Part shown: in pieces, positions 1 to 64,000 of the stretch
Layout of the letters: every line of letters begins with the position of its first letter
Position numbering within the stretch: the stretch's first letter is position 1
Assembly: GCF_022012395.1 (NCBI RefSeq)
Contig: NZ_JAKLTQ010000013.1
Location: forward strand, 62,001-126,000
From: Arthrobacter hankyongi
GTDB lineage: Bacteria; Actinomycetota; Actinomycetes; Actinomycetales; Micrococcaceae
DNA: 64,000 bases
Direction: 5' to 3'
Program-made: the position numbers and the translations under genes
The notes under the pieces: model-generated
The model's database searches: none
What the model was told of the DNA's origin: nothing
Seen by the model: the letters and a program-made list of their open reading frames with translations, nothing else

Positions 1-239
1 TGCTGGCGGCAATCCCGACGTGGGGCGAGGAAGAGATCCAGGGGATCGAAGGCTCTCCGCCACGGGTGGCGGCGGATTGGCAGGGATGCCGGTTCGCCCC
101 GCGGTGCCCCGTCGCGAGGGACGAATGCACCCGGACCAGGATTGGGTGGACCCCGACCGGGACCCGGTCCGGTGCCCGCTGCCTCATCGTCGAGGAGGAG
201 GAACCGGAGTCCTCCGGTTCCATGCTCGACCACGTGTAA
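1..239 (+). CDS. Oligopeptide-type ABC transporter ATP-binding protein, C-terminal end only
   Basis: Reading frame 3 is open from the window edge to the TAA at 237-239. It encodes the oligopeptide/dipeptide C-terminal domain that follows the nucleotide-binding domain in OppD/OppF/DppD proteins. The diagnostic piece is a G-x-PP stretch followed by GCRFAPRCPVARDEC, the Cys-rich tail usual for this family. The Walker motifs lie outside the window, so OppD and OppF types cannot be told apart. It ends 57 bp before a family 5 substrate-binding lipoprotein on the same strand, so the pair is probably one uptake operon that continues to the left. Confidence 0.85.
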   Translation, partial: LAAIPTWGEEEIQGIEGSPPRVAADWQGCRFAPRCPVARDECTRTRIGWTPTGTRSGARCLIVEEEEPESSGSMLDHV

Positions 240-296
240 CCGAGTTTGTCCCAGGTATTTCCATGCACTTTGTTGCTACACCTTAGGAGGCTCTAC

Positions 297-1832
297 ATGA
301 TTCGTTCCCGTCGCAGAAAGCACGCGCTACTGGGATTGGTGGTTGCGCTGGCCCTCGGCGCCGCCGGCTGCTCGGCAGGCGGCACCGAAGCTGCCAAGAG
401 CACGTCCGGCACGGCCGGCACGCTCAAGGTCGTGGTCCCCACCGAGCCCGTAACGCTGAACCCGGTCCTGTCCGTGATCAGCGATGCCCGGGTGTGGGGC
501 TCGATCATGGACCCGCTCGTCGACGTTGATTCCGCGGGAGCGCCCCAGGACACCGGCCTCGTGACCGCATGGAAGCAGTCCTCGCCCACCGAGTGGGACC
601 TCACCCTCCGCAAGGGGGTGAAGTTTTCCAACGGCGAGCCGTTCGACGCGGCCGCGGTCAAGTTCGTGATTGAGCAAAACATTACGGACCCTGCCGCGAA
701 ACTGGCCACCTATATGAGCGTGGTCAAGGCAGTGGAGGCCGTCGACGCGTCCACTGTCCACATCACGACGAAGTCCGCCTACAATGCCCTTCCGCAGCTG
801 CTGTCCGTCGTCTATGCCGCTCCGCCGGCCTATTACAAGGAGAAGACTGCAGCCGGCTTTGCAAAGGCGCCCGTCGGCACGGGTGCCTTTGTGTTCGACT
901 CCTACGACCCGGGGCGCCAGATCGTGGTCAAGAAGAATCCGGACTACTGGCGCGGGCCTGCCAAACTGGACGGCATTACCTTCACCTGGGCCCCGGACGC
1001 GGCGTCGCGGACATCGCTGCTGCAGACCGGGTCGGCAGATGTCGCGATCGATGTCTCGGTTGAACAGAAGGCCGCCATTGAAAGCGACCCGAAGCTGCAG
1101 CTGGCCGCCGAACCATCGACGGCGGAGATGATGGTCTTCTTCGAGGCGGCCAAGGCCCCCTTTGACGATGTGAAGCTGCGGCAGGCCGCCGCCATGGCCA
1201 TCGACCGCGATGCATTGGTCAAGTCCCTGTTCCACGGTGACGGGGCCAAGGCCCAGCCGCACATGATCGGCCAGCTGATGTCCTCCACCCCGAAGCACGA
1301 GTCCCCGGTCGCTTACGATCCGGAGGGTGCCAAGAAGCTCCTGACAGGGAGCCAGCCGGCCATTACCTTCTCGTATACGGTCGGCCGCTACCCCCAGGAT
1401 TCGAAGGTCGGCGAGGCCGTGGCCGGCATGCTCGAGGCCGTCGGTTTCAAGGTCAAGCGCAATCCGCTCGATGTGGCCAAGTTCTTCGAGCAGCGGCCTG
1501 CCGGCGCGTTCGAGATGTACATGTACCAGGTTTCGCCGGTGTTCCTGCAGCCGGACGTCTACGTTCACGGCTTCCTCACGGAAAAGAGCATCACCCACCA
1601 CTGCGTCGACCCGCGGATCGATGAGCTGTCGGCCCAGGCGCTGGAGGCTGGGACCCAGGCCGAGAGCGAGCAGAAGTACGCCGAGATTGAGGACTATGCG
1701 CTCAACGAGAAGTTCTGCAACGTCCCGCTTTACGACGTCGTGGGCCTGTACGGGCTCTCGGACAAGGTCGAAGGGTTCGTGGCGCCCCGCAACCAGCTGC
1801 CGAACTGGTCCGTCGTCTCGATGAAGGGCTGA
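297..1832 (+). CDS. ABC transporter substrate-binding lipoprotein, family 5 (DppA/OppA type)
   Basis: This 511-residue protein is an extracytoplasmic solute receptor of the peptide/nickel family (SBP_bac_5). A basic N-terminus and hydrophobic stretch lead to a lipobox LGAAGC, so cleavage and lipidation at Cys25 are expected. The family usually runs 500-550 residues, so it is full length. ATG 297 is chosen because TAGGAGG lies just upstream; an in-frame ATG at 246 lacks such a site and would add 17 residues before the signal peptide. It follows the ATPase end at 239 and precedes acyl-CoA genes. In such settings these receptors often bind non-peptide carboxylates, but the ligand here is unknown. 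Confidence 0.93.
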   Translation: MIRSRRRKHALLGLVVALALGAAGCSAGGTEAAKSTSGTAGTLKVVVPTEPVTLNPVLSVISDARVWGSIMDPLVDVDSAGAPQDTGLVTAWKQSSPTEWDLTLRKGVKFSNGEPFDAAAVKFVIEQNITDPAAKLATYMSVVKAVEAVDASTVHITTKSAYNALPQLLSVVYAAPPAYYKEKTAAGFAKAPVGTGAFVFDSYDPGRQIVVKKNPDYWRGPAKLDGITFTWAPDAASRTSLLQTGSADVAIDVSVEQKAAIESDPKLQLAAEPSTAEMMVFFEAAKAPFDDVKLRQAAAMAIDRDALVKSLFHGDGAKAQPHMIGQLMSSTPKHESPVAYDPEGAKKLLTGSQPAITFSYTVGRYPQDSKVGEAVAGMLEAVGFKVKRNPLDVAKFFEQRPAGAFEMYMYQVSPVFLQPDVYVHGFLTEKSITHHCVDPRIDELSAQALEAGTQAESEQKYAEIEDYALNEKFCNVPLYDVVGLYGLSDKVEGFVAPRNQLPNWSVVSMKG

Positions 1833-1849
1833 ACCGCCGCATGAACAGT

Positions 1850-1890
1850 TCCGGGCAGCACCGCAGGGCGCACCGGCGGTGCTGCCCGGA
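1850..1890 (+). terminator. Hairpin terminator after the binding-protein gene
   Basis: A perfect 15-bp inverted repeat (1850-1864 with 1876-1890) has an 11-nt loop and no clear T tract, as is common in high-GC actinobacteria. It lies 18 bp after the lipoprotein stop and may attenuate read-through into the crotonase gene at 1918. Confidence 0.7.
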
Positions 1891-1917
1891 CCGTATGGAC
1901 TTAAGGAGTGCCGGGTA

Positions 1918-2655
1918 ATGGACGGGATCTTAGCTGGAACGCAGGAGGAATCCTGCGCCGGGGTTGTCCGGCTGAACTGGGCCTCGGCCAGGTCGCGGAA
2001 CGCGATCGGTGCGGCGGAAGCCGGGGGGCTGGCGGCCAGATTGGACCACCATGCCGTCCTCGGCTCCACCGCCGTCGTGGTCCTGGGACTGGGCCAGGCG
2101 CCGTTCTGCAGCGGCTGGAACCTCCGGGACCTGGATGAGCTGCGGGGGGCCACGGTGGAAGAAACCCGGGCCTTCTTTGACCACGGGCGCCGGCTCCTTG
2201 ATGCGGTCAGCAACTGCCCGCAGCCGGTGATCGCGGTCGTGGCCGGGGCGGCACTGGGCTTCGGCTGCTCGCTGCTGTCCCGCTGCGACCTTGTGCTGGC
2301 GGCCGACGACGCGGTGTTCGGGGTGCCGGAGATCAGGCACGGTTTCGCGCCGGCAACGGTGATTCCCGAACTCCTGGCCACCCTGGGCCCGCGCGAGACG
2401 GCGGCGTGGGCCTTGACCGGCGACCCGGTGCCGGCGGCCCGGGCGGCTTCGGCCGGTCTGGTGCACCGGACCTTCGCACCCAGGGACTTGGAGTCCGCGG
2501 CGCTGGAACTGGCCCGGACCATGGCCAGGTACGAGCCCGGTGCGCTGCGCGGCACCAAGCGGCTGATCCGGGATGCCGAAGACCTGCCCCGGCAGGAACG
2601 GAGGGCCTTGGGCGTGCAGGCCGCAATGGCCGGCTTCGGCGGGCGGGGCCAGTGA
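1918..2655 (+). CDS. Enoyl-CoA hydratase/isomerase family protein (crotonase)
   Basis: A 245-residue crotonase-fold protein, expected to act on an acyl-CoA thioester in the cytosol. The two oxyanion-hole segments are visible: FCSGWNL near residue 60 and GAALGFGCSL near residue 107. The acidic position in FGVPEIRHGF is kept, so a hydratase or isomerase role is plausible. ATG 1918 follows AAGGAG with a normal spacing. The gene heads a co-directional set with an LLM enzyme and an AMP-forming CoA ligase. The exact reaction is not predictable. Confidence 0.88.
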   Translation: MDGILAGTQEESCAGVVRLNWASARSRNAIGAAEAGGLAARLDHHAVLGSTAVVVLGLGQAPFCSGWNLRDLDELRGATVEETRAFFDHGRRLLDAVSNCPQPVIAVVAGAALGFGCSLLSRCDLVLAADDAVFGVPEIRHGFAPATVIPELLATLGPRETAAWALTGDPVPAARAASAGLVHRTFAPRDLESAALELARTMARYEPGALRGTKRLIRDAEDLPRQERRALGVQAAMAGFGGRGQ

Positions 2656-2696
2656 ACGACGACGCCGGCAAGAGTTGGCGGAGACGAGGAGACATT

Positions 2697-3716
2697 GTGA
2701 GTGATTCAGTATCAACAGGGCGGCTGCGGGTGGGCATGTCCCTGTCCGCCCACTACGAAATCGGCGCCGATCCCCGGGCCGGGCTGCGGGACACGATGGA
2801 GCAGGTTGCGCTCGCCGAAGAGGTGGGCCTGGATTCCATCCTGATCGGACACCACTACCTGACGCGGTCGCAGTTCCTGCAGCCGCTCTCGGTGGCGGCC
2901 TACCTCGCCGCCCGCACCGAACGGATCCGGCTGGGCTTCGGGGTCTACCTGCTGCCGTTGACCAACCCGGTGGCGCTCGCCGAAGAACTGGCCACCCTCG
3001 ATGTGCTGTCCGGGGGCCGGCTGATCGCCGGTTTCGGTTCCGGATACCGCAGCGTGGAGTACCGGGCCATGGGCGTGCCCTATGACGAGCGGTTCCGCCG
3101 GCTGGAGGAATACGTCACGGTCGTCAGGGCGCTGTGGAGCGGCGATCCGGTGACCATGTCCGGAAGCTTTGGCGAGCTTGAGGACGCCAGGACGTTCCTC
3201 CGCCCGGTGCAGCCGGGCGGTCCGCCGGTTTGGGTTGGCGCCTTCGGGCCGGTGGGCATGCGCCGGGTTGCCCGTTTGGATGCCGCCTGGGCGGTGGCCC
3301 CGAACGGCGACCTGGACGAGGTGGCGGCCCGGATGGCGTCGTTCCGCGAGACATTGGCGGACCAGGGCCGTTCCCTGGTCCGCGATTATCCGCTGCTCCG
3401 GGAGGGATGTGTCGCGGAAACGCGGCAGGCGGCGGCCGATGCGGCGCGCCCGTTCCTGGCGGCCCAGTACGAGGGGTACCGGGGCTGGGACCACGGCGCG
3501 TCCATCGATGACCTGCTGGCCGGACAGGCCGTGGTAGGCGACCCGGAGGCCGTGGTCGAGCGTCTTACCCGGTACGCCGAAATCGGCTACACGGATGTGG
3601 TCCTGCGCCTGCAGTGGACCGGCATGCCGCAGGAAGACGTGCTCAGGTCCATCCGGTTGCTGGGCCAGGAAGTCATTCCTGCCCTCGAGCACGTTAGGGT
3701 CGGGGTGCAGGCATGA
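2697..3716 (+). CDS. LLM-class flavin/F420-dependent oxidoreductase
   Basis: A 339-residue luciferase-like TIM-barrel oxidoreductase. The N-terminus (RVGMSLSAHYEIG), the segment SGGRLIAGFGSGYR and the C-terminal LQWTGMPQEDVLRSI fit the family. It resembles the paralogue at 8175, which ends in a similar WTGMP stretch. Members either hydroxylate with FMNH2 supplied by a flavin reductase or transfer hydride with F420; the sequence alone does not decide. GTG 2697 with GACGAGGAG upstream is preferred. An in-frame GTG at 2652 would overlap the previous stop but has no ribosome-binding site. Confidence 0.87.
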   Translation: MSDSVSTGRLRVGMSLSAHYEIGADPRAGLRDTMEQVALAEEVGLDSILIGHHYLTRSQFLQPLSVAAYLAARTERIRLGFGVYLLPLTNPVALAEELATLDVLSGGRLIAGFGSGYRSVEYRAMGVPYDERFRRLEEYVTVVRALWSGDPVTMSGSFGELEDARTFLRPVQPGGPPVWVGAFGPVGMRRVARLDAAWAVAPNGDLDEVAARMASFRETLADQGRSLVRDYPLLREGCVAETRQAAADAARPFLAAQYEGYRGWDHGASIDDLLAGQAVVGDPEAVVERLTRYAEIGYTDVVLRLQWTGMPQEDVLRSIRLLGQEVIPALEHVRVGVQA

Positions 3717-3741
3717 AGACATACTGGGTGAAGGGAACGAA

Positions 3742-5268
3742 GTGAGCAGCAGCAATTTTGGCAATCTTGTCGACGTACACCGCAGCCGGCGTCCCGAGGC
3801 GCCGGCGCTGATAACCGCCGAGCGGACCTGGACCTACGAGGACCTGGCCGCAACGGTCCATGCCTTCGCCGCGTACCTGCAGGAAAGCGGGATCCGCCGC
3901 GGGGACCGGTTGGCCCTGCTGGGGATGAACTCGGCGCAGTACGTCGCTGCGCTGCTGGCCGTCTACCGGCTGGGGGCCATCGCCGTCCCGCTGAACTACC
4001 GGCTTCAACTCGACGAGCTGGAATACCTCCTGACCAATTCCGGCTCCGTCGGCGTGCTGGCCGACGGGCAGTTCACCGCTGTGATGGACACGGTGGGGCA
4101 GGCCCTGCCGCCGATGCGCACGCGCATCTGCCTTGACGGGCCGGGCGGCACCGGATGGGTGGCGTTCGACGACGCCGTCGCGCACCATGCCGGTGCCGAG
4201 GTGCCCGCCGAGGCGGTCGGCCCGGAGGACATCCAGCGGATCATGTATACGTCCGGAACCACCAGCAGGCCCAAGGGCGTGCTGGTGACCCACGGCATGG
4301 TGCAGTGCAACGTCGCGGCGATGACTGCCGAACTGCAGCTGTCCGCGGCGGACCGGATCCTGGTCTCGTCGCCGCTCTACCACATTGCGGGGCTCGATGC
4401 GCCCGGGCTGGGAACGCTTTTCACCGGCGGTGCGCTGGTCATCATGCGCAAGTTCGACGCCGCCGAGGCGTTGCGGCTGATCCAGTCGCACCGCGTCACC
4501 GGGGGGATATTCGTCCAGGCCATGCTGCATGCCCTGCGGGACGCGCGGGGCACGGGCGCCGACCTCTCCTCGGTCCGGTGGCTGATCTTCGGTGCCGCAG
4601 CCGGGGAGCTCTACAGCGACATCCGCAAGCAGTTCCCGACCGCGCGGCTGATCCAGTCCTATGGCCTGACCGAAGGATGTAGCATGGTCAGTTGCGTTCC
4701 CGAACGCCTCGCGGTCCAGAAGTATGGCACGGTGGGGACGGCGGTCCCATTTATCGAGTTCCGCGTGGTCGACGCCGAGGGCAGGGACGTTCCAGCAGGA
4801 GAGACGGGGGAGATCGTGATCCGGGGCAGCAAGGTGACGCCGGGCTACTGGGCGGCCGAGCCGGGTACCGGCAGCGGATGGCGCGACGGATGGTTCCACA
4901 CCGGCGACGTCGGCCTGGTTGACCCGGACGGCTGCCTGTCGATCACGGACCGTTTGAAGGACATGATCCGCAGCGGCGGCGAGAACGTGTCCGGGGCCGA
5001 GATCGAGCGCGTCATCTACAAGCATCCGGCGGTGCACGAAGCCGCCGTCATCGGTGTTCCCGACGACCGCTGGCAGGAGGTCCCCAAGGCCTTTATCGTG
5101 CTCAAGGAGGGTTTTTCCATGCAGGAGGACGAACTGGTTGCCTTTTGCCGGGAACAGCTCGCCTCGTTCAAGACCCCGAAATACGTGGAGTTCCTCGACA
5201 CGCTGCCGCGGAATCCGTCCGGCAAGGTGTTGAAAAAGGAACTGCGCAGCCCTCAAATGGTGAAGTAA
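3742..5268 (+). CDS. AMP-forming acyl-CoA synthetase (fatty-acid-CoA ligase family)
   Basis: A 508-residue adenylate-forming ligase that would activate a carboxylic acid to its CoA thioester through an acyl-AMP. The phosphate-binding loop is MYTSGTTSRPKGV at about residues 168-180. The hinge region reads ITDRLKDMIRSGGENVSGAE, and the C-terminal lysine motif is NPSGKVLKKEL. GTG 3742 follows AAGGGAACG, 25 bp after the LLM gene. It is the likely entry enzyme of the first gene set. The substrate class (fatty, aromatic or alicyclic acid) is unresolved. Confidence 0.93.
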   Translation: MSSSNFGNLVDVHRSRRPEAPALITAERTWTYEDLAATVHAFAAYLQESGIRRGDRLALLGMNSAQYVAALLAVYRLGAIAVPLNYRLQLDELEYLLTNSGSVGVLADGQFTAVMDTVGQALPPMRTRICLDGPGGTGWVAFDDAVAHHAGAEVPAEAVGPEDIQRIMYTSGTTSRPKGVLVTHGMVQCNVAAMTAELQLSAADRILVSSPLYHIAGLDAPGLGTLFTGGALVIMRKFDAAEALRLIQSHRVTGGIFVQAMLHALRDARGTGADLSSVRWLIFGAAAGELYSDIRKQFPTARLIQSYGLTEGCSMVSCVPERLAVQKYGTVGTAVPFIEFRVVDAEGRDVPAGETGEIVIRGSKVTPGYWAAEPGTGSGWRDGWFHTGDVGLVDPDGCLSITDRLKDMIRSGGENVSGAEIERVIYKHPAVHEAAVIGVPDDRWQEVPKAFIVLKEGFSMQEDELVAFCREQLASFKTPKYVEFLDTLPRNPSGKVLKKELRSPQMVK

Positions 5269-5297
5269 TGAATTCCAGTCCGACAGGAGAGCGATAC

Positions 5298-5939
5298 ATG
5301 GCAGTTTCCCGACGTGGAACCGGATCACGAGGCGGCACCTATGCCCCCGAAGAAACCCGCCGGCTCCTCATGGAGGCCGCCATGAAGTTGTTCGAAGACC
5401 GCGGTTACCACGTGACGACGGTCGAAGCGATCGTCAGCGAGGCGGGGGTGACCAAGGGCGCCTTCTATTACCACTTTACGGACAAGGAAGACATCCTCCT
5501 CCAAATCCAGGACGACTATATCGACAACCGCCTGCGCAACTGTGAACGGATCCTGGCCTCGACTGACGATCCGTTGGAGCAGTTGAAGGAACTGATCCAC
5601 GAGGCGCTGATCGGTATTGTCGATTACCGCGCCCAGGTGGCTATTTTCCTGCAGGAGCGCCGCTTCCTGGTGGGCGAGAGGTTCTCGGCCATCAAGGCCA
5701 AGCGCGATGCGCTGGATGATCAATGGATGTCGGTGATGCGCGCCGGCATGGAGCAGGGTGTTTTCGCGCCGGTGGCCAGTCCCCGGATAGCCACCCTGGC
5801 GGTGCTGGGTATGTGTGCCTGGGCCGTCACGTGGTACCGCGCCGACGGCGCCCTCGGCATGCAGGAGATCGCGCAGCAGATGACCAACATGGTCGTCTCG
5901 GGCATTTTCCCGCGCCCGGGCGGAGCCGGAACCGCATAG
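5298..5939 (+). CDS. TetR-family transcriptional regulator, proposed regulator of the left cluster
   Basis: A 213-residue TetR/AcrR repressor. The N-terminal helix-turn-helix reads VEAIVSEAGVTKGAFYYHF with the usual KEDIL continuation; the C-terminal half would bind a ligand, probably an acyl-CoA. An ATG at 5268 overlaps the ligase stop, but ATG 5298 has ACAGGAGAG at a good distance and starts just before the DNA-binding domain, so it is preferred. Two palindromic sites lie 80-165 bp downstream, and similar sites precede operons at 12.7 kb and 23.4 kb. I infer that it controls all three. No copy was seen upstream of its own gene. Confidence 0.9.
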   Translation: MAVSRRGTGSRGGTYAPEETRRLLMEAAMKLFEDRGYHVTTVEAIVSEAGVTKGAFYYHFTDKEDILLQIQDDYIDNRLRNCERILASTDDPLEQLKELIHEALIGIVDYRAQVAIFLQERRFLVGERFSAIKAKRDALDDQWMSVMRAGMEQGVFAPVASPRIATLAVLGMCAWAVTWYRADGALGMQEIAQQMTNMVVSGIFPRPGGAGTA

Positions 5940-6019
5940 CCGCCGATGCCGTACCGGCGGCCCGCCCGCCGGTACGGCAAATGTCCCCGGACCTCTTGTG
6001 GACTGGAGATTCGATCTGT

Positions 6020-6043
6020 AACATACCGACTAGTTGGAAGGTT
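6020..6043. promoter_or_regulatory. Palindromic operator, copy 1 (proposed TetR site)
   Basis: The 24-bp element AACATACCGACTAGTTGG-AAGGTT has 9 of 12 base pairs matched about its centre (6031/6032). It lies between the tetR stop and the LLM gene at 6120. It shares its ACATAC half with sites at 6085, 12743 and 23352. Confidence 0.65.
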
Positions 6044-6084
6044 TGTTCTCCGGAACAGCCTTCGGCGGCTTGTTCGGTACTGCA

Positions 6085-6106
6085 ACATACTGACCAGTCG
6101 GAATGT
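6085..6106. promoter_or_regulatory. Palindromic operator, copy 2 (proposed TetR site)
   Basis: The 22-bp element ACATACTGACC/AGTCGGAATGT has 8 of 11 paired positions. It ends just before the ribosome-binding site TAGGAG (6108-6113) of the LLM gene at 6120, so a bound protein could block transcription and also cover the start region. Confidence 0.7.
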
Positions 6107-6119
6107 ATAGGAGCGAATA

Positions 6120-7187
6120 GTGAAATTTGGAGTGATGCACCTTTTCCCCGCGGACGGGGATGACCGCGATGTCCTGCTGGACACGGTCGACGACATTGCC
6201 TTGGCGGACGAGCTGGGATTCGACTCGGCCTGGCTGGCGGAACACCACTTTTCCCGCTACGGCCTCCTGGGCAACCCCCTGATGCTTGGCTCGCTGCTGG
6301 CCGAACGGACCAAGCGGATCACGCTGGGCACGGCGGTACTTGTGCTTCCGTTCCACGACCCGCTCCGTCTCGCCGAGGACGCAGCGCTGCTCGACAACCT
6401 CTGCGGAGGCCGGCTGCGGCTCGGCGTGGGCCGGGGGTACCAGCCCAAGGAGTTCCGCGGCTTCGGCAAGCTGGCCGAGCACAACAAGGAGCTGTACCAG
6501 GAGACGGTCGACATCCTGCAGCTCGCCTGGACGCAGCAGACGTGGTCGTACCACGGCAAACACTACAACTACGACGACGTCGAGATCTATCCGCGGCCCT
6601 ATACCGCCGGCGGGCCGCCGCTGATCCATGCCTGCTCGTCCCGCGACTCGTACCGGGCCCGCGGCCTGCGGGGGGAGCCGATCATCTCCTCGCCGCAGTT
6701 CACCCCGCTCAGCCTGATGCAGAAGAATTTCGACAGCTACAAGGACGCCCTCGAGGAATCCGGGCACAACATCGCCGACTTCGAACTCCCCTACATGCAG
6801 CAGGTCTGGTGCGGGGACGGCCGGGGCGACCTGCTGGCCGTCAGCGAGGCTGCCCTGGCCTACTACAAGCAGGTGGGCCAGGTCATCCCGGGCTCCGAGG
6901 AAGCCACCGAGCGGGAGCGGAAATACTACGAAGCAGTGCGGCGCAACATCGACCTGCTGAATCTGGAGCGCACCCTGACCCACGGCGGCAACTTCGGCTC
7001 CGTCGACCAGGTCGTCGATACCCTGGGAACCTTGGCCGAACAGCTCGGGATCACCCACTACATCGGCTGGTTCCGGATCCCGTCCCTCGACCCGGGCATT
7101 GCCCGGGCGTCCATGGAGCGGTTCGCCTCCGACGTCATTCCCCAGCTGCGGGACACGCAGCGAGTATCGGCCACCGCCACAGCCTGA
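6120..7187 (+). CDS. LLM-class flavin-dependent oxidoreductase
   Basis: A 355-residue luciferase-like oxidoreductase opening with MKFGVMHLFP. It carries the conserved WLAEHHFSRYG segment near residue 40 and the flavin-site region CGGRLRLGVGRGYQPKEF. WLAEHHF is typical of monooxygenase-type members that take reduced flavin from a partner. A flavin reductase is encoded three genes downstream at 9191, which supports that reading. GTG 6120 follows TAGGAGCGAATA. It is the first gene of the 6.1-12.3 kb operon and lies directly behind two proposed operators. Confidence 0.9.
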   Translation: MKFGVMHLFPADGDDRDVLLDTVDDIALADELGFDSAWLAEHHFSRYGLLGNPLMLGSLLAERTKRITLGTAVLVLPFHDPLRLAEDAALLDNLCGGRLRLGVGRGYQPKEFRGFGKLAEHNKELYQETVDILQLAWTQQTWSYHGKHYNYDDVEIYPRPYTAGGPPLIHACSSRDSYRARGLRGEPIISSPQFTPLSLMQKNFDSYKDALEESGHNIADFELPYMQQVWCGDGRGDLLAVSEAALAYYKQVGQVIPGSEEATERERKYYEAVRRNIDLLNLERTLTHGGNFGSVDQVVDTLGTLAEQLGITHYIGWFRIPSLDPGIARASMERFASDVIPQLRDTQRVSATATA

Positions 7188-7198
7188 AAGGCATAAAA

Positions 7199-8167
7199 AT
7201 GAAGAAGACCGTCACTGAACTGCTCGAGAACGTCTGGAACGCCGAGGGGATGGAGACCGATCCCAAGGTGCTCGAGGACATCGTCCTCTATGAGAAGGAT
7301 CCCTCCATCTCCGCGGCGTTCATCACCTTCAATGCCCCGGAGAAGCTCAACGCCGTTCCGGTCGCCGCCCTGGAGCGGGTCGGCGACCTCGTCCGCGAGG
7401 CCGATTACGACGACGAAGTGAAAACCATTGTGTTCCGCGGCAACGGCCCGGCGTTCGGCACGGGAGCCGACGCGGCGGAGCTCGGCCACTACATCGGCTA
7501 CAAGAAGCAGGCCTCGGGCGAGCGCCGCAGGCCCCCGTCGCAGCGGCAGCGGATCCTGCCGGACAAGCAGCTGCTCTCCGGTGCGTTCGCCGAGGCGATC
7601 AGCAACTCGCTCAAGGCGACCATCTGCGCCGTCCGGGGCTACTGCTACGGCGGGCACATGAAGATCGCCCTGAACGCCGACATCGTCCTGGCCACGCCGG
7701 ACGCGCAGTTTACGCATCCCGCCTTCCGGTATCTGGGTGCGGCGCCGCAGGACATGTACGTTTGGATCGAAAACCTGGGCATCAAGAAGATGAAGGAGAT
7801 CATGCTCACCATGCGCCCGCTGGGGGCCGTCGAGGCGGAAGCGGCCGGACTGGTCAACAAGGTGGTCGAGCAGGACGAGCTCGACCAGTGGGTGCGTGAC
7901 TACTGCCAGGCGATCTCCTTCATGCCGCTGGACGGGATGATGATCGGCAAGTCCATGATGCGCCTGGCGCAGGAAGCCCGGGGCAAGGGGGTCGGCGAGA
8001 TGACCGCCTGGGTGGGCCACGGGTGGGCAACGAACTTGCAGCTGCAGGACGGCGAGTTCAATTTTGTCAAGGAGCGCCGGGACAAGGGCCTGTCGCAGGC
8101 GCTGCGCGAGCGGGACGAGGCCGTCGCGCCCTTCTTCCGCCTTGGCGGCCGGCTCGGAGAGGAATGA
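7199..8167 (+). CDS. Long crotonase-superfamily protein, possible C-C bond hydrolase
   Basis: A 322-residue crotonase, longer than the usual 255-265. The oxyanion-hole segments GPAFGTGADAAEL and YCYGGHMKIAL are present. Where hydratases carry the first catalytic Glu (in a PEI motif), this protein reads FTHPAFRYLGAAPQDMYVW. Classical hydration is therefore doubtful. Hydrolytic crotonases such as 6-oxocamphor hydrolase also replace the Glu pair with other residues, and this gene sits between two monooxygenase-like LLM genes, so cleavage of a cyclic diketone is an attractive inference. Residue-level proof is lacking. ATG 7199 lies 11 bp after the LLM stop. Confidence 0.85.
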   Translation: MKKTVTELLENVWNAEGMETDPKVLEDIVLYEKDPSISAAFITFNAPEKLNAVPVAALERVGDLVREADYDDEVKTIVFRGNGPAFGTGADAAELGHYIGYKKQASGERRRPPSQRQRILPDKQLLSGAFAEAISNSLKATICAVRGYCYGGHMKIALNADIVLATPDAQFTHPAFRYLGAAPQDMYVWIENLGIKKMKEIMLTMRPLGAVEAEAAGLVNKVVEQDELDQWVRDYCQAISFMPLDGMMIGKSMMRLAQEARGKGVGEMTAWVGHGWATNLQLQDGEFNFVKERRDKGLSQALRERDEAVAPFFRLGGRLGEE

Positions 8168-8174
8168 TGCAACT

Positions 8175-9194
8175 ATGAAATTCGGAATCCTTGCCTCCGC
8201 GCAGTATCCGTTTAACGAGGACCTGCAGACCCGGCTCGGGGAGCTGTGGGACCTGACCGAGCACGCGGCGGATCTGGACTACGACTCGGTGTTCATGATC
8301 AGCCATTTCATGGGCAACCTGCAGACGCCGCAGACCATTTCGACCACCGCGAAGCTGATCGAGCATTCGGGCAACATGACCGTCGGCACGGGCATCCTGC
8401 TGCTGCCGCTGTTCCATCCGGTGCACATTGCCGAAGAATTCGCGACCCTGGACCACCTGTCCAAGGGCCGGCTCGTCCTCGGGGTCGGGGCCGGGTACCG
8501 GGACAACGAGTACAAGGCCTTCGGGCTGGACAAGTCCCGCCGCTTCGGCCGGATGCGCGAGAGCATCGAGCTGATCCGGGCACTGTGGACCGGCGAAGAG
8601 GTCGATTTCCATGGCAAGCACTTCGAACTCGAGGGCGAGCACATCGGAATCCGCCCGTACCAGGAGAACGGCCCGCAGATCTGGATCGGCGCGGGGGCGG
8701 AAGGCTCGGTCAAGCGGGCCGCGACGCTCGGGGACGCCTGGTTCGCCCCGGGCAACTCGCCCAAGCCGAACTGGAACGAGACCGCCATGGGGTGGCACGA
8801 GGAGGCGCTGGCCGGGGCCGGCAAGCCGCGGGAAGGGCGCGAGTACCCGATTATCGTGCAGCTGTTCTGCGGCGAATCCACCGAGTCGGCACGGGAAATG
8901 GTCCGGCCCTACATCCAGGATTCCTACTTCGCGTATTCGGAGTATTCGCAGCTGTCCTGGCAGCGCACGGCCTTCGAGTACCTCTGGGACAACGTGTTCC
9001 TGGTCGGCAGCCCGGACGACCTGGCACTGCGCATCAAGGCACTGGAGGCGACCGGCTTCAACCACATCGTCTTCCGGCCCTTCTGGACCGGCATGCCGCC
9101 GGAGCTGGCCCACCGGTCCCTGTCGCTCTTCGCGGAAGAAGTCATGCCGCGTTTCCGGGCGGCCGCGGACAGCGGAGCGGAGAAAGGACGATGA
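8175..9194 (+). CDS. LLM-class flavin-dependent oxidoreductase
   Basis: A 339-residue luciferase-like oxidoreductase beginning MKFGILASAQYPF, with SKGRLVLGVGAGYRDNEY in the flavin-binding region and a C-terminal FWTGMPPELAHRSL shared in outline with the enzyme at 2697. It overlaps the flavin reductase gene by 4 bp (ATGA), so the two are probably translated together as oxygenase and reductase of a two-component system. Known two-component LLM enzymes include type II Baeyer-Villiger monooxygenases and alkanesulfonate monooxygenases; which reaction occurs here is inferred, not shown. Confidence 0.9.
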   Translation: MKFGILASAQYPFNEDLQTRLGELWDLTEHAADLDYDSVFMISHFMGNLQTPQTISTTAKLIEHSGNMTVGTGILLLPLFHPVHIAEEFATLDHLSKGRLVLGVGAGYRDNEYKAFGLDKSRRFGRMRESIELIRALWTGEEVDFHGKHFELEGEHIGIRPYQENGPQIWIGAGAEGSVKRAATLGDAWFAPGNSPKPNWNETAMGWHEEALAGAGKPREGREYPIIVQLFCGESTESAREMVRPYIQDSYFAYSEYSQLSWQRTAFEYLWDNVFLVGSPDDLALRIKALEATGFNHIVFRPFWTGMPPELAHRSLSLFAEEVMPRFRAAADSGAEKGR

Positions 9195-9703
9195 CCGTGA
9201 CGTCTGAATCCTTGGTCATGGAGGCGGGCGAGCTGACCTCCGAGTGGTTCCGCACGGTGATGGGAACGGTGCCCACCAGCGTGGCCGTGGTGTCCGGCCG
9301 CGGCGCGGGTGGAACGCCGGTGGGCCTGGCGATCGGCACCCTGACGTCGGTATCGCTCAATCCTCCGCTGGTCGCCTTCTGCCCGGGGCGTGACTCGAAC
9401 AGCTGGCCCAAGATCCGCTCCAGCGGCCGCTTCTGCATCAACGTGCTGGCCGGCGACCAGCAAACGGTCAGCGGCGTCTTCGCGTCCAAGCGCGGGAACA
9501 AGTTCGACCACGTGGACTGGGTGCCGTCCGAGGACGGCCTTCCGGTGATCGAGGGCGCCGTGGCCAGCATCGAATGCGTCCTGCAGGATGAGCACGACGC
9601 CGGCGACCACACCATCGTCGTGGGGCGGGTCGTGCGGATGGCTGCCAGGCCGGCCGCGCGGCCCCTCGTCTTTCTCGGGGGCAAGTACGGGCAGGTGGCG
9701 TGA
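9191..9703 (+). CDS. Flavin reductase-like domain protein (NAD(P)H:flavin oxidoreductase)
   Basis: A 170-residue protein of the HpaC/flavin-reductase-like family. The pattern TVPTSVAVVSGRG, then PVGLAIGTLTSVSLNPPLVAFC and GRFCINVLAGDQ, is standard for the split-barrel FMN-binding fold. It would deliver reduced FMN or FAD to the LLM oxygenases at 8175 and 6120. Its ATG overlaps the stop of the LLM gene at 8175, and its own stop overlaps the next start. Confidence 0.93.
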   Translation: MTVTSESLVMEAGELTSEWFRTVMGTVPTSVAVVSGRGAGGTPVGLAIGTLTSVSLNPPLVAFCPGRDSNSWPKIRSSGRFCINVLAGDQQTVSGVFASKRGNKFDHVDWVPSEDGLPVIEGAVASIECVLQDEHDAGDHTIVVGRVVRMAARPAARPLVFLGGKYGQVA

Positions 9704-10683
9704 CCACCGCGCTGGCCCCCGGTCTGTTCTCGATCCCGGTGGCCATCCCGATCCCGTCGCTGGCTACGGTGAATGTCTACCTGCTGGAGCTGGAAGGCGG
9801 CGGGGTCGCCCTGATCGACACCGGCTGGGATGACGAAGCGTCCTACCGCAGCCTGGTCGACGGGGTCGCGGCCGCCGGGCACGGGCTTGACGACGTGGCG
9901 ACGATCATCGTCACCCACGCGCATCCGGACCACATGGGCCTGGCCAGGCGGATACGGGATATTTCCGGGGCGCGTGTTCTGATGCACCACGTGGAGGTCG
10001 GCAGGCTGCGTGACGGGCCGACCGGACCCCACGCCTACAACGCCGCGGTGCGCCGGACGTTTCCGCGCTGGGGGGTGGAGGCATCGGACCTGGAGAACTG
10101 GGTCGGCGCCAGTGCCGCGATGCCGGCCCGTTCCTGGGACGTCGCGGCCGAGCCGGTCTGCCACGGGCAGCTGCTGGATCTGCCCGGCTGGCAGCTGGAA
10201 GCGCTGTGGACGCCCGGGCACACGCCGGGGCACCTGTGCCTGTACGACCGCACGACGCGCCTCTTGTTCTCGGGCGATCACGTGCTGCCCCGCATCACGC
10301 CGGTGATCGGGATGCATCCGGGCGAGGAGAGCGATCCGCTGGCCGATTTCCTGGCCTCCTTGGAACAGGTGGCCGCACTCGATGTGTCGACGGTCCTGCC
10401 CGCACACGGAAGCCCCTTCAGCGGGGTTGCCGACCGGGCCGCGGAGCTCATGGCGCATCACCGGCAGCGCCTGCAGGAAGTGCACTCCCGGGTGGAAAAG
10501 CAGCCGGGAGTCACGGCCTGGGGCCTGGCCAACCAGCTCACCTGGTCACGGCCTCTGGCCGACGCGCCGGCCCCCACCCGCCGGCTGGCCCTGGCCGAAA
10601 CCCAGGCCCACCTGGTGCACCTGCACCGCAGGGGCGAACTGGCCAGGTCCGGCACCGGCGCCGAGCGCTGGACAACAACCTGA
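9700..10683 (+). CDS. MBL-fold metallo-hydrolase
   Basis: A 327-residue metallo-beta-lactamase-fold hydrolase. The metal motif THAHPDHMG gives His73, His75, Asp77 and His78, and GHTPGHLCLYD supplies a further metal-binding His. The C-terminal extension resembles the winged-helix tail of LACTB2-like proteins. GTG 9700 overlaps the reductase stop by 4 bp. In this operon it may hydrolyse a lactone or thioester intermediate, for example after Baeyer-Villiger oxidation; that role is inference. Confidence 0.9.
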   Translation: MTTALAPGLFSIPVAIPIPSLATVNVYLLELEGGGVALIDTGWDDEASYRSLVDGVAAAGHGLDDVATIIVTHAHPDHMGLARRIRDISGARVLMHHVEVGRLRDGPTGPHAYNAAVRRTFPRWGVEASDLENWVGASAAMPARSWDVAAEPVCHGQLLDLPGWQLEALWTPGHTPGHLCLYDRTTRLLFSGDHVLPRITPVIGMHPGEESDPLADFLASLEQVAALDVSTVLPAHGSPFSGVADRAAELMAHHRQRLQEVHSRVEKQPGVTAWGLANQLTWSRPLADAPAPTRRLALAETQAHLVHLHRRGELARSGTGAERWTTT

Positions 10684-10738
10684 CCGGGCCGTGCCCGGCT
10701 TCCGCCGCGGCTTTCAGAAGGCTTTAAAAGGAGTAGGT

Positions 10739-12295
10739 ATGAACCGCAATCTTGCATCCGATTTGGAACAGCGGGCCGTCTCGGACCCGGATACGGTGTG
10801 TTTGACGTTCGAGGACGGCCGGCGGTGGACGTACGCCGGCCTGAATGCGGCGGCCTCGGCACTGGCCGCGGTGCTCGCCGGGGCTGCCGCGGGCCGCGGG
10901 CACCGCGTCGCCGTCCAGCTGCCGAATTCCCCCGAACTGGTGGTCACCCTGCTGGCAGCCTGGAAAGCCGGGCTGGTGCCGGTGGCCCTCAGCGGCCTCT
11001 ACAACCAGGCCGAGGTGCGCAAATGCCTCGACCAGGTGCGGCCCGCCGTGGTGATCTCGGCCGCCGGAGCTGCTCCCGGGGACTCAGCCGAACTGCCGCC
11101 GGCCACCGTGGCCCGGATTGCCGCCGCCCACGAAGGGACCGGGCCCGTACCGGCGGGGCCGGCCCTGGCCGCTCCCGCCGTCGCGGCGGAGGACGAGGGC
11201 ATCGTCCTCTTCACCGGGGGCACCACGGGGGAACCCAAGGCGGTGTCGCTGACGCACGCCGGTACCTACACCTCCATGAGCAACCTGGTCCGGGCGCAGA
11301 AGGGCCGGCCGGGCCCGCTGCCGACTGCCGGCGCCGAGGTGCCGCCGAACCTGCTGGCGCTGCCGCTGTTCCACAGCGGCGGATTGCAGTCGATGCTGGT
11401 CGCTTTCCACCTGGGGCGCGCGGCGCTGCTGATGGAACGGTTCTCGGTCGACCGGATCGCCCGCCTGGTTCCGCAGTACGGTGTCGACAACCTCTTCCTG
11501 CTGCCGACGATGATCTATGACCTGGTGCGCGCCGCACCTGCCCCCGACCTGGGCTCGGTCCGCAGGGTGCTGGTAGCCGGCCAGCGGCTCGACCCCATGC
11601 TGCAGCAGGAGTTCGAAAAGAAGTACAACGTGATGGTCCTGTCCAACTACGGATCCACCGAACTGGGCCACGTGGCCGGCTGGACGGGACGGGACATCAA
11701 GGCAGGGATGTGGCGGCCCGGCGCCGTCGGCCGGGTCTACGACGGGGTCACCCTGGAAATACGCGACGGGCAGGGGAACGCACTGCCGGCCGGACAGCCG
11801 GGCGAAATCTGGGTACGGTCCCAGCGCACGCTCGGCTATGTCGGCACCGGCGCAACCACGGCGGGCGACCTCGTGGCCGCAGGCTGGATCCGCTCGGGCG
11901 ACATCGGCTACCTCGACCATGACCAGGTCCTGTTCCTGGTCGGTCGAAGCCGGGAGCTGATCAAGACCGGGGGCTTCCAGGTTTGGCCGGCCGAGCTCGA
12001 GCAGGTGGTGCGCGAGGCTGACGGCATTGCCGACGTGGCGGTGGTGGGACTGCCTGATCCGCGGCTCGGGGAGATTCCCGTGGCCGTCGTCGTGCCCGCG
12101 GACCCGGACGCCGATGCCGACGAACTGGAGGCTGCCGTCATCGGCCACTGCCGCGAGCGGCTGGCCCACTACAAGGCGGTCCGGAAGGTGTTGGTGCTGG
12201 ACTCGCTGCCGCGCAGCGAGGTCGGCAAGATCCGCCGGGACGAACTGGAGTCGGCCGTGCAGGAGAGGCTGGGCGCCGGTGCGGAAATTCGCTGA
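10739..12295 (+). CDS. AMP-forming acyl-CoA synthetase
   Basis: A 518-residue adenylate-forming ligase. The ATP loop is LFTGGTTGEPKAV at residues 157-169, where a Gly replaces the usual Ser of the T-S-G-T-T motif. The hinge reads LVGRSRELIKTGGFQVWPAE and the end SEVGKIRRDEL. ATG 10739 follows AAAGGAG. It closes the operon that begins at 6120 and stops just before a strong bidirectional hairpin. It probably activates the acid released by the upstream oxygenase/hydrolase steps. Confidence 0.92.
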   Translation: MNRNLASDLEQRAVSDPDTVCLTFEDGRRWTYAGLNAAASALAAVLAGAAAGRGHRVAVQLPNSPELVVTLLAAWKAGLVPVALSGLYNQAEVRKCLDQVRPAVVISAAGAAPGDSAELPPATVARIAAAHEGTGPVPAGPALAAPAVAAEDEGIVLFTGGTTGEPKAVSLTHAGTYTSMSNLVRAQKGRPGPLPTAGAEVPPNLLALPLFHSGGLQSMLVAFHLGRAALLMERFSVDRIARLVPQYGVDNLFLLPTMIYDLVRAAPAPDLGSVRRVLVAGQRLDPMLQQEFEKKYNVMVLSNYGSTELGHVAGWTGRDIKAGMWRPGAVGRVYDGVTLEIRDGQGNALPAGQPGEIWVRSQRTLGYVGTGATTAGDLVAAGWIRSGDIGYLDHDQVLFLVGRSRELIKTGGFQVWPAELEQVVREADGIADVAVVGLPDPRLGEIPVAVVVPADPDADADELEAAVIGHCRERLAHYKAVRKVLVLDSLPRSEVGKIRRDELESAVQERLGAGAEIR

Positions 12296-12308
12296 GGCGG
12301 CGCCCCGC

Positions 12309-12348
12309 ACCGGCCCCGTCCGGCGCGGGGCGCCGGACGGGGCCGGTG
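12309..12348. terminator. Bidirectional hairpin terminator between convergent genes
   Basis: A perfect 19-bp inverted repeat (12309-12327 with 12330-12348) separates the ligase gene on the plus strand from the small VOC-like gene on the minus strand. It can serve both. Confidence 0.85.
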
Positions 12349-12350
12349 CC

Positions 12351-12710
12351 TCAGGAGGCAGGCAGGCTGCGGTAGACGGAGAGCACGATGCCGTCGGCGA
12401 GCCAGACCGATGCGCGCTGCTCGTGCGCGCCGGCGGCCGGTGCGGCAGCGGGTGCCGCCCCGGCGGCCAGCAGATGCTGCCAGGCGGCATCCACATCCTC
12501 GACCTTGATGTTCAGGCTCGCCTTGGCGCCGGCCGGAAGCTCTTCGGGCGACGTGAGGGCCAGGGAAATCCCGCCCAGGTCGAACGCCGTCCACCGCTCG
12601 CCGTCCCGCATGGTCACGGGCGGGGAGACCAGCGTGTTGAGGATGGCCTCGGGGCCGCTGGTGCCCGTCGGTGCCGTCAGGGCGATGCTGCGAAGCACGG
12701 GAGCGGTCAT
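12351..12710 (-). CDS. Small VOC/glyoxalase-like protein
   Basis: A 119-residue protein resembling a single half of the vicinal-oxygen-chelate fold: a beta strand region, then ALTSPEELPAGAKASLNIKV and DVDAAWQHLLAAGA, the usual helix before the last strand, followed by VWLADGIVLSVYR. The start at 12710 is fixed by AGGAGGATCC immediately upstream on the minus strand. An Ala-rich insert (AAGAAPAAAPAAGA) is unusual. It is transcribed divergently from the acyl-CoA dehydrogenase at 12776, with one proposed TetR operator between them. Function unknown. Confidence 0.75.
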   Translation of the reverse strand: MTAPVLRSIALTAPTGTSGPEAILNTLVSPPVTMRDGERWTAFDLGGISLALTSPEELPAGAKASLNIKVEDVDAAWQHLLAAGAAPAAAPAAGAHEQRASVWLADGIVLSVYRSLPAS

Positions 12711-12722
12711 GGATCCTCCTGG

Positions 12723-12764
12723 TTGATTGTTCTGGGAAAGCAACATACTATCCGGTCGGTATGA
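12723..12764 (+). promoter_or_regulatory. Promoter overlapped by palindromic operator, copy 3
   Basis: A TTGATT (12723-12728) and TACTAT (12746-12751) pair with a 17-bp spacer fits a housekeeping promoter for the gene at 12776. The -10 lies inside ACATACTATCC/GGTCGGTATGA (12743-12764), the third copy of the proposed TetR site, with 7 of 11 positions paired. Binding there would block RNA polymerase and could also affect the divergent VOC-like gene. Confidence 0.65.
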
Positions 12765-12775
12765 AGGGATCAATG

Positions 12776-13972
12776 ATGAACCTGGCACCTGAGCTCGACG
12801 CGCTGCACCGGCGCGTCGCCGCGGTCATGCGGCAACGGGTCGCGCCGCGCGCAGCGGAAATAGACAGCACGGGGGACTACCCGGAGGATCTTTACGAGCT
12901 GTTCCGGACCGAGGGGCTGCTGGCGCTTTCGCTGCCCGAAAACCTCGGTGGATCCGGCCTCGGAGTCCGCGGCCTGACCGTCGCGACGGAGGAAGCCGCC
13001 AAGCATTCGGCAGCCGCCGGGGTCATGCTGCTGCTCTCGCGGCTGCCGGTGGCCCCGCTGTTGGCCGGCGGCACGGACGAGCAGCTTCAGCGGTGGGCGG
13101 TGCCGCTCGGCCGGGGCGAGCGGCGCGGTGCCTTTGCGATGTCCGAACCGCAGGCAGGAAGCGACGTGCTCGGCCTCACCGCATGCGCCGAGCCGGACGG
13201 GAACGGGTGGCGCCTGACCGGCACCAAGTCCTGGATTTCCGGCGCGGCGGAAGCCGACTGGTTCGTCGTGGTGGCCAGGGTTGCCGGCTCCGGGGAGCGC
13301 CGGGCCGACGCCGTCCGGGCGTTTGTCGTCGATGCGGACGCCGCCGGGCTCTCCCTGACGCAGACGCACCGCCGGCCCGGCTGCCGCGGGGTAAGCCTGG
13401 GCGACATCAGCCTCGACGGGGTCGCCGTCAGCGACGACCGGCGGCTGCCGGGCATCACCGGTGTCGGGCACTTGCTGGGCGGACTGGCCACCATGCGGCC
13501 GGTGGTTTCCGCCCGCGGACTGGGACTGGCGGCCGCGGCCCTGATGCTGGCCGTGGAACGGATCGAGGACCGCCAGGTCGGCGGGCGGCCGGTGGCTGTC
13601 CAGCAGGGAGTCCAGTGGCAGGTCGCCGAGACCGCCGTCCAGCTGGAGTCCGCCCGGCTGCTCACCTACCGGGCCGCCGAACTCATCGATGCGGGCAGCA
13701 GCGGACCGCGGACCGCCGGCCAGCTCGCCGCCGCCAAGCTCGCCTCGAGCGAGATCGCGGTCAAGGCCGCCGCCCTGGCGTCCCAGCTGCACGGCGCGGA
13801 GGCCTGCCTGGCCGGACACCCCGCGGAGCGGCTGGTCCGCGACGCACGCCAGCTCACGATCGTCGAGGGGACCTCGGAGATCCAGCGCAACATCATCGCC
13901 CGCGCCGTGCTCGACAGAACCCTGTGGTGGCAGACGGCCGACCTTCCCGTAGAAAGCGAGTCCAGAGCGTGA
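12776..13972 (+). CDS. Acyl-CoA dehydrogenase
   Basis: A 398-residue flavoprotein of the acyl-CoA dehydrogenase family. FAMSEPQAGSDVLGL is the first signature (residues about 122-136) and VEGTSEIQRNIIARAVL the C-terminal one. The product would form an enoyl-CoA and pass electrons to ETF, encoded at 32.6 kb. Starts at 12761, 12773 and 12776 are in frame; 12776 has the best spacing from AAGGGA, while 12761 lies inside the operator. It heads an operon of nine genes that runs to the terminator at 22.1 kb. Confidence 0.9.
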   Translation: MNLAPELDALHRRVAAVMRQRVAPRAAEIDSTGDYPEDLYELFRTEGLLALSLPENLGGSGLGVRGLTVATEEAAKHSAAAGVMLLLSRLPVAPLLAGGTDEQLQRWAVPLGRGERRGAFAMSEPQAGSDVLGLTACAEPDGNGWRLTGTKSWISGAAEADWFVVVARVAGSGERRADAVRAFVVDADAAGLSLTQTHRRPGCRGVSLGDISLDGVAVSDDRRLPGITGVGHLLGGLATMRPVVSARGLGLAAAALMLAVERIEDRQVGGRPVAVQQGVQWQVAETAVQLESARLLTYRAAELIDAGSSGPRTAGQLAAAKLASSEIAVKAAALASQLHGAEACLAGHPAERLVRDARQLTIVEGTSEIQRNIIARAVLDRTLWWQTADLPVESESRA

Positions 13973-14856
13973 TCTGTGAGAACCGAGTAGTCATTGTCAC
14001 CGGAGCCGGCCGCGGCCTGGGCCGCAGCCATGTGGAGGCGCTGGCGCGCAGCGGCGCGAAGCTGGTGGTGAACGATCTGGGCGTCAACCGGGACGGCCAG
14101 GGACAGGGCACGCCGGTGGCGGAAGAGGTAGCCGCGGCGGTGCGCGCCCAGGGCGGCGAGGCGGTGGCCAGCATGCACGACGTCAGCGACTGGCAGGACG
14201 CGGAGGCCTTGGTCCGGCAGGCGGTTGACACCTACGGACGGCTCGACGCCGTGGTCAACAACGCCGGCATCCTGCGGGACCGCATGATCGTGAACACCAC
14301 CGAGGCCGAATGGGACGACGTCATCCGGGTGCACCTGCGCGGGACCTTCGCCATGCTGCGCTTCGCCGGGGCCTACTGGCGCGAGCAGGCCAAGGCCGGC
14401 AGCCCGCTGGAAGGCAGCGTCGTGAACACCACCTCTCCGTCCGGGCTCTTCGGCAAGCCGGGCCAGGCCAACTACGGCGCCGCCAAGGCCGGGATCGCGA
14501 CGCTGACGATGATCGCTGCCGAGGAGCTTCGCCCCTACGGCGTCACGGTCAACGCCGTCGCCCCGGTGGCCCACACACGCATGACCGCGGACCTGGTCAG
14601 CGATCCCGACGCCGCGCGGCAGCTCGCGCCCGAACACGTCTCGCCGGTGGTGGTGTGGCTTTCGAGCCTCCGGTCCCGCCATGTCACCGGCCGGGTGTTC
14701 GAGGTTTCGGGCAAGCGTTTCGGCATCGCCGAGCCCTGGCGCCACGGGCCCGGAGTCGTCCCGCAGGACGTGATGACGCCCGCCGAGGCGGGGCAGATCG
14801 CCGACACGCTGCTGCCGGCGGCCATGGTGCCGGAGCGGATGGGGGGCAACCTGTGA
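13969..14856 (+). CDS. SDR-family 3-hydroxyacyl-CoA dehydrogenase, MFE-2 type
   Basis: A 295-residue short-chain dehydrogenase. The cofactor motif TGAGRGLGRSH at about residues 10-20, NNAGILRDRM, and the YGAAK active-site motif (Tyr and Lys) are intact; the strongly conserved VVNDLGVNRDG is typical of the dehydrogenase domain of peroxisomal multifunctional enzyme 2. Such proteins oxidise (R)-3-hydroxyacyl-CoAs made by MaoC hydratases, one of which is encoded at 30489. GTG 13969 overlaps the previous stop. A close paralogue lies at 29565. Confidence 0.92.
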   Translation: MICENRVVIVTGAGRGLGRSHVEALARSGAKLVVNDLGVNRDGQGQGTPVAEEVAAAVRAQGGEAVASMHDVSDWQDAEALVRQAVDTYGRLDAVVNNAGILRDRMIVNTTEAEWDDVIRVHLRGTFAMLRFAGAYWREQAKAGSPLEGSVVNTTSPSGLFGKPGQANYGAAKAGIATLTMIAAEELRPYGVTVNAVAPVAHTRMTADLVSDPDAARQLAPEHVSPVVVWLSSLRSRHVTGRVFEVSGKRFGIAEPWRHGPGVVPQDVMTPAEAGQIADTLLPAAMVPERMGGNL

Positions 14857-15803
14857 CCGCCCGCACGGTTCTCGGGCGTCCGCGGTACGACGGGCTGCCC
14901 CGGGCCGGGGACGCCCCGGCGGGGTCCAGCTGGGGGCTGTGGGACGAACCGGCCCTCGGCGCGCTCAACGCCCTGACCCCGGCACAGGTGCTGGCCGCCG
15001 CCGCCACGGTGCGCAACGGCGAGGTGTACCCGCTGGACCTGCCGCAGGGCTTCATCGATCCGCCGCTGTTCGGCCGGCCGGCGGCCGAACATGTCGTCAC
15101 GGGGACGGAGGAGGAGCTGGCCCGGGACGACCTGCTGAACGGCTGGAACACCCAGGGTTCCTCACACTGGGACGGATTCCGCCACATCCGCGACCCCCTC
15201 GGCTTCTACGGCGGGATCCCCGGTGCCGGGCACGGCATCGAGGCGTGGTCGCGCCACGGCATCGTGGCGCGGGCGGTCGTTGCCGACGTGGCCGGGTTCC
15301 GGGCGCGGGCCGGGGACCCGATCGACGCGACCCGGCCCGTCTGCATCGACGTCGACCTGCTGGAACGGACGCTGGCGGCGCAGGAGTCCGTCCTGCGGGA
15401 GGGCGATGTGCTGATGCTGCGCACCGGGTGGCTGGACTGGTACAAACGGGCCGACCGGCGCGCCCGTGCCGAGGCAGCCGACCGGAACCTGCTCCAGGCA
15501 CCGGGGCTGCTGGCCGACGAAGCCACGGCCCGCTGGCTGTGGGACGCCGGTGTGTGCGCGGTGGCCGCCGACAACCCGTCCGTCGAGGTCTGGCCGCTGC
15601 TCACCGGAGCCCGCGGGGACGAGCCGTGCCTGCACATCCGGCTGCTGGCGCAGCTGGGGATCCCGATGGGGGAGCTGTGGGACCTGGATGCCCTGGCCGC
15701 GGCGTCCGCCGCCGACGGCCGCTGGGACGGGATGCTGGTGAGCTCCCCGCTGCCGCTGCCCAACGGCTGCGCCTCGCCCGCCAACGCGGTGGTGATCCGA
15801 TGA
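14853..15803 (+). CDS. Cyclase-family (kynurenine formamidase-like) hydrolase
   Basis: A 316-residue metal-dependent hydrolase of the cyclase family (PF04199). The metal-binding core reads SSHWDGFRHI, giving His105, Asp107 and His111. A second His-rich segment and the late ADNPSVEVWP loop match longer bacterial members. Known relatives hydrolyse formylkynurenine, cyclic imides or isatin, and some act on cyclic diketones. GTG 14853 overlaps the SDR stop by 4 bp, so it belongs to the same translation unit. Ring opening of a cyclic intermediate is a reasonable inference. Confidence 0.85.
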   Translation: MTARTVLGRPRYDGLPRAGDAPAGSSWGLWDEPALGALNALTPAQVLAAAATVRNGEVYPLDLPQGFIDPPLFGRPAAEHVVTGTEEELARDDLLNGWNTQGSSHWDGFRHIRDPLGFYGGIPGAGHGIEAWSRHGIVARAVVADVAGFRARAGDPIDATRPVCIDVDLLERTLAAQESVLREGDVLMLRTGWLDWYKRADRRARAEAADRNLLQAPGLLADEATARWLWDAGVCAVAADNPSVEVWPLLTGARGDEPCLHIRLLAQLGIPMGELWDLDALAAASAADGRWDGMLVSSPLPLPNGCASPANAVVIR

Positions 15804-16534
15804 GCGGCCGGATGCCCATCACCGACTTCGAGACGGTGCTCACCACCACCCGCGCGGTCCGCCGGCGGCTGGACTTCGACCGGCCGGTTCCGGCCTCCGT
15901 GCTCCATGAGTGCCTCGGCCTCGCGCTGCAGGCACCGACCGGAGGCGACGCCGAGGACTGGCGGTTCGTGCTGGTCAACGACCCGGAGACCAGGCAGGCC
16001 ATCGGGGCGGAGTACCTGCGGATCTTCGATGCGAAGATCCGGCCGCGGATGCCGATGCTCCGCCAGGGCGCCACGATGCGCACCCAGGCCCCCGCGCACC
16101 TGGACGAGGCGGTGCAGCGCCGCCGGGCGAAGATCTACGAGAACGCAGCCTACCTCGCGGAGAACATCGGCCGGGCCCCGTGGCTGGTCCTGGCCTGCGC
16201 CACCCGGCCGGACTCGGACGCCCGCATCCGGTCGGCCATCTACGGCTCGGTTTTCCCCGCGGTCTGGTCGTTCCAGCTGGCACTGCGGTCCAGGGGCCTC
16301 GGCTCGGTGATCACCACCCTGCATCTGCGCGAACCCGAAGGGGTGACCCGGATCCTCAGGATCCCCGACGGGGTCACCCAGTGCGCCCTGTTGCCCGTCG
16401 CCTACACGCTGGGCACCGACTTCCGTGCGGCGGCCCGCAAACCCGTCGAGGACGTTACCTTCCTGAACCACTGGGACCATCCGGCCGGGGACCTCGTCTC
16501 CGGCACCGAACCCTTAGGAGCAAACCATGACTGA
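15800..16534 (+). CDS. Nitroreductase-family flavoprotein
   Basis: A 244-residue FMN-binding protein of the nitroreductase superfamily. TTRAVRRRLDFDRPVP near residue 15, QAPTGGDAEDWRFVLVND near residue 50 and a final VAYTLGTDFRAA match the family. Members reduce nitro groups, quinones or enones, or dehalogenate. It overlaps the cyclase gene by 4 bp and the F420 reductase gene by 8 bp. The tight coupling with NpdG suggests a redox step on the same substrate. The electron donor (NAD(P)H or F420H2) is not visible. Confidence 0.87.
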   Translation: MSGRMPITDFETVLTTTRAVRRRLDFDRPVPASVLHECLGLALQAPTGGDAEDWRFVLVNDPETRQAIGAEYLRIFDAKIRPRMPMLRQGATMRTQAPAHLDEAVQRRRAKIYENAAYLAENIGRAPWLVLACATRPDSDARIRSAIYGSVFPAVWSFQLALRSRGLGSVITTLHLREPEGVTRILRIPDGVTQCALLPVAYTLGTDFRAAARKPVEDVTFLNHWDHPAGDLVSGTEPLGANHD

Positions 16535-17198
16535 TGCAGCAATCGCCGTGCTGGGCGGAACCGGGCCGCAGGGCAAGGGACTGGGCTACCGGTTTGCCAA
16601 GGCCGGCCGCCGGGTAATCATCGGCTCGCGGGACGCCGCCAAGGCCTCGGCCGCGGCCGGCGAACTGGACGAAACACTCGGCGGCGACGGCCTGGTGACC
16701 GGGATGGCCAACGCCGAAGCCGCCGCGCAGGCCGGCCTCGTGGTGGTCGCGGTGCCGTGGGACGGGCACAACGAACTGGTCGAATCGCTGCGCGGGGAAC
16801 TGAGCGGGAAGATCGTCGTCAGCTGCGTCAACCCCCTGGGCTTCGACAAGGCGGGGCCGTACGGGCTGGACATGGGCAACAGCAGCGCGGCAGAACAGCT
16901 GCAATCAATCGTTCCGGCCGCCCGGGTGGTCGCGGCCTTCCACCATGTCTCCGCCGCCAACCTGATCGGGCCGGCCGAGAAGCTCGACCACGAGGACATC
17001 CTGGTGGCCGGGGATGACAAGGAAGCGGCCGCGCAAGTACGCGCGCTGGCCGCGACGGTCACCGGCAGCCCCGGCGTCGACGCCGGCCCGCTCCGCCTGG
17101 CCCGGCAGCTCGAACCGCTGACGGCGGTGCTGATCAGCATCAACAAGCGGTACAAGACCCGGTCCGGGGTTTCGATCAGCGGGCTGCCGCAGGACTGA
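16527..17198 (+). CDS. npdG: NADPH-dependent F420 reductase (NpdG/Fno type)
   Basis: A 223-residue Rossmann protein that would transfer hydride between NADPH and coenzyme F420. The N-terminus AVLGGTGPQGKGLGYRFAKA carries the GGTGPQGKG signature of F420:NADP oxidoreductases, IIGSRD follows as in the NADP phosphate-binding site, and VNPLGFDKAGPYGL and FHHVSAANL are further family segments. TTAGGAGCAAACC precedes ATG 16527. It is followed 8 bp later by a Mer-like LLM enzyme, so F420H2 made here is probably used there. In picrate degraders NpdG fills this same role. Confidence 0.93.
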   Translation: MTDAAIAVLGGTGPQGKGLGYRFAKAGRRVIIGSRDAAKASAAAGELDETLGGDGLVTGMANAEAAAQAGLVVVAVPWDGHNELVESLRGELSGKIVVSCVNPLGFDKAGPYGLDMGNSSAAEQLQSIVPAARVVAAFHHVSAANLIGPAEKLDHEDILVAGDDKEAAAQVRALAATVTGSPGVDAGPLRLARQLEPLTAVLISINKRYKTRSGVSISGLPQD

Positions 17199-17205
17199 GC
17201 CCGCC

Positions 17206-18180
17206 GTGGAGACCATGCTGACGTTCGCTCCCTCCGACCTGGCCGAGCTGGGGCGGCAGGCCCGGGCCTGCGAGCGCGCCGGGATCACCGCGGTGGGTGT
17301 GGGCGACTCGCCGGGCTACCACGATCCGTATGTCGCGCTGGCGGTGCTGGCGCAGTGCACCTCCTCGATCCGGATCGGTCCGATGGTCACCAACGTCGTG
17401 ACGCGCGTCCCGCAGGTGTCCGCCGGGGCCATCCGGTCGATCAACGACCTGGCCGGGGCCGGACGGGCCTTCATCGGGCTCGGCGCCGGGGACAGCGCCC
17501 TGGCCGGTGCGCAGGTCCGGCCGGCCGGCGTGGCCGGGCTCCAGCAGGGCATCGAGGCGGTCCGCCGGCATTGGCCGGCGGCGGCAGCGCGGCCCTGGCG
17601 CGTCGTCGTCGCCGCCAACGGGCCGCGGACACTGCGGATGGCGGCAGCCACCGCCGATGTTGTCGTGTCCGGTACCGGGACCGATGACGCGAGCATCCGC
17701 CGGGCGGTGGACCTGGTCGGCGAGGTCCGGCGGGAGCGCGGGCGCGCCGCAGCCCTCTGGGTGGTCGCGCGCATCAGCGTGGGCGAGGACCGCGAGTCGG
17801 CGGTCACCGAGCTCCGGCCCCTGCTGGCCTCCGCCGCCAACCACGTCTTCGCCTCCGCCGCGGAAAGGGACCGCCTCGACGCCCGGACGGCCCGGGCGGT
17901 CGCCCGGCTGCGGCAACGTTACGACTATGCGTCGCATGGCCGCCGCCGGGGGAACCCGAACGCGGAGCTGGTGGACGAACTGGGCCTGCGCGAAACGCTG
18001 GCGGAACGGTTCGCGCTCGCCGGTCCGGCCGGACACGTCGCCGGCCGGCTCGCGGAGCTGGCGCGGGCCGGCGTCGACGGCGTTGTCATACCGGCGGTCG
18101 GGCTCGATGCGGACCGCCTGGTGGAAAACTTAGGCAGCCGGGTGCTTGGCAGGCCCGGGGCACAGCATGCAGGAAATTGA
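17206..18180 (+). CDS. LLM-class oxidoreductase, probably F420-dependent (Mer-like)
   Basis: A 324-residue luciferase-like protein of the methylene-tetrahydromethanopterin-reductase type. AVGVGDSPGYHDPYVALAVL and GRAFIGLGAGDSAL are hallmarks of F420-binding members, and VGVGD replaces the WxxEHH motif of the oxygenase-type paralogues. Its closest relative in the window is the enzyme at 37320. GTG 17206 comes 8 bp after npdG, so both are likely co-translated. Probable reaction: F420H2-dependent reduction of, or hydride transfer to, a pathway intermediate. Confidence 0.88.
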   Translation: METMLTFAPSDLAELGRQARACERAGITAVGVGDSPGYHDPYVALAVLAQCTSSIRIGPMVTNVVTRVPQVSAGAIRSINDLAGAGRAFIGLGAGDSALAGAQVRPAGVAGLQQGIEAVRRHWPAAAARPWRVVVAANGPRTLRMAAATADVVVSGTGTDDASIRRAVDLVGEVRRERGRAAALWVVARISVGEDRESAVTELRPLLASAANHVFASAAERDRLDARTARAVARLRQRYDYASHGRRRGNPNAELVDELGLRETLAERFALAGPAGHVAGRLAELARAGVDGVVIPAVGLDADRLVENLGSRVLGRPGAQHAGN

Positions 18181-18205
18181 CCCATCACAGAAGGAGAGTC
18201 CAACC

Positions 18206-18727
18206 ATGGCTTCAGTAGGCGAGATCCACCACGTTGCGGTGAACGTGCGGGACCTGGACGCGTCGATTCGGTTCTACGGGGACGGGCTTGGCCTGCGGAA
18301 GACCCTGGACATGCCCGTGGGGAACCCCACGACGTGGCGCACCATGGCGCTGCCGGAAGGCACCACCGGCCGGTCCGTCTTTATGCAGGGGCCGACCCGG
18401 GTGGGCCAGCTCGAGCTGCTGCAGTGGGACCTGCCGGTCCCCGAGGACACCCGCCCCAAGCGGGCCGGGGACCCCGGCCCCTGCGTGCTCTCGTTCTCCG
18501 TCTCCCACGACGACATCCGCGAGGTCTACGACCGGCTCCGCAGCATGGACGTGCACTGCTACACGGAACCCACCACCAACATCCTGACCAACTACGGGGC
18601 CGTCACGCTGTTCTTCTGCGAGGACCCGGACGGCAACCAGGTGGAGGTCATTGCGCTGCCCACGTACGAGGAGGTGAAGGCATTCCGTGCCGCGACCATG
18701 GCCGCTGAAGCTCCTGCCGGGCACTGA
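18206..18727 (+). CDS. VOC-family (glyoxalase/dioxygenase fold) protein
   Basis: A 173-residue vicinal-oxygen-chelate protein. GEIHHVAVNVRDLDASIRFY is the standard first strand-helix with a candidate metal His at residue 8 or 9, QLELLQW brings a Glu, and FFCEDPDGNQVEVI the C-terminal strand with another Glu. Epimerases such as methylmalonyl-CoA epimerase, lyases and dioxygenases share this fold. AAGGAGAG precedes ATG 18206. It may epimerise or isomerise a CoA intermediate; this is not proven. Confidence 0.87.
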   Translation: MASVGEIHHVAVNVRDLDASIRFYGDGLGLRKTLDMPVGNPTTWRTMALPEGTTGRSVFMQGPTRVGQLELLQWDLPVPEDTRPKRAGDPGPCVLSFSVSHDDIREVYDRLRSMDVHCYTEPTTNILTNYGAVTLFFCEDPDGNQVEVIALPTYEEVKAFRAATMAAEAPAGH

Positions 18728-19976
18728 CCAGCAGGCACCGGGACGCCGCTCGCCCCTGGTGTCGCTGGGCGTCCCGGTGTACCGGCGTTTCATCGCCGCC
18801 CAGACGCTCAGCTGCCTGTGCCTGTGGATGCACCGGACCGCGCACGTGTGGCTGGCGATCCAGATCACCGGCGGCGATCCACTCAGCGTCGGACTGGTGA
18901 CCGGCCTGCAGTACCTGCCCATGTTCCTCAGTGCGCTGGGCGGACGGCTGGGGGACCGGCTGAACAAGCGGCGGCTGCTGATCGCGAGCCAGAGCATTGC
19001 CGCTGCCGGCAGCCTCGTCCTCGGGGTGCTCGCCTACCTGGGGGCGGCGCCGCTGGTCTGGGTGTGCATCTTCGCCGTGGTGCTGGGCATTCCCGCCGCG
19101 GTCGATGCTCCCGTCCGGCTGGCCATGCCGCGGGAACTGGTCGTCCCGGAGCTGCTGAGCAGCGCCATCGGGATCAACGGCATTGTCTTCCAGGTGTCCC
19201 GCGTCGTCGGCCCGGCGATCGCCGGCGTCTGCATCGCGGCCTGGGGCGTCGGCAGCGGATTCCTGCTGGCCGGCGTGAGCGGGGCCCTCGGCGTGGCGGC
19301 GCTGGCAGCACTGCCCAGAGGCGTTGCCCGGGCCGGGCGGGGCGCCGCGGCGACGCGCCGGAGCCCGGCGACGCGCCGGATCCGCGACGGCGCAGGCCTG
19401 ATCGGTCCGATCGCGGGAGCATTCGTCGTGGGCGCGTGCCTGGCCAACCTCCAGCTGGCCCTGCCGCTCATCCTCACCGGCATTCCCGGGGCCGGTGCCG
19501 ACAGCTTCGGCCTGTTGGTCGCGATGACCGGCCTGGGTGGAGCGGCCGGCGCGGCCGTTGCGGCGTCCTTCCGCGGTCCTGCCCCGAACGGGCGCCTGCA
19601 CCTGCTGCTGGCCGGCTTCGCGGGCCTTAGTGCGGTGGTCGCCGTCCTGCCCAGCGTCCCGGCGCTGGCGCTGGGCGTCCTGGCCGCGGCGGTATTTATG
19701 CAGGCTTACAACACGATGGCCATCTCCACCCTGCAGGCCTACACGCCGGAAGGCGGGCACGGCCGGGTGATGGGCCTCTACGTCTTCTGCTATTTCATCT
19801 GGTCCGGTATCGGCACCCCCATGTTCGGGCTGGCCTCCGCGCAGATCGGCCCGCGTGCCGCCCTTGGCATCTCGTCGGGGCTCTGCCTGGCCGCGGTGAT
19901 CGTCCTGTCCCTGCGGGTGCGCCGGTCCACCCCCGCTGTTCCCGCTGACGCACCGAAAGGAACCGAATCCGCATGA
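18687..19976 (+). CDS. MFS transporter
   Basis: A 429-residue membrane protein with about 10-12 hydrophobic segments and the loop 2-3 motif GGRLGDRLNKRRLL of the major facilitator superfamily. It resembles the Bcr/EntS-like group (DUF894). The start is uncertain: GTG 18687 overlaps the VOC gene by 41 bp, and GTG 18759 would lose 24 mostly polar residues without harming the first helix. It overlaps the next gene by 4 bp. Import of substrate or export of a toxic intermediate are both possible. Confidence 0.85.
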   Translation: MPRPWPLKLLPGTDQQAPGRRSPLVSLGVPVYRRFIAAQTLSCLCLWMHRTAHVWLAIQITGGDPLSVGLVTGLQYLPMFLSALGGRLGDRLNKRRLLIASQSIAAAGSLVLGVLAYLGAAPLVWVCIFAVVLGIPAAVDAPVRLAMPRELVVPELLSSAIGINGIVFQVSRVVGPAIAGVCIAAWGVGSGFLLAGVSGALGVAALAALPRGVARAGRGAAATRRSPATRRIRDGAGLIGPIAGAFVVGACLANLQLALPLILTGIPGAGADSFGLLVAMTGLGGAAGAAVAASFRGPAPNGRLHLLLAGFAGLSAVVAVLPSVPALALGVLAAAVFMQAYNTMAISTLQAYTPEGGHGRVMGLYVFCYFIWSGIGTPMFGLASAQIGPRAALGISSGLCLAAVIVLSLRVRRSTPAVPADAPKGTESA

Positions 19977-22063
19977 CTGACCAGGGCCTGAAAGGCTTCT
20001 TCACTCCCGACAATGTGGCACTGATCGGGGCCAGCGAAAGCTCGGGCTGGACGGCGATGCTCCTCGAAGGCCTCGCGGCCTCGGCGGCACCGCCCCAGGT
20101 CCATTTCGTCAACCCCCGCAGCAGCACCGTCCACGGCAGGGCGGCCTTCGCCACGGTGGCCGAGATCCCGGGCGTGGTGGACCTGGCATTTGTGCTGGTG
20201 GGGCCGGACCGGGTGCTCGGCGTGGTCCGGGACTGCCTCGATGCGGGCATCCGCGACTTCGTGGTGCTGTCCTCCGGCCTGGGCGAGAGCAGCGCCTACG
20301 GGACGGCAACGCAGGAACTGGCCGAGCTGTGCGCCATGCACGAGGCCCGCCTGCTCGGACCCAACGTCAGCGGGTTCGTGGACCTGGCCCGGGGGACGGC
20401 CCTGTTCGGGCTGGCCTGGCCCCCACACCTGCTGCGCGGCAGCGTCGGCCTGGCCATGCAGTCCGGCGGGCTGGCCACCCACGCCCTGAGCCTGTGTGCC
20501 CAGTGGGGCATCGGGGTCAGCCGGCTCGTCACCACGGGCAACGAGGTCGGCATCACGGTCTCCGATGTGCTGGACGATTTTGCCGACGATCCCGACACCA
20601 GCGTCGTGGTCCTGTTCCTCGAGTCCATCCGGGACCCGGAGCGCTTCCGCCAGGCGGCGGTCCGGGCACGCGAGGCGGGCAAGGCGGTGGTCGCGCTGCA
20701 CGTCGGCAGCTCCGAGCTGGGCCGGACCTCGGCGCTGGCCCATACCGGTGCCCTGGTGGGCGATCACGCCACCGCCATAGCCGCGCTGGAAGGAACCGGC
20801 GTCGCCTGCGTCAAGTCGCTCGAGGAACTGATTGCGGCGGCGGGGCTGCTGGCCCGCCATCCGGAAGGGCTGCCCGGCAGCCGGCTGGCTGTCGTCGCGG
20901 CCTCCGGGGGCGCCTGCGAGCTGATCGCCGACTCCGCCCAGCGGCTCGGGCTGGCCCTGCCGCCGCTGCCGGACAGCGTCCAGGGCTACCTGGGGACGGT
21001 GCTGCCCGCCGAAAGCACCGCCAGGAATCCATTGGATGTCACCGGTTTCGTGGTCAAGGAGCCGGAACTGACCTTCCAGGCGGTTGCCGGAATCGCCGCG
21101 CATGCAGCCGGCGACTACGACGCGCTCGTGTTCCAGTCGGTCCTGTTCCCCGCCGAGGATGCGGTCGACGATCCGGCGGTCCGGGAGCGGTTCCGGCGGC
21201 TGGGGGAACTGGTCCGGTCCACACCGCTGCCGGTGCTGCTGCAGACCGCCGGCACCTTCTCGCTGTCCCCGCGGGTGGCCGAACTCGTGGCCGGGAACGG
21301 GCTGTTCGTGCTGCCGGGGATCGCCGTCGGCATGCGGGCCATCGCCGCCGCGGCGCATTCCGCGCGGCTGCGGGCCGGGGCGCGGAACGCGGAGACCCCG
21401 GCCGCCGGGGTGCTCCCGGCGGGGGCGGGGGATGTGGCGGCGGCCATGCGCGACTGCGGGGTGCCGACACCGCCCGCCCGGGTCGTGGCAACGGCGGAGG
21501 AAGCAGCCGCCGCCGCGGCGGAGATCGGCTTCCCCGTTGCGGTGAAGCTGGTCAGTCCCGACGTGGCCCACAAGTCGGACGTCGGGGGAGTGGCCCTGGG
21601 CCTGCGGGATGCGGCAGCGGTCCGCGGCGCGGTCGCCGGCATGCAGGCCGCGGTGCGGCGGGCGCGCCCCGATGCACGCATCGAGGGCTACCAGGTGGTG
21701 GCGATGCGGCCGGCCGGTATCGAACTCCTCGTCAGCGTCACCCAGGACGCGACCTGGGGGCCGATGCTCACCGTGGGCTCGGGCGGTGTGCTCACCGAGG
21801 TGCTGGAGGACGTCGTCGTCCGGCCGCTGTCGCTGGACCCGGCGGTGATCAGCCAGATGCTCGGGCAGCTGCGGATCGCGCGGCTCTTCCCCGGCTACCG
21901 GGGCGCACCGGCCGCCGACCTGGACGCGGCGGTCGCCGCGGTCCAGGCCATTGGCCGGCTCGCCCTCCGGCTGGGCCCGGCCGCCCGGGCGGTGGAAGTG
22001 AACCCGCTGTGGCTCCGGGGGAAGCAGGCCGAGGCGCTCGACCTGCTCGTGGACTGGGCCTAG
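19973..22063 (+). CDS. Fused NDP-forming acyl-CoA synthetase (ADP-forming acetate-CoA ligase family)
   Basis: A 696-residue protein combining a CoA-binding Rossmann domain (VALIGASESSGW), a succinyl-CoA-ligase-like domain and a C-terminal ATP-grasp domain (MAVKLVSPDVAHKSDVGGV-like segment starting near residue 523). The phospho-accepting histidine of this family is present in ALAHTGAL at residue 257. Such enzymes interconvert acyl-CoA plus ADP plus phosphate with acid plus ATP. The gene ends the 12.8-22.1 kb operon, sharing 4 bp with the MFS gene. It may conserve energy by releasing an acid or activate a substrate cheaply. Confidence 0.9.
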   Translation: MTDQGLKGFFTPDNVALIGASESSGWTAMLLEGLAASAAPPQVHFVNPRSSTVHGRAAFATVAEIPGVVDLAFVLVGPDRVLGVVRDCLDAGIRDFVVLSSGLGESSAYGTATQELAELCAMHEARLLGPNVSGFVDLARGTALFGLAWPPHLLRGSVGLAMQSGGLATHALSLCAQWGIGVSRLVTTGNEVGITVSDVLDDFADDPDTSVVVLFLESIRDPERFRQAAVRAREAGKAVVALHVGSSELGRTSALAHTGALVGDHATAIAALEGTGVACVKSLEELIAAAGLLARHPEGLPGSRLAVVAASGGACELIADSAQRLGLALPPLPDSVQGYLGTVLPAESTARNPLDVTGFVVKEPELTFQAVAGIAAHAAGDYDALVFQSVLFPAEDAVDDPAVRERFRRLGELVRSTPLPVLLQTAGTFSLSPRVAELVAGNGLFVLPGIAVGMRAIAAAAHSARLRAGARNAETPAAGVLPAGAGDVAAAMRDCGVPTPPARVVATAEEAAAAAAEIGFPVAVKLVSPDVAHKSDVGGVALGLRDAAAVRGAVAGMQAAVRRARPDARIEGYQVVAMRPAGIELLVSVTQDATWGPMLTVGSGGVLTEVLEDVVVRPLSLDPAVISQMLGQLRIARLFPGYRGAPAADLDAAVAAVQAIGRLALRLGPAARAVEVNPLWLRGKQAEALDLLVDWA

Positions 22064-22066
22064 AGC

Positions 22067-22105
22067 CCGGCGGCAAGGGGCCGGCCGCCGGCCCCTTGCC
22101 GCCGG
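22067..22105. terminator. Bidirectional hairpin terminator
   Basis: A perfect 18-bp inverted repeat (22067-22084 with 22088-22105) with a 3-nt loop lies between the convergent synthetase and thiolase genes. Confidence 0.87.
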
Positions 22106-22109
22106 CGGG

Positions 22110-23327
<1,218 letters not shown>

Positions 23328-23344
23328 CGGGTTCTCCCAACCTA

Positions 23345-23374
23345 TTGAGTAACATACCGACTGGATGGTATCTT
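23345..23374 (+). promoter_or_regulatory. Promoter overlapped by palindromic operator, copy 4
   Basis: TTGAGT (23345-23350) and TATCTT (23369-23374), spaced 18 bp, could drive the 23463 operon. Between them lies ACATACCGACT/GGATGGTATCT (23352-23373), with 7 of 11 positions paired. It matches the sites at 6020, 6085 and 12743 in its left half and sits in the divergent thiolase/dehydrogenase region. Confidence 0.65.
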
Positions 23375-23462
23375 GCAGGGAACAGGCCTTCAACCGGTGC
23401 AACGAGGACTCTACGGCGTACTCTACGCCGCGCAGCCGCTCCGAGCCGAATAGGAGATTAAT

Positions 23463-24674
23463 GTGAATCGTGCAGCCCAATCACTGGAGGAGTTGCGCTC
23501 CGAAATCAAGCAGTGGATTGCCCGCAACCTGCAGCCGGACCTGGTCGGCATGGACGACATGGACGTGGAGCGGGAGATCTGGGGGAACCCGGACAGCCCG
23601 AAGCACGAGGCCTTCCTCGCCTACGAAAAGGCCTCCCTGGAAGCCGGCCTGGTCTGCCCGCACTGGCCGGCAGAGTACGGCGGCCGGGATTTCGGGGACC
23701 TGGAGATGGCGGTGCTGGCCGAGGAACTGGCGGCGGTGGGCATGCCGCGCCTGACGCGCGGGATGGGCGAGCGGCTGTGCGGCCCGTCGATCATCGCCCA
23801 CGGAACCGAGGAGCAGAAGGCCCGGTTCCTGCCGCGGATCATCAGCGGCGAGGACCGCTACTGCCAGGGCTTCTCCGAGCCCGGCGCCGGTTCGGACCTG
23901 GCCTCGGTCAGCACCCGGGGGGTCGTCGACGGGGACGAGATCGTGATCACCGGCGAGAAGATCTGGACCTCGCGGGCCCACCTGGCCAACATGATGTTCC
24001 TGCTCTGCCGGACCGACCCGGACGCGCCCAAGCACAAGGGGATCTCCTTCGTGATCGTGCCGATGCGCGACAACGGGATCACCATCAGCGAGGTGATCAC
24101 CATGGCCGGTGACAACGCCTTCTGCCAGGAATTCATCGACGGCGCCCGCGCCCCGCTGGCGAACGTCATCGGCGGCCTGGGCGGCGGCTGGAAGGCGGCC
24201 ATGACGACGCTGGGCAGCGAACGCGGTGCCGTGGCGGCGACCCAGCACCTGCAGTACGAGCAGGAGCTCGACGAACTGGTCCGGCGGGCCCGCGAGCTGC
24301 AGCGGCTTGACGACCCCCAGGTCCGCCAGGACCTGGCCTGGGCCTTCTGCCAGGTCCATGTCATGAAGGCCACCGGGCAGCGGGTGCTGGCCAAGCTGGC
24401 CAGCGGCGGGGAAGTGGGTCCGGAGGCTTCGCTGACGAAGCTGGTCTGGAGCGAGTACCACCGCCGGCTGGGCGAAATCGCGGCGGACCTGCAGGGGGCC
24501 CACGCCCTGGTCCGGCCCGAGGGGGACGGGTACAAGGTGGACCGGTGGCAGAAGGCGTTCCTCGCCAGCCGCGCCGAAACCATCTTCGCCGGCACCAGCG
24601 AGGTCCAGCGCCGGATCATTGCCGAACGGGTCCTGGGCCTGCCGCGCGAGCAGTCCGCCGGGGCAGCCAAATGA
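23463..24674 (+). CDS. Acyl-CoA dehydrogenase (FadE type)
   Basis: A 403-residue acyl-CoA dehydrogenase. YCQGFSEPGAGSDLASV (residues about 137-153) and the C-terminal IFAGTSEVQRRIIAERVLGL signatures are intact. The N-terminal EAGLVCPHWPAEYGGRDF is typical of mycobacterial FadE proteins acting on steroid or branched side chains, often as heteromers. GTG 23463 follows TAGGAGATTA. It leads the longest operon of the window (23.5-37.0 kb). A second dehydrogenase two genes on (26847) could be its partner subunit. Confidence 0.92.
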   Translation: MNRAAQSLEELRSEIKQWIARNLQPDLVGMDDMDVEREIWGNPDSPKHEAFLAYEKASLEAGLVCPHWPAEYGGRDFGDLEMAVLAEELAAVGMPRLTRGMGERLCGPSIIAHGTEEQKARFLPRIISGEDRYCQGFSEPGAGSDLASVSTRGVVDGDEIVITGEKIWTSRAHLANMMFLLCRTDPDAPKHKGISFVIVPMRDNGITISEVITMAGDNAFCQEFIDGARAPLANVIGGLGGGWKAAMTTLGSERGAVAATQHLQYEQELDELVRRARELQRLDDPQVRQDLAWAFCQVHVMKATGQRVLAKLASGGEVGPEASLTKLVWSEYHRRLGEIAADLQGAHALVRPEGDGYKVDRWQKAFLASRAETIFAGTSEVQRRIIAERVLGLPREQSAGAAK

Positions 24675-26869
24675 CCCAGCTCATCGATGCCGGGCCGGAC
24701 CGGCGGCACGCACCGCTGCTGGACCGGCTGCTCCAGCCGCGCTCGGTGGCCCTGGTCGGCGCGACCGACCGGTCCCGCTGGTCGTCGCAGACCTTCGAGA
24801 ACCTGCGGCGCTACTCGCCCCAGGTGCCGGTGTACTGCGTGAGCCCGAAAGGCGGGACCGTCCACGGGGTCCGCGCCTACACTTCGCTGGCGGAGATCGG
24901 CGCACCGGTCGACCTGGCCTACGTGATGACGCCGCGGGAAACCGTGCCCGGGATCCTGCGGCAGGCCGGCGCCGCCGGCGCGCGCGCCGCCGTCGTCCTC
25001 ACCGCAGGCTTCGGCGAGACGCCGGACGGCAAGGCGTACCAGGCGGCGGCCGTCGAGGCCGCCGCGGAGGCCGGCGTGGCGCTCCTGGGCCCCAACGGCA
25101 ACGGCTTCATCAATGTGCACGATTCGGTGGTCCCCTTCGGACTGGCGCTGCCCCGGTTTCCGCTGCCCGGGCCGGCCTCGTTCGTCCTGCAGTCCGGGGG
25201 CCTGGTCAAGCCGGTCCTGAGCCTGGCCGACGCCTGGGGCGCAGGGGTAGGCGTTGTGGCCTGCACCGGAAACGAAGCGGCGCTCACCGCCGCCGACGTC
25301 GCGGCCGCCCTCCTCGACGATGAGCGAACCGGCGCCGTCGGGCTCTTCCTCGAGACGATCCGCGACACGGAAGCCTTCCGGCACCTGGCCCGGAAGGCGG
25401 TGGAACTGGACAAGCCGGTCGTCGCCCTGACCGTCGGGCGCAGCGACGCGGCCCGGCGGGCCGCCCAGGCCCACACCGGCGCCCTCGCGGCCGACGCCGC
25501 GGTCTCGTCCGCGGTGCTCAAATCCCTGGGGGTGGTCGAAGTTTCCTCGGTCGAGGAACTGGTGGCCGCCACCGACCTGCTGGCCCGGGGAGTCCGCCCG
25601 CGCGGCCCGAAGATCGCCGTCGTGGGTGCATCCGGCGGCGCCTGCGAACTGGTGGCGGAAAAGGCCTCCGCGCTCGGCCTCACGGTGCCCGAACTCCCGG
25701 AAGCGTGCGTGGCCGCCCTGGCCGAGGTGCTCCCGGACATCTCCCAGGCGCAAAATCCACTGGACGTCACCGGCTTCGCGACCGTCGACCCGATGCTTCC
25801 GGTGCGGGCGCTGGAAGCCATGCTGGCCACCGCCGACACGGACGCGGTGCTGTTCCAGGCGTTCGTGCTGCCACCCGACGACACCGCCGATCCCAACGCC
25901 GCCCGGGCCTACTTCGCCGGGATCGCCCGGGCCGTCCGGTCCGCGGACCTGCCGGTCCTGCTGCAGGACGAGGTGTCGGCCCCGGTGTCCGGGCTCGGCC
26001 GCTCCATCCTCGACACGGAAGGGCTGGTCCGGCTGGCCGGCATCGAGGTCGGCATCACCGCCCTGGCGCATGCCGTGCGCTGGACCGCGTCCCGCCGCGC
26101 CCTGCTGTCGCGCCAGGCCGAAGACCGGGCCGCCGTCGTGCTGGCCCGGCCGGACAAATCCGCCGCGCTCTCGGAATTCGACGCCCTCAGGCTGCTGGCC
26201 GCCGGCGGGGTGCCGGTCATCCCGCAGACCTTGGCCACCTGTCCCCGGGAGGCCGTGCAGGCGGCCGCGGCCCTGAAGGGACCGGCCGTGCTGAAGGTCT
26301 GCTCCCCGGACATCGCACACAAGTCGGACATCGGCGGCGTGGTCCTCAACGTCCAGGGCGAGGCCGCAGTCGCGGCCGCCTACAACGGCATCATGAATCG
26401 GGTGCCGGCCCAGCTGCCCGAGGCCCGCATCGACGGAGTACTGGTCTCCCCGATGCGGTCCGGGGGGATCGAACTGATCGCCGGCATCAACCGCGACCCG
26501 GTGTGGGGGCCGGTCCTCCTCCTGGGCATGGGCGGCGTCCTGGTCGAGGTCCTGAAGGACGTGGCGCTGCGGCCGCTGCCCGTCACCCGCGCCGATATCG
26601 CCGAGATGCTGGCGGAGCTGCGGGCCGCCCCGCTGCTGCACGGCGTCCGCGGCCAGGCCCCCATCGCGCTCGAGGCGCTGGCCGATGCGGTGCTCGCCCT
26701 CACCGATGTGGCCGCCGCCCTCGGCGGCGAGTTGCAGTCTATCGAGATCAACCCCCTGCGTGCGGACCATACGACCGTCGAGGCGCTTGACGCGCTCATC
26801 GTCTGGGCCGACGACGCCGTTTCCGACGTGGAAGAAGGAGAATCCAATGACGTTGAGCTACACCGCTGA
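24671..26869 (+). CDS. Fused NDP-forming acyl-CoA synthetase, second copy
   Basis: A 732-residue paralogue of the protein at 19973 with the same three-domain order. CoA-binding VALVGATDRSRW is near residue 28, the phospho-His is His268 in AQAHTGALAA, and the ATP-grasp segment VCSPDIAHKSDIGGVV is near residue 540. It overlaps the dehydrogenases on both sides (4 bp and 23 bp). Two such enzymes in one proposed regulon is uncommon. They may act at different chain-length steps or in opposite directions. Confidence 0.9.
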   Translation: MTQLIDAGPDRRHAPLLDRLLQPRSVALVGATDRSRWSSQTFENLRRYSPQVPVYCVSPKGGTVHGVRAYTSLAEIGAPVDLAYVMTPRETVPGILRQAGAAGARAAVVLTAGFGETPDGKAYQAAAVEAAAEAGVALLGPNGNGFINVHDSVVPFGLALPRFPLPGPASFVLQSGGLVKPVLSLADAWGAGVGVVACTGNEAALTAADVAAALLDDERTGAVGLFLETIRDTEAFRHLARKAVELDKPVVALTVGRSDAARRAAQAHTGALAADAAVSSAVLKSLGVVEVSSVEELVAATDLLARGVRPRGPKIAVVGASGGACELVAEKASALGLTVPELPEACVAALAEVLPDISQAQNPLDVTGFATVDPMLPVRALEAMLATADTDAVLFQAFVLPPDDTADPNAARAYFAGIARAVRSADLPVLLQDEVSAPVSGLGRSILDTEGLVRLAGIEVGITALAHAVRWTASRRALLSRQAEDRAAVVLARPDKSAALSEFDALRLLAAGGVPVIPQTLATCPREAVQAAAALKGPAVLKVCSPDIAHKSDIGGVVLNVQGEAAVAAAYNGIMNRVPAQLPEARIDGVLVSPMRSGGIELIAGINRDPVWGPVLLLGMGGVLVEVLKDVALRPLPVTRADIAEMLAELRAAPLLHGVRGQAPIALEALADAVLALTDVAAALGGELQSIEINPLRADHTTVEALDALIVWADDAVSDVEEGESNDVELHR

Positions 26870-27968
26870 ACACGAGGAGTTGCGGGGCTCCGTCCGCCGG
26901 CTGCTGGCCGAGCAGGCCGGCAGCGCACAGCTTCGCCAGCTGATCGATTCGCCGGAACCCTACGATGCCTCGCTGTGGAAGACGATGGCCCAGGAACTCG
27001 GACTCCACGGCATGGCCATCCCCGAGGAGTACTCGGGCTCCGGGTACGGCTTCCTGGAACAGGCCGTGGTGATGGAGGAAATGGGCCGGGCGGTGCACCG
27101 CTCGCCGTACTTCTCCACCGTCATCCTGGCCGCCACCGCCCTGCAGTTGGCCGACCAGGAAGACGCGCGGGCCCGGTGGCTTCCCGGCATCGCCAGCGGG
27201 GAGACCGTGGGCACGGTTGCGCTCGCCGAGGCCGACGGCGACTGGACGGCACCGCGGGTTGCCACCAGGGCCCGGGCCGGGGACGGCGGCTACCGCCTCC
27301 ACGGCACCAAGCACTTCGTCACCGACGGCGCGGCCGCGGACCTGATTATCGTGCTGGCGGACAGCGACGACGGCGAGCTGCTGCTGGCCGTGGACGCGCA
27401 GGATCCGGGGGTCACGGTGGCCGATGTCCCGGTCCTTGACCAGACCCGGCCGCTGGCCACGATCACGTTCGACGGGGCCGCCGGAACGGTGCTCACCGCC
27501 GGTGCCCGCACCCGGGAGGTGCTCGCCGGGCTGCTGGACACGGCGCTGGCGGCCCTGGCCGCCGAGCAGGTCGGCGGCGCCGGCCGCGCGCTCGAGATGG
27601 CGGTGGAGTATGCGAAGATCCGCGAGCAGTTCGGGGCCGCCATCGGCAGCTTCCAGGCGATCAAGTTCAAGGCCGCCGACATGCTGCTGCAGCTGGAGGC
27701 CGCCCGCTCCGCCGCCCTCTACGCCGCCCGCGCCGTCGCCGAGGACGCCGCCGACCGGACGGTGGCCGCCGCCGTGGCCAAGGCCGTCTGCTCGGAGGGG
27801 TACTTTGCCATCGCCGCCGAATCCATCCAGATCCACGGCGGCATCGGGTTCACCTGGGAGCACGACGCCCACCTCTACTTCAAGCGGGCCAAGGCCTCGG
27901 AGCTGCTGTTCGGCAATGCCGGCGTGCACCGCGAACGCCTGGCCCGGCAGCTGGGGTGGACGGCATGA
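26847..27968 (+). CDS. Acyl-CoA dehydrogenase
   Basis: A 373-residue acyl-CoA dehydrogenase, on the short side. IPEEYSGSGYGFLEQAVVMEE is typical for the N-terminal helical domain; the late QIHGGIGFTWEHDAHLYFKRA is the FadE signature found in alpha2beta2 steroid-type dehydrogenases. The central signature reads VALAEADGDW rather than the SEPxAGSD seen in neighbours, which suggests a non-catalytic or specialised partner subunit. AAGGAG precedes ATG 26847, which overlaps the synthetase by 23 bp. It may pair with the gene product at 23463. Confidence 0.88.
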   Translation: MTLSYTAEHEELRGSVRRLLAEQAGSAQLRQLIDSPEPYDASLWKTMAQELGLHGMAIPEEYSGSGYGFLEQAVVMEEMGRAVHRSPYFSTVILAATALQLADQEDARARWLPGIASGETVGTVALAEADGDWTAPRVATRARAGDGGYRLHGTKHFVTDGAAADLIIVLADSDDGELLLAVDAQDPGVTVADVPVLDQTRPLATITFDGAAGTVLTAGARTREVLAGLLDTALAALAAEQVGGAGRALEMAVEYAKIREQFGAAIGSFQAIKFKAADMLLQLEAARSAALYAARAVAEDAADRTVAAAVAKAVCSEGYFAIAAESIQIHGGIGFTWEHDAHLYFKRAKASELLFGNAGVHRERLARQLGWTA

Positions 27969-28378
27969 GCGAGAAGGCCGCTCCCCGGCCCACGCCCGAC
28001 ACCCAGCCGTTCTTCGACGCCGCGGCCCGGGGCGAGCTGAGCCTGCCCAAGTGCCGCGACTGCGGGGAGCTCTTCTTCTACCCCCGCAGCTGGTGCCCGC
28101 GCTGTTCCTCGGCGGATCTGGAATGGACGCCGTGCTCGGGACGGGCGCGGCTGCACTCCTACCTGATCAACACCCGCCCCGCGCCGGGCTTCGAGGACGA
28201 GACCCCGTACTCGATCGCCGTCGTCGAACTTGAGGAAGGGCCGCGCATGATGACCAATATCGTCGGCGTTCCCCAGACGCCGGAGCACCTAGTGCTGGAC
28301 ATGGAACTCGAGGTGGTGTTCGACAAGCACGGCGAAGTGGCCGTGCCGAAGTTCATGCCGGCAGGTGGCGCGCGATGA
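27965..28378 (+). CDS. Zn-ribbon/OB-fold DUF35 protein (ChsH2-like partner of the thiolase-fold enzyme)
   Basis: A 137-residue protein with a rubredoxin-like zinc ribbon (Cys30, Cys33, Cys44, Cys47) followed by an OB-fold. DUF35 proteins form complexes with thiolase-fold Ltp2-type enzymes, or with MaoC-like subunits, in side-chain degradation of steroids. Here it overlaps the thiolase-fold gene at 28375 by 4 bp, so a two-subunit complex is very likely. Confidence 0.9.
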   Translation: MSEKAAPRPTPDTQPFFDAAARGELSLPKCRDCGELFFYPRSWCPRCSSADLEWTPCSGRARLHSYLINTRPAPGFEDETPYSIAVVELEEGPRMMTNIVGVPQTPEHLVLDMELEVVFDKHGEVAVPKFMPAGGAR

Positions 28379-29535
28379 CGAACACGATCAGGAACAAGAC
28401 AGCCATCATCGGGGCGGCCGAAACCCAGCGGCTCGGGACCATCCCGGACCAGTCGGCCATGCAGCTGCACGCCGAAGCCGGCCTCGCCGCGCTGCGCGAC
28501 GCCGGGCTGACGGTCCACGACGTCGACGGCGTGGCCTGCGCCGGGGAATCGCCGGTGGAAGTGGCCGAATACCTCGGCATCACGCCCCAGTACCTGGACG
28601 GCACCCACGTGGGCGGGTCCTCGTTCATGCTGCACGTGCGGCATGCGGCCGCCGCCATCGCGGCGGGGCTGTGCACCACGGTGCTGATCACCCACGGGGA
28701 GTCGGGCCGCTCGCGCGTGGGCATGCAGCCGTGGGCCCCGGCTCCGCAGTCGATGCGCGGCCAGTTCGAGGTGCCGTACGGCGTGATGGGCCCGCCCACG
28801 ACCTTCCCGATCGGGCTGCTGCGCTACATGAAGGACTACGGCATGACGCCGGAACAGCTGGCGATGGTCCCGGTGGTGCAGCGGCAGTGGGCCGGACTGA
28901 ACCCGCGCGCCAAGCTCCGGGACCCGATCACGGTCGACGACGTGCTCTCCTCCCGGATGGTGGCCTACCCGATCCATCTGCTCGAATGCTGCCTGGTGAC
29001 CGACGGCGGCGGGGCGGTGGTGATCACCTCGCTCGACCGGGCGAACAGCCTGGACCTGCCGCACGACCCGGTCGTCATCCTCGGGGCCGGCGAATCGAGC
29101 GAATCCGCGATGGTCTCGATGATGGCGGATGTGACCTCGTCCCGGGCCTTCCGCACCGCCGGGGAACGCGCCTTCGCCGAGGCGGGGATCAAGCATAGCG
29201 AGGTCGACCACCTGATGATCTACGACGCCTTCGCCCACGTGCCGATCTACGGGCTCGAGGACCTGGGCTTCGTCGGCAGGGGAGAGGCCCCCGCCTTCAT
29301 CGGGGACGGCCACACCGCCCCGGGCGGGTCGCTGCCGCTGAACACCAACGGCGGCGGGCTGTCCTACACGCACACCGGCATGTACGGGATGTTCGCGATC
29401 CAGGAATCGGTCCGCCAGCTGCGCGGCCAGGCGCCGGCCCAGGTGCCCGACGCCAACATCAGCGTGGTGCTGGGCAACGGCGGGATGTTCATGAGCGCAG
29501 GCGTCCTGGTGCTCGGAACCCCCGCGGCCGCCTGA
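28375..29535 (+). CDS. Thiolase-fold lipid-transfer-type protein, Ltp2-like (probable retro-aldolase)
   Basis: A 386-residue thiolase-superfamily protein of the SCP-x/Ltp2 group. The nucleophile Cys motif of true thiolases is not evident (the region reads DGTHVGGSSFMLHVRHA), and the usual GHPxGxxG near the C-terminus is replaced by GGGLSYTHTGMYGMF. Ltp2 enzymes use tyrosines instead of the Cys-His pair and split a beta-hydroxyacyl-CoA by retro-aldol cleavage. Tyrosines are present in YDAFAHVPIYGL and in the SYTHTGMYG stretch, which fits. It would be the C-C cleaving enzyme for a branched intermediate together with the DUF35 protein. Confidence 0.87.
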   Translation: MTNTIRNKTAIIGAAETQRLGTIPDQSAMQLHAEAGLAALRDAGLTVHDVDGVACAGESPVEVAEYLGITPQYLDGTHVGGSSFMLHVRHAAAAIAAGLCTTVLITHGESGRSRVGMQPWAPAPQSMRGQFEVPYGVMGPPTTFPIGLLRYMKDYGMTPEQLAMVPVVQRQWAGLNPRAKLRDPITVDDVLSSRMVAYPIHLLECCLVTDGGGAVVITSLDRANSLDLPHDPVVILGAGESSESAMVSMMADVTSSRAFRTAGERAFAEAGIKHSEVDHLMIYDAFAHVPIYGLEDLGFVGRGEAPAFIGDGHTAPGGSLPLNTNGGGLSYTHTGMYGMFAIQESVRQLRGQAPAQVPDANISVVLGNGGMFMSAGVLVLGTPAAA

Positions 29536-29564
29536 AACCACTGCCACCCAAAGGAGGGACACCT

Positions 29565-30470
29565 ATGAACGAGCCCATCTGCGACGGCCGCGTCGTGATC
29601 GTCACCGGCGCCGGCGGAGGCATCGGCCGGTACCATGCCCTGGAATTCGCGCGGCAGGGCGCCAAGGTCGTGGTCAATGACCGCGGCGTGCGGGTCGACG
29701 GCTCCGACGGCGCCCGGGAAACGGTGTCGGCGGCCGACGCCGTCGTCGCCGAAATCATCGAACGCGGCGGCGAGGCCGTGGCCGACTACCACGATGTGTC
29801 CGACATGGCGGGCGCCGAGGCCCTGGTGCAGCGGGCCGTCGACGAATTCGGACAGCTCAACGTGCTGGTGAACAACGCCGGCATTGTCCGCGACCGCACG
29901 GTGGCGAACATGGCCGAGTCCGAATGGGACGACGTCATCCGGGTGCATCTGAAGGGCACCTTCGCGCCCACCCACTTCGCGAGCCGGTACTGGCGCTCCC
30001 TGCACAAGGAGGGACGCCCGGTGCCGGCCCGGATCGTCAACACGACCTCGACCTCGGGCCTGTTCGGCAACCCCGGACAGTCGAACTACGGCGCCGCCAA
30101 GGCCGGGATCGCCTCCTTCACCATGATCACGGCGATGGAACTGCACCGCTACGGGATCAAGGTCAACGCCGTTTCCCCGGGCGCCCGGACCCGGATGACC
30201 GCCGGCCTGATCGACGAGCCGGAGGGCGACTTCGACCCGTTCGACCCGGCCGCCATCGCCCCGTTTGTGGTGTGGCTGGGCTCCGACGCGGCCGGCGAGA
30301 TGACCGGGCAGGTGCTGGCGGTCTCGGGCGGAACCGTCACGGTGCTCGAGCCCTGGCGCCCGGGACCGTCCGAGGAACGCCCGCACCTCTTCTCGGTCCA
30401 GGACGTCGCCGACGTCGTGCCGAAGCTGCTGGCCGACGCCTACATCAATCCGCGCCTGCCCCAGGGCTGA
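29565..30470 (+). CDS. SDR-family 3-hydroxyacyl-CoA dehydrogenase, MFE-2 type
   Basis: A 301-residue short-chain dehydrogenase, paralogous to the one at 13969 over its whole length. TGAGGGIGRYHALEFARQGA binds the cofactor, NNAGIVRDRTV and SNYGAAKAG hold the structural Asn and the catalytic Tyr-Lys. AAAGGAGGG precedes ATG 29565. With the MaoC hydratase 18 bp downstream it makes the two activities that eukaryotic MFE-2 carries on one chain, here as separate genes. Confidence 0.92.
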   Translation: MNEPICDGRVVIVTGAGGGIGRYHALEFARQGAKVVVNDRGVRVDGSDGARETVSAADAVVAEIIERGGEAVADYHDVSDMAGAEALVQRAVDEFGQLNVLVNNAGIVRDRTVANMAESEWDDVIRVHLKGTFAPTHFASRYWRSLHKEGRPVPARIVNTTSTSGLFGNPGQSNYGAAKAGIASFTMITAMELHRYGIKVNAVSPGARTRMTAGLIDEPEGDFDPFDPAAIAPFVVWLGSDAAGEMTGQVLAVSGGTVTVLEPWRPGPSEERPHLFSVQDVADVVPKLLADAYINPRLPQG

Positions 30471-30488
30471 ACGGGAGAGGAAAAAACC

Positions 30489-31388
30489 ATGGTGCTTGAC
30501 CTGGCCTCCGTCGGCCGTGCCAACGGACCGCACACCCTGGAATGGACCGAGCGGGACACCTTGCTGTACGCGGTGTCCGTCGGCGCCGGCCAGGACCCCC
30601 TGGCCGAGCTGGCGCTGACCACCGAAAACAGCGAAGGGCTGGCCCAGCAGGTGCTTCCCTCCTTCGGGGTCGTGGTCGGGCAGCAGGTCCTGCGGCCCGA
30701 CATCGGCGACTTCGACCGGTCCAAGCTCGTGCACGCCGAACAGCACTTCGAGCTGCACCGCCCGCTCACCGCCTCCGGTGCCCTGGCGGTGACCGCCAGG
30801 GTCGGGGCCATCTACGACAAGGGCTCCGGGGCGCTGGTCTGGACCGAGACGACGTCGGTGGATGCGGCCACCGGGGAGCCGGTGATGACCGCACGCTCGG
30901 CCAGCTTCATCCGCGGCGAAGGCGGCTTCGGCGGCGAGCGGGGACCGGCAGCAGCCTGGGACGCGCCGGCCCGGCAGCCCGACGTCGAGGTGGCCATGCC
31001 GGTGCGTCCCGAGCAGGCCCTGCTGTACCGGCTCAACGGCGACCGAAACCCGCTGCACTCCGACCCGGCGTTTGCCGCCCGGGGCGGTTTCGACCGGCCC
31101 ATTCTGCACGGCATGTGCACTTTCGGTTTTACCTGCCGGGCCCTGGTTGCCGCCGCCGGGGGCGATCCGGCCCGGCTGACCGCCATGGGCGGCCGTTTCT
31201 CCGCTCCGGTGTGGCCCGGCGACACCCTGACCGTGCAGGTCTGGCAGGACAACGAGGACGTCCTCTTCCGCACGCTGCGCGGCGACGGGACGGTAGTGAT
31301 CGACCACGGGCGGGCCCGGCTCGCGGAGCCTGGCGGCGCCGCCGGGGCCGGCACCCTGGCCGCCCACGCCGGGTCCGCCCGGCGGTAA
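30489..31388 (+). CDS. MaoC-family 2-enoyl-CoA hydratase (hydratase 2, double hot-dog)
   Basis: A 299-residue (R)-specific enoyl-CoA hydratase. The hydratase-2 motif YRLNGDRNPLHSDP at about residues 180-193 gives catalytic Asp185 and His190, followed by GGFDRPILHGMCTFG. The N-terminal half is the degenerate hot-dog domain common to MFE-2-type hydratases. It lies 18 bp after the SDR gene and is followed by an acyl-CoA dehydrogenase, giving a contiguous beta-oxidation set. Confidence 0.95.
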   Translation: MVLDLASVGRANGPHTLEWTERDTLLYAVSVGAGQDPLAELALTTENSEGLAQQVLPSFGVVVGQQVLRPDIGDFDRSKLVHAEQHFELHRPLTASGALAVTARVGAIYDKGSGALVWTETTSVDAATGEPVMTARSASFIRGEGGFGGERGPAAAWDAPARQPDVEVAMPVRPEQALLYRLNGDRNPLHSDPAFAARGGFDRPILHGMCTFGFTCRALVAAAGGDPARLTAMGGRFSAPVWPGDTLTVQVWQDNEDVLFRTLRGDGTVVIDHGRARLAEPGGAAGAGTLAAHAGSARR

Positions 31389-31429
31389 AGACATTCCACA
31401 CAACTTTCGCACCACAGAAGGAGACATCC

Positions 31430-32611
31430 ATGGCCCGGACCGGGACACCGCCCACCGCCCTCGAGCTGTTCGGCATCGACGGGCTGCTGTCCGACGACGA
31501 GCTGGCGATCCGGCAGACCGTGCGCGAGTACTGCGACGGGAAGATCAGGCCGCATTTGGCCGACTGGTTCGAGGCCGGCAGCCTGCCGGCCCGCGAGCTC
31601 GCCCGGGAACTGGGCAGCCTCGGGGCGCTGGGAATGCACCTGGAAGGCTACGGCTGTGCCGGCATGAGCGCCACGGCCTACGGCCTGGCCTGCCTGGAGC
31701 TGGAGGCGGCCGACTCGGGCATCCGGTCCCTGGTCTCGGTGCAGGGGAGCCTGGCGATGTACGCGATTTGGGCCTACGGCAGCGAGGAGCAGAAGCAGGA
31801 ATGGCTCCCGCGCATGGCGTCCGGCGAGGCCATCGGCTGCTTCGGCCTGACCGAGCCCGACCACGGCTCGAACCCCTCGGGCATGCGGACCTACGCCAAG
31901 CAGGACGGCGATGACTGGATCCTCAACGGCACCAAGATGTGGATCACCAACGGGTCGATCGCCCAGGTGGCGGTGGTGTGGGCGGCCACGGACGACGGCG
32001 TGCGCGGCTTCGTGGTGCCGACCGACACCCCGGGCTTCTCCGCCCCTGAGATCAAGAAGAAGCTGTCGCTGCGGGCCAGCGTGACCTCGGAACTCGTCCT
32101 GGACTCCGTCCGGCTCCCCGCCTCCGCCATGCTGCCCGAAGCGACGAGCCTGCGGGCCCCGCTGGGCTGCCTCAACGAGGCCCGCTTCGGCATCGTCTTC
32201 GGCGCCCTCGGGGCGGCCCGCGAGTGCCTCGAGACGGCGACGGCGTACGCCCGGGAGCGCGAGGTCTTCGACAAGCCGCTCGCCGGGTTCCAGCTGACCC
32301 AGGAGAAGCTGGCGAACATGGCACTGGAGCTGGGCAAGGGGATGCTGCTGGCCCTGCACCTGGCCCGCCTGAAGGAGCAGCACGCCCTGGCCCCCGAGCA
32401 GGTCAGCCTCGGGAAGCTGAACAACGTGCGCGAGGCGATCCGCATCGCCCGCGAGTGCCGCACCATCCTGGGCGCCAACGGGATTTCGCTGGAATACCCG
32501 GTGATCCGCCACGCCAACAACCTGGAATCCGTCTTGACCTACGAGGGCACGAGCGAGGTCCACACGCTTGTGATCGGGCAGGCCCTGACCGGCCTGCCGG
32601 CGTTCAGGTGA
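31430..32611 (+). CDS. Acyl-CoA dehydrogenase, glutaryl-CoA-dehydrogenase-like
   Basis: A 393-residue flavoprotein. CFGLTEPDHGSNPSGM and the C-terminal RHANNLESVLTYEGTSEVH are typical of glutaryl-CoA dehydrogenase-like enzymes, which may dehydrogenate and, in true glutaryl-CoA dehydrogenase, decarboxylate. Its paralogue lies at 56010. A 100-bp piece of a closely related gene is found fused to the end of the cofC gene at 36941. ATG 31430 follows AGAAGGAGAC. Confidence 0.93.
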   Translation: MARTGTPPTALELFGIDGLLSDDELAIRQTVREYCDGKIRPHLADWFEAGSLPARELARELGSLGALGMHLEGYGCAGMSATAYGLACLELEAADSGIRSLVSVQGSLAMYAIWAYGSEEQKQEWLPRMASGEAIGCFGLTEPDHGSNPSGMRTYAKQDGDDWILNGTKMWITNGSIAQVAVVWAATDDGVRGFVVPTDTPGFSAPEIKKKLSLRASVTSELVLDSVRLPASAMLPEATSLRAPLGCLNEARFGIVFGALGAARECLETATAYAREREVFDKPLAGFQLTQEKLANMALELGKGMLLALHLARLKEQHALAPEQVSLGKLNNVREAIRIARECRTILGANGISLEYPVIRHANNLESVLTYEGTSEVHTLVIGQALTGLPAFR

Positions 32612-32641
32612 AGTCCGGCCGTAACGAACTGGGAGAGTCAG

Positions 32642-33424
32642 ATGAAAATTGCAGTGCTGGTAAAGCAGGTGCCGGACACCTACGGCGACCGCAGGATGGA
32701 CCCGGCCACCCGGACCGTGGACCGCGGTTCGGCCGATCCGGTGATCGACGAGATCAACGAGCGGGCCGTGGAGGCCGCGCTCCAAATCAAGGAGGCGGGG
32801 GACGGCGTGACGGTCACCGCCGTCACCATGGGACCCGTCCGGGCGGTGGAGGCGCTGCGCAAGGCCCTGGCCATGGGCGCCGATTCGGCCGTGCACATCT
32901 GTGACGACACGCTGGCCGGCTCCGACGCCATGCAGACCTCCGAGGTGCTGGCCGCCGCGCTCGCGGGCCGGGACTTCGACCTGGTCATCGCCGGCAACGA
33001 GTCCACGGACGGCCGGACCGCGGCCGTGCCGGCGATGCTCGCCGAACGCCTCGGGATGGCCCAGCTGACGTTCCTGCGCACCGTCACGGTCAGCGGCGGC
33101 AGCGTGTCCGGCGAGCGGATGACCGGGAACGGGTACGTGGAGGCACAGGCGCCCCTGCCCGCGGTGGTCTCGGTCACCGAGCAGTCGGCCGAACCGCGGT
33201 TCCCGAAGTTCCGCGGGATCATGGCCGCGAAGAAGAAGCCGCTGCAGACCCTGACCCTGGCCGAACTGGGCCTCCCCGGCGGCGAGGCCGGCGGGGAAAA
33301 CTCCTGGTCCCGGGTCCTGGACGTCACCGCGCGGCCCGCACGCACGGCCGGGACGGTGGTCACCGACGACGGGACCGCCGGTACCCAGGTCGCCGAGTAC
33401 CTCGCCGCCGCCAAACTGATCTAG
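32642..33424 (+). CDS. etfB: Electron transfer flavoprotein, beta subunit
   Basis: A 260-residue ETF beta subunit, opening with the family-typical MKIAVLVKQVPDTYGDR. AGNESTDGRTAAVPAMLAERLG lies in the AMP-binding region. It accepts electrons from the acyl-CoA dehydrogenases. A dedicated EtfBA pair inside the cluster, next to four dehydrogenase genes, suggests a high flux or a specific electron route. It is 26 bp from etfA. Confidence 0.96.
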   Translation: MKIAVLVKQVPDTYGDRRMDPATRTVDRGSADPVIDEINERAVEAALQIKEAGDGVTVTAVTMGPVRAVEALRKALAMGADSAVHICDDTLAGSDAMQTSEVLAAALAGRDFDLVIAGNESTDGRTAAVPAMLAERLGMAQLTFLRTVTVSGGSVSGERMTGNGYVEAQAPLPAVVSVTEQSAEPRFPKFRGIMAAKKKPLQTLTLAELGLPGGEAGGENSWSRVLDVTARPARTAGTVVTDDGTAGTQVAEYLAAAKLI

Positions 33425-33450
33425 CCGCAGCTTTCCGGAAAGGAAAAAAG

Positions 33451-34440
33451 ATGTCCCAGGTGCTTGTCCTTGCCGAACACGTGCAGGGCGAACTGAAAAA
33501 CAACGTGGCCGAGCTGCTGGCGGCCGCCGCACGGCTCGGGGAGCCGGCCGCCGTCGTCGTGCGCCAGCCGGGAACCGGCGCGCAGCTGACCGCCCGGCTC
33601 GGCGAACTCGGCGCCGCCGCGGTGTACGTCGCCGACGTCGAGGAAGCCGACGCGCTGCTGGTCACCCCGCAGGTCGCCGCCCTGGCCGCCGCGGTGGCCG
33701 CCGCCGGCGACGTCTCCGCGGTGCTGGTGGGCACGTCGATCGACAGCCGCGAAGCCGCGGCCCGCCTGGCCGTCCGCCTCGGCGCGGCATTCCTCAGCGA
33801 CGTCGTGGACCTGGCAGCAGCGCCCGACGGCGTGCGGGCCACCCAGCAGGCCTTCGGCGGCGCGTACACGGTCACCGCCACGGCGGCGCGCGGAATCCCG
33901 GTGATTTCGCTGCGCCCCAACTCCGTGCCCGGAACGGCCCCCGCCGCCCAGGCCCAGGAGATCCGGCTCGCACCCGGCCCGAACATGGCCGCCGCGGCCC
34001 GGATCACGGCCCGCCACGAAGGGCAGGCCGTCTCCACCCGTCCGGAGCTGACGGCGGCCGATATCGTCGTCTCGGGCGGCCGCGGCCTGGGTTCGGCCGA
34101 AAACTTCGTGCTGGTCGAGCAGTTGGCCGACGCCCTGGGGGCGGCCGTCGGCGCCTCGCGCGCCGCCGTCGACGCCGGCTACTGTGCCCACACGATGCAG
34201 GTGGGCCAGACCGGCACCACCGTCTCGCCCAACCTCTATCTCGCCCTGGGTATCTCGGGAGCGATCCAGCACCGTGCCGGCATGCAGAGCGCCAAAACGA
34301 TCGTGGCCATCAACAAGGACCCGGGCGCACCCATCTTCGAGATAGCGGATTTCGGCGTCGTCGGCGATGTCTTCACCGTGGTGCCGCAGCTGATCGAGGC
34401 CGTCAACGCGCGGCAGGCGGTCGGCAGCCCGGCCGGCTGA
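33451..34440 (+). CDS. etfA: Electron transfer flavoprotein, alpha subunit
   Basis: A 329-residue ETF alpha subunit. The FAD domain is recognisable by SGGRGLGSAENFVLVEQLA, VGQTGTTVSPNLYLALGISG and INKDPGAPIFEIADFGVVGD. GGAAAGGAAA precedes ATG 33451. The usual acceptor, ETF-quinone oxidoreductase, is not in the window; a cytochrome b-type membrane protein two genes on might be related to electron disposal. Confidence 0.96.
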   Translation: MSQVLVLAEHVQGELKNNVAELLAAAARLGEPAAVVVRQPGTGAQLTARLGELGAAAVYVADVEEADALLVTPQVAALAAAVAAAGDVSAVLVGTSIDSREAAARLAVRLGAAFLSDVVDLAAAPDGVRATQQAFGGAYTVTATAARGIPVISLRPNSVPGTAPAAQAQEIRLAPGPNMAAAARITARHEGQAVSTRPELTAADIVVSGGRGLGSAENFVLVEQLADALGAAVGASRAAVDAGYCAHTMQVGQTGTTVSPNLYLALGISGAIQHRAGMQSAKTIVAINKDPGAPIFEIADFGVVGDVFTVVPQLIEAVNARQAVGSPAG

Positions 34441-34528
34441 GCAGGCCGCCGCGAGCACATGCCGGAACCGGCACCCAGACACAACCGAGCGGGCGGGCCG
34501 CAGCGGCCGCCCAAGGGGGATTCACAGC

Positions 34529-35290
34529 ATGGAAATTTCGCAATCAGCAGCCCTGGTCACCGGCGGCGCGTCCGGACTGGGCCTGGCCACGGCCACCCTG
34601 CTGCATGAGGCCGGGGCCTCGGTGGTCCTGGTCGACCTGCCGCAGTCCGCGGGCGAGGAGCAGGCGGCCCGCCTCGGGAACCGGGCGGCGTTTGTGGCCG
34701 CCGATGTCACGGACCCGGACCAGGTGGCGGCGGCGATCGACAGGGCCGGTTCGCTCGGCCCGCTGCGCATCACGGTCAACTGCGCCGGCGTCGCCACGCC
34801 CGGAAAAATCATCGGCCGCTCCGGCCCGCTCCCGCTCGAGGACTTCGAGCGCGTGGTGCGGATCAACCTCGGGGGCACCTTCAATGTCCTCCGGCTGGCC
34901 GCCGCGGCCATGCAGGCGCTGGAACCGGCCGGCGAGGAACGCGGGGTCATCATCAATACCGCGTCGGTCGCGGCGTTCGACGGGCAGATCGGCCAGCCGG
35001 CCTATGCCGCCTCGAAGGCCGCCGTGGCGGGACTGACCCTGCCCGCGGCCCGCGAATTCGCCGCCAGCCTCATCCGGGTGGTGGCCATTGCCCCGGGCAT
35101 CTTCGAGACCCCGATGATGGCCGGCCTGCCGGAGAACGCCCGCGAGTCGCTGGGCAGCCAGGTCCCCCACCCCTCGCGGCTGGGGCGCCCGGACGAATAC
35201 GCCCAGCTCGTCCGGCACATTGTGGAAAACCCGATGCTCAACGGCGAGACGATCCGCCTGGACGGCGCCATCAGGATGGCTCCGCGATGA
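34529..35290 (+). CDS. SDR-family oxidoreductase, 3-hydroxyacyl-CoA dehydrogenase type 2-like (HSD10-like)
   Basis: A 253-residue short-chain dehydrogenase with TGGASGLGLATA for NAD, NCAGVATPGKIIGRSGPLPLE typical of type-10 17-beta-hydroxysteroid dehydrogenase/3-hydroxy-2-methylbutyryl-CoA dehydrogenases, and YAASKAA at the active site. Such enzymes oxidise 2-methyl-branched 3-hydroxyacyl-CoAs, which would suit a branched or isoprenoid-like substrate. It stands 88 bp after etfA with CAAGGGGGA near its ATG. Confidence 0.9.
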   Translation: MEISQSAALVTGGASGLGLATATLLHEAGASVVLVDLPQSAGEEQAARLGNRAAFVAADVTDPDQVAAAIDRAGSLGPLRITVNCAGVATPGKIIGRSGPLPLEDFERVVRINLGGTFNVLRLAAAAMQALEPAGEERGVIINTASVAAFDGQIGQPAYAASKAAVAGLTLPAAREFAASLIRVVAIAPGIFETPMMAGLPENARESLGSQVPHPSRLGRPDEYAQLVRHIVENPMLNGETIRLDGAIRMAPR

Positions 35291-35315
35291 GCCCGCTTCG
35301 GAGGAAGGCAGCGTA

Positions 35316-36248
35316 ATGTCCACTTCGACACGACCATCCCCGGTCACCCATGCCCGGTGGTTCAAGCCCGCCGTCGCCGGCGCCGCCGCCCTGGCGGCAC
35401 TGGTGCTGGTGGTGCTGGCGGCCCAGGGGCTGCGGACCCTGCCCGCGGTCCAGTCCTTCATCGCCGACTATCCGGGCCATACGGACCTGCCGGCGGGCGC
35501 GCCGACCGGGCTGCCGGCCTGGCTGGGCTGGCAGCATTTCCTCAACGCCTTCTTCATCGTCCTGATCATCAGGTCGGGGTGGCGGGTGCGCACCGTGACC
35601 CGGCCGCAGGCCTACTGGACCAGGAACAACAGCGGCCCGGTCCGGACCAAGAACCCGCCGCAGAAGATCAGCCTGGACCTGTGGTTCCACCTGAGCCTCG
35701 ATGCGCTCTGGGTGCTCAACGGGCTGGTCTTTATGGTCCTGCTCTTCGGGACCGGCCAGTGGATGCGGATCGTGCCGACCAGCTGGGACGTCATCCCGAA
35801 CGCGATCTCCACCGCGCTTCAATATGCCTCGCTGGACTGGCCCACCGAAAACGGCTGGGTGGCCTACAACAGCCTGCAGGTGCTGGCCTACTTCAGCATC
35901 GTCTTCATTGCCGCCCCGCTGGCGCTGCTCACCGGCCTGCGGATGTCCCCGGCCTGGCCGAAGAACGCGCCGGGACTCAACAGGCTCTACCCGGTCGAGG
36001 CGGCCCGGGCCGTCCACCTGCCGGTCATGTTCTATTTCGCGGCCTTTGTGGTGGTGCACGTGAGCTTGGTGCTGGCGACCGGAGCGCTGCGGAACCTGAA
36101 CCACATGTACGGATCACGTGATGACGCCAGTTGGGTGGGGTTCTGGATCTTCGCGGCCTCGCTGGTGGTCATGGTCGCTGCCTGGTTCCTGGCCCGGCCG
36201 CTTTTCCTGCGCCCCGTCGCCTCGCTGTTCGGGAAGGTCACGCGGTAG
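35316..36248 (+). CDS. Cytochrome b/b6-domain membrane protein
   Basis: A 310-residue protein with about five or six transmembrane segments and several helix-borne His residues (GWQHFLNAF, LWFHLSLDAL, AVHLPVMFYF, VVVHVSLV) that could ligate b-type haem. The family is often encoded beside a molybdopterin or other oxidoreductase subunit; none is adjacent here. GGAGGAAG precedes ATG 35316. Located among ETF and dehydrogenase genes, it might link cytosolic reducing equivalents to the respiratory chain, but no direct evidence exists. Confidence 0.82.
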   Translation: MSTSTRPSPVTHARWFKPAVAGAAALAALVLVVLAAQGLRTLPAVQSFIADYPGHTDLPAGAPTGLPAWLGWQHFLNAFFIVLIIRSGWRVRTVTRPQAYWTRNNSGPVRTKNPPQKISLDLWFHLSLDALWVLNGLVFMVLLFGTGQWMRIVPTSWDVIPNAISTALQYASLDWPTENGWVAYNSLQVLAYFSIVFIAAPLALLTGLRMSPAWPKNAPGLNRLYPVEAARAVHLPVMFYFAAFVVVHVSLVLATGALRNLNHMYGSRDDASWVGFWIFAASLVVMVAAWFLARPLFLRPVASLFGKVTR

Positions 36249-36276
36249 GAATGGGTCAGCAGGGGAGTGGCAGCAG

Positions 36277-37020
36277 ATGAAGGAAACCACGGTTCCGGCC
36301 GGCGGGGCCGCGTGGGCCTGGACGGTCGTCATCCCGTTCAAGGGCGGCCCCGGCGCCAAGAGCCGACTCGGCACCGGCACGCCGGGAACCGCGGGGTTCC
36401 GGCCCGACGTGCGGCAGGCCTTGGCCTTGGCCTTCCTGGCTGACACAGTTGCCGCCGCGCAGGCGGTGCCCGCAGTCGGTCGGATCGTGATCGCCTCCTC
36501 CGACCAGGCCGTGCTCACCGTCCCGGACATCGTCCTGGTCGCCGACCCCGGACGGGGACTGAACGCCGCCGTTACCGCAGGCGTCGAATGGGCCCGGGAA
36601 CAGCAGGACGGCGGCCCGGTCGCAGTCCTGGCCGGCGACCTGCCGTCCCTGACCTCCGGCGACCTGGCCGCCGCCCTGGACCTGGCCGCTGGCCACCGGC
36701 TGGCCTTGGTGCCGGACCGCCACGGCACCGGCACTACCCTGATTACCGCCGCCCCTGGAACCGAACTAGTACCGAGGTTCGGCCCCGGATCCTGCGAGGC
36801 GCACCGGCGGGATGGGCACTTCCTGCTGCCCGTGTCCGCGGCCTCCACCCTGCGCGCCGACGTCGACACGCCCGCCGACCTCGACCGAGCCCTGCGCCGC
36901 GGCACCGGCCCCCGCACCCGCGCCATAGTCCTGCGATCCGGGCCTACGGCAGCGGGGGGCACAATCAGGAATGGCTCCCGCGCATGGCGGCCGGCGAGGC
37001 CATCGGCTGCTTCGGCCTGA
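36277..37020 (+). CDS. cofC: CofC/FbiD-type guanylyltransferase of coenzyme F420 biosynthesis, C-terminus altered
   Basis: A 247-residue nucleotidyltransferase of the CofC family, which activates 2-phospholactate or phosphoenolpyruvate for F420 assembly. VVIPFKGGPGAKSRL, AVLAGDLPSLTSGDLAAAL and the end motif LRADVDTPADLDRAL are all recognisable. The family usually stops shortly after this last motif; here about 25 extra residues come from reading a piece of acyl-CoA dehydrogenase DNA (from 36941) out of frame. The core looks complete, so activity is plausible. It links F420 supply with the F420-type enzymes of the cluster. Confidence 0.87.
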   Translation: MKETTVPAGGAAWAWTVVIPFKGGPGAKSRLGTGTPGTAGFRPDVRQALALAFLADTVAAAQAVPAVGRIVIASSDQAVLTVPDIVLVADPGRGLNAAVTAGVEWAREQQDGGPVAVLAGDLPSLTSGDLAAALDLAAGHRLALVPDRHGTGTTLITAAPGTELVPRFGPGSCEAHRRDGHFLLPVSAASTLRADVDTPADLDRALRRGTGPRTRAIVLRSGPTAAGGTIRNGSRAWRPARPSAASA

Positions 37021-37052
37021 CCGGGCCCGACCACGGAACGAACCTGCCCTAG
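36941..37052 (+). pseudogene. Acyl-CoA dehydrogenase gene fragment fused to the cofC end
   Basis: In the frame one step from cofC the DNA reads AYGSGGHNQEWLPRMAAG then EAIGCFGLTGPDHGTNLP and a stop. This matches the dehydrogenase at 31430 (its bases 31771-31870) at 92 of 100 aligned bases without gaps. Neither the start nor the end of the gene is present. It is a recombination scar at the right edge of the left cluster; the next 267 bp hold no convincing gene and are more AT-rich. Confidence 0.85.
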
Positions 37053-37319
37053 GGCAACCACGCGCTAGCAAATCCCATCAACAATACATTTAATAATTGA
37101 TCGTTTCCGCCACGTGGCATAGCATCCGTTCCAATGCACAAATTAGTGACACGCCGCACACCACGGACCTGGTGGGCCTGAACGTCCGGCTCGGCATCGC
37201 GGCGTAGCTGCGCCCTACGTTGGATGACAGGTTTGCCGCCACAGATCCTCCATGGGAAATTTCCCGTGTCGGGCCGGGGGGAGGAGCGGCTGTCGATTCT
37301 TTGATTGGAGCCGGAATTA
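37053..37319. other. Intergenic junction region without a recognised gene
   Basis: About 270 bp after the dehydrogenase fragment. It opens with an AT-rich piece (around 37070-37100) and then contains a short open stretch ending DLVGLNVRLGIAA and a TAG at 37205-37207 that could be a gene remnant; I could not assign it. No terminator hairpin or clear promoter was recognised. Confidence 0.4.
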
Positions 37320-38345
37320 GTGAAGATCCTTGTGAATATTGCCAGCGACGGGTTCGATGGCTTCCTGACGCGGGTCAAGGCGGCAGAAGACGCCGGACTC
37401 TATGGCGTGGGGGTCGGCGATACGCCGCACTTCCGTGACCCGTATGTCAGTCTGGCCGCCGCTGCGGCAGCGACATCGCGGATACGCCTGGGCACGGCGG
37501 TGACGAATGCGGTTACGCGCCATCCCGCCGCCCTGGCCGCCGGGGTTTCGGCGCTTGACGACCTCTCCGGGGGGCGTGCTTTCCTCGGAATCGGAGCCGG
37601 CGACAGCGCGGCCCACCATCGCGGCCTGCGGCCCTCGAAACTGGCGGAGTTGAGGGAGTCGATTGCTGCCGTCCGCGACCTGTTCGCCGGTGGCACGGCT
37701 CGGTTTGGCGGCAAGGACGTTGGGGCGCAGTTTACGACGGGGCAGGTTCCCGTGGTGCTTGCCGCCGGCGGGCCTGGGTCGTTGCGCCTGGCCGGGGAGA
37801 TTGCGGACACCGTGCTCATCGGCGGTGGGATTGATCAGGTCAATGTGTCAACGGCCATCGGGGCGGTGCGCGACGGCGAGGCGGCGGCTGGACGCCGGCC
37901 CGGCTCGGTAGGCATCTGGATCGTCGCCCGGACCGCCATTGCTCCGAGCCTGGAAGAGGGCTATGAAAGCGTGAAGGTCGTGCTTTCCGTCGCGGGAAAC
38001 CATGCATTGCGTGCCGATCTGGCGTCGGGCCGGGTGCCGGCGGAGCTGGCCGAGCCTGCCCGTGCATACTGCGAGCGATATTCCTTTGCACACCATGGCA
38101 CGGCGGGGGACAATCCCAACGTTGCCCTGTATGAATCACTGGGGTTGCGGGAGTATCTGCTGGAGAGGCTGGCGGTGATTGGGACCGGCGAGCAGGTCGC
38201 GGCAGCCTACGGCCGGCTGATGGACATCGGTGTCGAGGGCGTGCTGGTGCCGGCCGTGGCCGAAGACAGCCTGCAGCTTATTCAGCGCCTGGGCGACGAG
38301 GTTGTTCCACGGGTGGGAACAGGCTCGGAATCCTTGGTTGACTGA
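37320..38345 (+). CDS. LLM-class oxidoreductase, probably F420-dependent (Mer-like)
   Basis: A 341-residue luciferase-like protein. GVGVGDTPHFRDPYVSLA and GRAFLGIGAGDSAAHH parallel the Mer-like enzyme at 17206, indicating an F420-binding member rather than an FMN oxygenase. GTG 37320 is favoured by TTGGAGCC upstream. It is the first gene after the recombination scar, and its GC content and codon use look slightly less extreme than those of the left cluster. Substrate unknown. Confidence 0.88.
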   Translation: MKILVNIASDGFDGFLTRVKAAEDAGLYGVGVGDTPHFRDPYVSLAAAAAATSRIRLGTAVTNAVTRHPAALAAGVSALDDLSGGRAFLGIGAGDSAAHHRGLRPSKLAELRESIAAVRDLFAGGTARFGGKDVGAQFTTGQVPVVLAAGGPGSLRLAGEIADTVLIGGGIDQVNVSTAIGAVRDGEAAAGRRPGSVGIWIVARTAIAPSLEEGYESVKVVLSVAGNHALRADLASGRVPAELAEPARAYCERYSFAHHGTAGDNPNVALYESLGLREYLLERLAVIGTGEQVAAAYGRLMDIGVEGVLVPAVAEDSLQLIQRLGDEVVPRVGTGSESLVD

Positions 38346-38455
38346 GCCGCCGGTGTGGGGACGGCGCCGTCGCCGGTTGGGTCGGGTGCCGGCAAAGCCC
38401 GCCGGCGTCCCGCCCAACTGCGTGGGCCGATGGCAGCTGTTCATCTGAGACGATT

Positions 38456-38469
38456 GTTACTATGATAAA
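38456..38469. promoter_or_regulatory. Possible HxlR operator upstream of the regulator operon
   Basis: GTTACTATGATAAA here is, on the opposite strand, TTTATCATAGTAAC, close to TTAATCATAGTAAAA at 40231 and AACTAATAGTATAA at 46784. It lies in the 295-bp gap before the truncated reductase/HxlR pair, so autoregulation is possible. The gap also has CTTCTAAAT at 38491, a motif repeated near 40140 and 46635. Confidence 0.4.
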
Positions 38470-38640
38470 TAGAGTCGTTTTTCAGGTTATCTTCTAAATC
38501 TCGTGGCTTTCTCCCGGACCAGTTCGTCGAAAGCTACTATGAATTGAAGAGTTGATTCAGTTTTCGGCTGTCCCGTGGCCGTTCTCGGGTGTGTCCGCGA
38601 CCGCAGCCGCAGCGGTGCATTCTGTCCAGCAAGGAGTGCC

Positions 38641-39207
38641 ATGGAGGTAGCCCGGCAGCGCCGGATCGAGCTGGCACGGGTTCCCGGTGCACGGCTGGAA
38701 CAAGCGGACTTCGCCGTGCGCGCCATGGAGCGCACGGCGGGCGCCGTACAGTTTGCCAAGGCGATGGGTGCCATTGTCGTAGCCAGTGCAGCGGGGCCGG
38801 AACGGACTGCCTTCGTGCGTGATGAACTCGGTGTCGAACTGGTGATGGACCGCAGCCGCGAGCTCGCGGAGCAGTTGCATTCGCTCGCACCGCACGGGCT
38901 GGACGTCTACATCGCCTCCGTCGGCGGGGACCGGCACGCACCCGTCCTGGCGAATACCGGATCCATGATCCGTTGGGCAATCAGTATGGCGGGGCTGCGG
39001 ATCGAGGACCATCCGTGGCTGCGACCTTCGCTGGAGACCTTCGTGGCACAGCATCGATCAAGCAGAGGGCGGCCGATGGCCATACGCGCCATTGCTCACG
39101 TCCGGCACGGCTTGGATAATCTGCCTGCGGCAATTGTGGATGTCCTGGCGGGCAGGGGAATCGGCCGCGGCATCGTAGGCGTGAGGGAACTGGGAGTGGA
39201 TACGTGA
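38641..39207 (+). pseudogene. Internally deleted NADP-dependent oxidoreductase (CurA/MDR type)
   Basis: The open frame encodes 188 residues against about 335 in the family. The first 27 residues (VARQRRIELARVPGARL) match the N-terminus of CurA-like medium-chain reductases. The sequence then jumps to the NADP-binding region (AGAVQFAKAMGAIVVASAAG, then DRSRELAEQLHSLAPHGLDV with IASVGGD) and again to the C-terminus (HVRHGLDNLPAAIVDVLAGR). Catalytic-domain segments are missing, so it is very probably inactive although still open. AAGGAG precedes ATG 38641, and the frame overlaps the HxlR gene by 4 bp. Confidence 0.78.
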
Positions 39208-40154
39208 GTACCGGAACGATTGGGCAGAGCACTGCCGACACTACGGGGCAGACCCGGACCGGCCGGGCGCTGGCCCTGCTGGGCGACCACTGGACACTGT
39301 TGATATTGCAGCGGGTCTTTATGGGAGACCGGAAATATCAGGAGATCCGCGACGCGGTACACGTTTCGGACTCTGTGCTTTCGAACCGGCTCAAGGCGAT
39401 GACCGATGGCGGGCTGCTGCTCAAGATGCCCTACAAGGATGGACGCATCCGCTATGAATACTGCCTCTCCGAAGCGGGCAAAGCGACGTGGCGGATCTTC
39501 GTTGCGGCCTGGGCCTGGGAGCGGAATTGGCTTGAGCCCGTGCCCGGCCGTCGGACGGAACTGTTCCATTCACTGTGCGGGCATCACGTGATGCCGAATC
39601 TGGTTTGTGGACGATGCACCCTTCCGGTGACCACCCGGGATACATCCGTGATGCGTACTGCGGCCTCGCTCGCCTACGTAGTTTCGGGCCCGCGGCGCCA
39701 CCGTCAGCGTCGAACGGCGGAGATGAAGCACGATTTCGGATTCCAGCCGGAGATGATGGAGCTGCTGGGAGACCGCTGGAACCTTGCCCTACTCTCTGCT
39801 GCCGTCATTGGCATCCGGCGCTTTACCGACTTCGAACGGTATCTGGGAACCCCGCCGACGGTCCTGTCAACCCATCTAACCCGCTTGGTCGAGCTCGGGA
39901 TTTTCCGCCTCCAGGAATTGGCAGGCAGCAGCGGGCGCACCGACTACCGCTTCACCGACAAGGGACGGGCGCTCTCCGGAGTGCTGATGCAGGTGGTGCG
40001 CTGGGCGGACGAGAACATCCTCACGGGTGAAGAATCCTCCATCGAGATCATCCATGACCCCTGTGGACGCAAACTGGTCCCCGAGTATGCCTGCAGTGAT
40101 TGCGGAAAGCTGCTCAAGCGCCACGAAGTTCGCTTCGAACTTCTAAATTCGTAA
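39204..40154 (+). CDS. Tandem HxlR-family transcriptional regulator with Cys-rich tails
   Basis: A 316-residue protein containing two HxlR winged-helix domains in series. Domain one (about 20-110) has GDHWTLLILQRVFMGDRKY and LSNRLKAM; domain two (about 180-272) has GDRWNLALLSAAVIGIRRF and LSTHLTRL. Each is followed by a short Cys cluster (Cys125, Cys135, Cys138 and Cys287, Cys297, Cys300) that could bind zinc. Usual HxlR proteins are single-domain dimers of 100-150 residues, so this chain looks like a covalent dimer. It probably controls the surrounding LLM/CoA-transferase and transport operons. Confidence 0.9.
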   Translation: MSTGTIGQSTADTTGQTRTGRALALLGDHWTLLILQRVFMGDRKYQEIRDAVHVSDSVLSNRLKAMTDGGLLLKMPYKDGRIRYEYCLSEAGKATWRIFVAAWAWERNWLEPVPGRRTELFHSLCGHHVMPNLVCGRCTLPVTTRDTSVMRTAASLAYVVSGPRRHRQRRTAEMKHDFGFQPEMMELLGDRWNLALLSAAVIGIRRFTDFERYLGTPPTVLSTHLTRLVELGIFRLQELAGSSGRTDYRFTDKGRALSGVLMQVVRWADENILTGEESSIEIIHDPCGRKLVPEYACSDCGKLLKRHEVRFELLNS

Positions 40155-40155
40155 C
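40140..40155 (+). repeat. 16-bp repeat CTTCTAAATTCGTAAC, copy 1
   Basis: It overlaps the end of the HxlR gene (stop at 40152-40154). A second copy with 15 of 16 identical bases lies at 46635-46650. Both stand roughly 60-115 bp ahead of near-identical promoters, and a partial copy (CTTCTAAAT) lies at 38491. Function unknown; an upstream binding site is possible. Confidence 0.55.
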
Positions 40156-40212
40156 TTCCTTTTTTATGTTTCGTAGCTTACGGGCCTCGCATCCCCTTCC
40201 TATTGCTTGCCG

Positions 40213-40245
40213 TTGACATATCTGACTTCGTTAATCATAGTAAAA
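40213..40245 (+). promoter_or_regulatory. Promoter of the LLM/CoA-transferase genes, twin of the one at 46765
   Basis: TTGACA (40213-40218) and CATAGT (40236-40241) are 17 bp apart. The stretch from -35 to past -10 agrees with the promoter at 46765-46797 at 26 of 33 bases, including an identical CTGACTTCGT in the spacer and ATAGTA at the -10. Spacer identity is not needed for sigma recognition, so a shared regulator, probably the HxlR protein, is inferred. Confidence 0.7.
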
Positions 40246-40351
40246 GCTGGAGATGTTCCTGGGCAACGAAGCTCCTTCCGTGCAGTTGGCCATCGGTCGT
40301 TGGCGGGAGGCGACCTCGTTGAACGACAGTGATGGAAGGGCTTGAGGGACT

Positions 40352-41323
40352 ATGGGAACGATTAATGTGACATTGGGTCTGTGGCAGGACCGGCCCGCGG
40401 AAGAGGCGCTGGAGACTGCCGCAGCCGCTGACCGGCTGGGCTATTCGGAGTTGTGGATCGGCGAAATGGCGACCTACGACGCCTTCTCCCTGGCCACGGC
40501 TATCGGCCTGCAGAACAAGAGGATCACTCCGGCGGTGGGCCCGTTTGCGGTGTCCGTGCGGACACCGGTGAACGTTGCCGTGAGTGCCGCGACGGCTTCG
40601 TCCCTGATCGGCCGCCCGGTCAATATTGCGCTGGGGACCTCCAGCAACGTCGTCGTGACCGAATGGCACGGGCAGCCGCGTGAGAAGCCGGCCAAGCGGC
40701 TCGAGGAAGCCACTGAGGTTGTCAGCCGCCTGTTGAAGGGTGAGAAGGTCGATTTCGACGGTGAAACCCTGCACACCAAGGGTTACCACCTGCGGCTTCC
40801 CTCCCCCGGATCCTCGGTGGCTGTTGCTGCCTTTGGCCCGCGCGCCATTAACTTTGCCGCCGCCAATGCCGACCGCGTCCTGCTGAACATGGTGACCGTG
40901 GAATCGGCGCGCCGGCTGTGCGACCAGATCGCAGCTGCCGCGAAGGCCGCCGGCAGGCCCAAGCCGCCGGTCGCACTCTGGCTGGCGACCTCGGTGGATC
41001 CGACGCCCGAGGACCTGAAGCAGATGATCCGAAGCAAGACCGGGTATCTGGCCGCCCCCGGCTACAGCGACATGTTCATCGAGGCCGGCTTTGGCGACCT
41101 GGTCGCCTTGGCCAAGACCCGCCCGCATCCGAAGGAACTGCGGGCCGCGATGCCCGATGCCGAACTGGCCGCCGTCACCTGCATCACCGGCAGTATCGGC
41201 GATGTGGAGTCCCGGATCAGCGCCTACTTCGATGCCGGTGTCGACGAGATCTGCATCGTCCCGACCACAGCCGGTGATCCGGGCGGTGTGCGGACCCTGA
41301 CCGAGATTTCCAAATTGCTCTAG
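40352..41323 (+). CDS. LLM-class F420-dependent oxidoreductase
   Basis: A 323-residue luciferase-like protein starting MGTINVTLGLWQDRPAEE. LWIGEMATYDAFSLATAIGL and VNIALGTSSNVVVTEWHG lie where F420-dependent members have their cofactor pocket; the oxygenase-type EHH motif is absent. A 100-nt leader separates the gene from the promoter at 40213. It precedes a CoA-transferase by 47 bp, suggesting reduction of a CoA-linked or free acid intermediate. Confidence 0.86.
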   Translation: MGTINVTLGLWQDRPAEEALETAAAADRLGYSELWIGEMATYDAFSLATAIGLQNKRITPAVGPFAVSVRTPVNVAVSAATASSLIGRPVNIALGTSSNVVVTEWHGQPREKPAKRLEEATEVVSRLLKGEKVDFDGETLHTKGYHLRLPSPGSSVAVAAFGPRAINFAAANADRVLLNMVTVESARRLCDQIAAAAKAAGRPKPPVALWLATSVDPTPEDLKQMIRSKTGYLAAPGYSDMFIEAGFGDLVALAKTRPHPKELRAAMPDAELAAVTCITGSIGDVESRISAYFDAGVDEICIVPTTAGDPGGVRTLTEISKLL

Positions 41324-41370
41324 GGCGCCCGTTCCCAGCCAATGACCAAGCCGTGAGGAGAACTAACTAT

Positions 41371-42615
41371 ATGAATGCCGACCAACTACTGCTCGAGGGT
41401 GTGCGGGTCCTGGAAATGGGACAGTACATCTCGGCTCCGAGTGCCGCCCGGGCCCTGGCAGACCTGGGGGCCACCATCATCAAGGTGGAGAATCCGCTCA
41501 CGGGAGGGGACCCCACGCGGTGGATGCGCGGTGGCGAGACGGACTGGAGCCCGCAGTACGCCTCGTGGAACCGGGGCAAGAAGAGTGTGGCGCTGGACGT
41601 TAAGAGCGAGGAGGGGCGCCGTGCCCTGCATACGCTCGTTGGAACATGCGACGTCCTGCTGGACAATGTCAGGCCGGGTGTCCTCGACAGGCTGGGGCTG
41701 GGGCCGGAGGAGCTGAAAGCCATTAATCCCGGCCTGATCCACTGCACCATTACCGGCTTTGGTCCGACCGGCCCGATGGCCGACCAGCCCGGTTACGATT
41801 CGGTGATCTCGGCACGCTCCGGCCTGTACAGCGAGATGACGCTGAAGGGGTCCACCCCTGCCGGCCCGCTGTTTTCGGACCTGCTAACCGGAATGCGCGC
41901 TGTCCAGCTGATCAGTGCCGCGCTGGTCCACCGCGAACGCACCGGCAAGGGCTGCCGCCTGGACGTTCCCATGCTCGGCACGGTGACCGATTTCATGGGT
42001 GAAGCCGTTGCCCAGGTGACCGCCGGAACGCACACCGGGGAATCCCACGCACGCCAGGCCCGCGTCGGGATGCTGGCGTGTACAGCCGCCGACGGCAAGT
42101 CCTTCATCCTCAATATCGGCGAACGGCCGGAAACTTTTGAACTTCTCAAAGAGATTTTCGAGGCCAACGGTGCGCTCGATGACAGCCGGTTCGCCACCTT
42201 TAACGACCGGGTGAACAACCACATCGAATTCAATGCGGCGGTCAACCGGCTGACCGTCCTGCGTGACCGCGATGAATGGATGAAGAGGTGCGCCGAGGGC
42301 AAGCTGCCCGCCTCGCCGATGCAGACCTTGGCGGAGGCGATCGAGGACGAGCAGGCGAAGCATCTCGGTCTCGTCGAGGAGACCCGGGTCGATACGGACC
42401 GGACGATCCGGTTGGCCTCGCCGGGGTTCCTGGTCAACGGGAAGCCGGCCACCGGGCAAGGCGTACCGCCGAATCTGGGTGCGGATACCCGGGCCGAGCT
42501 CGAGGCGGTCGGTGTGCCTGCCGGGGATGTTGCAGCGATAGAGGCGACCATTGCTGCCGCGGGAATCGACAAGCGGGTCGAAGCCCGGCGGGCCTTGGCC
42601 GCACCGACGCGCTAG
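41371..42615 (+). CDS. CaiB/BaiF-family (class III) CoA-transferase
   Basis: A 414-residue class III CoA-transferase. VRVLEMGQYISAPSAARALADLG and VKVENP-like IIKVENPLTGGDPTR open the fold, NVRPGVLDRLGLG follows, and PLFSDLLTGMRAVQLIS carries the likely catalytic Asp (about residue 176). It would move CoA between acids, for example from succinyl-CoA or an end product to the substrate acid; racemases of the same family (AMACR) are an alternative. ATG 41371 is chosen for the GAGGAG at 41355-41360. Confidence 0.92.
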   Translation: MNADQLLLEGVRVLEMGQYISAPSAARALADLGATIIKVENPLTGGDPTRWMRGGETDWSPQYASWNRGKKSVALDVKSEEGRRALHTLVGTCDVLLDNVRPGVLDRLGLGPEELKAINPGLIHCTITGFGPTGPMADQPGYDSVISARSGLYSEMTLKGSTPAGPLFSDLLTGMRAVQLISAALVHRERTGKGCRLDVPMLGTVTDFMGEAVAQVTAGTHTGESHARQARVGMLACTAADGKSFILNIGERPETFELLKEIFEANGALDDSRFATFNDRVNNHIEFNAAVNRLTVLRDRDEWMKRCAEGKLPASPMQTLAEAIEDEQAKHLGLVEETRVDTDRTIRLASPGFLVNGKPATGQGVPPNLGADTRAELEAVGVPAGDVAAIEATIAAAGIDKRVEARRALAAPTR

Positions 42616-42625
42616 GCCGGCCGCG

Positions 42626-42674
42626 CAGAAAGCCCGCCGGGTGCCGTACATTACGGTGCCCGGCGGGCCTTCTG
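42626..42674 (+). terminator. Intrinsic terminator after the CoA-transferase gene
   Basis: A 22-bp imperfect inverted repeat (42626-42647 with 42653-42674, three non-Watson-Crick positions) is followed by TGCCCTTTT. A clear rho-independent-like signal. Confidence 0.8.
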
Positions 42675-42742
42675 TGCCCTTTTGGCGGATTGCGGGCGAA
42701 TCGATGGGCATGCCGATGACGTTCGTCCATGAAGGGAAGGCA

Positions 42743-42775
42743 GCCCGTCCGGAATCGTGGCGATCTCGGACGGGC
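42743..42775 (-). terminator. Candidate terminator for the minus-strand VOC gene
   Basis: A 9-bp inverted repeat GCCCGTCCG/CGGACGGGC (42743-42751 with 42767-42775) stands 40 bp beyond the stop of the gene at 42815 on the minus strand. No T tract. Confidence 0.5.
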
Positions 42776-42814
42776 AACCCGTGCCGCTGCGGCTGAGCGA
42801 AACCTGCTCCGGAA

Positions 42815-43519
42815 CTAGACGAAACGGAATTCGGTACCGCAAATTGTCTTCGTGTCCCCGCGCCTGGCCGGATCCAGCGGGGTGAGGTGCAGTGTGGTGA
42901 GCCCTTGCCATCCATTGGCGGGGACGAATTTCAGGTAATTGCCGCCGAGCCTGACGGTGTTGGCCCCGGCATCGAGTTCTGCCTGAAATACATCCGCAGT
43001 GGCCGCGGCAATGGCCTCGGGATCGTGGACTGCGACATCGGCGCCGACGATGTCTTTGACGATGGTGCTTTGGGTGTAGGTCTCGGGGCGCCCGGTCCAC
43101 CAGCCGTCCGGCAGGTCATACTCGTAGGTCTCCAGGCGCGTCCCGAAAACCTCGGGATCGAACTGAATGACCTTCTGGCCCTGGAATTTCTTGTCTTTAG
43201 TCAAGGTCAGATTCCTGGCCAGGGCTCGTTCGCGCAGCTGATAGCAGTCCTGAGTCTGGAGGACGACCATCTGCGCGCATTCGCCGCCGCGGTCCTCCAG
43301 TACCCCGTGCAGGCGGTGGTTGGCCCAGATTGGCTGGCCGACCTCGATGAAGGAATTGCCGACCATCATGATCTCGTTGACGAACCCGTATTCGAGCGTG
43401 TAGGTGTGCGTGTGGCCCTGCCCCACACCGAGCCACTCGTGCAGCTCGCCGCTGGTGGCGGCGAGATTCTCCGAGGTGAGGACGTAGTGGCGGATGACGG
43501 TGTCCAGACGATGCGGCAT
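42815..43519 (-). CDS. VOC-family/glyoxalase-like protein
   Basis: A 234-residue protein with the two-module layout of the vicinal-oxygen-chelate superfamily. RHYVLTSENLAATSGELHEWL forms the first strand-helix, NSFIEVGQPI the strand that usually carries a metal-binding Glu, and a second module follows from about residue 135. The start at 43519 is set by CCAGGAG upstream on the minus strand. A broken relative of its C-terminal half lies at 46264, and the protein at 53400 is another relative. Function unknown; perhaps an isomerase or epimerase of the same pathway. Confidence 0.8.
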   Translation of the reverse strand: MPHRLDTVIRHYVLTSENLAATSGELHEWLGVGQGHTHTYTLEYGFVNEIMMVGNSFIEVGQPIWANHRLHGVLEDRGGECAQMVVLQTQDCYQLRERALARNLTLTKDKKFQGQKVIQFDPEVFGTRLETYEYDLPDGWWTGRPETYTQSTIVKDIVGADVAVHDPEAIAAATADVFQAELDAGANTVRLGGNYLKFVPANGWQGLTTLHLTPLDPARRGDTKTICGTEFRFV

Positions 43520-43631
43520 AAGACAAACTCCTGGCTTAAAGTGGCGGAGGCAACCTGCGCGATTGGTGGTTGTTGGCGACATGAAGTGTCGAAGTGTTCC
43601 CTAGATTACACAGCCCCTGAAGGAGCAAGAA

Positions 43632-44057
43632 ATGGCCCAGATCATCGTTGTCGGTGTCGACGGAAGTGAAACGGCCATGACGGCCGCCCGAACTGCCGCC
43701 CGGCTTGCCGCCGGCATGCGTGCCGACCTGCGGGTCGTGACGGCCTATGAACGGGGTGACGGTGAGGGCGTGGTCGCAATTGGCAATGACCGGTGGCTCG
43801 TCTCCGACAGCGCCGGGGCGGAAGCCCTGGCGAAGGAGATCGCCGCGGAACTGGGCGAAACCGCCCCGGAGATCACCTTCGCAGCGATTCCCGGCAAGCC
43901 CCACGAGGTGCTTATCGACGAAGCCGAACGCCTCGGGGCGAAGCTGATCGTCGTCGGCAACCGGCGGATGCAGGGGCTGGGACGCGTGCTTGGCAGTGTG
44001 GCCAATACCGTCACACACCACGCTCCGTGCGATGTCTATGTCGCGAAGACTGTGTAG
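43632..44057 (+). CDS. Universal stress protein (UspA family)
   Basis: A 141-residue single-domain UspA protein with VVGVDGSETAMTAARTAARL at the N-terminus and VVGNRRMQGLGRVLGSVANTV near the end, which keeps the G-2x-G-9x-G(S/T) ATP-binding motif. GAAGGAGCAAGAA precedes ATG 43632. Divergent from the VOC gene; stress protection during growth on a toxic substrate is possible. Confidence 0.93.
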   Translation: MAQIIVVGVDGSETAMTAARTAARLAAGMRADLRVVTAYERGDGEGVVAIGNDRWLVSDSAGAEALAKEIAAELGETAPEITFAAIPGKPHEVLIDEAERLGAKLIVVGNRRMQGLGRVLGSVANTVTHHAPCDVYVAKTV

Positions 44058-44497
44058 GTCACTTCGAAAGTCGTAACAATCTCGAATATTTGCCTTGAAT
44101 GGGGAGAACGCCGCCCACACAACCCCTAAAGCTGGACGACCTGGCCGATCTGGACGCCAGGTTCGATGAGGCACGCAGTGTTCCCGCTCGCCCTCCCAGC
44201 AGAAGGCCTGCATCGCAGCGGATGTCCAGGGGACTGACAGGATTGTCCGGGGACCAGGGGATATAGCGCCACGGCCCTACTACCTGTCGTCCGGCACCTG
44301 AGTAGAGAAGCGGCCCCGGTTTTGTACGCCCGGAGGGCAATTGCTTGATGCCCTCGTCCTCGATTCCCGTCATGTCGACGCGGAAATTCGAAGTGCGCTG
44401 GCTCAGCCGGTAGCGTCCTAGGCAACGGTAGGCGGAGCCCGGACGCTGTCAGGCACACAGGGTTCGGCAGGTTCTAGTCATCGGAGGAATTGAAGAG
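44058..44497. other. 440-bp gap, possible eroded minus-strand gene
   Basis: No intact gene is seen. The minus strand has protein-like stretches in two frames: RYRLSQRTSNFRVDMTGIED with SGAGRQVVGPWRYIPWSPDN in one (about 44220-44430) and NTACLIEPGVQIGQVVQL with a stop in another (about 44125-44180). This looks like a frameshifted remnant, perhaps of a beta-barrel enzyme domain, but I cannot name it. The last 40 bp carry the ribosome-binding site ATCGGAGGAATT for the ligase at 44498. Confidence 0.4.
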
Positions 44498-46219
44498 ATG
44501 CGGCTTTTCGACGACCAGGCGGTCTCGGAGTTCATCGCCCAGGGGTGGTGGACCGGAGATACCTGGGGGGACTGCCTGCGGCGCTCAGTCATCCGCTTCC
44601 CCGACCGGGAATGCCTCACCGACGCCCCGAACAAGGCTGCCTTCATGGGACAGGCACCGCTACGGCTCACCTGGACCGAGTTCGAGGCGGCAGTGGACCG
44701 CTGCGCGGAGATCCTTTACGGCCACGGGATCCGCAAGGACGACGTGGTGGGAGTCCAGATCCCGAATTCGGTGGAACTGATGATTACGTATCTTGCCCTG
44801 AACAGGCTGGGCGCCATCCTCTCGCCCTACCCTGTTGCCTATCGTCGGCACGAACTTTCGCAACTGGCTCCGATAGCCGGTGTGCACGCCATTGTGACCA
44901 CGGCAGGTTTCTCCGGCCGGGACCTGCGGGAAGACGCAGCCGCCGTCCTGGCGGGGGCGCAGGCCCGGGGCGGGCTATTTGCCTGGCACGCCGAAGACGG
45001 CGGGCAGTGCCACGGCCTGGATCTGGTCGACGTGCTGAAAGGTCCGCGCGGCGACATAGAGTACGGCGCCTATGTCCATGCACTGCAGCCACACCCCAAC
45101 GACTGCGCAATGATTCTGTTCACCTCCGGGACAACTGGTGCCCCGAAGGGCGTGCCGCGCGGCCACGGTGATTCGCTGGTCAGCGCATCGGCCACGGTGG
45201 CCGCTCCCGGCCTGACCTACCGTGACGTTGTGCTGGCCCCGATGCCGATGGTCAACGGTGGGGCACTGTCCGGCATGTTCCTTCCCTGGCTGCTGACCGG
45301 CTGCCGCCTGGTGCTGCACCAGCCGTTCAACCTCGAGATTTTCGCCGCGCAGATCGAGTCGGAATCCGTCACGTACTCCGTGGCACCGCCGACGATCCTC
45401 AACGACATGGTGTCGGATGACACGATCTTCACCCGTTACGATCTTTCCTCGCTGCGGGTCCTAGGTTCCGGATCCGCGCCGCTGAGCGCCTGGATGATCA
45501 AACGGTGGGAGGCCGACCACGGTGTCGAAATCATCAACTACTTCGGCGCGACCGAGGGAGTGCAGTTGTTTGCCGACCGGGATGCGGTACCGGACCCGGG
45601 ACTCCGCGCCCGCTACCTGCCCAAGCCGGGTTCGCCGCTCTTCCCCTGGCGCACCGAGGTAGGCCGGCGCAGCGAATCCCGGCTGGTCGACACGGAGACG
45701 GGCGAAGAGGTAACACGCCCCGGCAGGCACGGTGAGCTGCGGGTCAAGGGACCGAATATTTTCTGCGGGTACCTCCATGGCGCCGGGGATGCCTTCGATG
45801 AGCTCGGCTTCTACCGCACCGGCGACCTGTTTGAATACTCCCCGGACCACCCCGACCTGTTGATTCTGGTGGACCGGGCCAAGGACGTGATCATCCGCGG
45901 TGGACTGAACATTTCGGCTGCGGAGATCGAGGCCTTGCTCGTCGCCCACCCGAAGGTGGCCGAGGTGGCGGCAGTGGGCAGGAAGGACGCGCGGTTGGGG
46001 GAGCGGACCTGCGTTTTCGTGGTTCCGCGCCGGCAGGCGGATCCGCCGACCCTGGCCGAACTGGTGGATTTCCTGAACGAGGAACAAGTCGCCAAATACA
46101 AGCTGCCTGAATTCCTGGAGCTGATCGAGGCCATGCCGCGCAATCCGGCGGGCAAGGCGTTGAAGGTCCAGTTGCGCCGCATGGTCAACGGCGGGGACGG
46201 CAGCGCCACCGGCCAGTAG
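44498..46219 (+). CDS. AMP-forming acyl-CoA synthetase
   Basis: A 573-residue adenylate-forming ligase. The ATP loop LFTSGTTGAPKGV spans residues 207-219, INYFGATEGVQLF is the adenine motif, and the hinge VDRAKDVIIRGGLNISAAE and end NPAGKALKVQL are complete. It groups with cyclohexane-carboxylate and 2,3-dihydroxybenzoate-AMP-type ligases by motif style, but this is only an impression. It gives the middle region its own activation step in addition to the CoA-transferase at 41371. Confidence 0.92.
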   Translation: MRLFDDQAVSEFIAQGWWTGDTWGDCLRRSVIRFPDRECLTDAPNKAAFMGQAPLRLTWTEFEAAVDRCAEILYGHGIRKDDVVGVQIPNSVELMITYLALNRLGAILSPYPVAYRRHELSQLAPIAGVHAIVTTAGFSGRDLREDAAAVLAGAQARGGLFAWHAEDGGQCHGLDLVDVLKGPRGDIEYGAYVHALQPHPNDCAMILFTSGTTGAPKGVPRGHGDSLVSASATVAAPGLTYRDVVLAPMPMVNGGALSGMFLPWLLTGCRLVLHQPFNLEIFAAQIESESVTYSVAPPTILNDMVSDDTIFTRYDLSSLRVLGSGSAPLSAWMIKRWEADHGVEIINYFGATEGVQLFADRDAVPDPGLRARYLPKPGSPLFPWRTEVGRRSESRLVDTETGEEVTRPGRHGELRVKGPNIFCGYLHGAGDAFDELGFYRTGDLFEYSPDHPDLLILVDRAKDVIIRGGLNISAAEIEALLVAHPKVAEVAAVGRKDARLGERTCVFVVPRRQADPPTLAELVDFLNEEQVAKYKLPEFLELIEAMPRNPAGKALKVQLRRMVNGGDGSATGQ

Positions 46220-46263
46220 CTTGCGGTGTCAACGGCGCGCCGAGCCACATCCAGTGCCCGCTA

Positions 46264-46630
46264 TGCTTACTCGTCACGGAAGCCGGTGCCGCAGATCGCC
46301 TTGGAGGCTCCCTTGCGCTGCAGGGATGTGAGTTCCAGAGCGGCCGGCCCGCACCGTTTTCCCCGTTGGCCTGAAAGAAACCCCACCGTCTGCCCGTCGA
46401 CGGTGACGGAGTGGCTCGACGAGTCGAGCGCGGCCCGGAACAGATCTACAACATCGGCCGCTGCTGTCGCCGGGTCCTTGACAACGCTGCTCGCCTTTGA
46501 ACCGGACGTAGCCGGTGCGCCCAACCAGCCGTCCGGCAGGCCGGTTGGCATTGGCAGGTTCCGGTCGGCGGGGAGGGAGGTAGTGCCGCTCCCGCAATTG
46601 TGCGAAGTCTGCCAACTTGGCTGGACGCTG
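46264..46630 (-). pseudogene. Remnant of a VOC-family gene (C-terminal half, frameshifted)
   Basis: On the minus strand, 46551-46267 reads LPDGWLGAPATSGSKASSVVKD and later LELTSLQRKGASKAICGTGF, which follows the last 95 residues of the protein at 42815 (LPDGWWTGRPETYTQSTIVKDI and KTICGTEF). In another frame just upstream, DFAQLRERHYL matches DCYQLRERALA of that protein. The N-terminal half is missing and a frameshift separates the pieces, so this is a dead copy. Confidence 0.75.
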
Positions 46631-46634
46631 GTAA

Positions 46635-46650
46635 CTTCTAAATTTGTAAC
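46635..46650 (+). repeat. 16-bp repeat CTTCTAAATTTGTAAC, copy 2
   Basis: Identical to 40140-40155 at 15 of 16 bases. It lies between the VOC remnant and the promoter of the transport operon. Confidence 0.55.
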
Positions 46651-46764
46651 TCTTGTCTCTCAGTGTTGGAAGTCGGTTCATCAATCCGCGACCCGTCGGT
46701 CCGGCTATGTTTCGCATAATCTGCTAGCTAGCTGCAATCTTTTCAGGTAGTTCGCGGTGAATAG

Positions 46765-46797
46765 TTGACAAGGCTGACTTCGTAACTAATAGTATAA
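46765..46797 (+). promoter_or_regulatory. Promoter of the ABC transport operon, twin of the one at 40213
   Basis: TTGACA (46765-46770) pairs with AATAGT (46788-46793; 17-bp spacer) or TAGTAT (46790-46795; 19 bp). The -10 ends only 13-15 bp before GTG 46808, so the transcript would be leaderless or almost so. The shared CTGACTTCGT and ATAGTA blocks point to common control with the LLM/CoA-transferase genes. Confidence 0.7.
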
Positions 46798-46807
46798 AGG
46801 TCAGCCT

Positions 46808-47767
46808 GTGAGATCAATCACGAAGTGGTGGAAATTGATAGTACTCAAGCGCCTCGGCAGCTCTCTTGCCCTGCTGACCATGGTTTCGGCCATCACCTTT
46901 TGCATGATCCTTCTGGTCCCGGGTGATCCGGCCGTAACCGCGGCCGGACCTGAGGCGACCAATGAACAGATCGAGGAAACGCGTGAACGCCTCGGCCTGA
47001 ACGACAACATGCTCGTTCAGTTTGGCCGGTGGTTTGCCGGCGCCGTCTCCGGTGAGCTGGGCAGTTCCCTGCAGGGCGGGACCCCGGTGTCCCAACTGAT
47101 CGGAGAACGCTTCCCCGTGACCCTTGGCCTGGCGGTTGCCGCCCTGGTCATCGCCGTGGCGGTTGCCGTTCCGGCCGCGATCATCGCCGCTGCCAACAAG
47201 GGCAAGCTGGTCGACCGGCTGATCACCCTGGTTGCCTCCGCCGGCGTTGCGGTCCCGACGTTCTGGCTGGGACTGATGCTGGTGGTCGGATTCTCGCTGT
47301 ACGCCAGGCTGCTGCCGTCCTCGGGCTATGCCCCGTTCTGGGAGGACCCGCTGGAGTGGGCCCGATTCATCATCATGCCCGCGCTCACCCTTGCAGCGGC
47401 CCCTGCCGCCGAGATTGCCCGGCAGTTGCGCGGATCGATGATCGGGGTGCTGGAGCAGGACTACATCCGCACGGCGACGGCGAAGGGCCTGCTGCCGCGG
47501 GCCGTGCTGCTCAAGCATGCCTTGAAGAACGCCGGCGTTCCCGCGATGACGGTGATCGGGCTGCAGGCCGCGTTCCTGCTGGGCGGTTCCGTCATCGTTG
47601 AACAGATTTTCGGTATCCCGGGCCTGGGTGCGCTGTCCATCACCGCCGTCCTGCAGCGCGACATTCCGGTCATCCAGGGTGCCGTACTGGTGACTGCGAT
47701 CTCCGTCCTTGTAGTCAACCTGCTCGTTGACCTGTCCTACCGAATCTTCAACCCGAAAGTGCGTTGA
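46808..47767 (+). CDS. Peptide-type ABC transporter permease (DppB/OppB family)
   Basis: A 319-residue inner-membrane permease with about six helices. MILLVPGDPAV after the first helix is typical for DppB, and the ATPase-contacting EAA loop is RTATAKGLLPRAVLLKHALKNA. GTG 46808 has no evident Shine-Dalgarno site, which agrees with the nearly leaderless promoter position. First gene of a complete five-gene uptake operon. Confidence 0.93.
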   Translation: MRSITKWWKLIVLKRLGSSLALLTMVSAITFCMILLVPGDPAVTAAGPEATNEQIEETRERLGLNDNMLVQFGRWFAGAVSGELGSSLQGGTPVSQLIGERFPVTLGLAVAALVIAVAVAVPAAIIAAANKGKLVDRLITLVASAGVAVPTFWLGLMLVVGFSLYARLLPSSGYAPFWEDPLEWARFIIMPALTLAAAPAAEIARQLRGSMIGVLEQDYIRTATAKGLLPRAVLLKHALKNAGVPAMTVIGLQAAFLLGGSVIVEQIFGIPGLGALSITAVLQRDIPVIQGAVLVTAISVLVVNLLVDLSYRIFNPKVR

Positions 47768-47771
47768 GACC

Positions 47772-48728
47772 ATGATTGAAACCAGCGAACGCACGCCGGA
47801 CCCGACCGCGGATGTCTGGGTCGAAGCGACCCGGCGCGCGATTCAGGAGCGGGAGTCCGGCTACCGCCGCAACACCAAGGAACGGACGAAGCCGTGGGCG
47901 CGGTTCAAGAAACGCTTCCTGAAGCAGCGTGCCGGCATGGTGGCGGTGGTGTTCCTGCTGCTGGTGGTCCTGACGGCCGTGTTTGCGCCGTGGCTTGCGC
48001 CGCTGGACCCCAACAAGCAGAACCTTGGCCAGATCCTGCAGTATCCGAGTGCGGAACACCTGCTTGGTACGGATGACCTGGGCCGGGACGTGCTGTCCAG
48101 GCTGCTCTACGGAGCCCAGGTATCGCTCGTGGCCGCGGTCCAGGCGACCGGCATCGGCGTCCTGCTCGGGCTGCCGTTCGGTTTGATCGCCGGCTACGCG
48201 GGGGGCAGGACCGACCGTGCCATCATGTTCGTCAATGACGCGCTGATGAGCATGCCGGGCCTGCTGCTGGCCATTGCCATTGTCGGCATGCTTGGCCCCG
48301 GGCTGACCAACGCCATGGTTGCCATCGGCATCGTCTTTGCCCCCCACATCCTGCGCATCGTCCGCGGAAGCGTGATGGAGGTCAAGGAAGAAACCTACAT
48401 CGAGGCATCGCGCAGCCTGGGCACGCCCACCTCGCGGATCATCGTCGACCACGTGCTGCGCAATGTCCGTTCTCCCTTCATCGTCGGCGTCTCGCTGATG
48501 ACCGGCCGGGCGATGCTCAACGAAGCGAGCCTGAGCTTCCTGGGGATGGGCGCCCAATATCCGGACGCCAGCTGGGGAGCCATGCTGGGACGGGCCTTCC
48601 CGTACGTTGACCGCGCGCCGTTCCTGATTATCTACCCGGGTATCGCGATTGCACTCGTTGTGCTGGCATTCAACATTGCCGGCGATGCGCTGCGCGACTC
48701 CCTTGGACGCGAGACGAGAAAGAGCTAA
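47772..48728 (+). CDS. Peptide-type ABC transporter permease (DppC/OppC family)
   Basis: A 318-residue permease with a long cytosolic N-terminus, then a first helix near residue 55 (AGMVAVVFLLLVVLTAVFAPWL) as usual in DppC. HLLGTDDLGRDVLSRLLYGA is the family signature and YIEASRSLGTPTSRIIVDHVL the EAA loop. It starts 4 bp after the DppB gene. Confidence 0.93.
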   Translation: MIETSERTPDPTADVWVEATRRAIQERESGYRRNTKERTKPWARFKKRFLKQRAGMVAVVFLLLVVLTAVFAPWLAPLDPNKQNLGQILQYPSAEHLLGTDDLGRDVLSRLLYGAQVSLVAAVQATGIGVLLGLPFGLIAGYAGGRTDRAIMFVNDALMSMPGLLLAIAIVGMLGPGLTNAMVAIGIVFAPHILRIVRGSVMEVKEETYIEASRSLGTPTSRIIVDHVLRNVRSPFIVGVSLMTGRAMLNEASLSFLGMGAQYPDASWGAMLGRAFPYVDRAPFLIIYPGIAIALVVLAFNIAGDALRDSLGRETRKS

Positions 48729-48731
48729 GTG

Positions 48732-49772
48732 ATGAATGTGGACAACGGCGCCGTCCTGCTGCAGACGTCGGAACCAACGCAGCAGCCGGTCAAACCGCTG
48801 GTCTCGGTCAAGGACCTCTCCGTGGAGTTCGTCACGGACCACGGCTGGCAGCGGGTGATCAACAACGTGTCCCTGGAGATCGCGCCGGGGAAGATCCTTG
48901 GCGTCGTCGGCGAATCAGGGTCGGGCAAGAGCGTCACGAGCCTGGCCATGATGCGCCTGCTGCCCAAACAGGGAAGCCGGATTGCCGGCGGCTCGATCGA
49001 GATCGACGGCGAGGACATCCAGTCCCTGGATGACAAGGCGCTCTCGCAGATGCGCGGAAACCGCATGGCGATGATTTTCCAGGAGCCCATGACCAGCCTT
49101 AACCCGGCCTATACCATTGGCGAGCAGATCGCTGAAACGGTGCGCCGGCACAAGCGGGTTTCCTCGAAGGAAGCCTGGAAGCGCGCTGTCGAATCCCTGG
49201 ACGACGTCGGCATTCCCAACGCCGCCGGCAGGGCGCGCCGCTATCCGCACGAATTCTCCGGCGGCATGCGCCAGCGGGCCATGATCGCCATGGCCATATC
49301 CTGCAAGCCGCGCGTGCTGATCGCCGACGAGCCGACGACGGCGCTGGATGTCACGATCCAGGCACAGATCCTGCAGTTGCTGCGGAGCATGTGCGAAGAC
49401 CTTGGCCTGGCCATGATGTTCATCACGCACAACATGGGGGTCGTCGCCGATACCTGCGACGACGTGGCCGTGATGTACGCCGGTGAGATCGTCGAACGGG
49501 CCGGGATCTACGAGATCTTCGCCCAGCCGAAGCACCCCTACACCGAAGGTTTGCTGCGTGCGGTGCCGAAACTGCAGGGACGCAGCGAACTGGCCTCGAT
49601 TCCGGGTACGACGCCGGCGCCGTGGGACATGCCCCCGGGGTGCCGGTTCCAGCCGCGCTGCCCGTACGCGGTCCCCGAATGTGCCGAGTCCCCGCTGCCC
49701 CTGCGCCAGATTGCAGACCGGAGCTCCCGCTGCCTGCGCGTTGGTGAACTCGACCTGAAAGCGAGCAAATGA
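48732..49772 (+). CDS. Peptide-type ABC transporter ATP-binding protein (OppD/DppD family)
   Basis: A 346-residue ATPase. Walker A is GESGSGKS (about residues 59-66), the signature is [13 protein letters not shown] and Walker [13 protein letters not shown]; the C-terminal Cys-rich region [15 protein letters not shown] is present. An adjacent GTG at 48729 is an equally possible start. It overlaps the next gene by 4 bp. Confidence 0.94.
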
Positions 49773-50779
49773 GCGAACAGCCAGTCCTGGAGGTTGCCGG
49801 ACTTGAAGTCAGCTTCCCCGGCAAAAAGAAGATGTTTGGCAAGGCCGCACCCATACGCGCGGTCAAAGGCGTCAGCCTGTCCATCCAGCCGGGCGAGACG
49901 CTGGGCCTGGTCGGCGAATCCGGCTCGGGAAAATCCACCGTCGCCCGTGCCCTGATGCGCCTGATCGAACCCGCAGCCGGACGGGTAACGCTCAAGGGTG
50001 AGGATCTGACCGCGTTGAAGGGATCGGCACTGCGCAAGGCGCGCCGGAACATTCAAATGGTTTTCCAGGATCCCTATTCCTCGCTCGATCCCTCCGCCCT
50101 GGTTGCGGACACCGTCGGCGAGGCGCTGGAGGTGCACGAAGGGCTGAAGGGCAAGGAACGTGACGCCCGGGTGGCGGAGCTGCTGGAACTGGTCGGCCTC
50201 GCCGGCCACCACCTGGAGCGCTACCCGTACGAGTTCTCCGGCGGTCAGCGCCAGCGCATTGCCATCGCCCGCGCGCTGGCCCTGAACCCGGCCGTCGTGG
50301 TCTGCGACGAAGCCGTCAGCGCGCTGGACGTCTCCACCCAGAACCAGATCATCGGCCTGCTGGAGGGGCTGCGCGAGAAGCTGAATGTCGCGTATCTGTT
50401 CATCTCCCACGACCTGGCGGTAGTGCGCCATATCTCCGACCGGGTGGCGGTGATGTACTTCGGCCATTTGGTGGAAGTGGGAACCGTTGAACAGATTTTC
50501 GAGCGGCCGGCCCATCCCTACACCAGGGCCCTGCTCTCCGCGGTACCGATTGCCGACCCGGTCCGGCAGCGCGGCCGGAAAACGGCCATCCTCAGCGGCG
50601 AGATTCCGGACATCGTCAATCCGCCGAAGGGATGCCCCTTTGCCAGCCGGTGCGAGTTCGCCACCGACGCCTGCACCGAGAAGATGCCGGAATTCCGCGA
50701 CCATGACGGATCCTCGGTGGCGTGCTACCACCCCTTAGAGAATTCCCCCACGTCCGAAGCTTTCGCACTTTCCCAGTAA
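49769..50779 (+). CDS. Peptide-type ABC transporter ATP-binding protein (OppF/DppF family)
   Basis: A 336-residue ATPase. Walker [10 protein letters not shown] near residue 50, QMVFQDPYSSLDPS as Q-loop, EFSGGQRQRIAIARAL signature and VVCDEAVSALDVST Walker B. The C-terminal GCPFASRCEFATDAC matches OppF. With 48732 it gives the heterodimeric engine of the transporter. Confidence 0.94.
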   Translation: MSEQPVLEVAGLEVSFPGKKKMFGKAAPIRAVKGVSLSIQPGETLGLVGESGSGKSTVARALMRLIEPAAGRVTLKGEDLTALKGSALRKARRNIQMVFQDPYSSLDPSALVADTVGEALEVHEGLKGKERDARVAELLELVGLAGHHLERYPYEFSGGQRQRIAIARALALNPAVVVCDEAVSALDVSTQNQIIGLLEGLREKLNVAYLFISHDLAVVRHISDRVAVMYFGHLVEVGTVEQIFERPAHPYTRALLSAVPIADPVRQRGRKTAILSGEIPDIVNPPKGCPFASRCEFATDACTEKMPEFRDHDGSSVACYHPLENSPTSEAFALSQ

Positions 50780-50791
50780 CGAAGGAGAAAA

Positions 50792-52357
50792 ATGTCTGTC
50801 AAGCCCAGAGTTCCCCGCCGGCTGATTGCCGCAGGTTTCGTGGCACTGGCACTGGCCATGAGTTCCTGCGCGCCGCCGCCGGCGCCGGCGGGCGCCGAGA
50901 CGAACGCCGCCGCCGAGGCCACCGATCCCAACGCCGTCCTGCGCTACATCTACCCCAACGCACCGGGAACCATGGACCCCCATGTGGTCAATACGGCGTT
51001 CGCCAACGTGCCCCTGTTCCTGATTTTTGACCGGCTGGTCCACGTCGACCCCGACGGCAACCCCATTCCGGGCCTGGCCGAGTCCTGGGAGTACTCCAAG
51101 GACGGCAAAACGCTGACCCTGAAGCTTCGGAAGGACGTCACCTTCCATGATGGGGACGCCTTCAACGCCGAGGCGGTCAAGGCCAACATCGAACACGGAC
51201 AGAACGTCGAAGCCTCCTTCGTGAAGACCGACCTGGCCAGCATCACCGACGTCGTCGTCGTGGACGAGCACACGGTAGAGCTGAAGATGGACAACCCCGA
51301 CGTCGGCATGGTCCTGAAACTGTCCGATCGGGCCGGCGCGATGATCAGCCCCAAGAGCATGAAGAGCGACAACATCAACGTCCATCCGGTAGGCGCCGGC
51401 ATGTACGAGATGGACGGCGACTACCAGACCGGCGTCAAGTTCGCGGTCAAGAAGTATGAAGGCTATTGGGATCCTGAGGCGCAGGGCCTGGCCGGGATCG
51501 AAATGAGCTTCATGGCGGACACCACTGCCATCCTCAACGCGGTCAAGAGCGGCAGCGCTGACGCCGGAGCCGTCCGCGAGCCGGAGATCGACGGCGCCAA
51601 GGCCGCGGGCCTGAACGTCGTCGAAGGCTATGACCTGGGCTTCGGCAACCTGCTGATGAATCCCGACGAGGTTCCGGCGCTCAAGGATGAGCGTGTCCGT
51701 CTGGCGGTCAACCTGGCCATCGACCGGCAGGAGATTGTGGACGGCGTGCTCTTCGGGTACGGCAAGGTCACTAACCAGCCGTTCCCGGAGGGGTATTTCG
51801 CCCACAGCGACAAGGCAGAGAACTACGCCTACGATCCCAAGCGGGCCAAGGAACTGCTGGCCGAGGCCGGCTACCCGGACGGGTTCGAATGGAAGATCAC
51901 CAACGTTCCGGGCCCGGGCTCGCGGATCAGCGAGGCGCTGGCAGCGCAGCTGGCAGAGGTCGGCATCAAGGTTCAGGTGGAGCAGACCGAAGCGGCGGCG
52001 CTGACGGCCGCATACAGTGACGGGACAGCCCACACGCTCAACGTCCGCTGGACCGGGCGTCCGGATCCGACGTCCACACTCGCCCTGATCTTTATGCCGG
52101 GTGGCTCCAACAACCCTAGCAACATGGCCTCCAAGCGGGCGATCGAACTCTTCGAGCGGCAGAAGGTCGAAGTCGATCCGCAGAAGCGGGCCGAACTGCT
52201 GGCCCAGCTCTCCGACGAACTCGTTGAGCACCCGCCGGCCAGCAACGTTGTGCTCTTCCAGTCGATGACGGCGATCGCGGCAAAACCGGAAGTTGTCGGC
52301 CTGGACGGCTACATGACCGGCAAGGTCGAGTTCCGCGGCGTGGGCATGACGAAGTAA
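50792..52357 (+). CDS. ABC transporter substrate-binding lipoprotein, family 5
   Basis: A 521-residue solute receptor. A basic start and hydrophobic stretch lead to AMSSC, with lipidation expected at Cys26. VTFHDGDAFNAEAVKANIEH is the family 5 signature region. AAGGAG precedes ATG 50792, 12 bp after the OppF gene, completing the operon. Surrounding genes suggest that the ligand is a carboxylate or a glycosidic or amide conjugate of the catabolic substrate rather than a nutrient peptide; this is inference. Confidence 0.94.
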   Translation: MSVKPRVPRRLIAAGFVALALAMSSCAPPPAPAGAETNAAAEATDPNAVLRYIYPNAPGTMDPHVVNTAFANVPLFLIFDRLVHVDPDGNPIPGLAESWEYSKDGKTLTLKLRKDVTFHDGDAFNAEAVKANIEHGQNVEASFVKTDLASITDVVVVDEHTVELKMDNPDVGMVLKLSDRAGAMISPKSMKSDNINVHPVGAGMYEMDGDYQTGVKFAVKKYEGYWDPEAQGLAGIEMSFMADTTAILNAVKSGSADAGAVREPEIDGAKAAGLNVVEGYDLGFGNLLMNPDEVPALKDERVRLAVNLAIDRQEIVDGVLFGYGKVTNQPFPEGYFAHSDKAENYAYDPKRAKELLAEAGYPDGFEWKITNVPGPGSRISEALAAQLAEVGIKVQVEQTEAAALTAAYSDGTAHTLNVRWTGRPDPTSTLALIFMPGGSNNPSNMASKRAIELFERQKVEVDPQKRAELLAQLSDELVEHPPASNVVLFQSMTAIAAKPEVVGLDGYMTGKVEFRGVGMTK

Positions 52358-52379
52358 CTGTACGGTAAGTGGCAATAAC

Positions 52380-52415
52380 GGGGCCCGGTCCACGGCACAA
52401 CGTGGGCCGGGCCCC
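52380..52415 (+). terminator. Hairpin terminator after the transport operon
   Basis: A 15-bp inverted repeat (52380-52394 with 52401-52415, one G-T pair) lies 22 bp after the lipoprotein stop. Confidence 0.78.
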
Positions 52416-52460
52416 ACAGCGGGAATGCCGGGCCCGATTCGGACACGAGGAGAAACTGCA

Positions 52461-53324
52461 GTGGGTTACGAAACCATTAACTACACGGTCGCCGATCAGA
52501 TTCTGACGATCGAACTGAACCGGCCCGAGAAGATGAATGCGGTCACGCCGCAGATGCGCGAGGAGCTGATTTCGGCGTTCGCCGAGGCGGACAAGGATCC
52601 CGAGGTCCGGGCCATCGTGGTCACGGGCAGCGGAAAGGCCTACTGTGCCGGAGCCGATGTGTCCGGGGGATCAAAGACCTTCGATCCCGAGGCGCGCGGC
52701 TGGGCCGACACCATGGAGGACTTCCGCGACGGCGGCGGACAGATCACGCTGAAGATCTTCGAGTCCACCAAGCCGGTCATCGGTGCCATCAACGGCGTCG
52801 CCGCCGGCCTGGGGGCCACTATGCTGCTGCCGATGGACATCCTGCTGGCGGCGGATACGGCGCGGATCGGCTTCGTTTTCTCCCGCCGCGGCCTCGTGCC
52901 CGAAGCCTGCGCCACGTGGTTCCTGCCGAAGAAGGTTGGACTGAGCCGGGCGCTGGAATGGACCATGACGGGACGGCTGATCCCTGCCCGGGAAGCACTC
53001 GAATCCGGCCTGGTGCGCAGTATCCATACCGCCGATGAACTGCTGCCCGCGGCGTATGCGCTGGCCCGCGAGATCGCCGACAATGCCGCTCCCGTGGCGG
53101 TAGGCATGATTCGCCAGATGATCTGGCGCTTCGCCGGTTCGGACCACCCGATGGACGCGCACCGTGTCGATTCCAAGGTCAACTTCAGTCTGGGCCGTTC
53201 CCGCGATGTCGAGGAAGGTATCAAGGCATTCCTGGAGAAGCGTCCCCCGGTCTTCCCCGGCCGGCTGCCCGAGGACGCGCCCCTGGCGTATCCGTGGTGG
53301 GAAGAACCCGAGTTCAAGAAATAA
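52461..53324 (+). CDS. Enoyl-CoA hydratase/isomerase family protein
   Basis: A 287-residue crotonase. IELNRPEKMNAV, YCAGADVSGG and GVAAGLGATMLLPMDILLAA form the oxyanion-hole framework. SRRGLVPEACATWFLP keeps the second catalytic Glu position while the first is not a Glu, a pattern of the large clade of uncharacterised hydratases/isomerases with a C-terminal WWEEPEF-like end. GTG 52461 is preceded by GAGGAGAAAC. It is followed by a VOC gene 75 bp later. Confidence 0.9.
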   Translation: MGYETINYTVADQILTIELNRPEKMNAVTPQMREELISAFAEADKDPEVRAIVVTGSGKAYCAGADVSGGSKTFDPEARGWADTMEDFRDGGGQITLKIFESTKPVIGAINGVAAGLGATMLLPMDILLAADTARIGFVFSRRGLVPEACATWFLPKKVGLSRALEWTMTGRLIPAREALESGLVRSIHTADELLPAAYALAREIADNAAPVAVGMIRQMIWRFAGSDHPMDAHRVDSKVNFSLGRSRDVEEGIKAFLEKRPPVFPGRLPEDAPLAYPWWEEPEFKK

Positions 53325-53399
53325 CGCCGTCGTGCTGCCTGCCGCGTCCGGCCGGCAGAGACTGCTGACAGCAACCTGAAACTAAAGCGAGGAAAATCC

Positions 53400-54107
53400 A
53401 TGAGCAACCCTGTCCTGCCGGAATTCCGCCAGCTCGTGCTGCTGACCGGCGATCTTGAAGGAACGCTGCTGAGGGCGCGGAAGGAATTCGATCTGCCGGC
53501 GGGATTCCGCGACGAGGTGGCACTGGCCAAGGTCGGGATGAAGCATGAGGTGTTCGGTTTTGACCGCACCTACGTGGAGGTGTGCGAGCCCATCAATCCG
53601 GAGTCCTCCGCGGCGCGGTCGCTCGCGAAGAAGGGCGATTCCGGGTTCATGGTCTGCGTGCAGGTCGACGATGCCGAAGCGATGCTTGCCCGGGCCAAGG
53701 CCGAGGGGCTCGAGCCGATTGTGAACAAGGACCACCACGGCAGCACCCTGACGCAGTGGCATCCGCGGGACTTCGGCACCATTGCCGAGTTCGACCAGAT
53801 GCGGCCGGCCGACAGCTGGCATTTCGCCCCGGAAATCTACGAAACCCGCAACAGCAAGGTGGTCGGGGACATTGTGGCGGTGGACCTGGCCGTGGCCGAT
53901 CCGGCCGCCATGGCCCGGCGCTGGGCCATCGTCACCGGCGGAACCGTGGGCGGGGACGGGGTGTCGGTGCAGCTGGCCACCGCCGTCCTGCGCTTTGCGC
54001 AGGTGGAGGGCGTGCTGGGCGTCTATTCGGTGGACTGCCGCGCGGCTGACCGCGCACGCGCAGGGGAAGTCATCCGGCTCGGCGGTGTCGACTTCAAACT
54101 GATCTAG
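53400..54107 (+). CDS. VOC-family/glyoxalase-like protein
   Basis: A 235-residue relative of the protein at 42815, starting with EFRQLVLLTGDLEGTLLRAR. A candidate metal Glu is in RTYVEVCEPI and a second module starts at GDIVAVDLAVADPAAMARRW. GCGAGGAAAATCC precedes ATG 53400. It ends before a strong terminator, so the hydratase and VOC genes form a small unit. Confidence 0.82.
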   Translation: MSNPVLPEFRQLVLLTGDLEGTLLRARKEFDLPAGFRDEVALAKVGMKHEVFGFDRTYVEVCEPINPESSAARSLAKKGDSGFMVCVQVDDAEAMLARAKAEGLEPIVNKDHHGSTLTQWHPRDFGTIAEFDQMRPADSWHFAPEIYETRNSKVVGDIVAVDLAVADPAAMARRWAIVTGGTVGGDGVSVQLATAVLRFAQVEGVLGVYSVDCRAADRARAGEVIRLGGVDFKLI

Positions 54108-54127
54108 CGACCGCAGCATCCAAGCAG

Positions 54128-54164
54128 ACCGGCTCCGGACCTCCCTGTCCGGAGCCGGTTTTGT
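54128..54164 (+). terminator. Rho-independent terminator
   Basis: A perfect 12-bp stem (54128-54139 with 54148-54159), 8-nt loop and a TTTTGT tail. It isolates the upstream pair from the dioxygenase promoter. Confidence 0.88.
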
Positions 54165-54165
54165 C

Positions 54166-54219
54166 TTGACCGAGAGCTCTATCACAGGATATTGTAGGAT
54201 ACAGATTGGTTCAACCAAT
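54166..54219 (+). promoter_or_regulatory. Dioxygenase promoter with GntR-type palindrome just downstream
   Basis: TTGACC (54166-54171) and TATTGT (54190-54195) are 18 bp apart. Directly after the expected start of transcription lies the perfect 15-bp palindrome ATTGGTTCAACCAAT (54205-54219), also found in both parts of the gntR intergenic region at 60.5 kb. A repressor there would block initiation. Confidence 0.72.
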
Positions 54220-54321
54220 TTTTGAGACGGCATCGGGAACATCCCGGCATCTGGCCGTCCCTCAGATCCATCCGGCTTCCGCCATGGACAGATGGGCAGA
54301 AGCCGTTCCAGAGGAGGAATG

Positions 54322-55845
54322 ATGTACGAGGTAGACGACACGCTTTTCATCAGCGTTCCCGCCGAAGACGAGACGGACAACCCCTGGCTCAAGGGCGCCT
54401 TCCGTCCGCAGGGCAGGGAATACAGCGTCAGCGGGGAGCACCTGAAGATCATCGGCAAAGTGCCCGATGACCTGAACGGTATCTACATCCGCAATTCGCA
54501 CAACAACGCCCAGATGCCGATGGGGATCTACCACCCGTTCGACGGCGACGGCATGCTGCACGCCATGCGCTTCGACGCCGGCAAGGTCGAATACCGCAAC
54601 AAGTTCGTGCGCACCACCGGCTTCCTGGCCGAGCAGGGGGCTAAGAAGTCGCTGTGGCCGGGCATCCTGCAGCCGAACAATTACCAGCGGCGCGGCTGGG
54701 GCTCGATGGGTGTCATGAAGGACAACGCCGGCACGGACGTCATTGCCCATGCCGGGCACGTGATCGCTTCGATGTCGCAGGGATCAGAGCCGTGGTGCCT
54801 GAGTCCGACGACGCTGGAGACCTTCGGCGTGAACAAGAACTGGGCCAGCATGGTCCCGGACGGCCTCGCTTCGCACTACAAGGTCGACAACGAGACCGGC
54901 GACATGATCTTCTTCAACTACCCGGAGAAGGCGCCCTTTATGAACTACGGCGTGATCAACCGTGACGACAAGATGGTGCACTACGTGCCGATCGAACTGC
55001 CCGGCGCGCGCTGGCCGCACGACCTGGGCATGACGAAGAACTACTCGATCCTGCACGACCTGCCGTACTTCTACAATCCGGAAATGCTCAGGAACGGCAC
55101 CCGGAAGCTTGAGTTCCACAAAGAGATGCCGTCGCGCTTCGGCATCATCCCCCGCTTTGGCCGCACCGAGGACGTCAGGTGGTTCGAGGCCAAGCCGTGC
55201 TGGGTCATGCACTTGTCCAACTGCTTCGAGGACGGCGACTGGGTCGTCCAGGACGGCTGCATCTGGGACAACCCGGTCAAGCCGCCGGTCGACGATCCCA
55301 ATGATGTGTATGCGAAGATCGCCCGGCAGCTGGACAAGCAGGCAACCCATACGCACATGTACCGCTGGATGTTCAACATGCGCACCGGCGAGGTCAAGGA
55401 ATTCTCGCTGGACGACGAAGTCACCGAGTTCCCGATCGTCAGCAACGACTTCGTCGGGCTCAAGAACCGCTACAGCTACAACTCCATCTTCTCCAGCCAC
55501 GACTGGGTCATGGACGGCCTGAAGCGCTACGACCTGTTCAGCAATACCGCCGTGCGCTACGAATACGGGCCGGGCCGCTTCGGCAGCGAAGTCTGCGTGG
55601 CGATGAAGGACGGGTTCACGTACGAGGACGACGCGTACGTCGTCACCTTCCTCAACGACATGGTCCAGGACCAGTCCGAGTGCGTCATCTTCGACGCGGC
55701 CCACATCGAGGCCGGACCGGTTTGCACGATCATCCTGCCCGAACGCATCTCCGCCGGCACCCATGCCTGCTGGGTTGAAGCGGACCGGATTGACGGCGAG
55801 AACCGCCAGCTGACGGACAACTACTGGGAAATCAACGCCAATTAG
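54322..55845 (+). CDS. Carotenoid-cleavage-type dioxygenase (lignostilbene/apocarotenoid oxygenase family)
   Basis: A 507-residue non-haem iron oxygenase of the beta-propeller carotenoid oxygenase family, which cleaves an alkene to two carbonyls. The four iron-binding histidines are visible: His185 (ASHYKVD), His233 (WPHDLGMT), His297 (VMHLSNCFED) and His481 (AGTHACW). Bacterial members act on stilbenes, isoeugenol-like phenols or apocarotenoids; the motifs do not choose between them. GAGGAGG lies very close to ATG 54319 and 4 bp from ATG 54322, the start used. An aldehyde dehydrogenase in the same inferred GntR regulon would handle the aldehyde product. Confidence 0.93.
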   Translation: MYEVDDTLFISVPAEDETDNPWLKGAFRPQGREYSVSGEHLKIIGKVPDDLNGIYIRNSHNNAQMPMGIYHPFDGDGMLHAMRFDAGKVEYRNKFVRTTGFLAEQGAKKSLWPGILQPNNYQRRGWGSMGVMKDNAGTDVIAHAGHVIASMSQGSEPWCLSPTTLETFGVNKNWASMVPDGLASHYKVDNETGDMIFFNYPEKAPFMNYGVINRDDKMVHYVPIELPGARWPHDLGMTKNYSILHDLPYFYNPEMLRNGTRKLEFHKEMPSRFGIIPRFGRTEDVRWFEAKPCWVMHLSNCFEDGDWVVQDGCIWDNPVKPPVDDPNDVYAKIARQLDKQATHTHMYRWMFNMRTGEVKEFSLDDEVTEFPIVSNDFVGLKNRYSYNSIFSSHDWVMDGLKRYDLFSNTAVRYEYGPGRFGSEVCVAMKDGFTYEDDAYVVTFLNDMVQDQSECVIFDAAHIEAGPVCTIILPERISAGTHACWVEADRIDGENRQLTDNYWEINAN

Positions 55846-55871
55846 ACAGCATTGCGTTAGACAGCATTGCG
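55842..55871 (+). repeat. Tandem 15-bp duplication at the dioxygenase stop
   Basis: TTAGACAGCATTGCG occurs twice head to tail (55842-55856 and 55857-55871), the first copy containing the stop codon. Probably a slippage event without effect on the protein. Confidence 0.8.
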
Positions 55872-55874
55872 GCG

Positions 55875-55917
55875 CCGCCGGCCCATGGAACCAGACTCAG
55901 GAACCATGGGCCGGCGG
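55875..55917 (+). terminator. Hairpin terminator after the dioxygenase gene
   Basis: A perfect 14-bp inverted repeat (55875-55888 with 55904-55917) with a 15-nt loop. Confidence 0.75.
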
Positions 55918-56009
55918 CCTCGTCAGTACCTCAGTTCCCGGTCGAGCGCCGGGACGGATCCATCAATCTGCGCTGCGGCCCGTCCGCGGCTTGTCCCGGA
56001 AGATAGCCC

Positions 56010-57170
56010 ATGACTGAAGAATTCGACCTGATCGACATCGATTCCCTGCTCTCCGACGAGGAGCGCGCGCTGCGCGGTTCCGTCCGCTCCTTCGTGGAGT
56101 CCGCCATCAAGCCCAACATCGCCGGCTGGTACGAGAAGGCGGTCTTCCCGCTGGAGATCGTGCCCGAAATGGCGAAGCTGGGCCTGCTGGGCATGCACCT
56201 GACCGGCTACGGCTGTGCCGGGCGCTCCGCCGTGGACTACGGCCTGGCCGCCGCGGAACTGGAGGCCGGGGACTCCGGGCTGCGCACCTTCGTCTCGGTG
56301 CAGGGCTCGCTGGCGATGAGCGCCATCCACAAGCACGGCTCCGAGGAACAGAAGTCCGAGTGGCTGCCGGCCATGGCCAAAGGGGAGGCGATCGGCTGCT
56401 TCGGGCTGACCGAACCCACCGCCGGCTCGGACCCCGGGGCCATGAAGACCTTCGCCCGCCGCGACGGGGGCGACTGGGTGCTCAACGGCTCCAAGCGCTG
56501 GATCGGCCTGGCCTCGGTGGCGAAGGTCGCGATCATCTGGGCGCAGACCGAGGACGGCGTGCGCGGCTTCGTGGTGCCCACCGGCACCCCCGGCTTCACC
56601 GCCACCCCGATCGGACCGAAGCTGTCCATGCGCGCCTCCATCCAGTGCGACATCGAGCTGACCGACGTGCGCCTGCCGGCGGACGCCGTGCTGCCCGGGG
56701 CCAAGGGCCTGCGCGGGCCGTTCGAGTGCCTGAACGAGGCCCGCTACGGCATCATCTGGGGCGCCATGGGCGCGGCCCGGGACAGCTACCTGGCCGCCCT
56801 GGCCTACGCCCGGGAGCGCCTGCAGTTCGACAGGCCGCTGGCCGGCTACCAGCTGACCCAGGCCAAGCTGGTGGACATGGCCCTGGAAATCAACAAGGGC
56901 TTCCTGCTCGCCCTGCACCTGGGCCGGCTCAAGGACGCCGGGGCCCTGCAGCCCCACCAGATTTCGGTGGGCAAGCTGAACAACTGCCGCGAAGCCATCC
57001 AGATCTGCCGCGAGGCGCGCGCCATGCTCGGCGGCAACGGCATCACCCTGGACTACCCGCCGCTGCGCCACGCCAACAACCTCGAATCCGTGCGCACCTA
57101 CGAGGGCACCGACGAAATCCACACCCTGATCCTGGGCAACAGGATCACCGGCATCCCCGCCTTCCGCTGA
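56010..57170 (+). CDS. Acyl-CoA dehydrogenase, glutaryl-CoA-dehydrogenase-like
   Basis: A 386-residue flavoprotein closely resembling the one at 31430 (both have IDxLLSDxExALR near the start and end in the RHANNLES motif). The signature CFGLTEPTAGSDPGAM is complete. No strong Shine-Dalgarno site is visible; GGAAGATAGCCC lies just before ATG 56010. Its last base is the first of the next ATG, so it is translationally coupled to the hydroxyacyl-CoA dehydrogenase. Confidence 0.93.
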   Translation: MTEEFDLIDIDSLLSDEERALRGSVRSFVESAIKPNIAGWYEKAVFPLEIVPEMAKLGLLGMHLTGYGCAGRSAVDYGLAAAELEAGDSGLRTFVSVQGSLAMSAIHKHGSEEQKSEWLPAMAKGEAIGCFGLTEPTAGSDPGAMKTFARRDGGDWVLNGSKRWIGLASVAKVAIIWAQTEDGVRGFVVPTGTPGFTATPIGPKLSMRASIQCDIELTDVRLPADAVLPGAKGLRGPFECLNEARYGIIWGAMGAARDSYLAALAYARERLQFDRPLAGYQLTQAKLVDMALEINKGFLLALHLGRLKDAGALQPHQISVGKLNNCREAIQICREARAMLGGNGITLDYPPLRHANNLESVRTYEGTDEIHTLILGNRITGIPAFR

Positions 57171-58042
57171 TGAGTACACCCTCCATCGACGGCATTCGGC
57201 GCATCCTGGTCATCGGCTCCGGCACCATGGGCAGCCAGATCGGCATGGTCGCGGCGCTGGCCGGCTACGACACGACCGTCCAGGACATTTCCGCAGACAT
57301 GCTGGCCCAGGCCAAGGCGGATCTGTCCGCGCGGCTGGAGGCGAACGTGGCCAAGGGCCGCCTGGACGCCGCGGACGCGGAGGCCGCCCTGGGCCGGCTG
57401 GACTTCTCCACCGAGCTGGACGCCGCCGCGGCCAGCGCGGACTTCGTGATCGAGGCGGCCACCGAGCGGCTGGAGATCAAGGGCCAGATCTTCGCCCGGC
57501 TCGGCCGGCTGGCCCCGGACCACGCCATCCTGGCCACCAACTCCTCCACCCTGGGCTCCTCGAAGGTCGCGGCCGCCACCGGCCGGGCCGACCGGGTCTG
57601 CAACATGCACTTCTTCAACCCGGCCCTGGTGATGAAATGCGTGGAAGTGGTCCGGCACCCGGACACCTCGCAGGCCACCGTGGACACCGTCATGGAACTG
57701 GCCCGCCGCCTGGGCAAGGAACCGGTGCTGATCAACCGCGAGATCCCCGGCTTCATCGCCAACCGGCTGATGGGCGCCATCCAGCGCGAAGCCCTGGCCC
57801 TGTCCGCCGCCGGCATCGCCAGCAAGGAAGACATCGACACCACCGCACGCACCGCACTGGGGCACCCGATGGGCCCGTTCGAGCTGATGGACCTGGTCGG
57901 CCTGGACGTCATCGACTTCATCGCCCAGGCCACCTACGCCGAGACCGGCAACGAGGCGGACAGGCCCGACCCGCAGGTCGCCGCGCTGGTGGCCGAAGGC
58001 CGGCTGGGCCGCAAGAGCGGGGAAGGGTTCTACAGCTACTGA
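57170..58042 (+). CDS. 3-hydroxyacyl-CoA dehydrogenase (PaaH/HbdA family)
   Basis: A 290-residue NAD-dependent enzyme oxidising (S)-3-hydroxyacyl-CoA. ILVIGSGTMGSQIGMVAALAGY is the NAD motif, ILATNSSTL and NMHFFNPALVMKCVEVV the catalytic region with the conserved His, and GFIANRL followed by ARTALGHPMGPFELMDLVGLD the C-terminal dimer domain. TGATG coupling with the dehydrogenase upstream. Unlike the left cluster's SDR enzymes, this handles the (S) isomer, so the two clusters use opposite stereochemical routes. Confidence 0.95.
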   Translation: MSTPSIDGIRRILVIGSGTMGSQIGMVAALAGYDTTVQDISADMLAQAKADLSARLEANVAKGRLDAADAEAALGRLDFSTELDAAAASADFVIEAATERLEIKGQIFARLGRLAPDHAILATNSSTLGSSKVAAATGRADRVCNMHFFNPALVMKCVEVVRHPDTSQATVDTVMELARRLGKEPVLINREIPGFIANRLMGAIQREALALSAAGIASKEDIDTTARTALGHPMGPFELMDLVGLDVIDFIAQATYAETGNEADRPDPQVAALVAEGRLGRKSGEGFYSY

Positions 58043-58075
58043 TAGCTGCGGTCCCGCCCGGGCTGCCTTGCACAG

Positions 58076-58127
58076 CACACAGGCCCGGCAGGTGGCGGAA
58101 TGCTCCGCCACCTGCCGGGCCTGTGTG
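58076..58127. terminator. Strong bidirectional hairpin terminator
   Basis: A perfect 24-bp inverted repeat (58076-58099 with 58104-58127) with a 4-nt loop between convergent genes. Confidence 0.92.
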
Positions 58128-58139
58128 ACTTTATGCCGC

Positions 58140-59576
58140 CTAGATACGGGGCTGGCCCGGGATCAGCCCGGGGTTCAGCGCGATCTGGACGCTCTTGGAA
58201 CGGGTGAGGGCATTGAGCGTCTCCGTGCCGCCTTCGGCACCGTAGCCGGACTGGCCGTAGCCGCCGCCGGGGACCATGTCGTTGATGACCCGGTAGGTGT
58301 TCACCCAGATGCGTCCGGCATGGATGCCCTGCGCCATGCGGTGGGCCCGGGACAGGTCTGACGTCCAGACACCGGCGGCGAGCCCGAACTTGGTGTCGTT
58401 GGCGATCTGCAGCGCCTCGGCCTCGTCCTTGAACTTGAAGACGGACATGACCGGGCCGAAGATCTCTTCCTGGACGATCGTCATGTCGGGCGTGACGTTG
58501 GTGAAGATGGTCGGCGGAGCAAAGAACCCGCCGGCCAGCTCCCCGCCCGGCAGCTCGGACTGGGCGGCCACGACGGCGCCTTCGTCGATCCCGGCCTGGA
58601 TCATCTGCAGGGTCTTGTCACGCTGGCGGGCAGTGACGTGCGGGCCGACCTTGGTGTCTTCCTCTTCGGGGTCGCCAACCTTCAGGGCCTTCACCCGATC
58701 GGCCAGGCGGGCCACGAAGTCATCGTGGATCGATTCCTGGACCAGCAGCCGGGAGCCGGCGAAGCACATCTGCCCGGTTGAGCTGAACACGCTGACCATG
58801 GCCGCATCGAGGGCTTCCTCGATATCCGCGTCCTCGAAGACAATGTTCGGGGACTTGCCGCCCAGTTCCTGGATGGTCGGGGTCAGGTTGTCCGCCGCGG
58901 CGCGGGCAATGATCTTTCCGGTTTCGTGGAAACCGGTGAAGAGCACCAGATCGGTCTGGGGATGGCTGACCATGGCGGCGCCGACGTCGCCGGCGCCGGT
59001 GACAACCTGCACCACGCCGTCGGGAATGCCGACTTCGCGGCAGACTTCGGCCAGTTTCAAAGCGGTCAGCGGAGTCTCTTCGGCGGGCTTCAGCACCACG
59101 ACGTTGCCCATGGCAATCACCGGCGCGACCCGGCGGGTCGCGAACGCGTAGGGGACGTTCCACGGCACAATGCCGGCGACGACGCCGTACGGCTCGCGGA
59201 CCGTGTAGGTGTGGAAGTCCGGTCCGACCGGGATGGAGGTGCCGAGCAGCTTGTCGGCCCAGCCTGCCCAGTACCGGACGGTACCCGGCATGCGGATGGC
59301 CTCGGCGCGGGTTTCGCGGATGGCCTTGCCGGTGTTGCGGGCTTCGATCCGGGCGAACTCCTCGACCAGTTCCTCGAGGCGGTCAGCCAGTTTGAACAGC
59401 AGTTTGGCCTTCTCGGTGCCGGAAACCTTCTTCCAGGCTTCGAAACCGGCACGGGCCCGGGCGAAGACCTCATCCAATTCCCCAAGGGAGGTGACGGGAA
59501 CGGCGTCGTATGCCTCGCCCGTGGACGGACGGTAGATTGTCGAGGTTGCGGTGGTCACGGATACGGTGGTGGTCAT
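58140..59576 (-). CDS. NAD(P)-dependent aldehyde dehydrogenase
   Basis: A 478-residue aldehyde dehydrogenase. Catalytic Cys271 lies in STGQMCFAGSR, general base Glu237 in QELGGKSPN and the structural Asn140 in VPWNVPYAF. The NAD loop reads FTGFHETGK. Its start overlaps the SDR stop by 4 bp, so it is the second gene of a minus-strand operon. Likely role: oxidising an aldehyde released by the dioxygenase or by alcohol oxidation. Confidence 0.95.
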   Translation of the reverse strand: MTTTVSVTTATSTIYRPSTGEAYDAVPVTSLGELDEVFARARAGFEAWKKVSGTEKAKLLFKLADRLEELVEEFARIEARNTGKAIRETRAEAIRMPGTVRYWAGWADKLLGTSIPVGPDFHTYTVREPYGVVAGIVPWNVPYAFATRRVAPVIAMGNVVVLKPAEETPLTALKLAEVCREVGIPDGVVQVVTGAGDVGAAMVSHPQTDLVLFTGFHETGKIIARAAADNLTPTIQELGGKSPNIVFEDADIEEALDAAMVSVFSSTGQMCFAGSRLLVQESIHDDFVARLADRVKALKVGDPEEEDTKVGPHVTARQRDKTLQMIQAGIDEGAVVAAQSELPGGELAGGFFAPPTIFTNVTPDMTIVQEEIFGPVMSVFKFKDEAEALQIANDTKFGLAAGVWTSDLSRAHRMAQGIHAGRIWVNTYRVINDMVPGGGYGQSGYGAEGGTETLNALTRSKSVQIALNPGLIPGQPRI

Positions 59577-60367
59577 TCTGCTTCCTTTGCTCCTGCGGGG
59601 GTGAGGCTTCCCAGCGATCCTGAGGTCATGCCGCCATCGACGACGATCTCGGCGCCATTGACATACGACGCGTCGTCGCTAAGCAGGAAGAGGACGGCCT
59701 GCGAAATTTCCTGCGGCTGTGCGATCCGGCCCAGGGGAGTGCGGGAGATCGAATTGTCCAGGGCGGAGTTGTTCCGGTGATGGTCGATGAACGGGGTGTC
59801 GACCAGGCCGGGGAAGACCGAATTGACGCGGACGCCCTGCACGCCGAGGGACAGGGCGGCGCTCTTGGTCATGGTCCGCACCGCCCCCTTGGTGGCCTGG
59901 TACGCGTAGGCGGCCGGCGAGGCAAAGAACCCCAGGGTCGACGAGGTGTTGACGATCGCGCCGCCGCCGGCGTCGATAATCGCCGGTGCGACGGTTTTCA
60001 TACCGTAGAAAACGCCTGTCTGGTTCACCGAGATGACCCGGTGCCAGGTTTCGTCGCTGCAGTCCAGGACGGATCCTGCGGAGGTGATCCCGGCATTGTT
60101 GACCAGGCCGGTCACCTTGCCGAAGACCCGGATGGCCTCGGCAACAATGTTCTCCCAGTCCGCGGCGCTGCTGACATCGAGTTTGGCGAAGTGCGCGCTG
60201 CCGCCGGCCAGAATAATTTCGTCGGCTACTTTCTGGCCCCTGGCGGTGTCGATATCGCCCAGGACGACGGACGCACCGGCTTCGGCCAGGAGCCTGGCAT
60301 GCGCTTCGCCCTGGCCCATGGCTGCGCCACTGATGATGACGACTTTCTTATCCAACCGACTTGGCAC
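59573..60367 (-). CDS. SDR-family oxidoreductase
   Basis: A 264-residue short-chain dehydrogenase of the classical type. ISGAAMGQGEAHARLLAEAGA is the cofactor motif, VLGDID points to NAD preference, NNAGITSAG and YAYQATKGA give the structural Asn and catalytic Tyr-Lys. GTG at the complement of 60365-60367 is chosen for GGAGAGAAGG upstream. It likely interconverts an alcohol and a carbonyl before the aldehyde dehydrogenase. Confidence 0.92.
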   Translation of the reverse strand: MPSRLDKKVVIISGAAMGQGEAHARLLAEAGASVVLGDIDTARGQKVADEIILAGGSAHFAKLDVSSAADWENIVAEAIRVFGKVTGLVNNAGITSAGSVLDCSDETWHRVISVNQTGVFYGMKTVAPAIIDAGGGAIVNTSSTLGFFASPAAYAYQATKGAVRTMTKSAALSLGVQGVRVNSVFPGLVDTPFIDHHRNNSALDNSISRTPLGRIAQPQEISQAVLFLLSDDASYVNGAEIVVDGGMTSGSLGSLTPAGAKEAE

Positions 60368-60518
60368 GGAATCCTTCTCTCCTGTGGGTGCGGTCCTCGA
60401 TGAGGACCGGCATGTGCGGATTTTTCCTTGTTCCGGGCGGCCGAGCGCCTGCCGCAGATGGCGGGACCAGGCTCTTGCACCGAGCCCCCTACTGGTGCAG
60501 TAGATCACAAAATCAATT

Positions 60519-60531
60519 TTGGTTCAACCAA
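60519..60531. promoter_or_regulatory. GntR-type palindromic operator, copy 2
   Basis: TTGGTTCAACCAA is a perfect 13-bp palindrome, with TTT/ATT flanks resembling those at 54205. It lies 152 bp ahead of the minus-strand SDR gene and is the proposed control site for the SDR/ALDH operon. Confidence 0.7.
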
Positions 60532-60544
60532 TTTGCCCAGCTGC

Positions 60545-60604
60545 TTGACGTGACGGCGCGCACTGCCTAGTCTCGAAGATAGCTCCAGAGGTTGAACCAA
60601 TTTT
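60545..60604 (+). promoter_or_regulatory. gntR promoter with operator copy 3
   Basis: TTGACG (60545-60550) and TAGTCT (60568-60573) are 17 bp apart. At 60590-60604 the sequence GGTTGAACCAATTTT is the third copy of the GntR-type site, missing the outer left bases. It would sit just past the transcription start, so autoregulation is likely. Confidence 0.68.
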
Positions 60605-60679
60605 TCCTCTGGAAGAACCCCCTGACAGCCCGGCCGGACCGGCCGCCGCGCAGCAAGAACCACCGGAGTACCAGCAGCC

Positions 60680-61363
60680 ATGCAAAAGTTTCACGCCAAC
60701 AACCCGAGGCACGACCAGGTGCGGGATTATCTGCTGGACCGAATCCAGGACGGTGCGCTGAAGGCGGGCGAGGCGCTGCCGCCGGAACGGAAAATGGCCG
60801 AGCAGCTGGGGGTCTCGCGGCATACGGTGCGGCAGGCACTTTCCGCGCTGGAAGGATTCGGCCTGGTCGAGATCCGCCACGGGTCGGGCATCTACGTGAC
60901 CGGCTCCGCCTCCGACGATGCGGTTGTCCGCGTTGCGGAGGCGATCATCGACCGGGAGGGGTCCATTCCCAAGATCGTGGAAGTGCGCCGGGGCATCGAG
61001 CCGTATATTGCCCGGCTGGCCGCGGAACGCCGGACGGAGGAAAACCTGCGCATCCTGGAGCCGCTGACGGTGTTTATCCGGGACGAGGATGCCGCGGAGG
61101 CGGGGGTGGAAAGGACGTCCTTCCACCGGGAAATTGCCAAAGCGACGCAGAACTTGGTTTTTGACGGCGTCATGCGCACCTTGATTACCGGACCACGGCG
61201 TGCCGAGGGCTTCATCAAGGTCATCCCGAAAGCGCAGGAATTATGGGAAGCCCAGCACCGCGGAATTTTCGCGGCCATCAGGGATGGCGACGGCGACCTG
61301 GCCGAACGGCTCATGGCCGAGCACATGGACCACGTGTCCGAAGCGGTGCAGAACATTGAGTAG
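60680..61363 (+). CDS. GntR-family regulator, FadR/FCD subfamily
   Basis: A 227-residue regulator. The winged helix spans about residues 8-75 with LPPERKMAEQLGVSRHTVRQALSAL-type recognition helix (split here by family habit) and HGSGIYV wing; the C-terminal all-helical FCD domain has the metal-type His residues (FHREI, EAQHRGIFAAI, AEHMDHV). FCD regulators sense carboxylates or acyl-CoAs. Three copies of TTGGTT-N-AACCAA at 54205, 60519 and 60590 are the likely binding sites. Confidence 0.92.
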   Translation: MQKFHANNPRHDQVRDYLLDRIQDGALKAGEALPPERKMAEQLGVSRHTVRQALSALEGFGLVEIRHGSGIYVTGSASDDAVVRVAEAIIDREGSIPKIVEVRRGIEPYIARLAAERRTEENLRILEPLTVFIRDEDAAEAGVERTSFHREIAKATQNLVFDGVMRTLITGPRRAEGFIKVIPKAQELWEAQHRGIFAAIRDGDGDLAERLMAEHMDHVSEAVQNIE

Positions 61364-61409
61364 CTTGCGCGGCACCGGAGCGGGCCGCATCGATTCGAAG
61401 GAGGACATC

Positions 61410-62120
61410 TTGCTGAGTGTGGTTTTTCTGCCCGGCGTCAACAATGTCGCGACCCTGTGGGAGCCGGTGGTGGAATCCATCGAGGAGCCGATCAGTCCGC
61501 TGCTGCTGGACCTTCCGCCGCTGGAGAGTGTGGAAGCGATCGCGCAGGAGCTGGAAGCCGCCCTGCCGGACAGGTTTGTGCTGGTCGGGCACTCCTTCGG
61601 CGGCATGGTGGGCCTGGCCATGCTTGAAGCCTTCGCGGACCGTTTCGCCGGCATCGCCCTGGTTGCCAGCCGCGCCGGGGCCGATTCACCGCAGCTGCGC
61701 CAGGCCAAGCTGGAACGCGCGGAGGCCGCCCGCCGCGATGGCCATGAGAAATTCGTCCTGACCCGCGGTGACCGCGTCTTCCACCCCGATTTCGCGCAGG
61801 ATCCGAAGATCCTCGCCCAGCGTGAAATAGATGTCCGCGCTTATGGAACCGCACGGTATGTAGCGCACCAGATTGCGATGGCCAACCGCCCGGACCGCAC
61901 ACAGGTGCTGAGGGACGCCGGCATCCCCAAGCTCATCATCGCTCCCGAAGACGATGTGGTGATCGAATCGGCCTACCAGGCGTCGCTGGCCGAGCAGGTC
62001 GGCGCGCAACTGGTCAGCATCGAGCGGACCGGACACATGCTTCCAGCCGAGAATCCCACCCGGCTGGGCCAGGAACTGGGCGCGTGGTTGTCCACCGTCA
62101 GCCTGGCAACCGCCAACTAA
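61410..62120 (+). CDS. Alpha/beta hydrolase
   Basis: A 236-residue alpha/beta-fold hydrolase with the nucleophile elbow VGHSFGG (Ser62) and the late ERTGHMLPAENP (His). The acid is probably in APEDDVVI. TTG 61410 is chosen since GAAGGAGGACATC lies at the right distance; no ATG is suitably placed. It is 47 bp after gntR. Candidate reaction: ester or C-C hydrolysis. Confidence 0.88.
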   Translation: MLSVVFLPGVNNVATLWEPVVESIEEPISPLLLDLPPLESVEAIAQELEAALPDRFVLVGHSFGGMVGLAMLEAFADRFAGIALVASRAGADSPQLRQAKLERAEAARRDGHEKFVLTRGDRVFHPDFAQDPKILAQREIDVRAYGTARYVAHQIAMANRPDRTQVLRDAGIPKLIIAPEDDVVIESAYQASLAEQVGAQLVSIERTGHMLPAENPTRLGQELGAWLSTVSLATAN

Positions 62121-62144
62121 CCATCAACCATGAAGGACCATCAG

Positions 62145-62936
62145 ATGACTTCAGCACTGCCGGAATACCACGTCAGCGGATCCGGGGACACCACGATCTT
62201 CATGCTGCACGGCGCCTACGGCGACGGCCGCTACTTTGCCAATACCGAGCGTGTGCTCGCAGACGCCGGCTTCCGCGTCCTGGTCTGGAACTGCCCGGGC
62301 TACGGCGAGGAAGCTACGCCCTCGGATTTCTCCATCGATCTCGCCGGCGACGCGGCCGCGGCCCTGATCGCGGCCGAGGGCACCGGGACCAATATCGTCC
62401 TCGGTCACTCCATGGGGGCACTGATTGCGCCGAATGCAGCCATGAAGTCGGAGGGGCGGGTGCACGGCATCATCCTGTCCGGCGCATCGGTAGGATTCCA
62501 GAACCGCACGCCGGAGGACCAGGCGCGTTTCCTCCGGGAGCGCATTTCCCCGATTACCGACGGCGGCATGACGGTGGCGGAGTATGCTCCGGGACTGCTG
62601 AAGACGATGATGGCGCCGGGTGCCTCCGGCGATTTGGTGGACCTCGTTGGGAAGGTCGTCACCGAAATGAAGACGGAAACCTTCATGGCCTCCATGAAGG
62701 CGCTGACTTCCTACAACAATATGCCCGCGACCCAGGCGATCAACGTTCCCACCCTGCTGCTGTCCGGCGAATTCGACACGGCATGCCCCCCGGCGGGCAT
62801 GGAGAAGCTGGCCGAAATCATCCCCGACTCCGAATACCACATGATCCGCGACGCCGGACACTATGCATTCGCCGAGCAGCCGGATGTCTTCCACCGCCTC
62901 GTCATCGAATTCCTCAACCGGCGCTTCGGCCGGTAA
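62145..62936 (+). CDS. Alpha/beta hydrolase
   Basis: A 263-residue alpha/beta hydrolase. LHGAYGDGRYF is the oxyanion region, LGHSMGAL the nucleophile elbow (Ser89), SGEFDTACPP the acid and RDAGHYAFAEQP the His. ATG 62145 with AAGGACC upstream is preferred; ATG 62130 lacks a site. The second hydrolase in a row, followed 36 bp later by a P450 gene. Confidence 0.9.
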   Translation: MTSALPEYHVSGSGDTTIFMLHGAYGDGRYFANTERVLADAGFRVLVWNCPGYGEEATPSDFSIDLAGDAAAALIAAEGTGTNIVLGHSMGALIAPNAAMKSEGRVHGIILSGASVGFQNRTPEDQARFLRERISPITDGGMTVAEYAPGLLKTMMAPGASGDLVDLVGKVVTEMKTETFMASMKALTSYNNMPATQAINVPTLLLSGEFDTACPPAGMEKLAEIIPDSEYHMIRDAGHYAFAEQPDVFHRLVIEFLNRRFGR

Positions 62937-62972
62937 CGGCCCGAATTCCACTCAAGGATCAGGAGAAGAACA

Positions 62973-64000
62973 GTGTCAACCGATCTTATGACCCTGCAGA
63001 ATCCGCTGCCGGCTATTCCCATGACCAGGGGATGCCCGTTCAGCCCGCCGGCGGAGTACGAGCAGCTGCGCCAGGCGGCAGAATGGCACAAGGTCACCGT
63101 CATGGATGGCCGGCAGATCTGGATGGTGCCGACGTATTCGGCGGTCCGGGCCGTCCTCGGCGATCCGCGGTTCAGCGCGGAACGGGACAGGCCGGGCTTT
63201 CCCTACATCAACCAGTCGCAGAAAGAGCTGATCAAGTCCAGTCCGGCAATGGTGACGGTGGACGAGCCGCTGCACAGCCAGATCCGCCGGCGTGCCACCT
63301 ACGCCTTCACCGGCAAGCGCGTGGAGGCGCTGCGGGAATCCACGCAGCAGCTGGTCGACAGCCTCATTGACGACATGCTGGCCAAGGGCGGTCCGCTGGA
63401 TCTCGTGACGGAGTTCGCCCTGGTCATTCCCTCGACCATCATTTCGGGAATCCTGGGCGTTCCGGCCGAGGACCACCAGCATTTCCACGAACTGACCAAC
63501 AAGATCTTCACGCTGACCAACGGCCCGGAGGGTGTAGCCGCTGGCCGCCTTGGCCTGGAAGCCTATATCCGGGAACTGGTCCTCCTGAAGGTCCAGGAGC
63601 CGAAGGACGACCTGATCAGCAGGTACGTCACGGAGTACCTGAACACCGGCGAACTTGAACTCGAAGAGGTCGTCACGCAGATCAGGACACTGCTGATCGC
63701 AGGCCACGAAACCACCTCGAGCATGATCGCTCTGGGCGCGGCGTTCCTGATGGAACACCCGCAGTACCGTGAGCAGCTCCGCCAGGGCGACGACAAGATC
63801 GCCGCCGGAGCCGTGGAGGAGATGCTGCGGTACCTGAACATCATGCACCGGGGCCTGGTCAGGATGGCGCTGGAAGACGTGGAGATCGAGGGCAAGCTCA
63901 TCAAGAAGGGCGAAGGCGTCCTGTGCGCGCTGAACTCGGCCAACCGGGACGCAGAGGTGTTTGCCAAGCCGGATGAACTCGACTTCGAGAACCCGAACCG
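62973..64000 (+). CDS. Cytochrome P450, partial (C-terminal haem-binding part beyond the window)
   Basis: The frame from GTG 62973 (CAGGAGAAGAACA upstream) stays open to the window end, giving the first 342 residues. The I-helix oxygen-activating motif AGHETTSS begins at residue 243, and the K-helix E-x-x-R (EMLR) at residues 283-286. The Cys-haem loop is not reached. The length and style match soluble bacterial CYP105/CYP107-like hydroxylases. Ferredoxin and reductase genes, if present, lie to the right. Confidence 0.94.
   Translation, partial: MSTDLMTLQNPLPAIPMTRGCPFSPPAEYEQLRQAAEWHKVTVMDGRQIWMVPTYSAVRAVLGDPRFSAERDRPGFPYINQSQKELIKSSPAMVTVDEPLHSQIRRRATYAFTGKRVEALRESTQQLVDSLIDDMLAKGGPLDLVTEFALVIPSTIISGILGVPAEDHQHFHELTNKIFTLTNGPEGVAAGRLGLEAYIRELVLLKVQEPKDDLISRYVTEYLNTGELELEEVVTQIRTLLIAGHETTSSMIALGAAFLMEHPQYREQLRQGDDKIAAGAVEEMLRYLNIMHRGLVRMALEDVEIEGKLIKKGEGVLCALNSANRDAEVFAKPDELDFENPN

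What the first reader, a model, noticed from the sequence alone, without database searches (positions are those of the whole stretch)
16527..37020. Coenzyme F420 supply genes inside a beta-oxidation regulon
An F420:NADP oxidoreductase (16527) is immediately followed by a Mer-like LLM enzyme, and a CofC-type F420 biosynthesis gene ends the large operon at 36.3 kb. Two more F420-type LLM genes lie just beyond. F420 biosynthesis genes usually sit elsewhere as housekeeping genes. Placing reductase, consumer and a biosynthesis gene with acyl-CoA dehydrogenases suggests a catabolic route whose key step needs F420H2 in quantity. The only well-known parallel I can name is picrate/dinitrophenol degradation, which has a different accessory set.
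Basis: partly seen in the sequence, partly recalled or inferred. Interest (0 to 1): 0.72.

Follow-up and report, generated by a model that had tools for sequence, protein, structure and literature searches.

The report
Catabolic island carrying F420 supply genes
A soil bacterium of a family that seldom carries the genes to make the rare coenzyme F420 seems to have acquired a degradation gene cluster together with genes that make and recharge that coenzyme, which would let a pathway travel with its own cofactor supply.

Summary
NpdG (16527-17198, over its curated cut-off), a Mer-like LLM gene (17206-18180) and a CofC/FbiD gene (36277-37020, over cut-off) lie in two tight operon-like runs rich in acyl-CoA genes. 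cofC is the last gene of a 13-gene run and of a G+C-rich block that ends there (71.6% before, 64.3% after). LLM genes 37320 and 40352 lie outside it.

Beyond the window: fbiC (FO synthase) was found in 8 of 295 family genomes, in all 8 beside catabolic genes. Close NpdG relatives were in 6 of 295, all among the 15 with cofC. This genome has a second cofC, another npdG-cofD-fbiC locus 3 kb past the window and, by inference, two fbiC copies. Three relatives have complete cofD-fbiC-cofC-cofE operons near npdG and beta-oxidation genes. An R. opacus plasmid carries npdG-fbiC-cofC beside beta-oxidation genes.

Best reading: a horizontally acquired catabolic island bringing part of its own F420 supply. 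Substrate, F420 use by the LLM and regulation are not shown. Picrate is not the only parallel. Side finding: a FecCD-type transporter beside cof genes where fbiC is missing, a candidate F420-precursor importer.

The parts
9700..10683 (+). metallo-beta-lactamase-fold hydrolase, near the left side of the G+C-rich block
   Evidence: PF00753; relative in the G669 cluster, 39%
10739..12295 (+). AMP-forming acyl-CoA ligase
   Evidence: PF00501, PF13193 (longer ORF); gene call
12773..13972 (+). acyl-CoA dehydrogenase, first gene of run 1
   Evidence: PF00441/PF02770/PF02771 (longer ORF)
13969..14856 (+). short-chain dehydrogenase, 57% to SDRs of the G534 and G669 clusters
14853..15803 (+). putative cyclase/metal-dependent hydrolase
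   Evidence: PF04199
15800..16534 (+). nitroreductase-family protein; not BluB or FbiB C-terminal domain by cut-off
   Evidence: PF00881; BluB 47.5 of 150, FbiB_CTERM 23.6 of 249.55 bits, both on the longer ORF 14939-16534
16527..17198 (+). NpdG, NADPH:F420 oxidoreductase
   Evidence: TIGR01915 212.1 of 149.8 bits; 5n2i E 1.6e-65
17206..18180 (+). Mer-like LLM oxidoreductase, presumed F420H2 user
   Evidence: PF00296; solved relatives all named Mer or F420-dependent; nearest match outside itself is paralog LLM 37320, 40%
18206..18727 (+). VOC-family protein
   Evidence: PF00903
18759..19976 (+). MFS transporter
   Evidence: PF05977, PF07690
19973..22063 (+). ATP-grasp acyl-CoA ligase (ADP-forming type), last gene of run 1
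   Evidence: PF13549, PF13607, PF13380
22110..23327 (-). 3-oxoadipyl-CoA thiolase PcaF
   Evidence: TIGR02430 650.9 of 597 bits
23463..24674 (+). acyl-CoA dehydrogenase, first gene of run 2
24671..26869 (+). ATP-grasp acyl-CoA ligase
   Evidence: longer ORF
26847..27968 (+). acyl-CoA dehydrogenase
   Evidence: longer ORF
27956..28378 (+). ChsH2-type zinc-ribbon/OB protein
   Evidence: PF01796, PF12172
28375..29535 (+). thiolase-like/lipid-transfer-type protein
   Evidence: PF22691; 55% to G534 and G669 proteins
29565..30470 (+). short-chain dehydrogenase
   Evidence: PRK07791 395.9 of 373 bits
30489..31388 (+). MaoC / MFE-2 hydratase-2 enoyl-CoA hydratase
   Evidence: PF01575, PF22622
31430..32611 (+). 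acyl-CoA dehydrogenase
   Evidence: longer ORF 30542-32611; gene call
32642..34440 (+). EtfB (32642-33424) and EtfA (33451-34440)
   Evidence: PF01012, PF00766
34529..35290 (+). short-chain dehydrogenase, about 60% to SDRs in the G085 and G082 islands
35316..36248 (+). cytochrome b561-like membrane protein
   Evidence: PF01292 at 30.0 of 30.1 bits, just under cut-off; 318 relatives in genome contigs, of which the 80 kept are mostly Arthrobacter and kin, often with EtfBA in the fetched flank
36277..37020 (+). CofC/FbiD guanylyltransferase, last gene of run 2 and of the G+C-rich block
   Evidence: TIGR03552 140.4 of 105 bits; 6bwg E 3.5e-23 with PEP-site residues kept
37320..38345 (+). second Mer-like LLM, outside the G+C-rich block
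40352..41323 (+). TIGR03841-family F420 LLM, outside the block
   Evidence: 345.4 of 213.65 bits

Best explanation
The G+C-rich block of about 9.2-37.0 kb is a horizontally acquired catabolic island. It activates a (probably cyclic) acid to its CoA ester, oxidises it by acyl-CoA dehydrogenases that pass electrons to its own ETF and perhaps to the b561-like protein, and ends through PcaF at 3-oxoadipyl-CoA. One step is an F420H2-dependent reduction by the LLM at 17206; NpdG beside it recharges F420 from NADPH; the terminal cofC raises supply of the F420 side-chain precursor. The rest of the synthesis pathway (fbiC, cofD, cofE, another cofC) came on other acquired segments of the same genome. 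Shown: gene identities by sequence, gene order, the right-hand G+C border, extra F420 genes, rarity of fbiC and cofC in the family, recurrence of the arrangement. Inferred: acquisition as a unit, F420 use by the LLM, direction of hydride flow, substrate class.
For: Identities. cofC is last in a 13-gene run, gaps at most 88 bases; GC 71.6% in 9191-37020 against 64.3% to the right, 66.0% to the left and 68.1% over 91,039 bases of six other stretches; third-position GC falls from 0.85-0.95 (cofC itself 0.85, the lowest of run 2) to 0.72-0.81 after 37.0 kb. Extra copies in this genome: cofC 2 over cut-off, cofD 2 over cut-off, npdG 3 over cut-off; fbiC at least 2 by inference, since contigs C5 and C31 each end in a FbiC fragment matching residues 1-94 and C37 matches residues 95-910 of the G030 protein. 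Rarity: cofC in 15 of 295 family genomes, fbiC in 8 of 295. NpdG of 53% identity or more in 6 of 295, all 6 cofC-positive (5.8e-9 by hypergeometric count without correction for kinship). R. opacus pRho-VOC14-L: NpdG and FbiC over cut-off, then cofC, followed by CoA ligase, hydratase/hydroxyacyl-CoA dehydrogenase, thiolase, two acyl-CoA dehydrogenases, family III CoA-transferase and an F420 LLM over cut-off. Relatives of the LLM in G534 and G669 lie with homologs of the island's SDR, MaoC, ChsH2-like and thiolase-like genes; all 3 of 3 other class genomes with such an LLM carry fbiC over cut-off.
Against: No activity, expression or substrate data. LLM 17206 scores under every curated F420-LLM cut-off listed, and no structure could be predicted. 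A complete F420 operon is not in the window: only cofC is. The ETF-b561 module is common in Arthrobacter and kin without F420 genes: F420 synthesis genes lay in the fetched flanks of only 2 of 80 loci. Borders were not searched systematically for integrases or transposases. The left border is gradual (GC3 0.89 already at 8175). G622, the third genome with a related LLM, lacks the shared cluster in the 13 kb fetched. This genome also has other F420 uses (C31, C1), so the F420 genes need not serve this pathway alone. C37 is a 3.2 kb contig of 74.9% GC, so contamination is not fully excluded for the second cofC and most of fbiC, although the fragments on C5 and C31 argue against it.
Confidence: 0.6

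Rival explanations
1. The terminal cofC is a remnant: an acquired cofD-fbiC-cofC-cofE operon sat beside the ETF-b561 genes, much as in G085 and G030, and lost all but cofC, which no longer matters to the pathway because another cofC exists.
For: The complete operon lies directly beside EtfB-EtfA-b561 in G030 and one transporter gene away in G085; a second cofC is present on C37.
Against: The gene is intact, over its cut-off, keeps all 7 of 7 alignable substrate and metal residues and sits co-directionally 28 bases after the preceding gene. dN 0.23 and dS 0.51 against the C37 copy point to constraint, though weakly. In G030 and G085 the F420 operon runs opposite to ETF-b561.
Confidence: 0.22
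2. F420 in this strain serves mainly the dihydropyrimidinase-type clusters and native F420 LLM enzymes; NpdG and cofC in the window add to the general pool and have no special link to the acyl-CoA route.
For: C31 holds an fbiC fragment, NpdG, a Mer-like LLM and dihydropyrimidinase; C1 holds cofE with a TIGR03842 LLM, dihydropyrimidinase and C-N hydrolase.
Against: NpdG, LLM and cofC are embedded in the two acyl-CoA runs with overlaps or small gaps, and three other genomes link NpdG and F420 synthesis to beta-oxidation genes.
Confidence: 0.12
3. The LLM proteins use FMN, and the CofC-like gene is another nucleotidyltransferase, so there is no F420 theme.
For: LLM 17206 and 37320 miss all listed F420 cut-offs; LLM 8175 next to a flavin reductase (9191) is probably FMN-dependent.
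Against: NpdG and CofC pass equivalog cut-offs. Solved relatives of LLM 17206 are named Mer or F420-dependent in 10 of 10; for LLM 37320 in the first 9 of 19 and in 12 of 19 overall, the other 7 being luciferase-like or FMN-type enzymes with weaker scores from the tenth row on.
Confidence: 0.06

Closest known systems
npd picrate/2,4-dinitrophenol clusters of Rhodococcus opacus and Nocardioides (PMC8498797, passages read)
   Same: NpdG/Fno-type F420 reductase with an LLM-family hydride transferase in catabolism (the review passages name Fno and the picrate reductase; the cluster layout is recalled, from no call)
   Different: Here with CoA ligases, acyl-CoA dehydrogenases, ETF, MaoC, PcaF and a biosynthesis gene cofC; host family mostly lacks fbiC
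Rhodococcus jostii RHA1 plasmid pRHL3 (NC_008271.1)
   Same: fbiC-cofC on a plasmid typed mobilizable, near an LLM, a flavin reductase, a deazaflavin-dependent nitroreductase and SDR genes
   Different: No NpdG found in the 36.6 kb stretch; F420 is probably recharged by plasmid-encoded FGD1, RHA1_RS43115 (PMC5352752 passage; three tags beyond RHA1_RS43100 by tag number, not displayed)
Rhodococcus opacus VOC-14 plasmid pRho-VOC14-L (NZ_CP130956.1)
   Same: npdG-fbiC-cofC beside CoA ligase, hydratase/dehydrogenase, thiolase, two acyl-CoA dehydrogenases, CoA-transferase and an F420 LLM
   Different: CofC only 39% identical; no ETF or b561 match in the stretch; record carries no gene annotation there
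F420 islands of G085, G030 (Zafaria cholistanensis) and G082
   Same: CofC 60-63% to the window copy, CofD 74-84% and NpdG about 64% to the C5-end copies; ETF and b561 homologs in G085 and G030, an SDR like 34529 in all three
   Different: Carry the complete cofD-fbiC-cofC-cofE operon, a P450 system, a KstD-like FAD enzyme (scored in G085 only) and an FMO/Baeyer-Villiger-like enzyme (scored in G082); no LLM like 17206 among the genes of the stretches fetched

Membership tests
NpdG (NADPH-dependent F420 reductase) | score over the curated equivalog cut-off | tested here: met
   212.1 of 149.8 bits
NpdG (NADPH-dependent F420 reductase) | homology to a solved F420:NADP oxidoreductase over nearly the whole length | tested here: met
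   5n2i, residues 4-218 of 223, E 1.6e-65
NpdG (NADPH-dependent F420 reductase) | hydride transfer between NADPH and F420 | not testable with these tools
   needs an enzyme assay
CofC/FbiD | score over the curated equivalog cut-off | tested here: met
   140.4 of 105 bits
CofC/FbiD | three-aspartate metal site and PEP-binding residues of Mtb FbiD | tested here: met
   L92, D116, T148, G163, S166, D188, D190 all kept, 7 of 7, in the alignment, counted by hand with an inferred tag offset of 14; K17 is outside the local alignment; residues named in passages of PMC6450877 and PMC8764529
CofC of 3PG-F420 type | serine in place of FbiD G163 | tested here: not met
   glycine at that position, so ordinary F420 is expected
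F420-dependent LLM oxidoreductase (LLM 17206) | score over a curated F420-LLM cut-off | tested here: not met
   best TIGR03842 95 of 295.45; Mer 70.5 of 348.7
F420-dependent LLM oxidoreductase (LLM 17206) | closest solved relatives use F420 | tested here: met
   10 of 10 at E<=0.01 named Mer or F420-dependent, three of them 'putative'
F420-dependent LLM oxidoreductase (LLM 17206) | F420 pocket in a model structure | not tested
   structure machine busy six times
F420-dependent LLM oxidoreductase (LLM 40352) | score over TIGR03841 cut-off | tested here: met
   345.4 of 213.65
npd picrate-degradation cluster | NpdG present | tested here: met
npd picrate-degradation cluster | hydride transferases and tautomerase acting on nitrophenols | not tested
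   no sequence of these proteins was compared; layout recalled only
FbiB C-terminal domain (dehydro-F420 reductase) | nitroreductase 15800 over the FbiB_CTERM cut-off | tested here: not met
   23.6 of 249.55 bits, on the longer ORF

The most novel reading that the evidence does not exclude
In Arthrobacter and kin F420 is normally scavenged: a FecCD-type importer brings in an F420 precursor and CofE traps it by glutamylation. Mobile catabolic islands that carry npdG, fbiC, cofC, cofD and cofE turn such scavengers into producers, so a cofactor-dependent degradation pathway spreads with its own cofactor supply.
Probability: 0.3. Interest if true: 0.8.

Novelty: new variant of a known kind. Interest (0 to 1): 0.62.

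Why it matters
F420-dependent degradation has been studied mainly in genera that already make F420. If catabolic islands and plasmids bring the coenzyme's synthesis and recharging with them, a rare cofactor is no barrier to gene transfer, and looking for cof/fbi genes outside their usual places becomes a way to find unknown F420-dependent catabolic steps. The pathway here can be tested genetically in a soil Arthrobacter.

Tried and rejected
Rejected: nitroreductase 15800 as an FbiB-like or BluB enzyme (both far under cut-off). Rejected: the b561-like protein as an F420-specific partner; of 318 relatives found, 80 were kept, and only 2 of these 80 (L082, a short contig of a metagenome bin labelled Akkermansiaceae, and L134) had F420 synthesis genes within the fetched DNA. 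Rejected: a 3PG-F420-type CofC. Led nowhere: exact overlaps between contig ends C5, C31, C37, C65 and C25 (none of 15 bases or more); LLM 17206 on plasmids (no match at E<=1e-20); NpdG on plasmids gave 3 distant hits not followed (E<=1e-30; it did not list the R. opacus NpdG that one search found at 40% identity). Papers on monoterpenes with F420 or carvone reductase and on FO salvage (none) gave no lead. The substrate was not identified: a terpenoid or alicyclic acid is a guess from PcaF, the cyclase-like hydrolase and the enzymes of the G085-type islands.

Dropped rows: 22 genomes matched at E<=1e-20; I count as close NpdG only the 6 with 53% identity or more (E<=4e-69); the other 16 genomes have 34-41% (E>=1e-24) and none is among the 15 cofC genomes. 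The cut was made after seeing the gap. In one search and under-cut-off matches are not counted as copies (npdG: 3 of 6 matches are over; cofD: 2 of 3).

Full report
What is there. The window is bases 62001-126000 of contig C5 of a 5.19 Mb genome in 67 contigs. Named loci found through the b561-like gene are mostly Arthrobacter, Paenarthrobacter and Pseudarthrobacter (80 kept of 318), and genome G030 of the same family matches Zafaria cholistanensis NCCP-1664 (contig length 254,703; CofE 100% alike). The host is therefore a member of the same family, probably Arthrobacter in the wide sense; the genome itself is unnamed. Genes were called by a codon-usage script and named with Pfam and NCBIfam. 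Run 1 (12773-22063, 9 genes): acyl-CoA dehydrogenase, SDR, cyclase-type hydrolase, nitroreductase, NpdG, LLM, VOC, MFS, ATP-grasp CoA ligase. A - strand gene follows, a PcaF-type 3-oxoadipyl-CoA thiolase. Run 2 (23463-37020, 13 genes): dehydrogenase, ATP-grasp ligase, dehydrogenase, ChsH2-like, thiolase-like, SDR, MaoC, dehydrogenase, EtfB, EtfA, SDR, b561-like, CofC. Gaps are at most 31 bases in run 1 and 88 in run 2.

F420 identity. NpdG and CofC pass equivalog cut-offs. CofC keeps the PEP and metal residues of Mtb FbiD at all 7 alignable positions, with glycine where 3PG-F420 enzymes have serine (residues from passages of PMC6450877 and PMC8764529). LLM 17206 is a divergent Mer-like protein: under all listed cut-offs, yet its 10 solved relatives at E<=0.01 are all named Mer or F420-dependent. 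In 394 genomes of the class, 4 including this one have a relative at E<=1e-25; the closest is the paralog LLM 37320 (40%). The 3 other genomes all hold fbiC over cut-off, on another contig (G534, G622) or about 0.9 Mb away (G669). In two of them, G534 and G669, the LLM lies with homologs of the window's SDR, MaoC, ChsH2-like and thiolase-like genes; in the third, G622, it does not in the 13 kb fetched.

A block with a border. G+C is 71.6% in 9191-37020, 64.3% to the right, 66.0% to the left, and 68.1% over six other stretches of the genome, 91,039 bases. Third-position G+C drops right after cofC. cofC is thus inside the block and LLM 37320 outside it. The left border is gradual.

More F420 genes in the genome. 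cofC twice: window and C37, 70% identical. cofD twice over cut-off: C12 and C5:129974, the latter right after a second NpdG at C5:129256, about 3-4 kb past the window's end. A third NpdG over cut-off lies on C31. The only long fbiC is on C37, a 3.2 kb contig of 74.9% GC that matches FbiC residues 95-910 and holds cofC; C5 and C31 each end in a fragment matching residues 1-94, 268 of 282 bases alike. I infer at least two fbiC copies collapsed in C37. cofE: one complete copy on C1 and two C-terminal fragments at the ends of C65 and C25 (in one search only the C25 fragment was aligned, the C65 translation gave no hit), which suggests two more copies.

Rarity and company. Of 295 family genomes, 15 have a cofC match at E<=1e-10 to the window protein and 8 have fbiC at E<=1e-60, 4 of them over the curated cut-off. 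Among the 10 genomes of the genus, this one included, cofE is in 8, fbiC over cut-off in 2, cofC in 2. NpdG of 53% identity or more is in 6 of 295 family genomes, all 6 cofC-positive; 2 of these 6 (G140, G244) lack fbiC. Chance overlap without correction for kinship is 5.8e-9. In all 8 fbiC genomes the F420 genes sit beside catabolic genes: in this genome with NpdG, P450 and ferredoxin-type genes at the end of C5 (P450) and with dihydropyrimidinase on C31; in G085, G030 and G082 with NpdG and beta-oxidation genes; in G066, G096, G227 and G289 with dihydropyrimidinase and a TIGR03842 LLM, all over cut-off, and C-N hydrolase homologs. G085, G030 and G082 have the complete cofD-fbiC-cofC-cofE operon within about 7-12 kb of NpdG; in G030 it is directly beside EtfB-EtfA-b561, in G085 one transporter gene away, and in G082 no ETF or b561 was seen in the stretch. 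A CofC tree of 18 rows puts window, C37, G085, G030, G082 and G140 together with moderate support (81/88, not starred); four of the five dihydropyrimidinase-type rows group apart (87/92), while the fifth, G244, sits on a long branch elsewhere.

Plasmid parallels. Of 72,556 plasmids, 2 matched the window CofC at E<=1e-8, both in Rhodococcus and both typed mobilizable. pRHL3 of R. jostii RHA1 has fbiC-cofC by an LLM, a flavin reductase and a deazaflavin-dependent nitroreductase. pRho-VOC14-L of R. opacus VOC-14 has NpdG (180.3 of 149.8 bits), FbiC (1272.5 of 1018) and cofC (PF01983 43.2 of 22) followed by CoA ligase, hydratase/hydroxyacyl-CoA dehydrogenase, thiolase, two acyl-CoA dehydrogenases, family III CoA-transferase and an F420 LLM (TIGR03617, 360.3 of 278.15).

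Mechanism. CoA ligases activate the substrate; acyl-CoA dehydrogenases pass electrons to ETF; MaoC, SDR and thiolases shorten it, with 3-oxoadipyl-CoA as a likely late intermediate because PcaF passes its cut-off. NpdG most likely makes F420H2 from NADPH for the LLM, which would reduce a double bond or carbonyl. CofC raises the supply of F420. Only gene identities and order are shown; the rest is inference from enzyme families.

Literature. The review PMC8498797 (passages) describes horizontal transfer of F420 biosynthesis genes between lineages and picrate degradation, and says that beyond nitroaromatics little is known of F420's roles in Rhodococcus, Nocardia and Nocardioides. PMC5352752 (passages) notes plasmid-encoded FGD1 and FGD3 in RHA1; the terms pRHL3 and cofC do not occur in its main text. 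Searches for F420 with Arthrobacter and cofC or horizontal transfer (none), with pRHL3 (none), with catabolic Rhodococcus terms (16 papers) and with genomic islands and beta-oxidation (15 of 20 listed) gave no listed paper whose title or abstract start describes catabolic islands carrying F420 synthesis; besides the two just named only PMC13101518 was opened from these lists (passages, LLM genes in transcript tables). The library lacks most subscription journals.

Side finding. In cofC-positive genomes without fbiC, a transporter of the Peripla_BP_2/FecCD type lies next to cofD or cofC: 6 of 7 (G140, G202, G239, G244, G285 and G231, the last with only a broken match; not G015), against 0 of 7 fbiC-positive loci of G085, G030, G082, G066, G096, G227 and G289 (one-sided Fisher 0.0023, about 0.01 if G231 is not counted, no correction for kinship; distant ATPase matches of 32-33% were not counted, and only the 14-20 kb fetched at each locus were looked at). 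This genome is left out of that count and is an exception at genome level: it has fbiC and also the transporter, beside cofD on C12. Lack of fbiC at E<=1e-60 comes for all 7; five of them (not G202 and G285) were rechecked at E<=0.001, where only G140 gave a 19-bit match. In 4 of 4 genus-mates looked at (G062, G122, G151, G163), none with cofC at E<=1e-10 or fbiC over cut-off, the same transporter lies between cofE and a dihydropyrimidinase-LLM cluster; cofD was not searched there. I read the transporter as a candidate importer of FO or F420-0.

Noticed in passing
L025:3098-5764 (own C12) with cofD at 5917-6942; also L055, L058, L059, L064, L211 and L212-L215: Peripla_BP_2 / FecCD / ATPase transporter beside cofC, cofD or cofE in genomes in which FO synthase was not found; candidate importer of an F420 precursor.
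   Followed up: partly
L021 (own C31, 14 kb): fbiC fragment, class III aminotransferase, dihydropyrimidinase (over cut-off), Mer-like LLM (under cut-off), NpdG (over cut-off), two C-N hydrolases with identical starts, cytosine/uracil-type permease, zinc ADH, ALDH: looks like reductive pyrimidine or hydantoin breakdown with an F420 LLM.
   Followed up: partly
L060, L061, L062, L063, L064 and L024: TIGR03842 LLM next to dihydropyrimidinase, C-N hydrolase and cof genes (LLM over cut-off in the 5 scored, L064 by homology only); own C1 (L024) has the same set with cofE only.
   Followed up: partly
genus-mates of the window genome, e.g. G062, G122, G151, G163: cofE is in 8 of 10 genus genomes but fbiC over cut-off in 2 of 10 and cofC in 2 of 10; an incomplete F420 pathway seems the rule there. 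cofD was not searched in the genus.
   Followed up: partly
window 1918-9703: A second cluster of LLM genes (2730, 6120, 8175) with enoyl-CoA hydratases, an AMP-ligase-like gene and a flavin reductase overlapping LLM 8175, which suggests an FMN-dependent two-component monooxygenase.
   Followed up: no
window 38641-39207: Short zinc-dehydrogenase fragment (ADH_zinc_N only), probably a broken gene, between LLM 37320 and an HxlR-type regulator gene.
   Followed up: no
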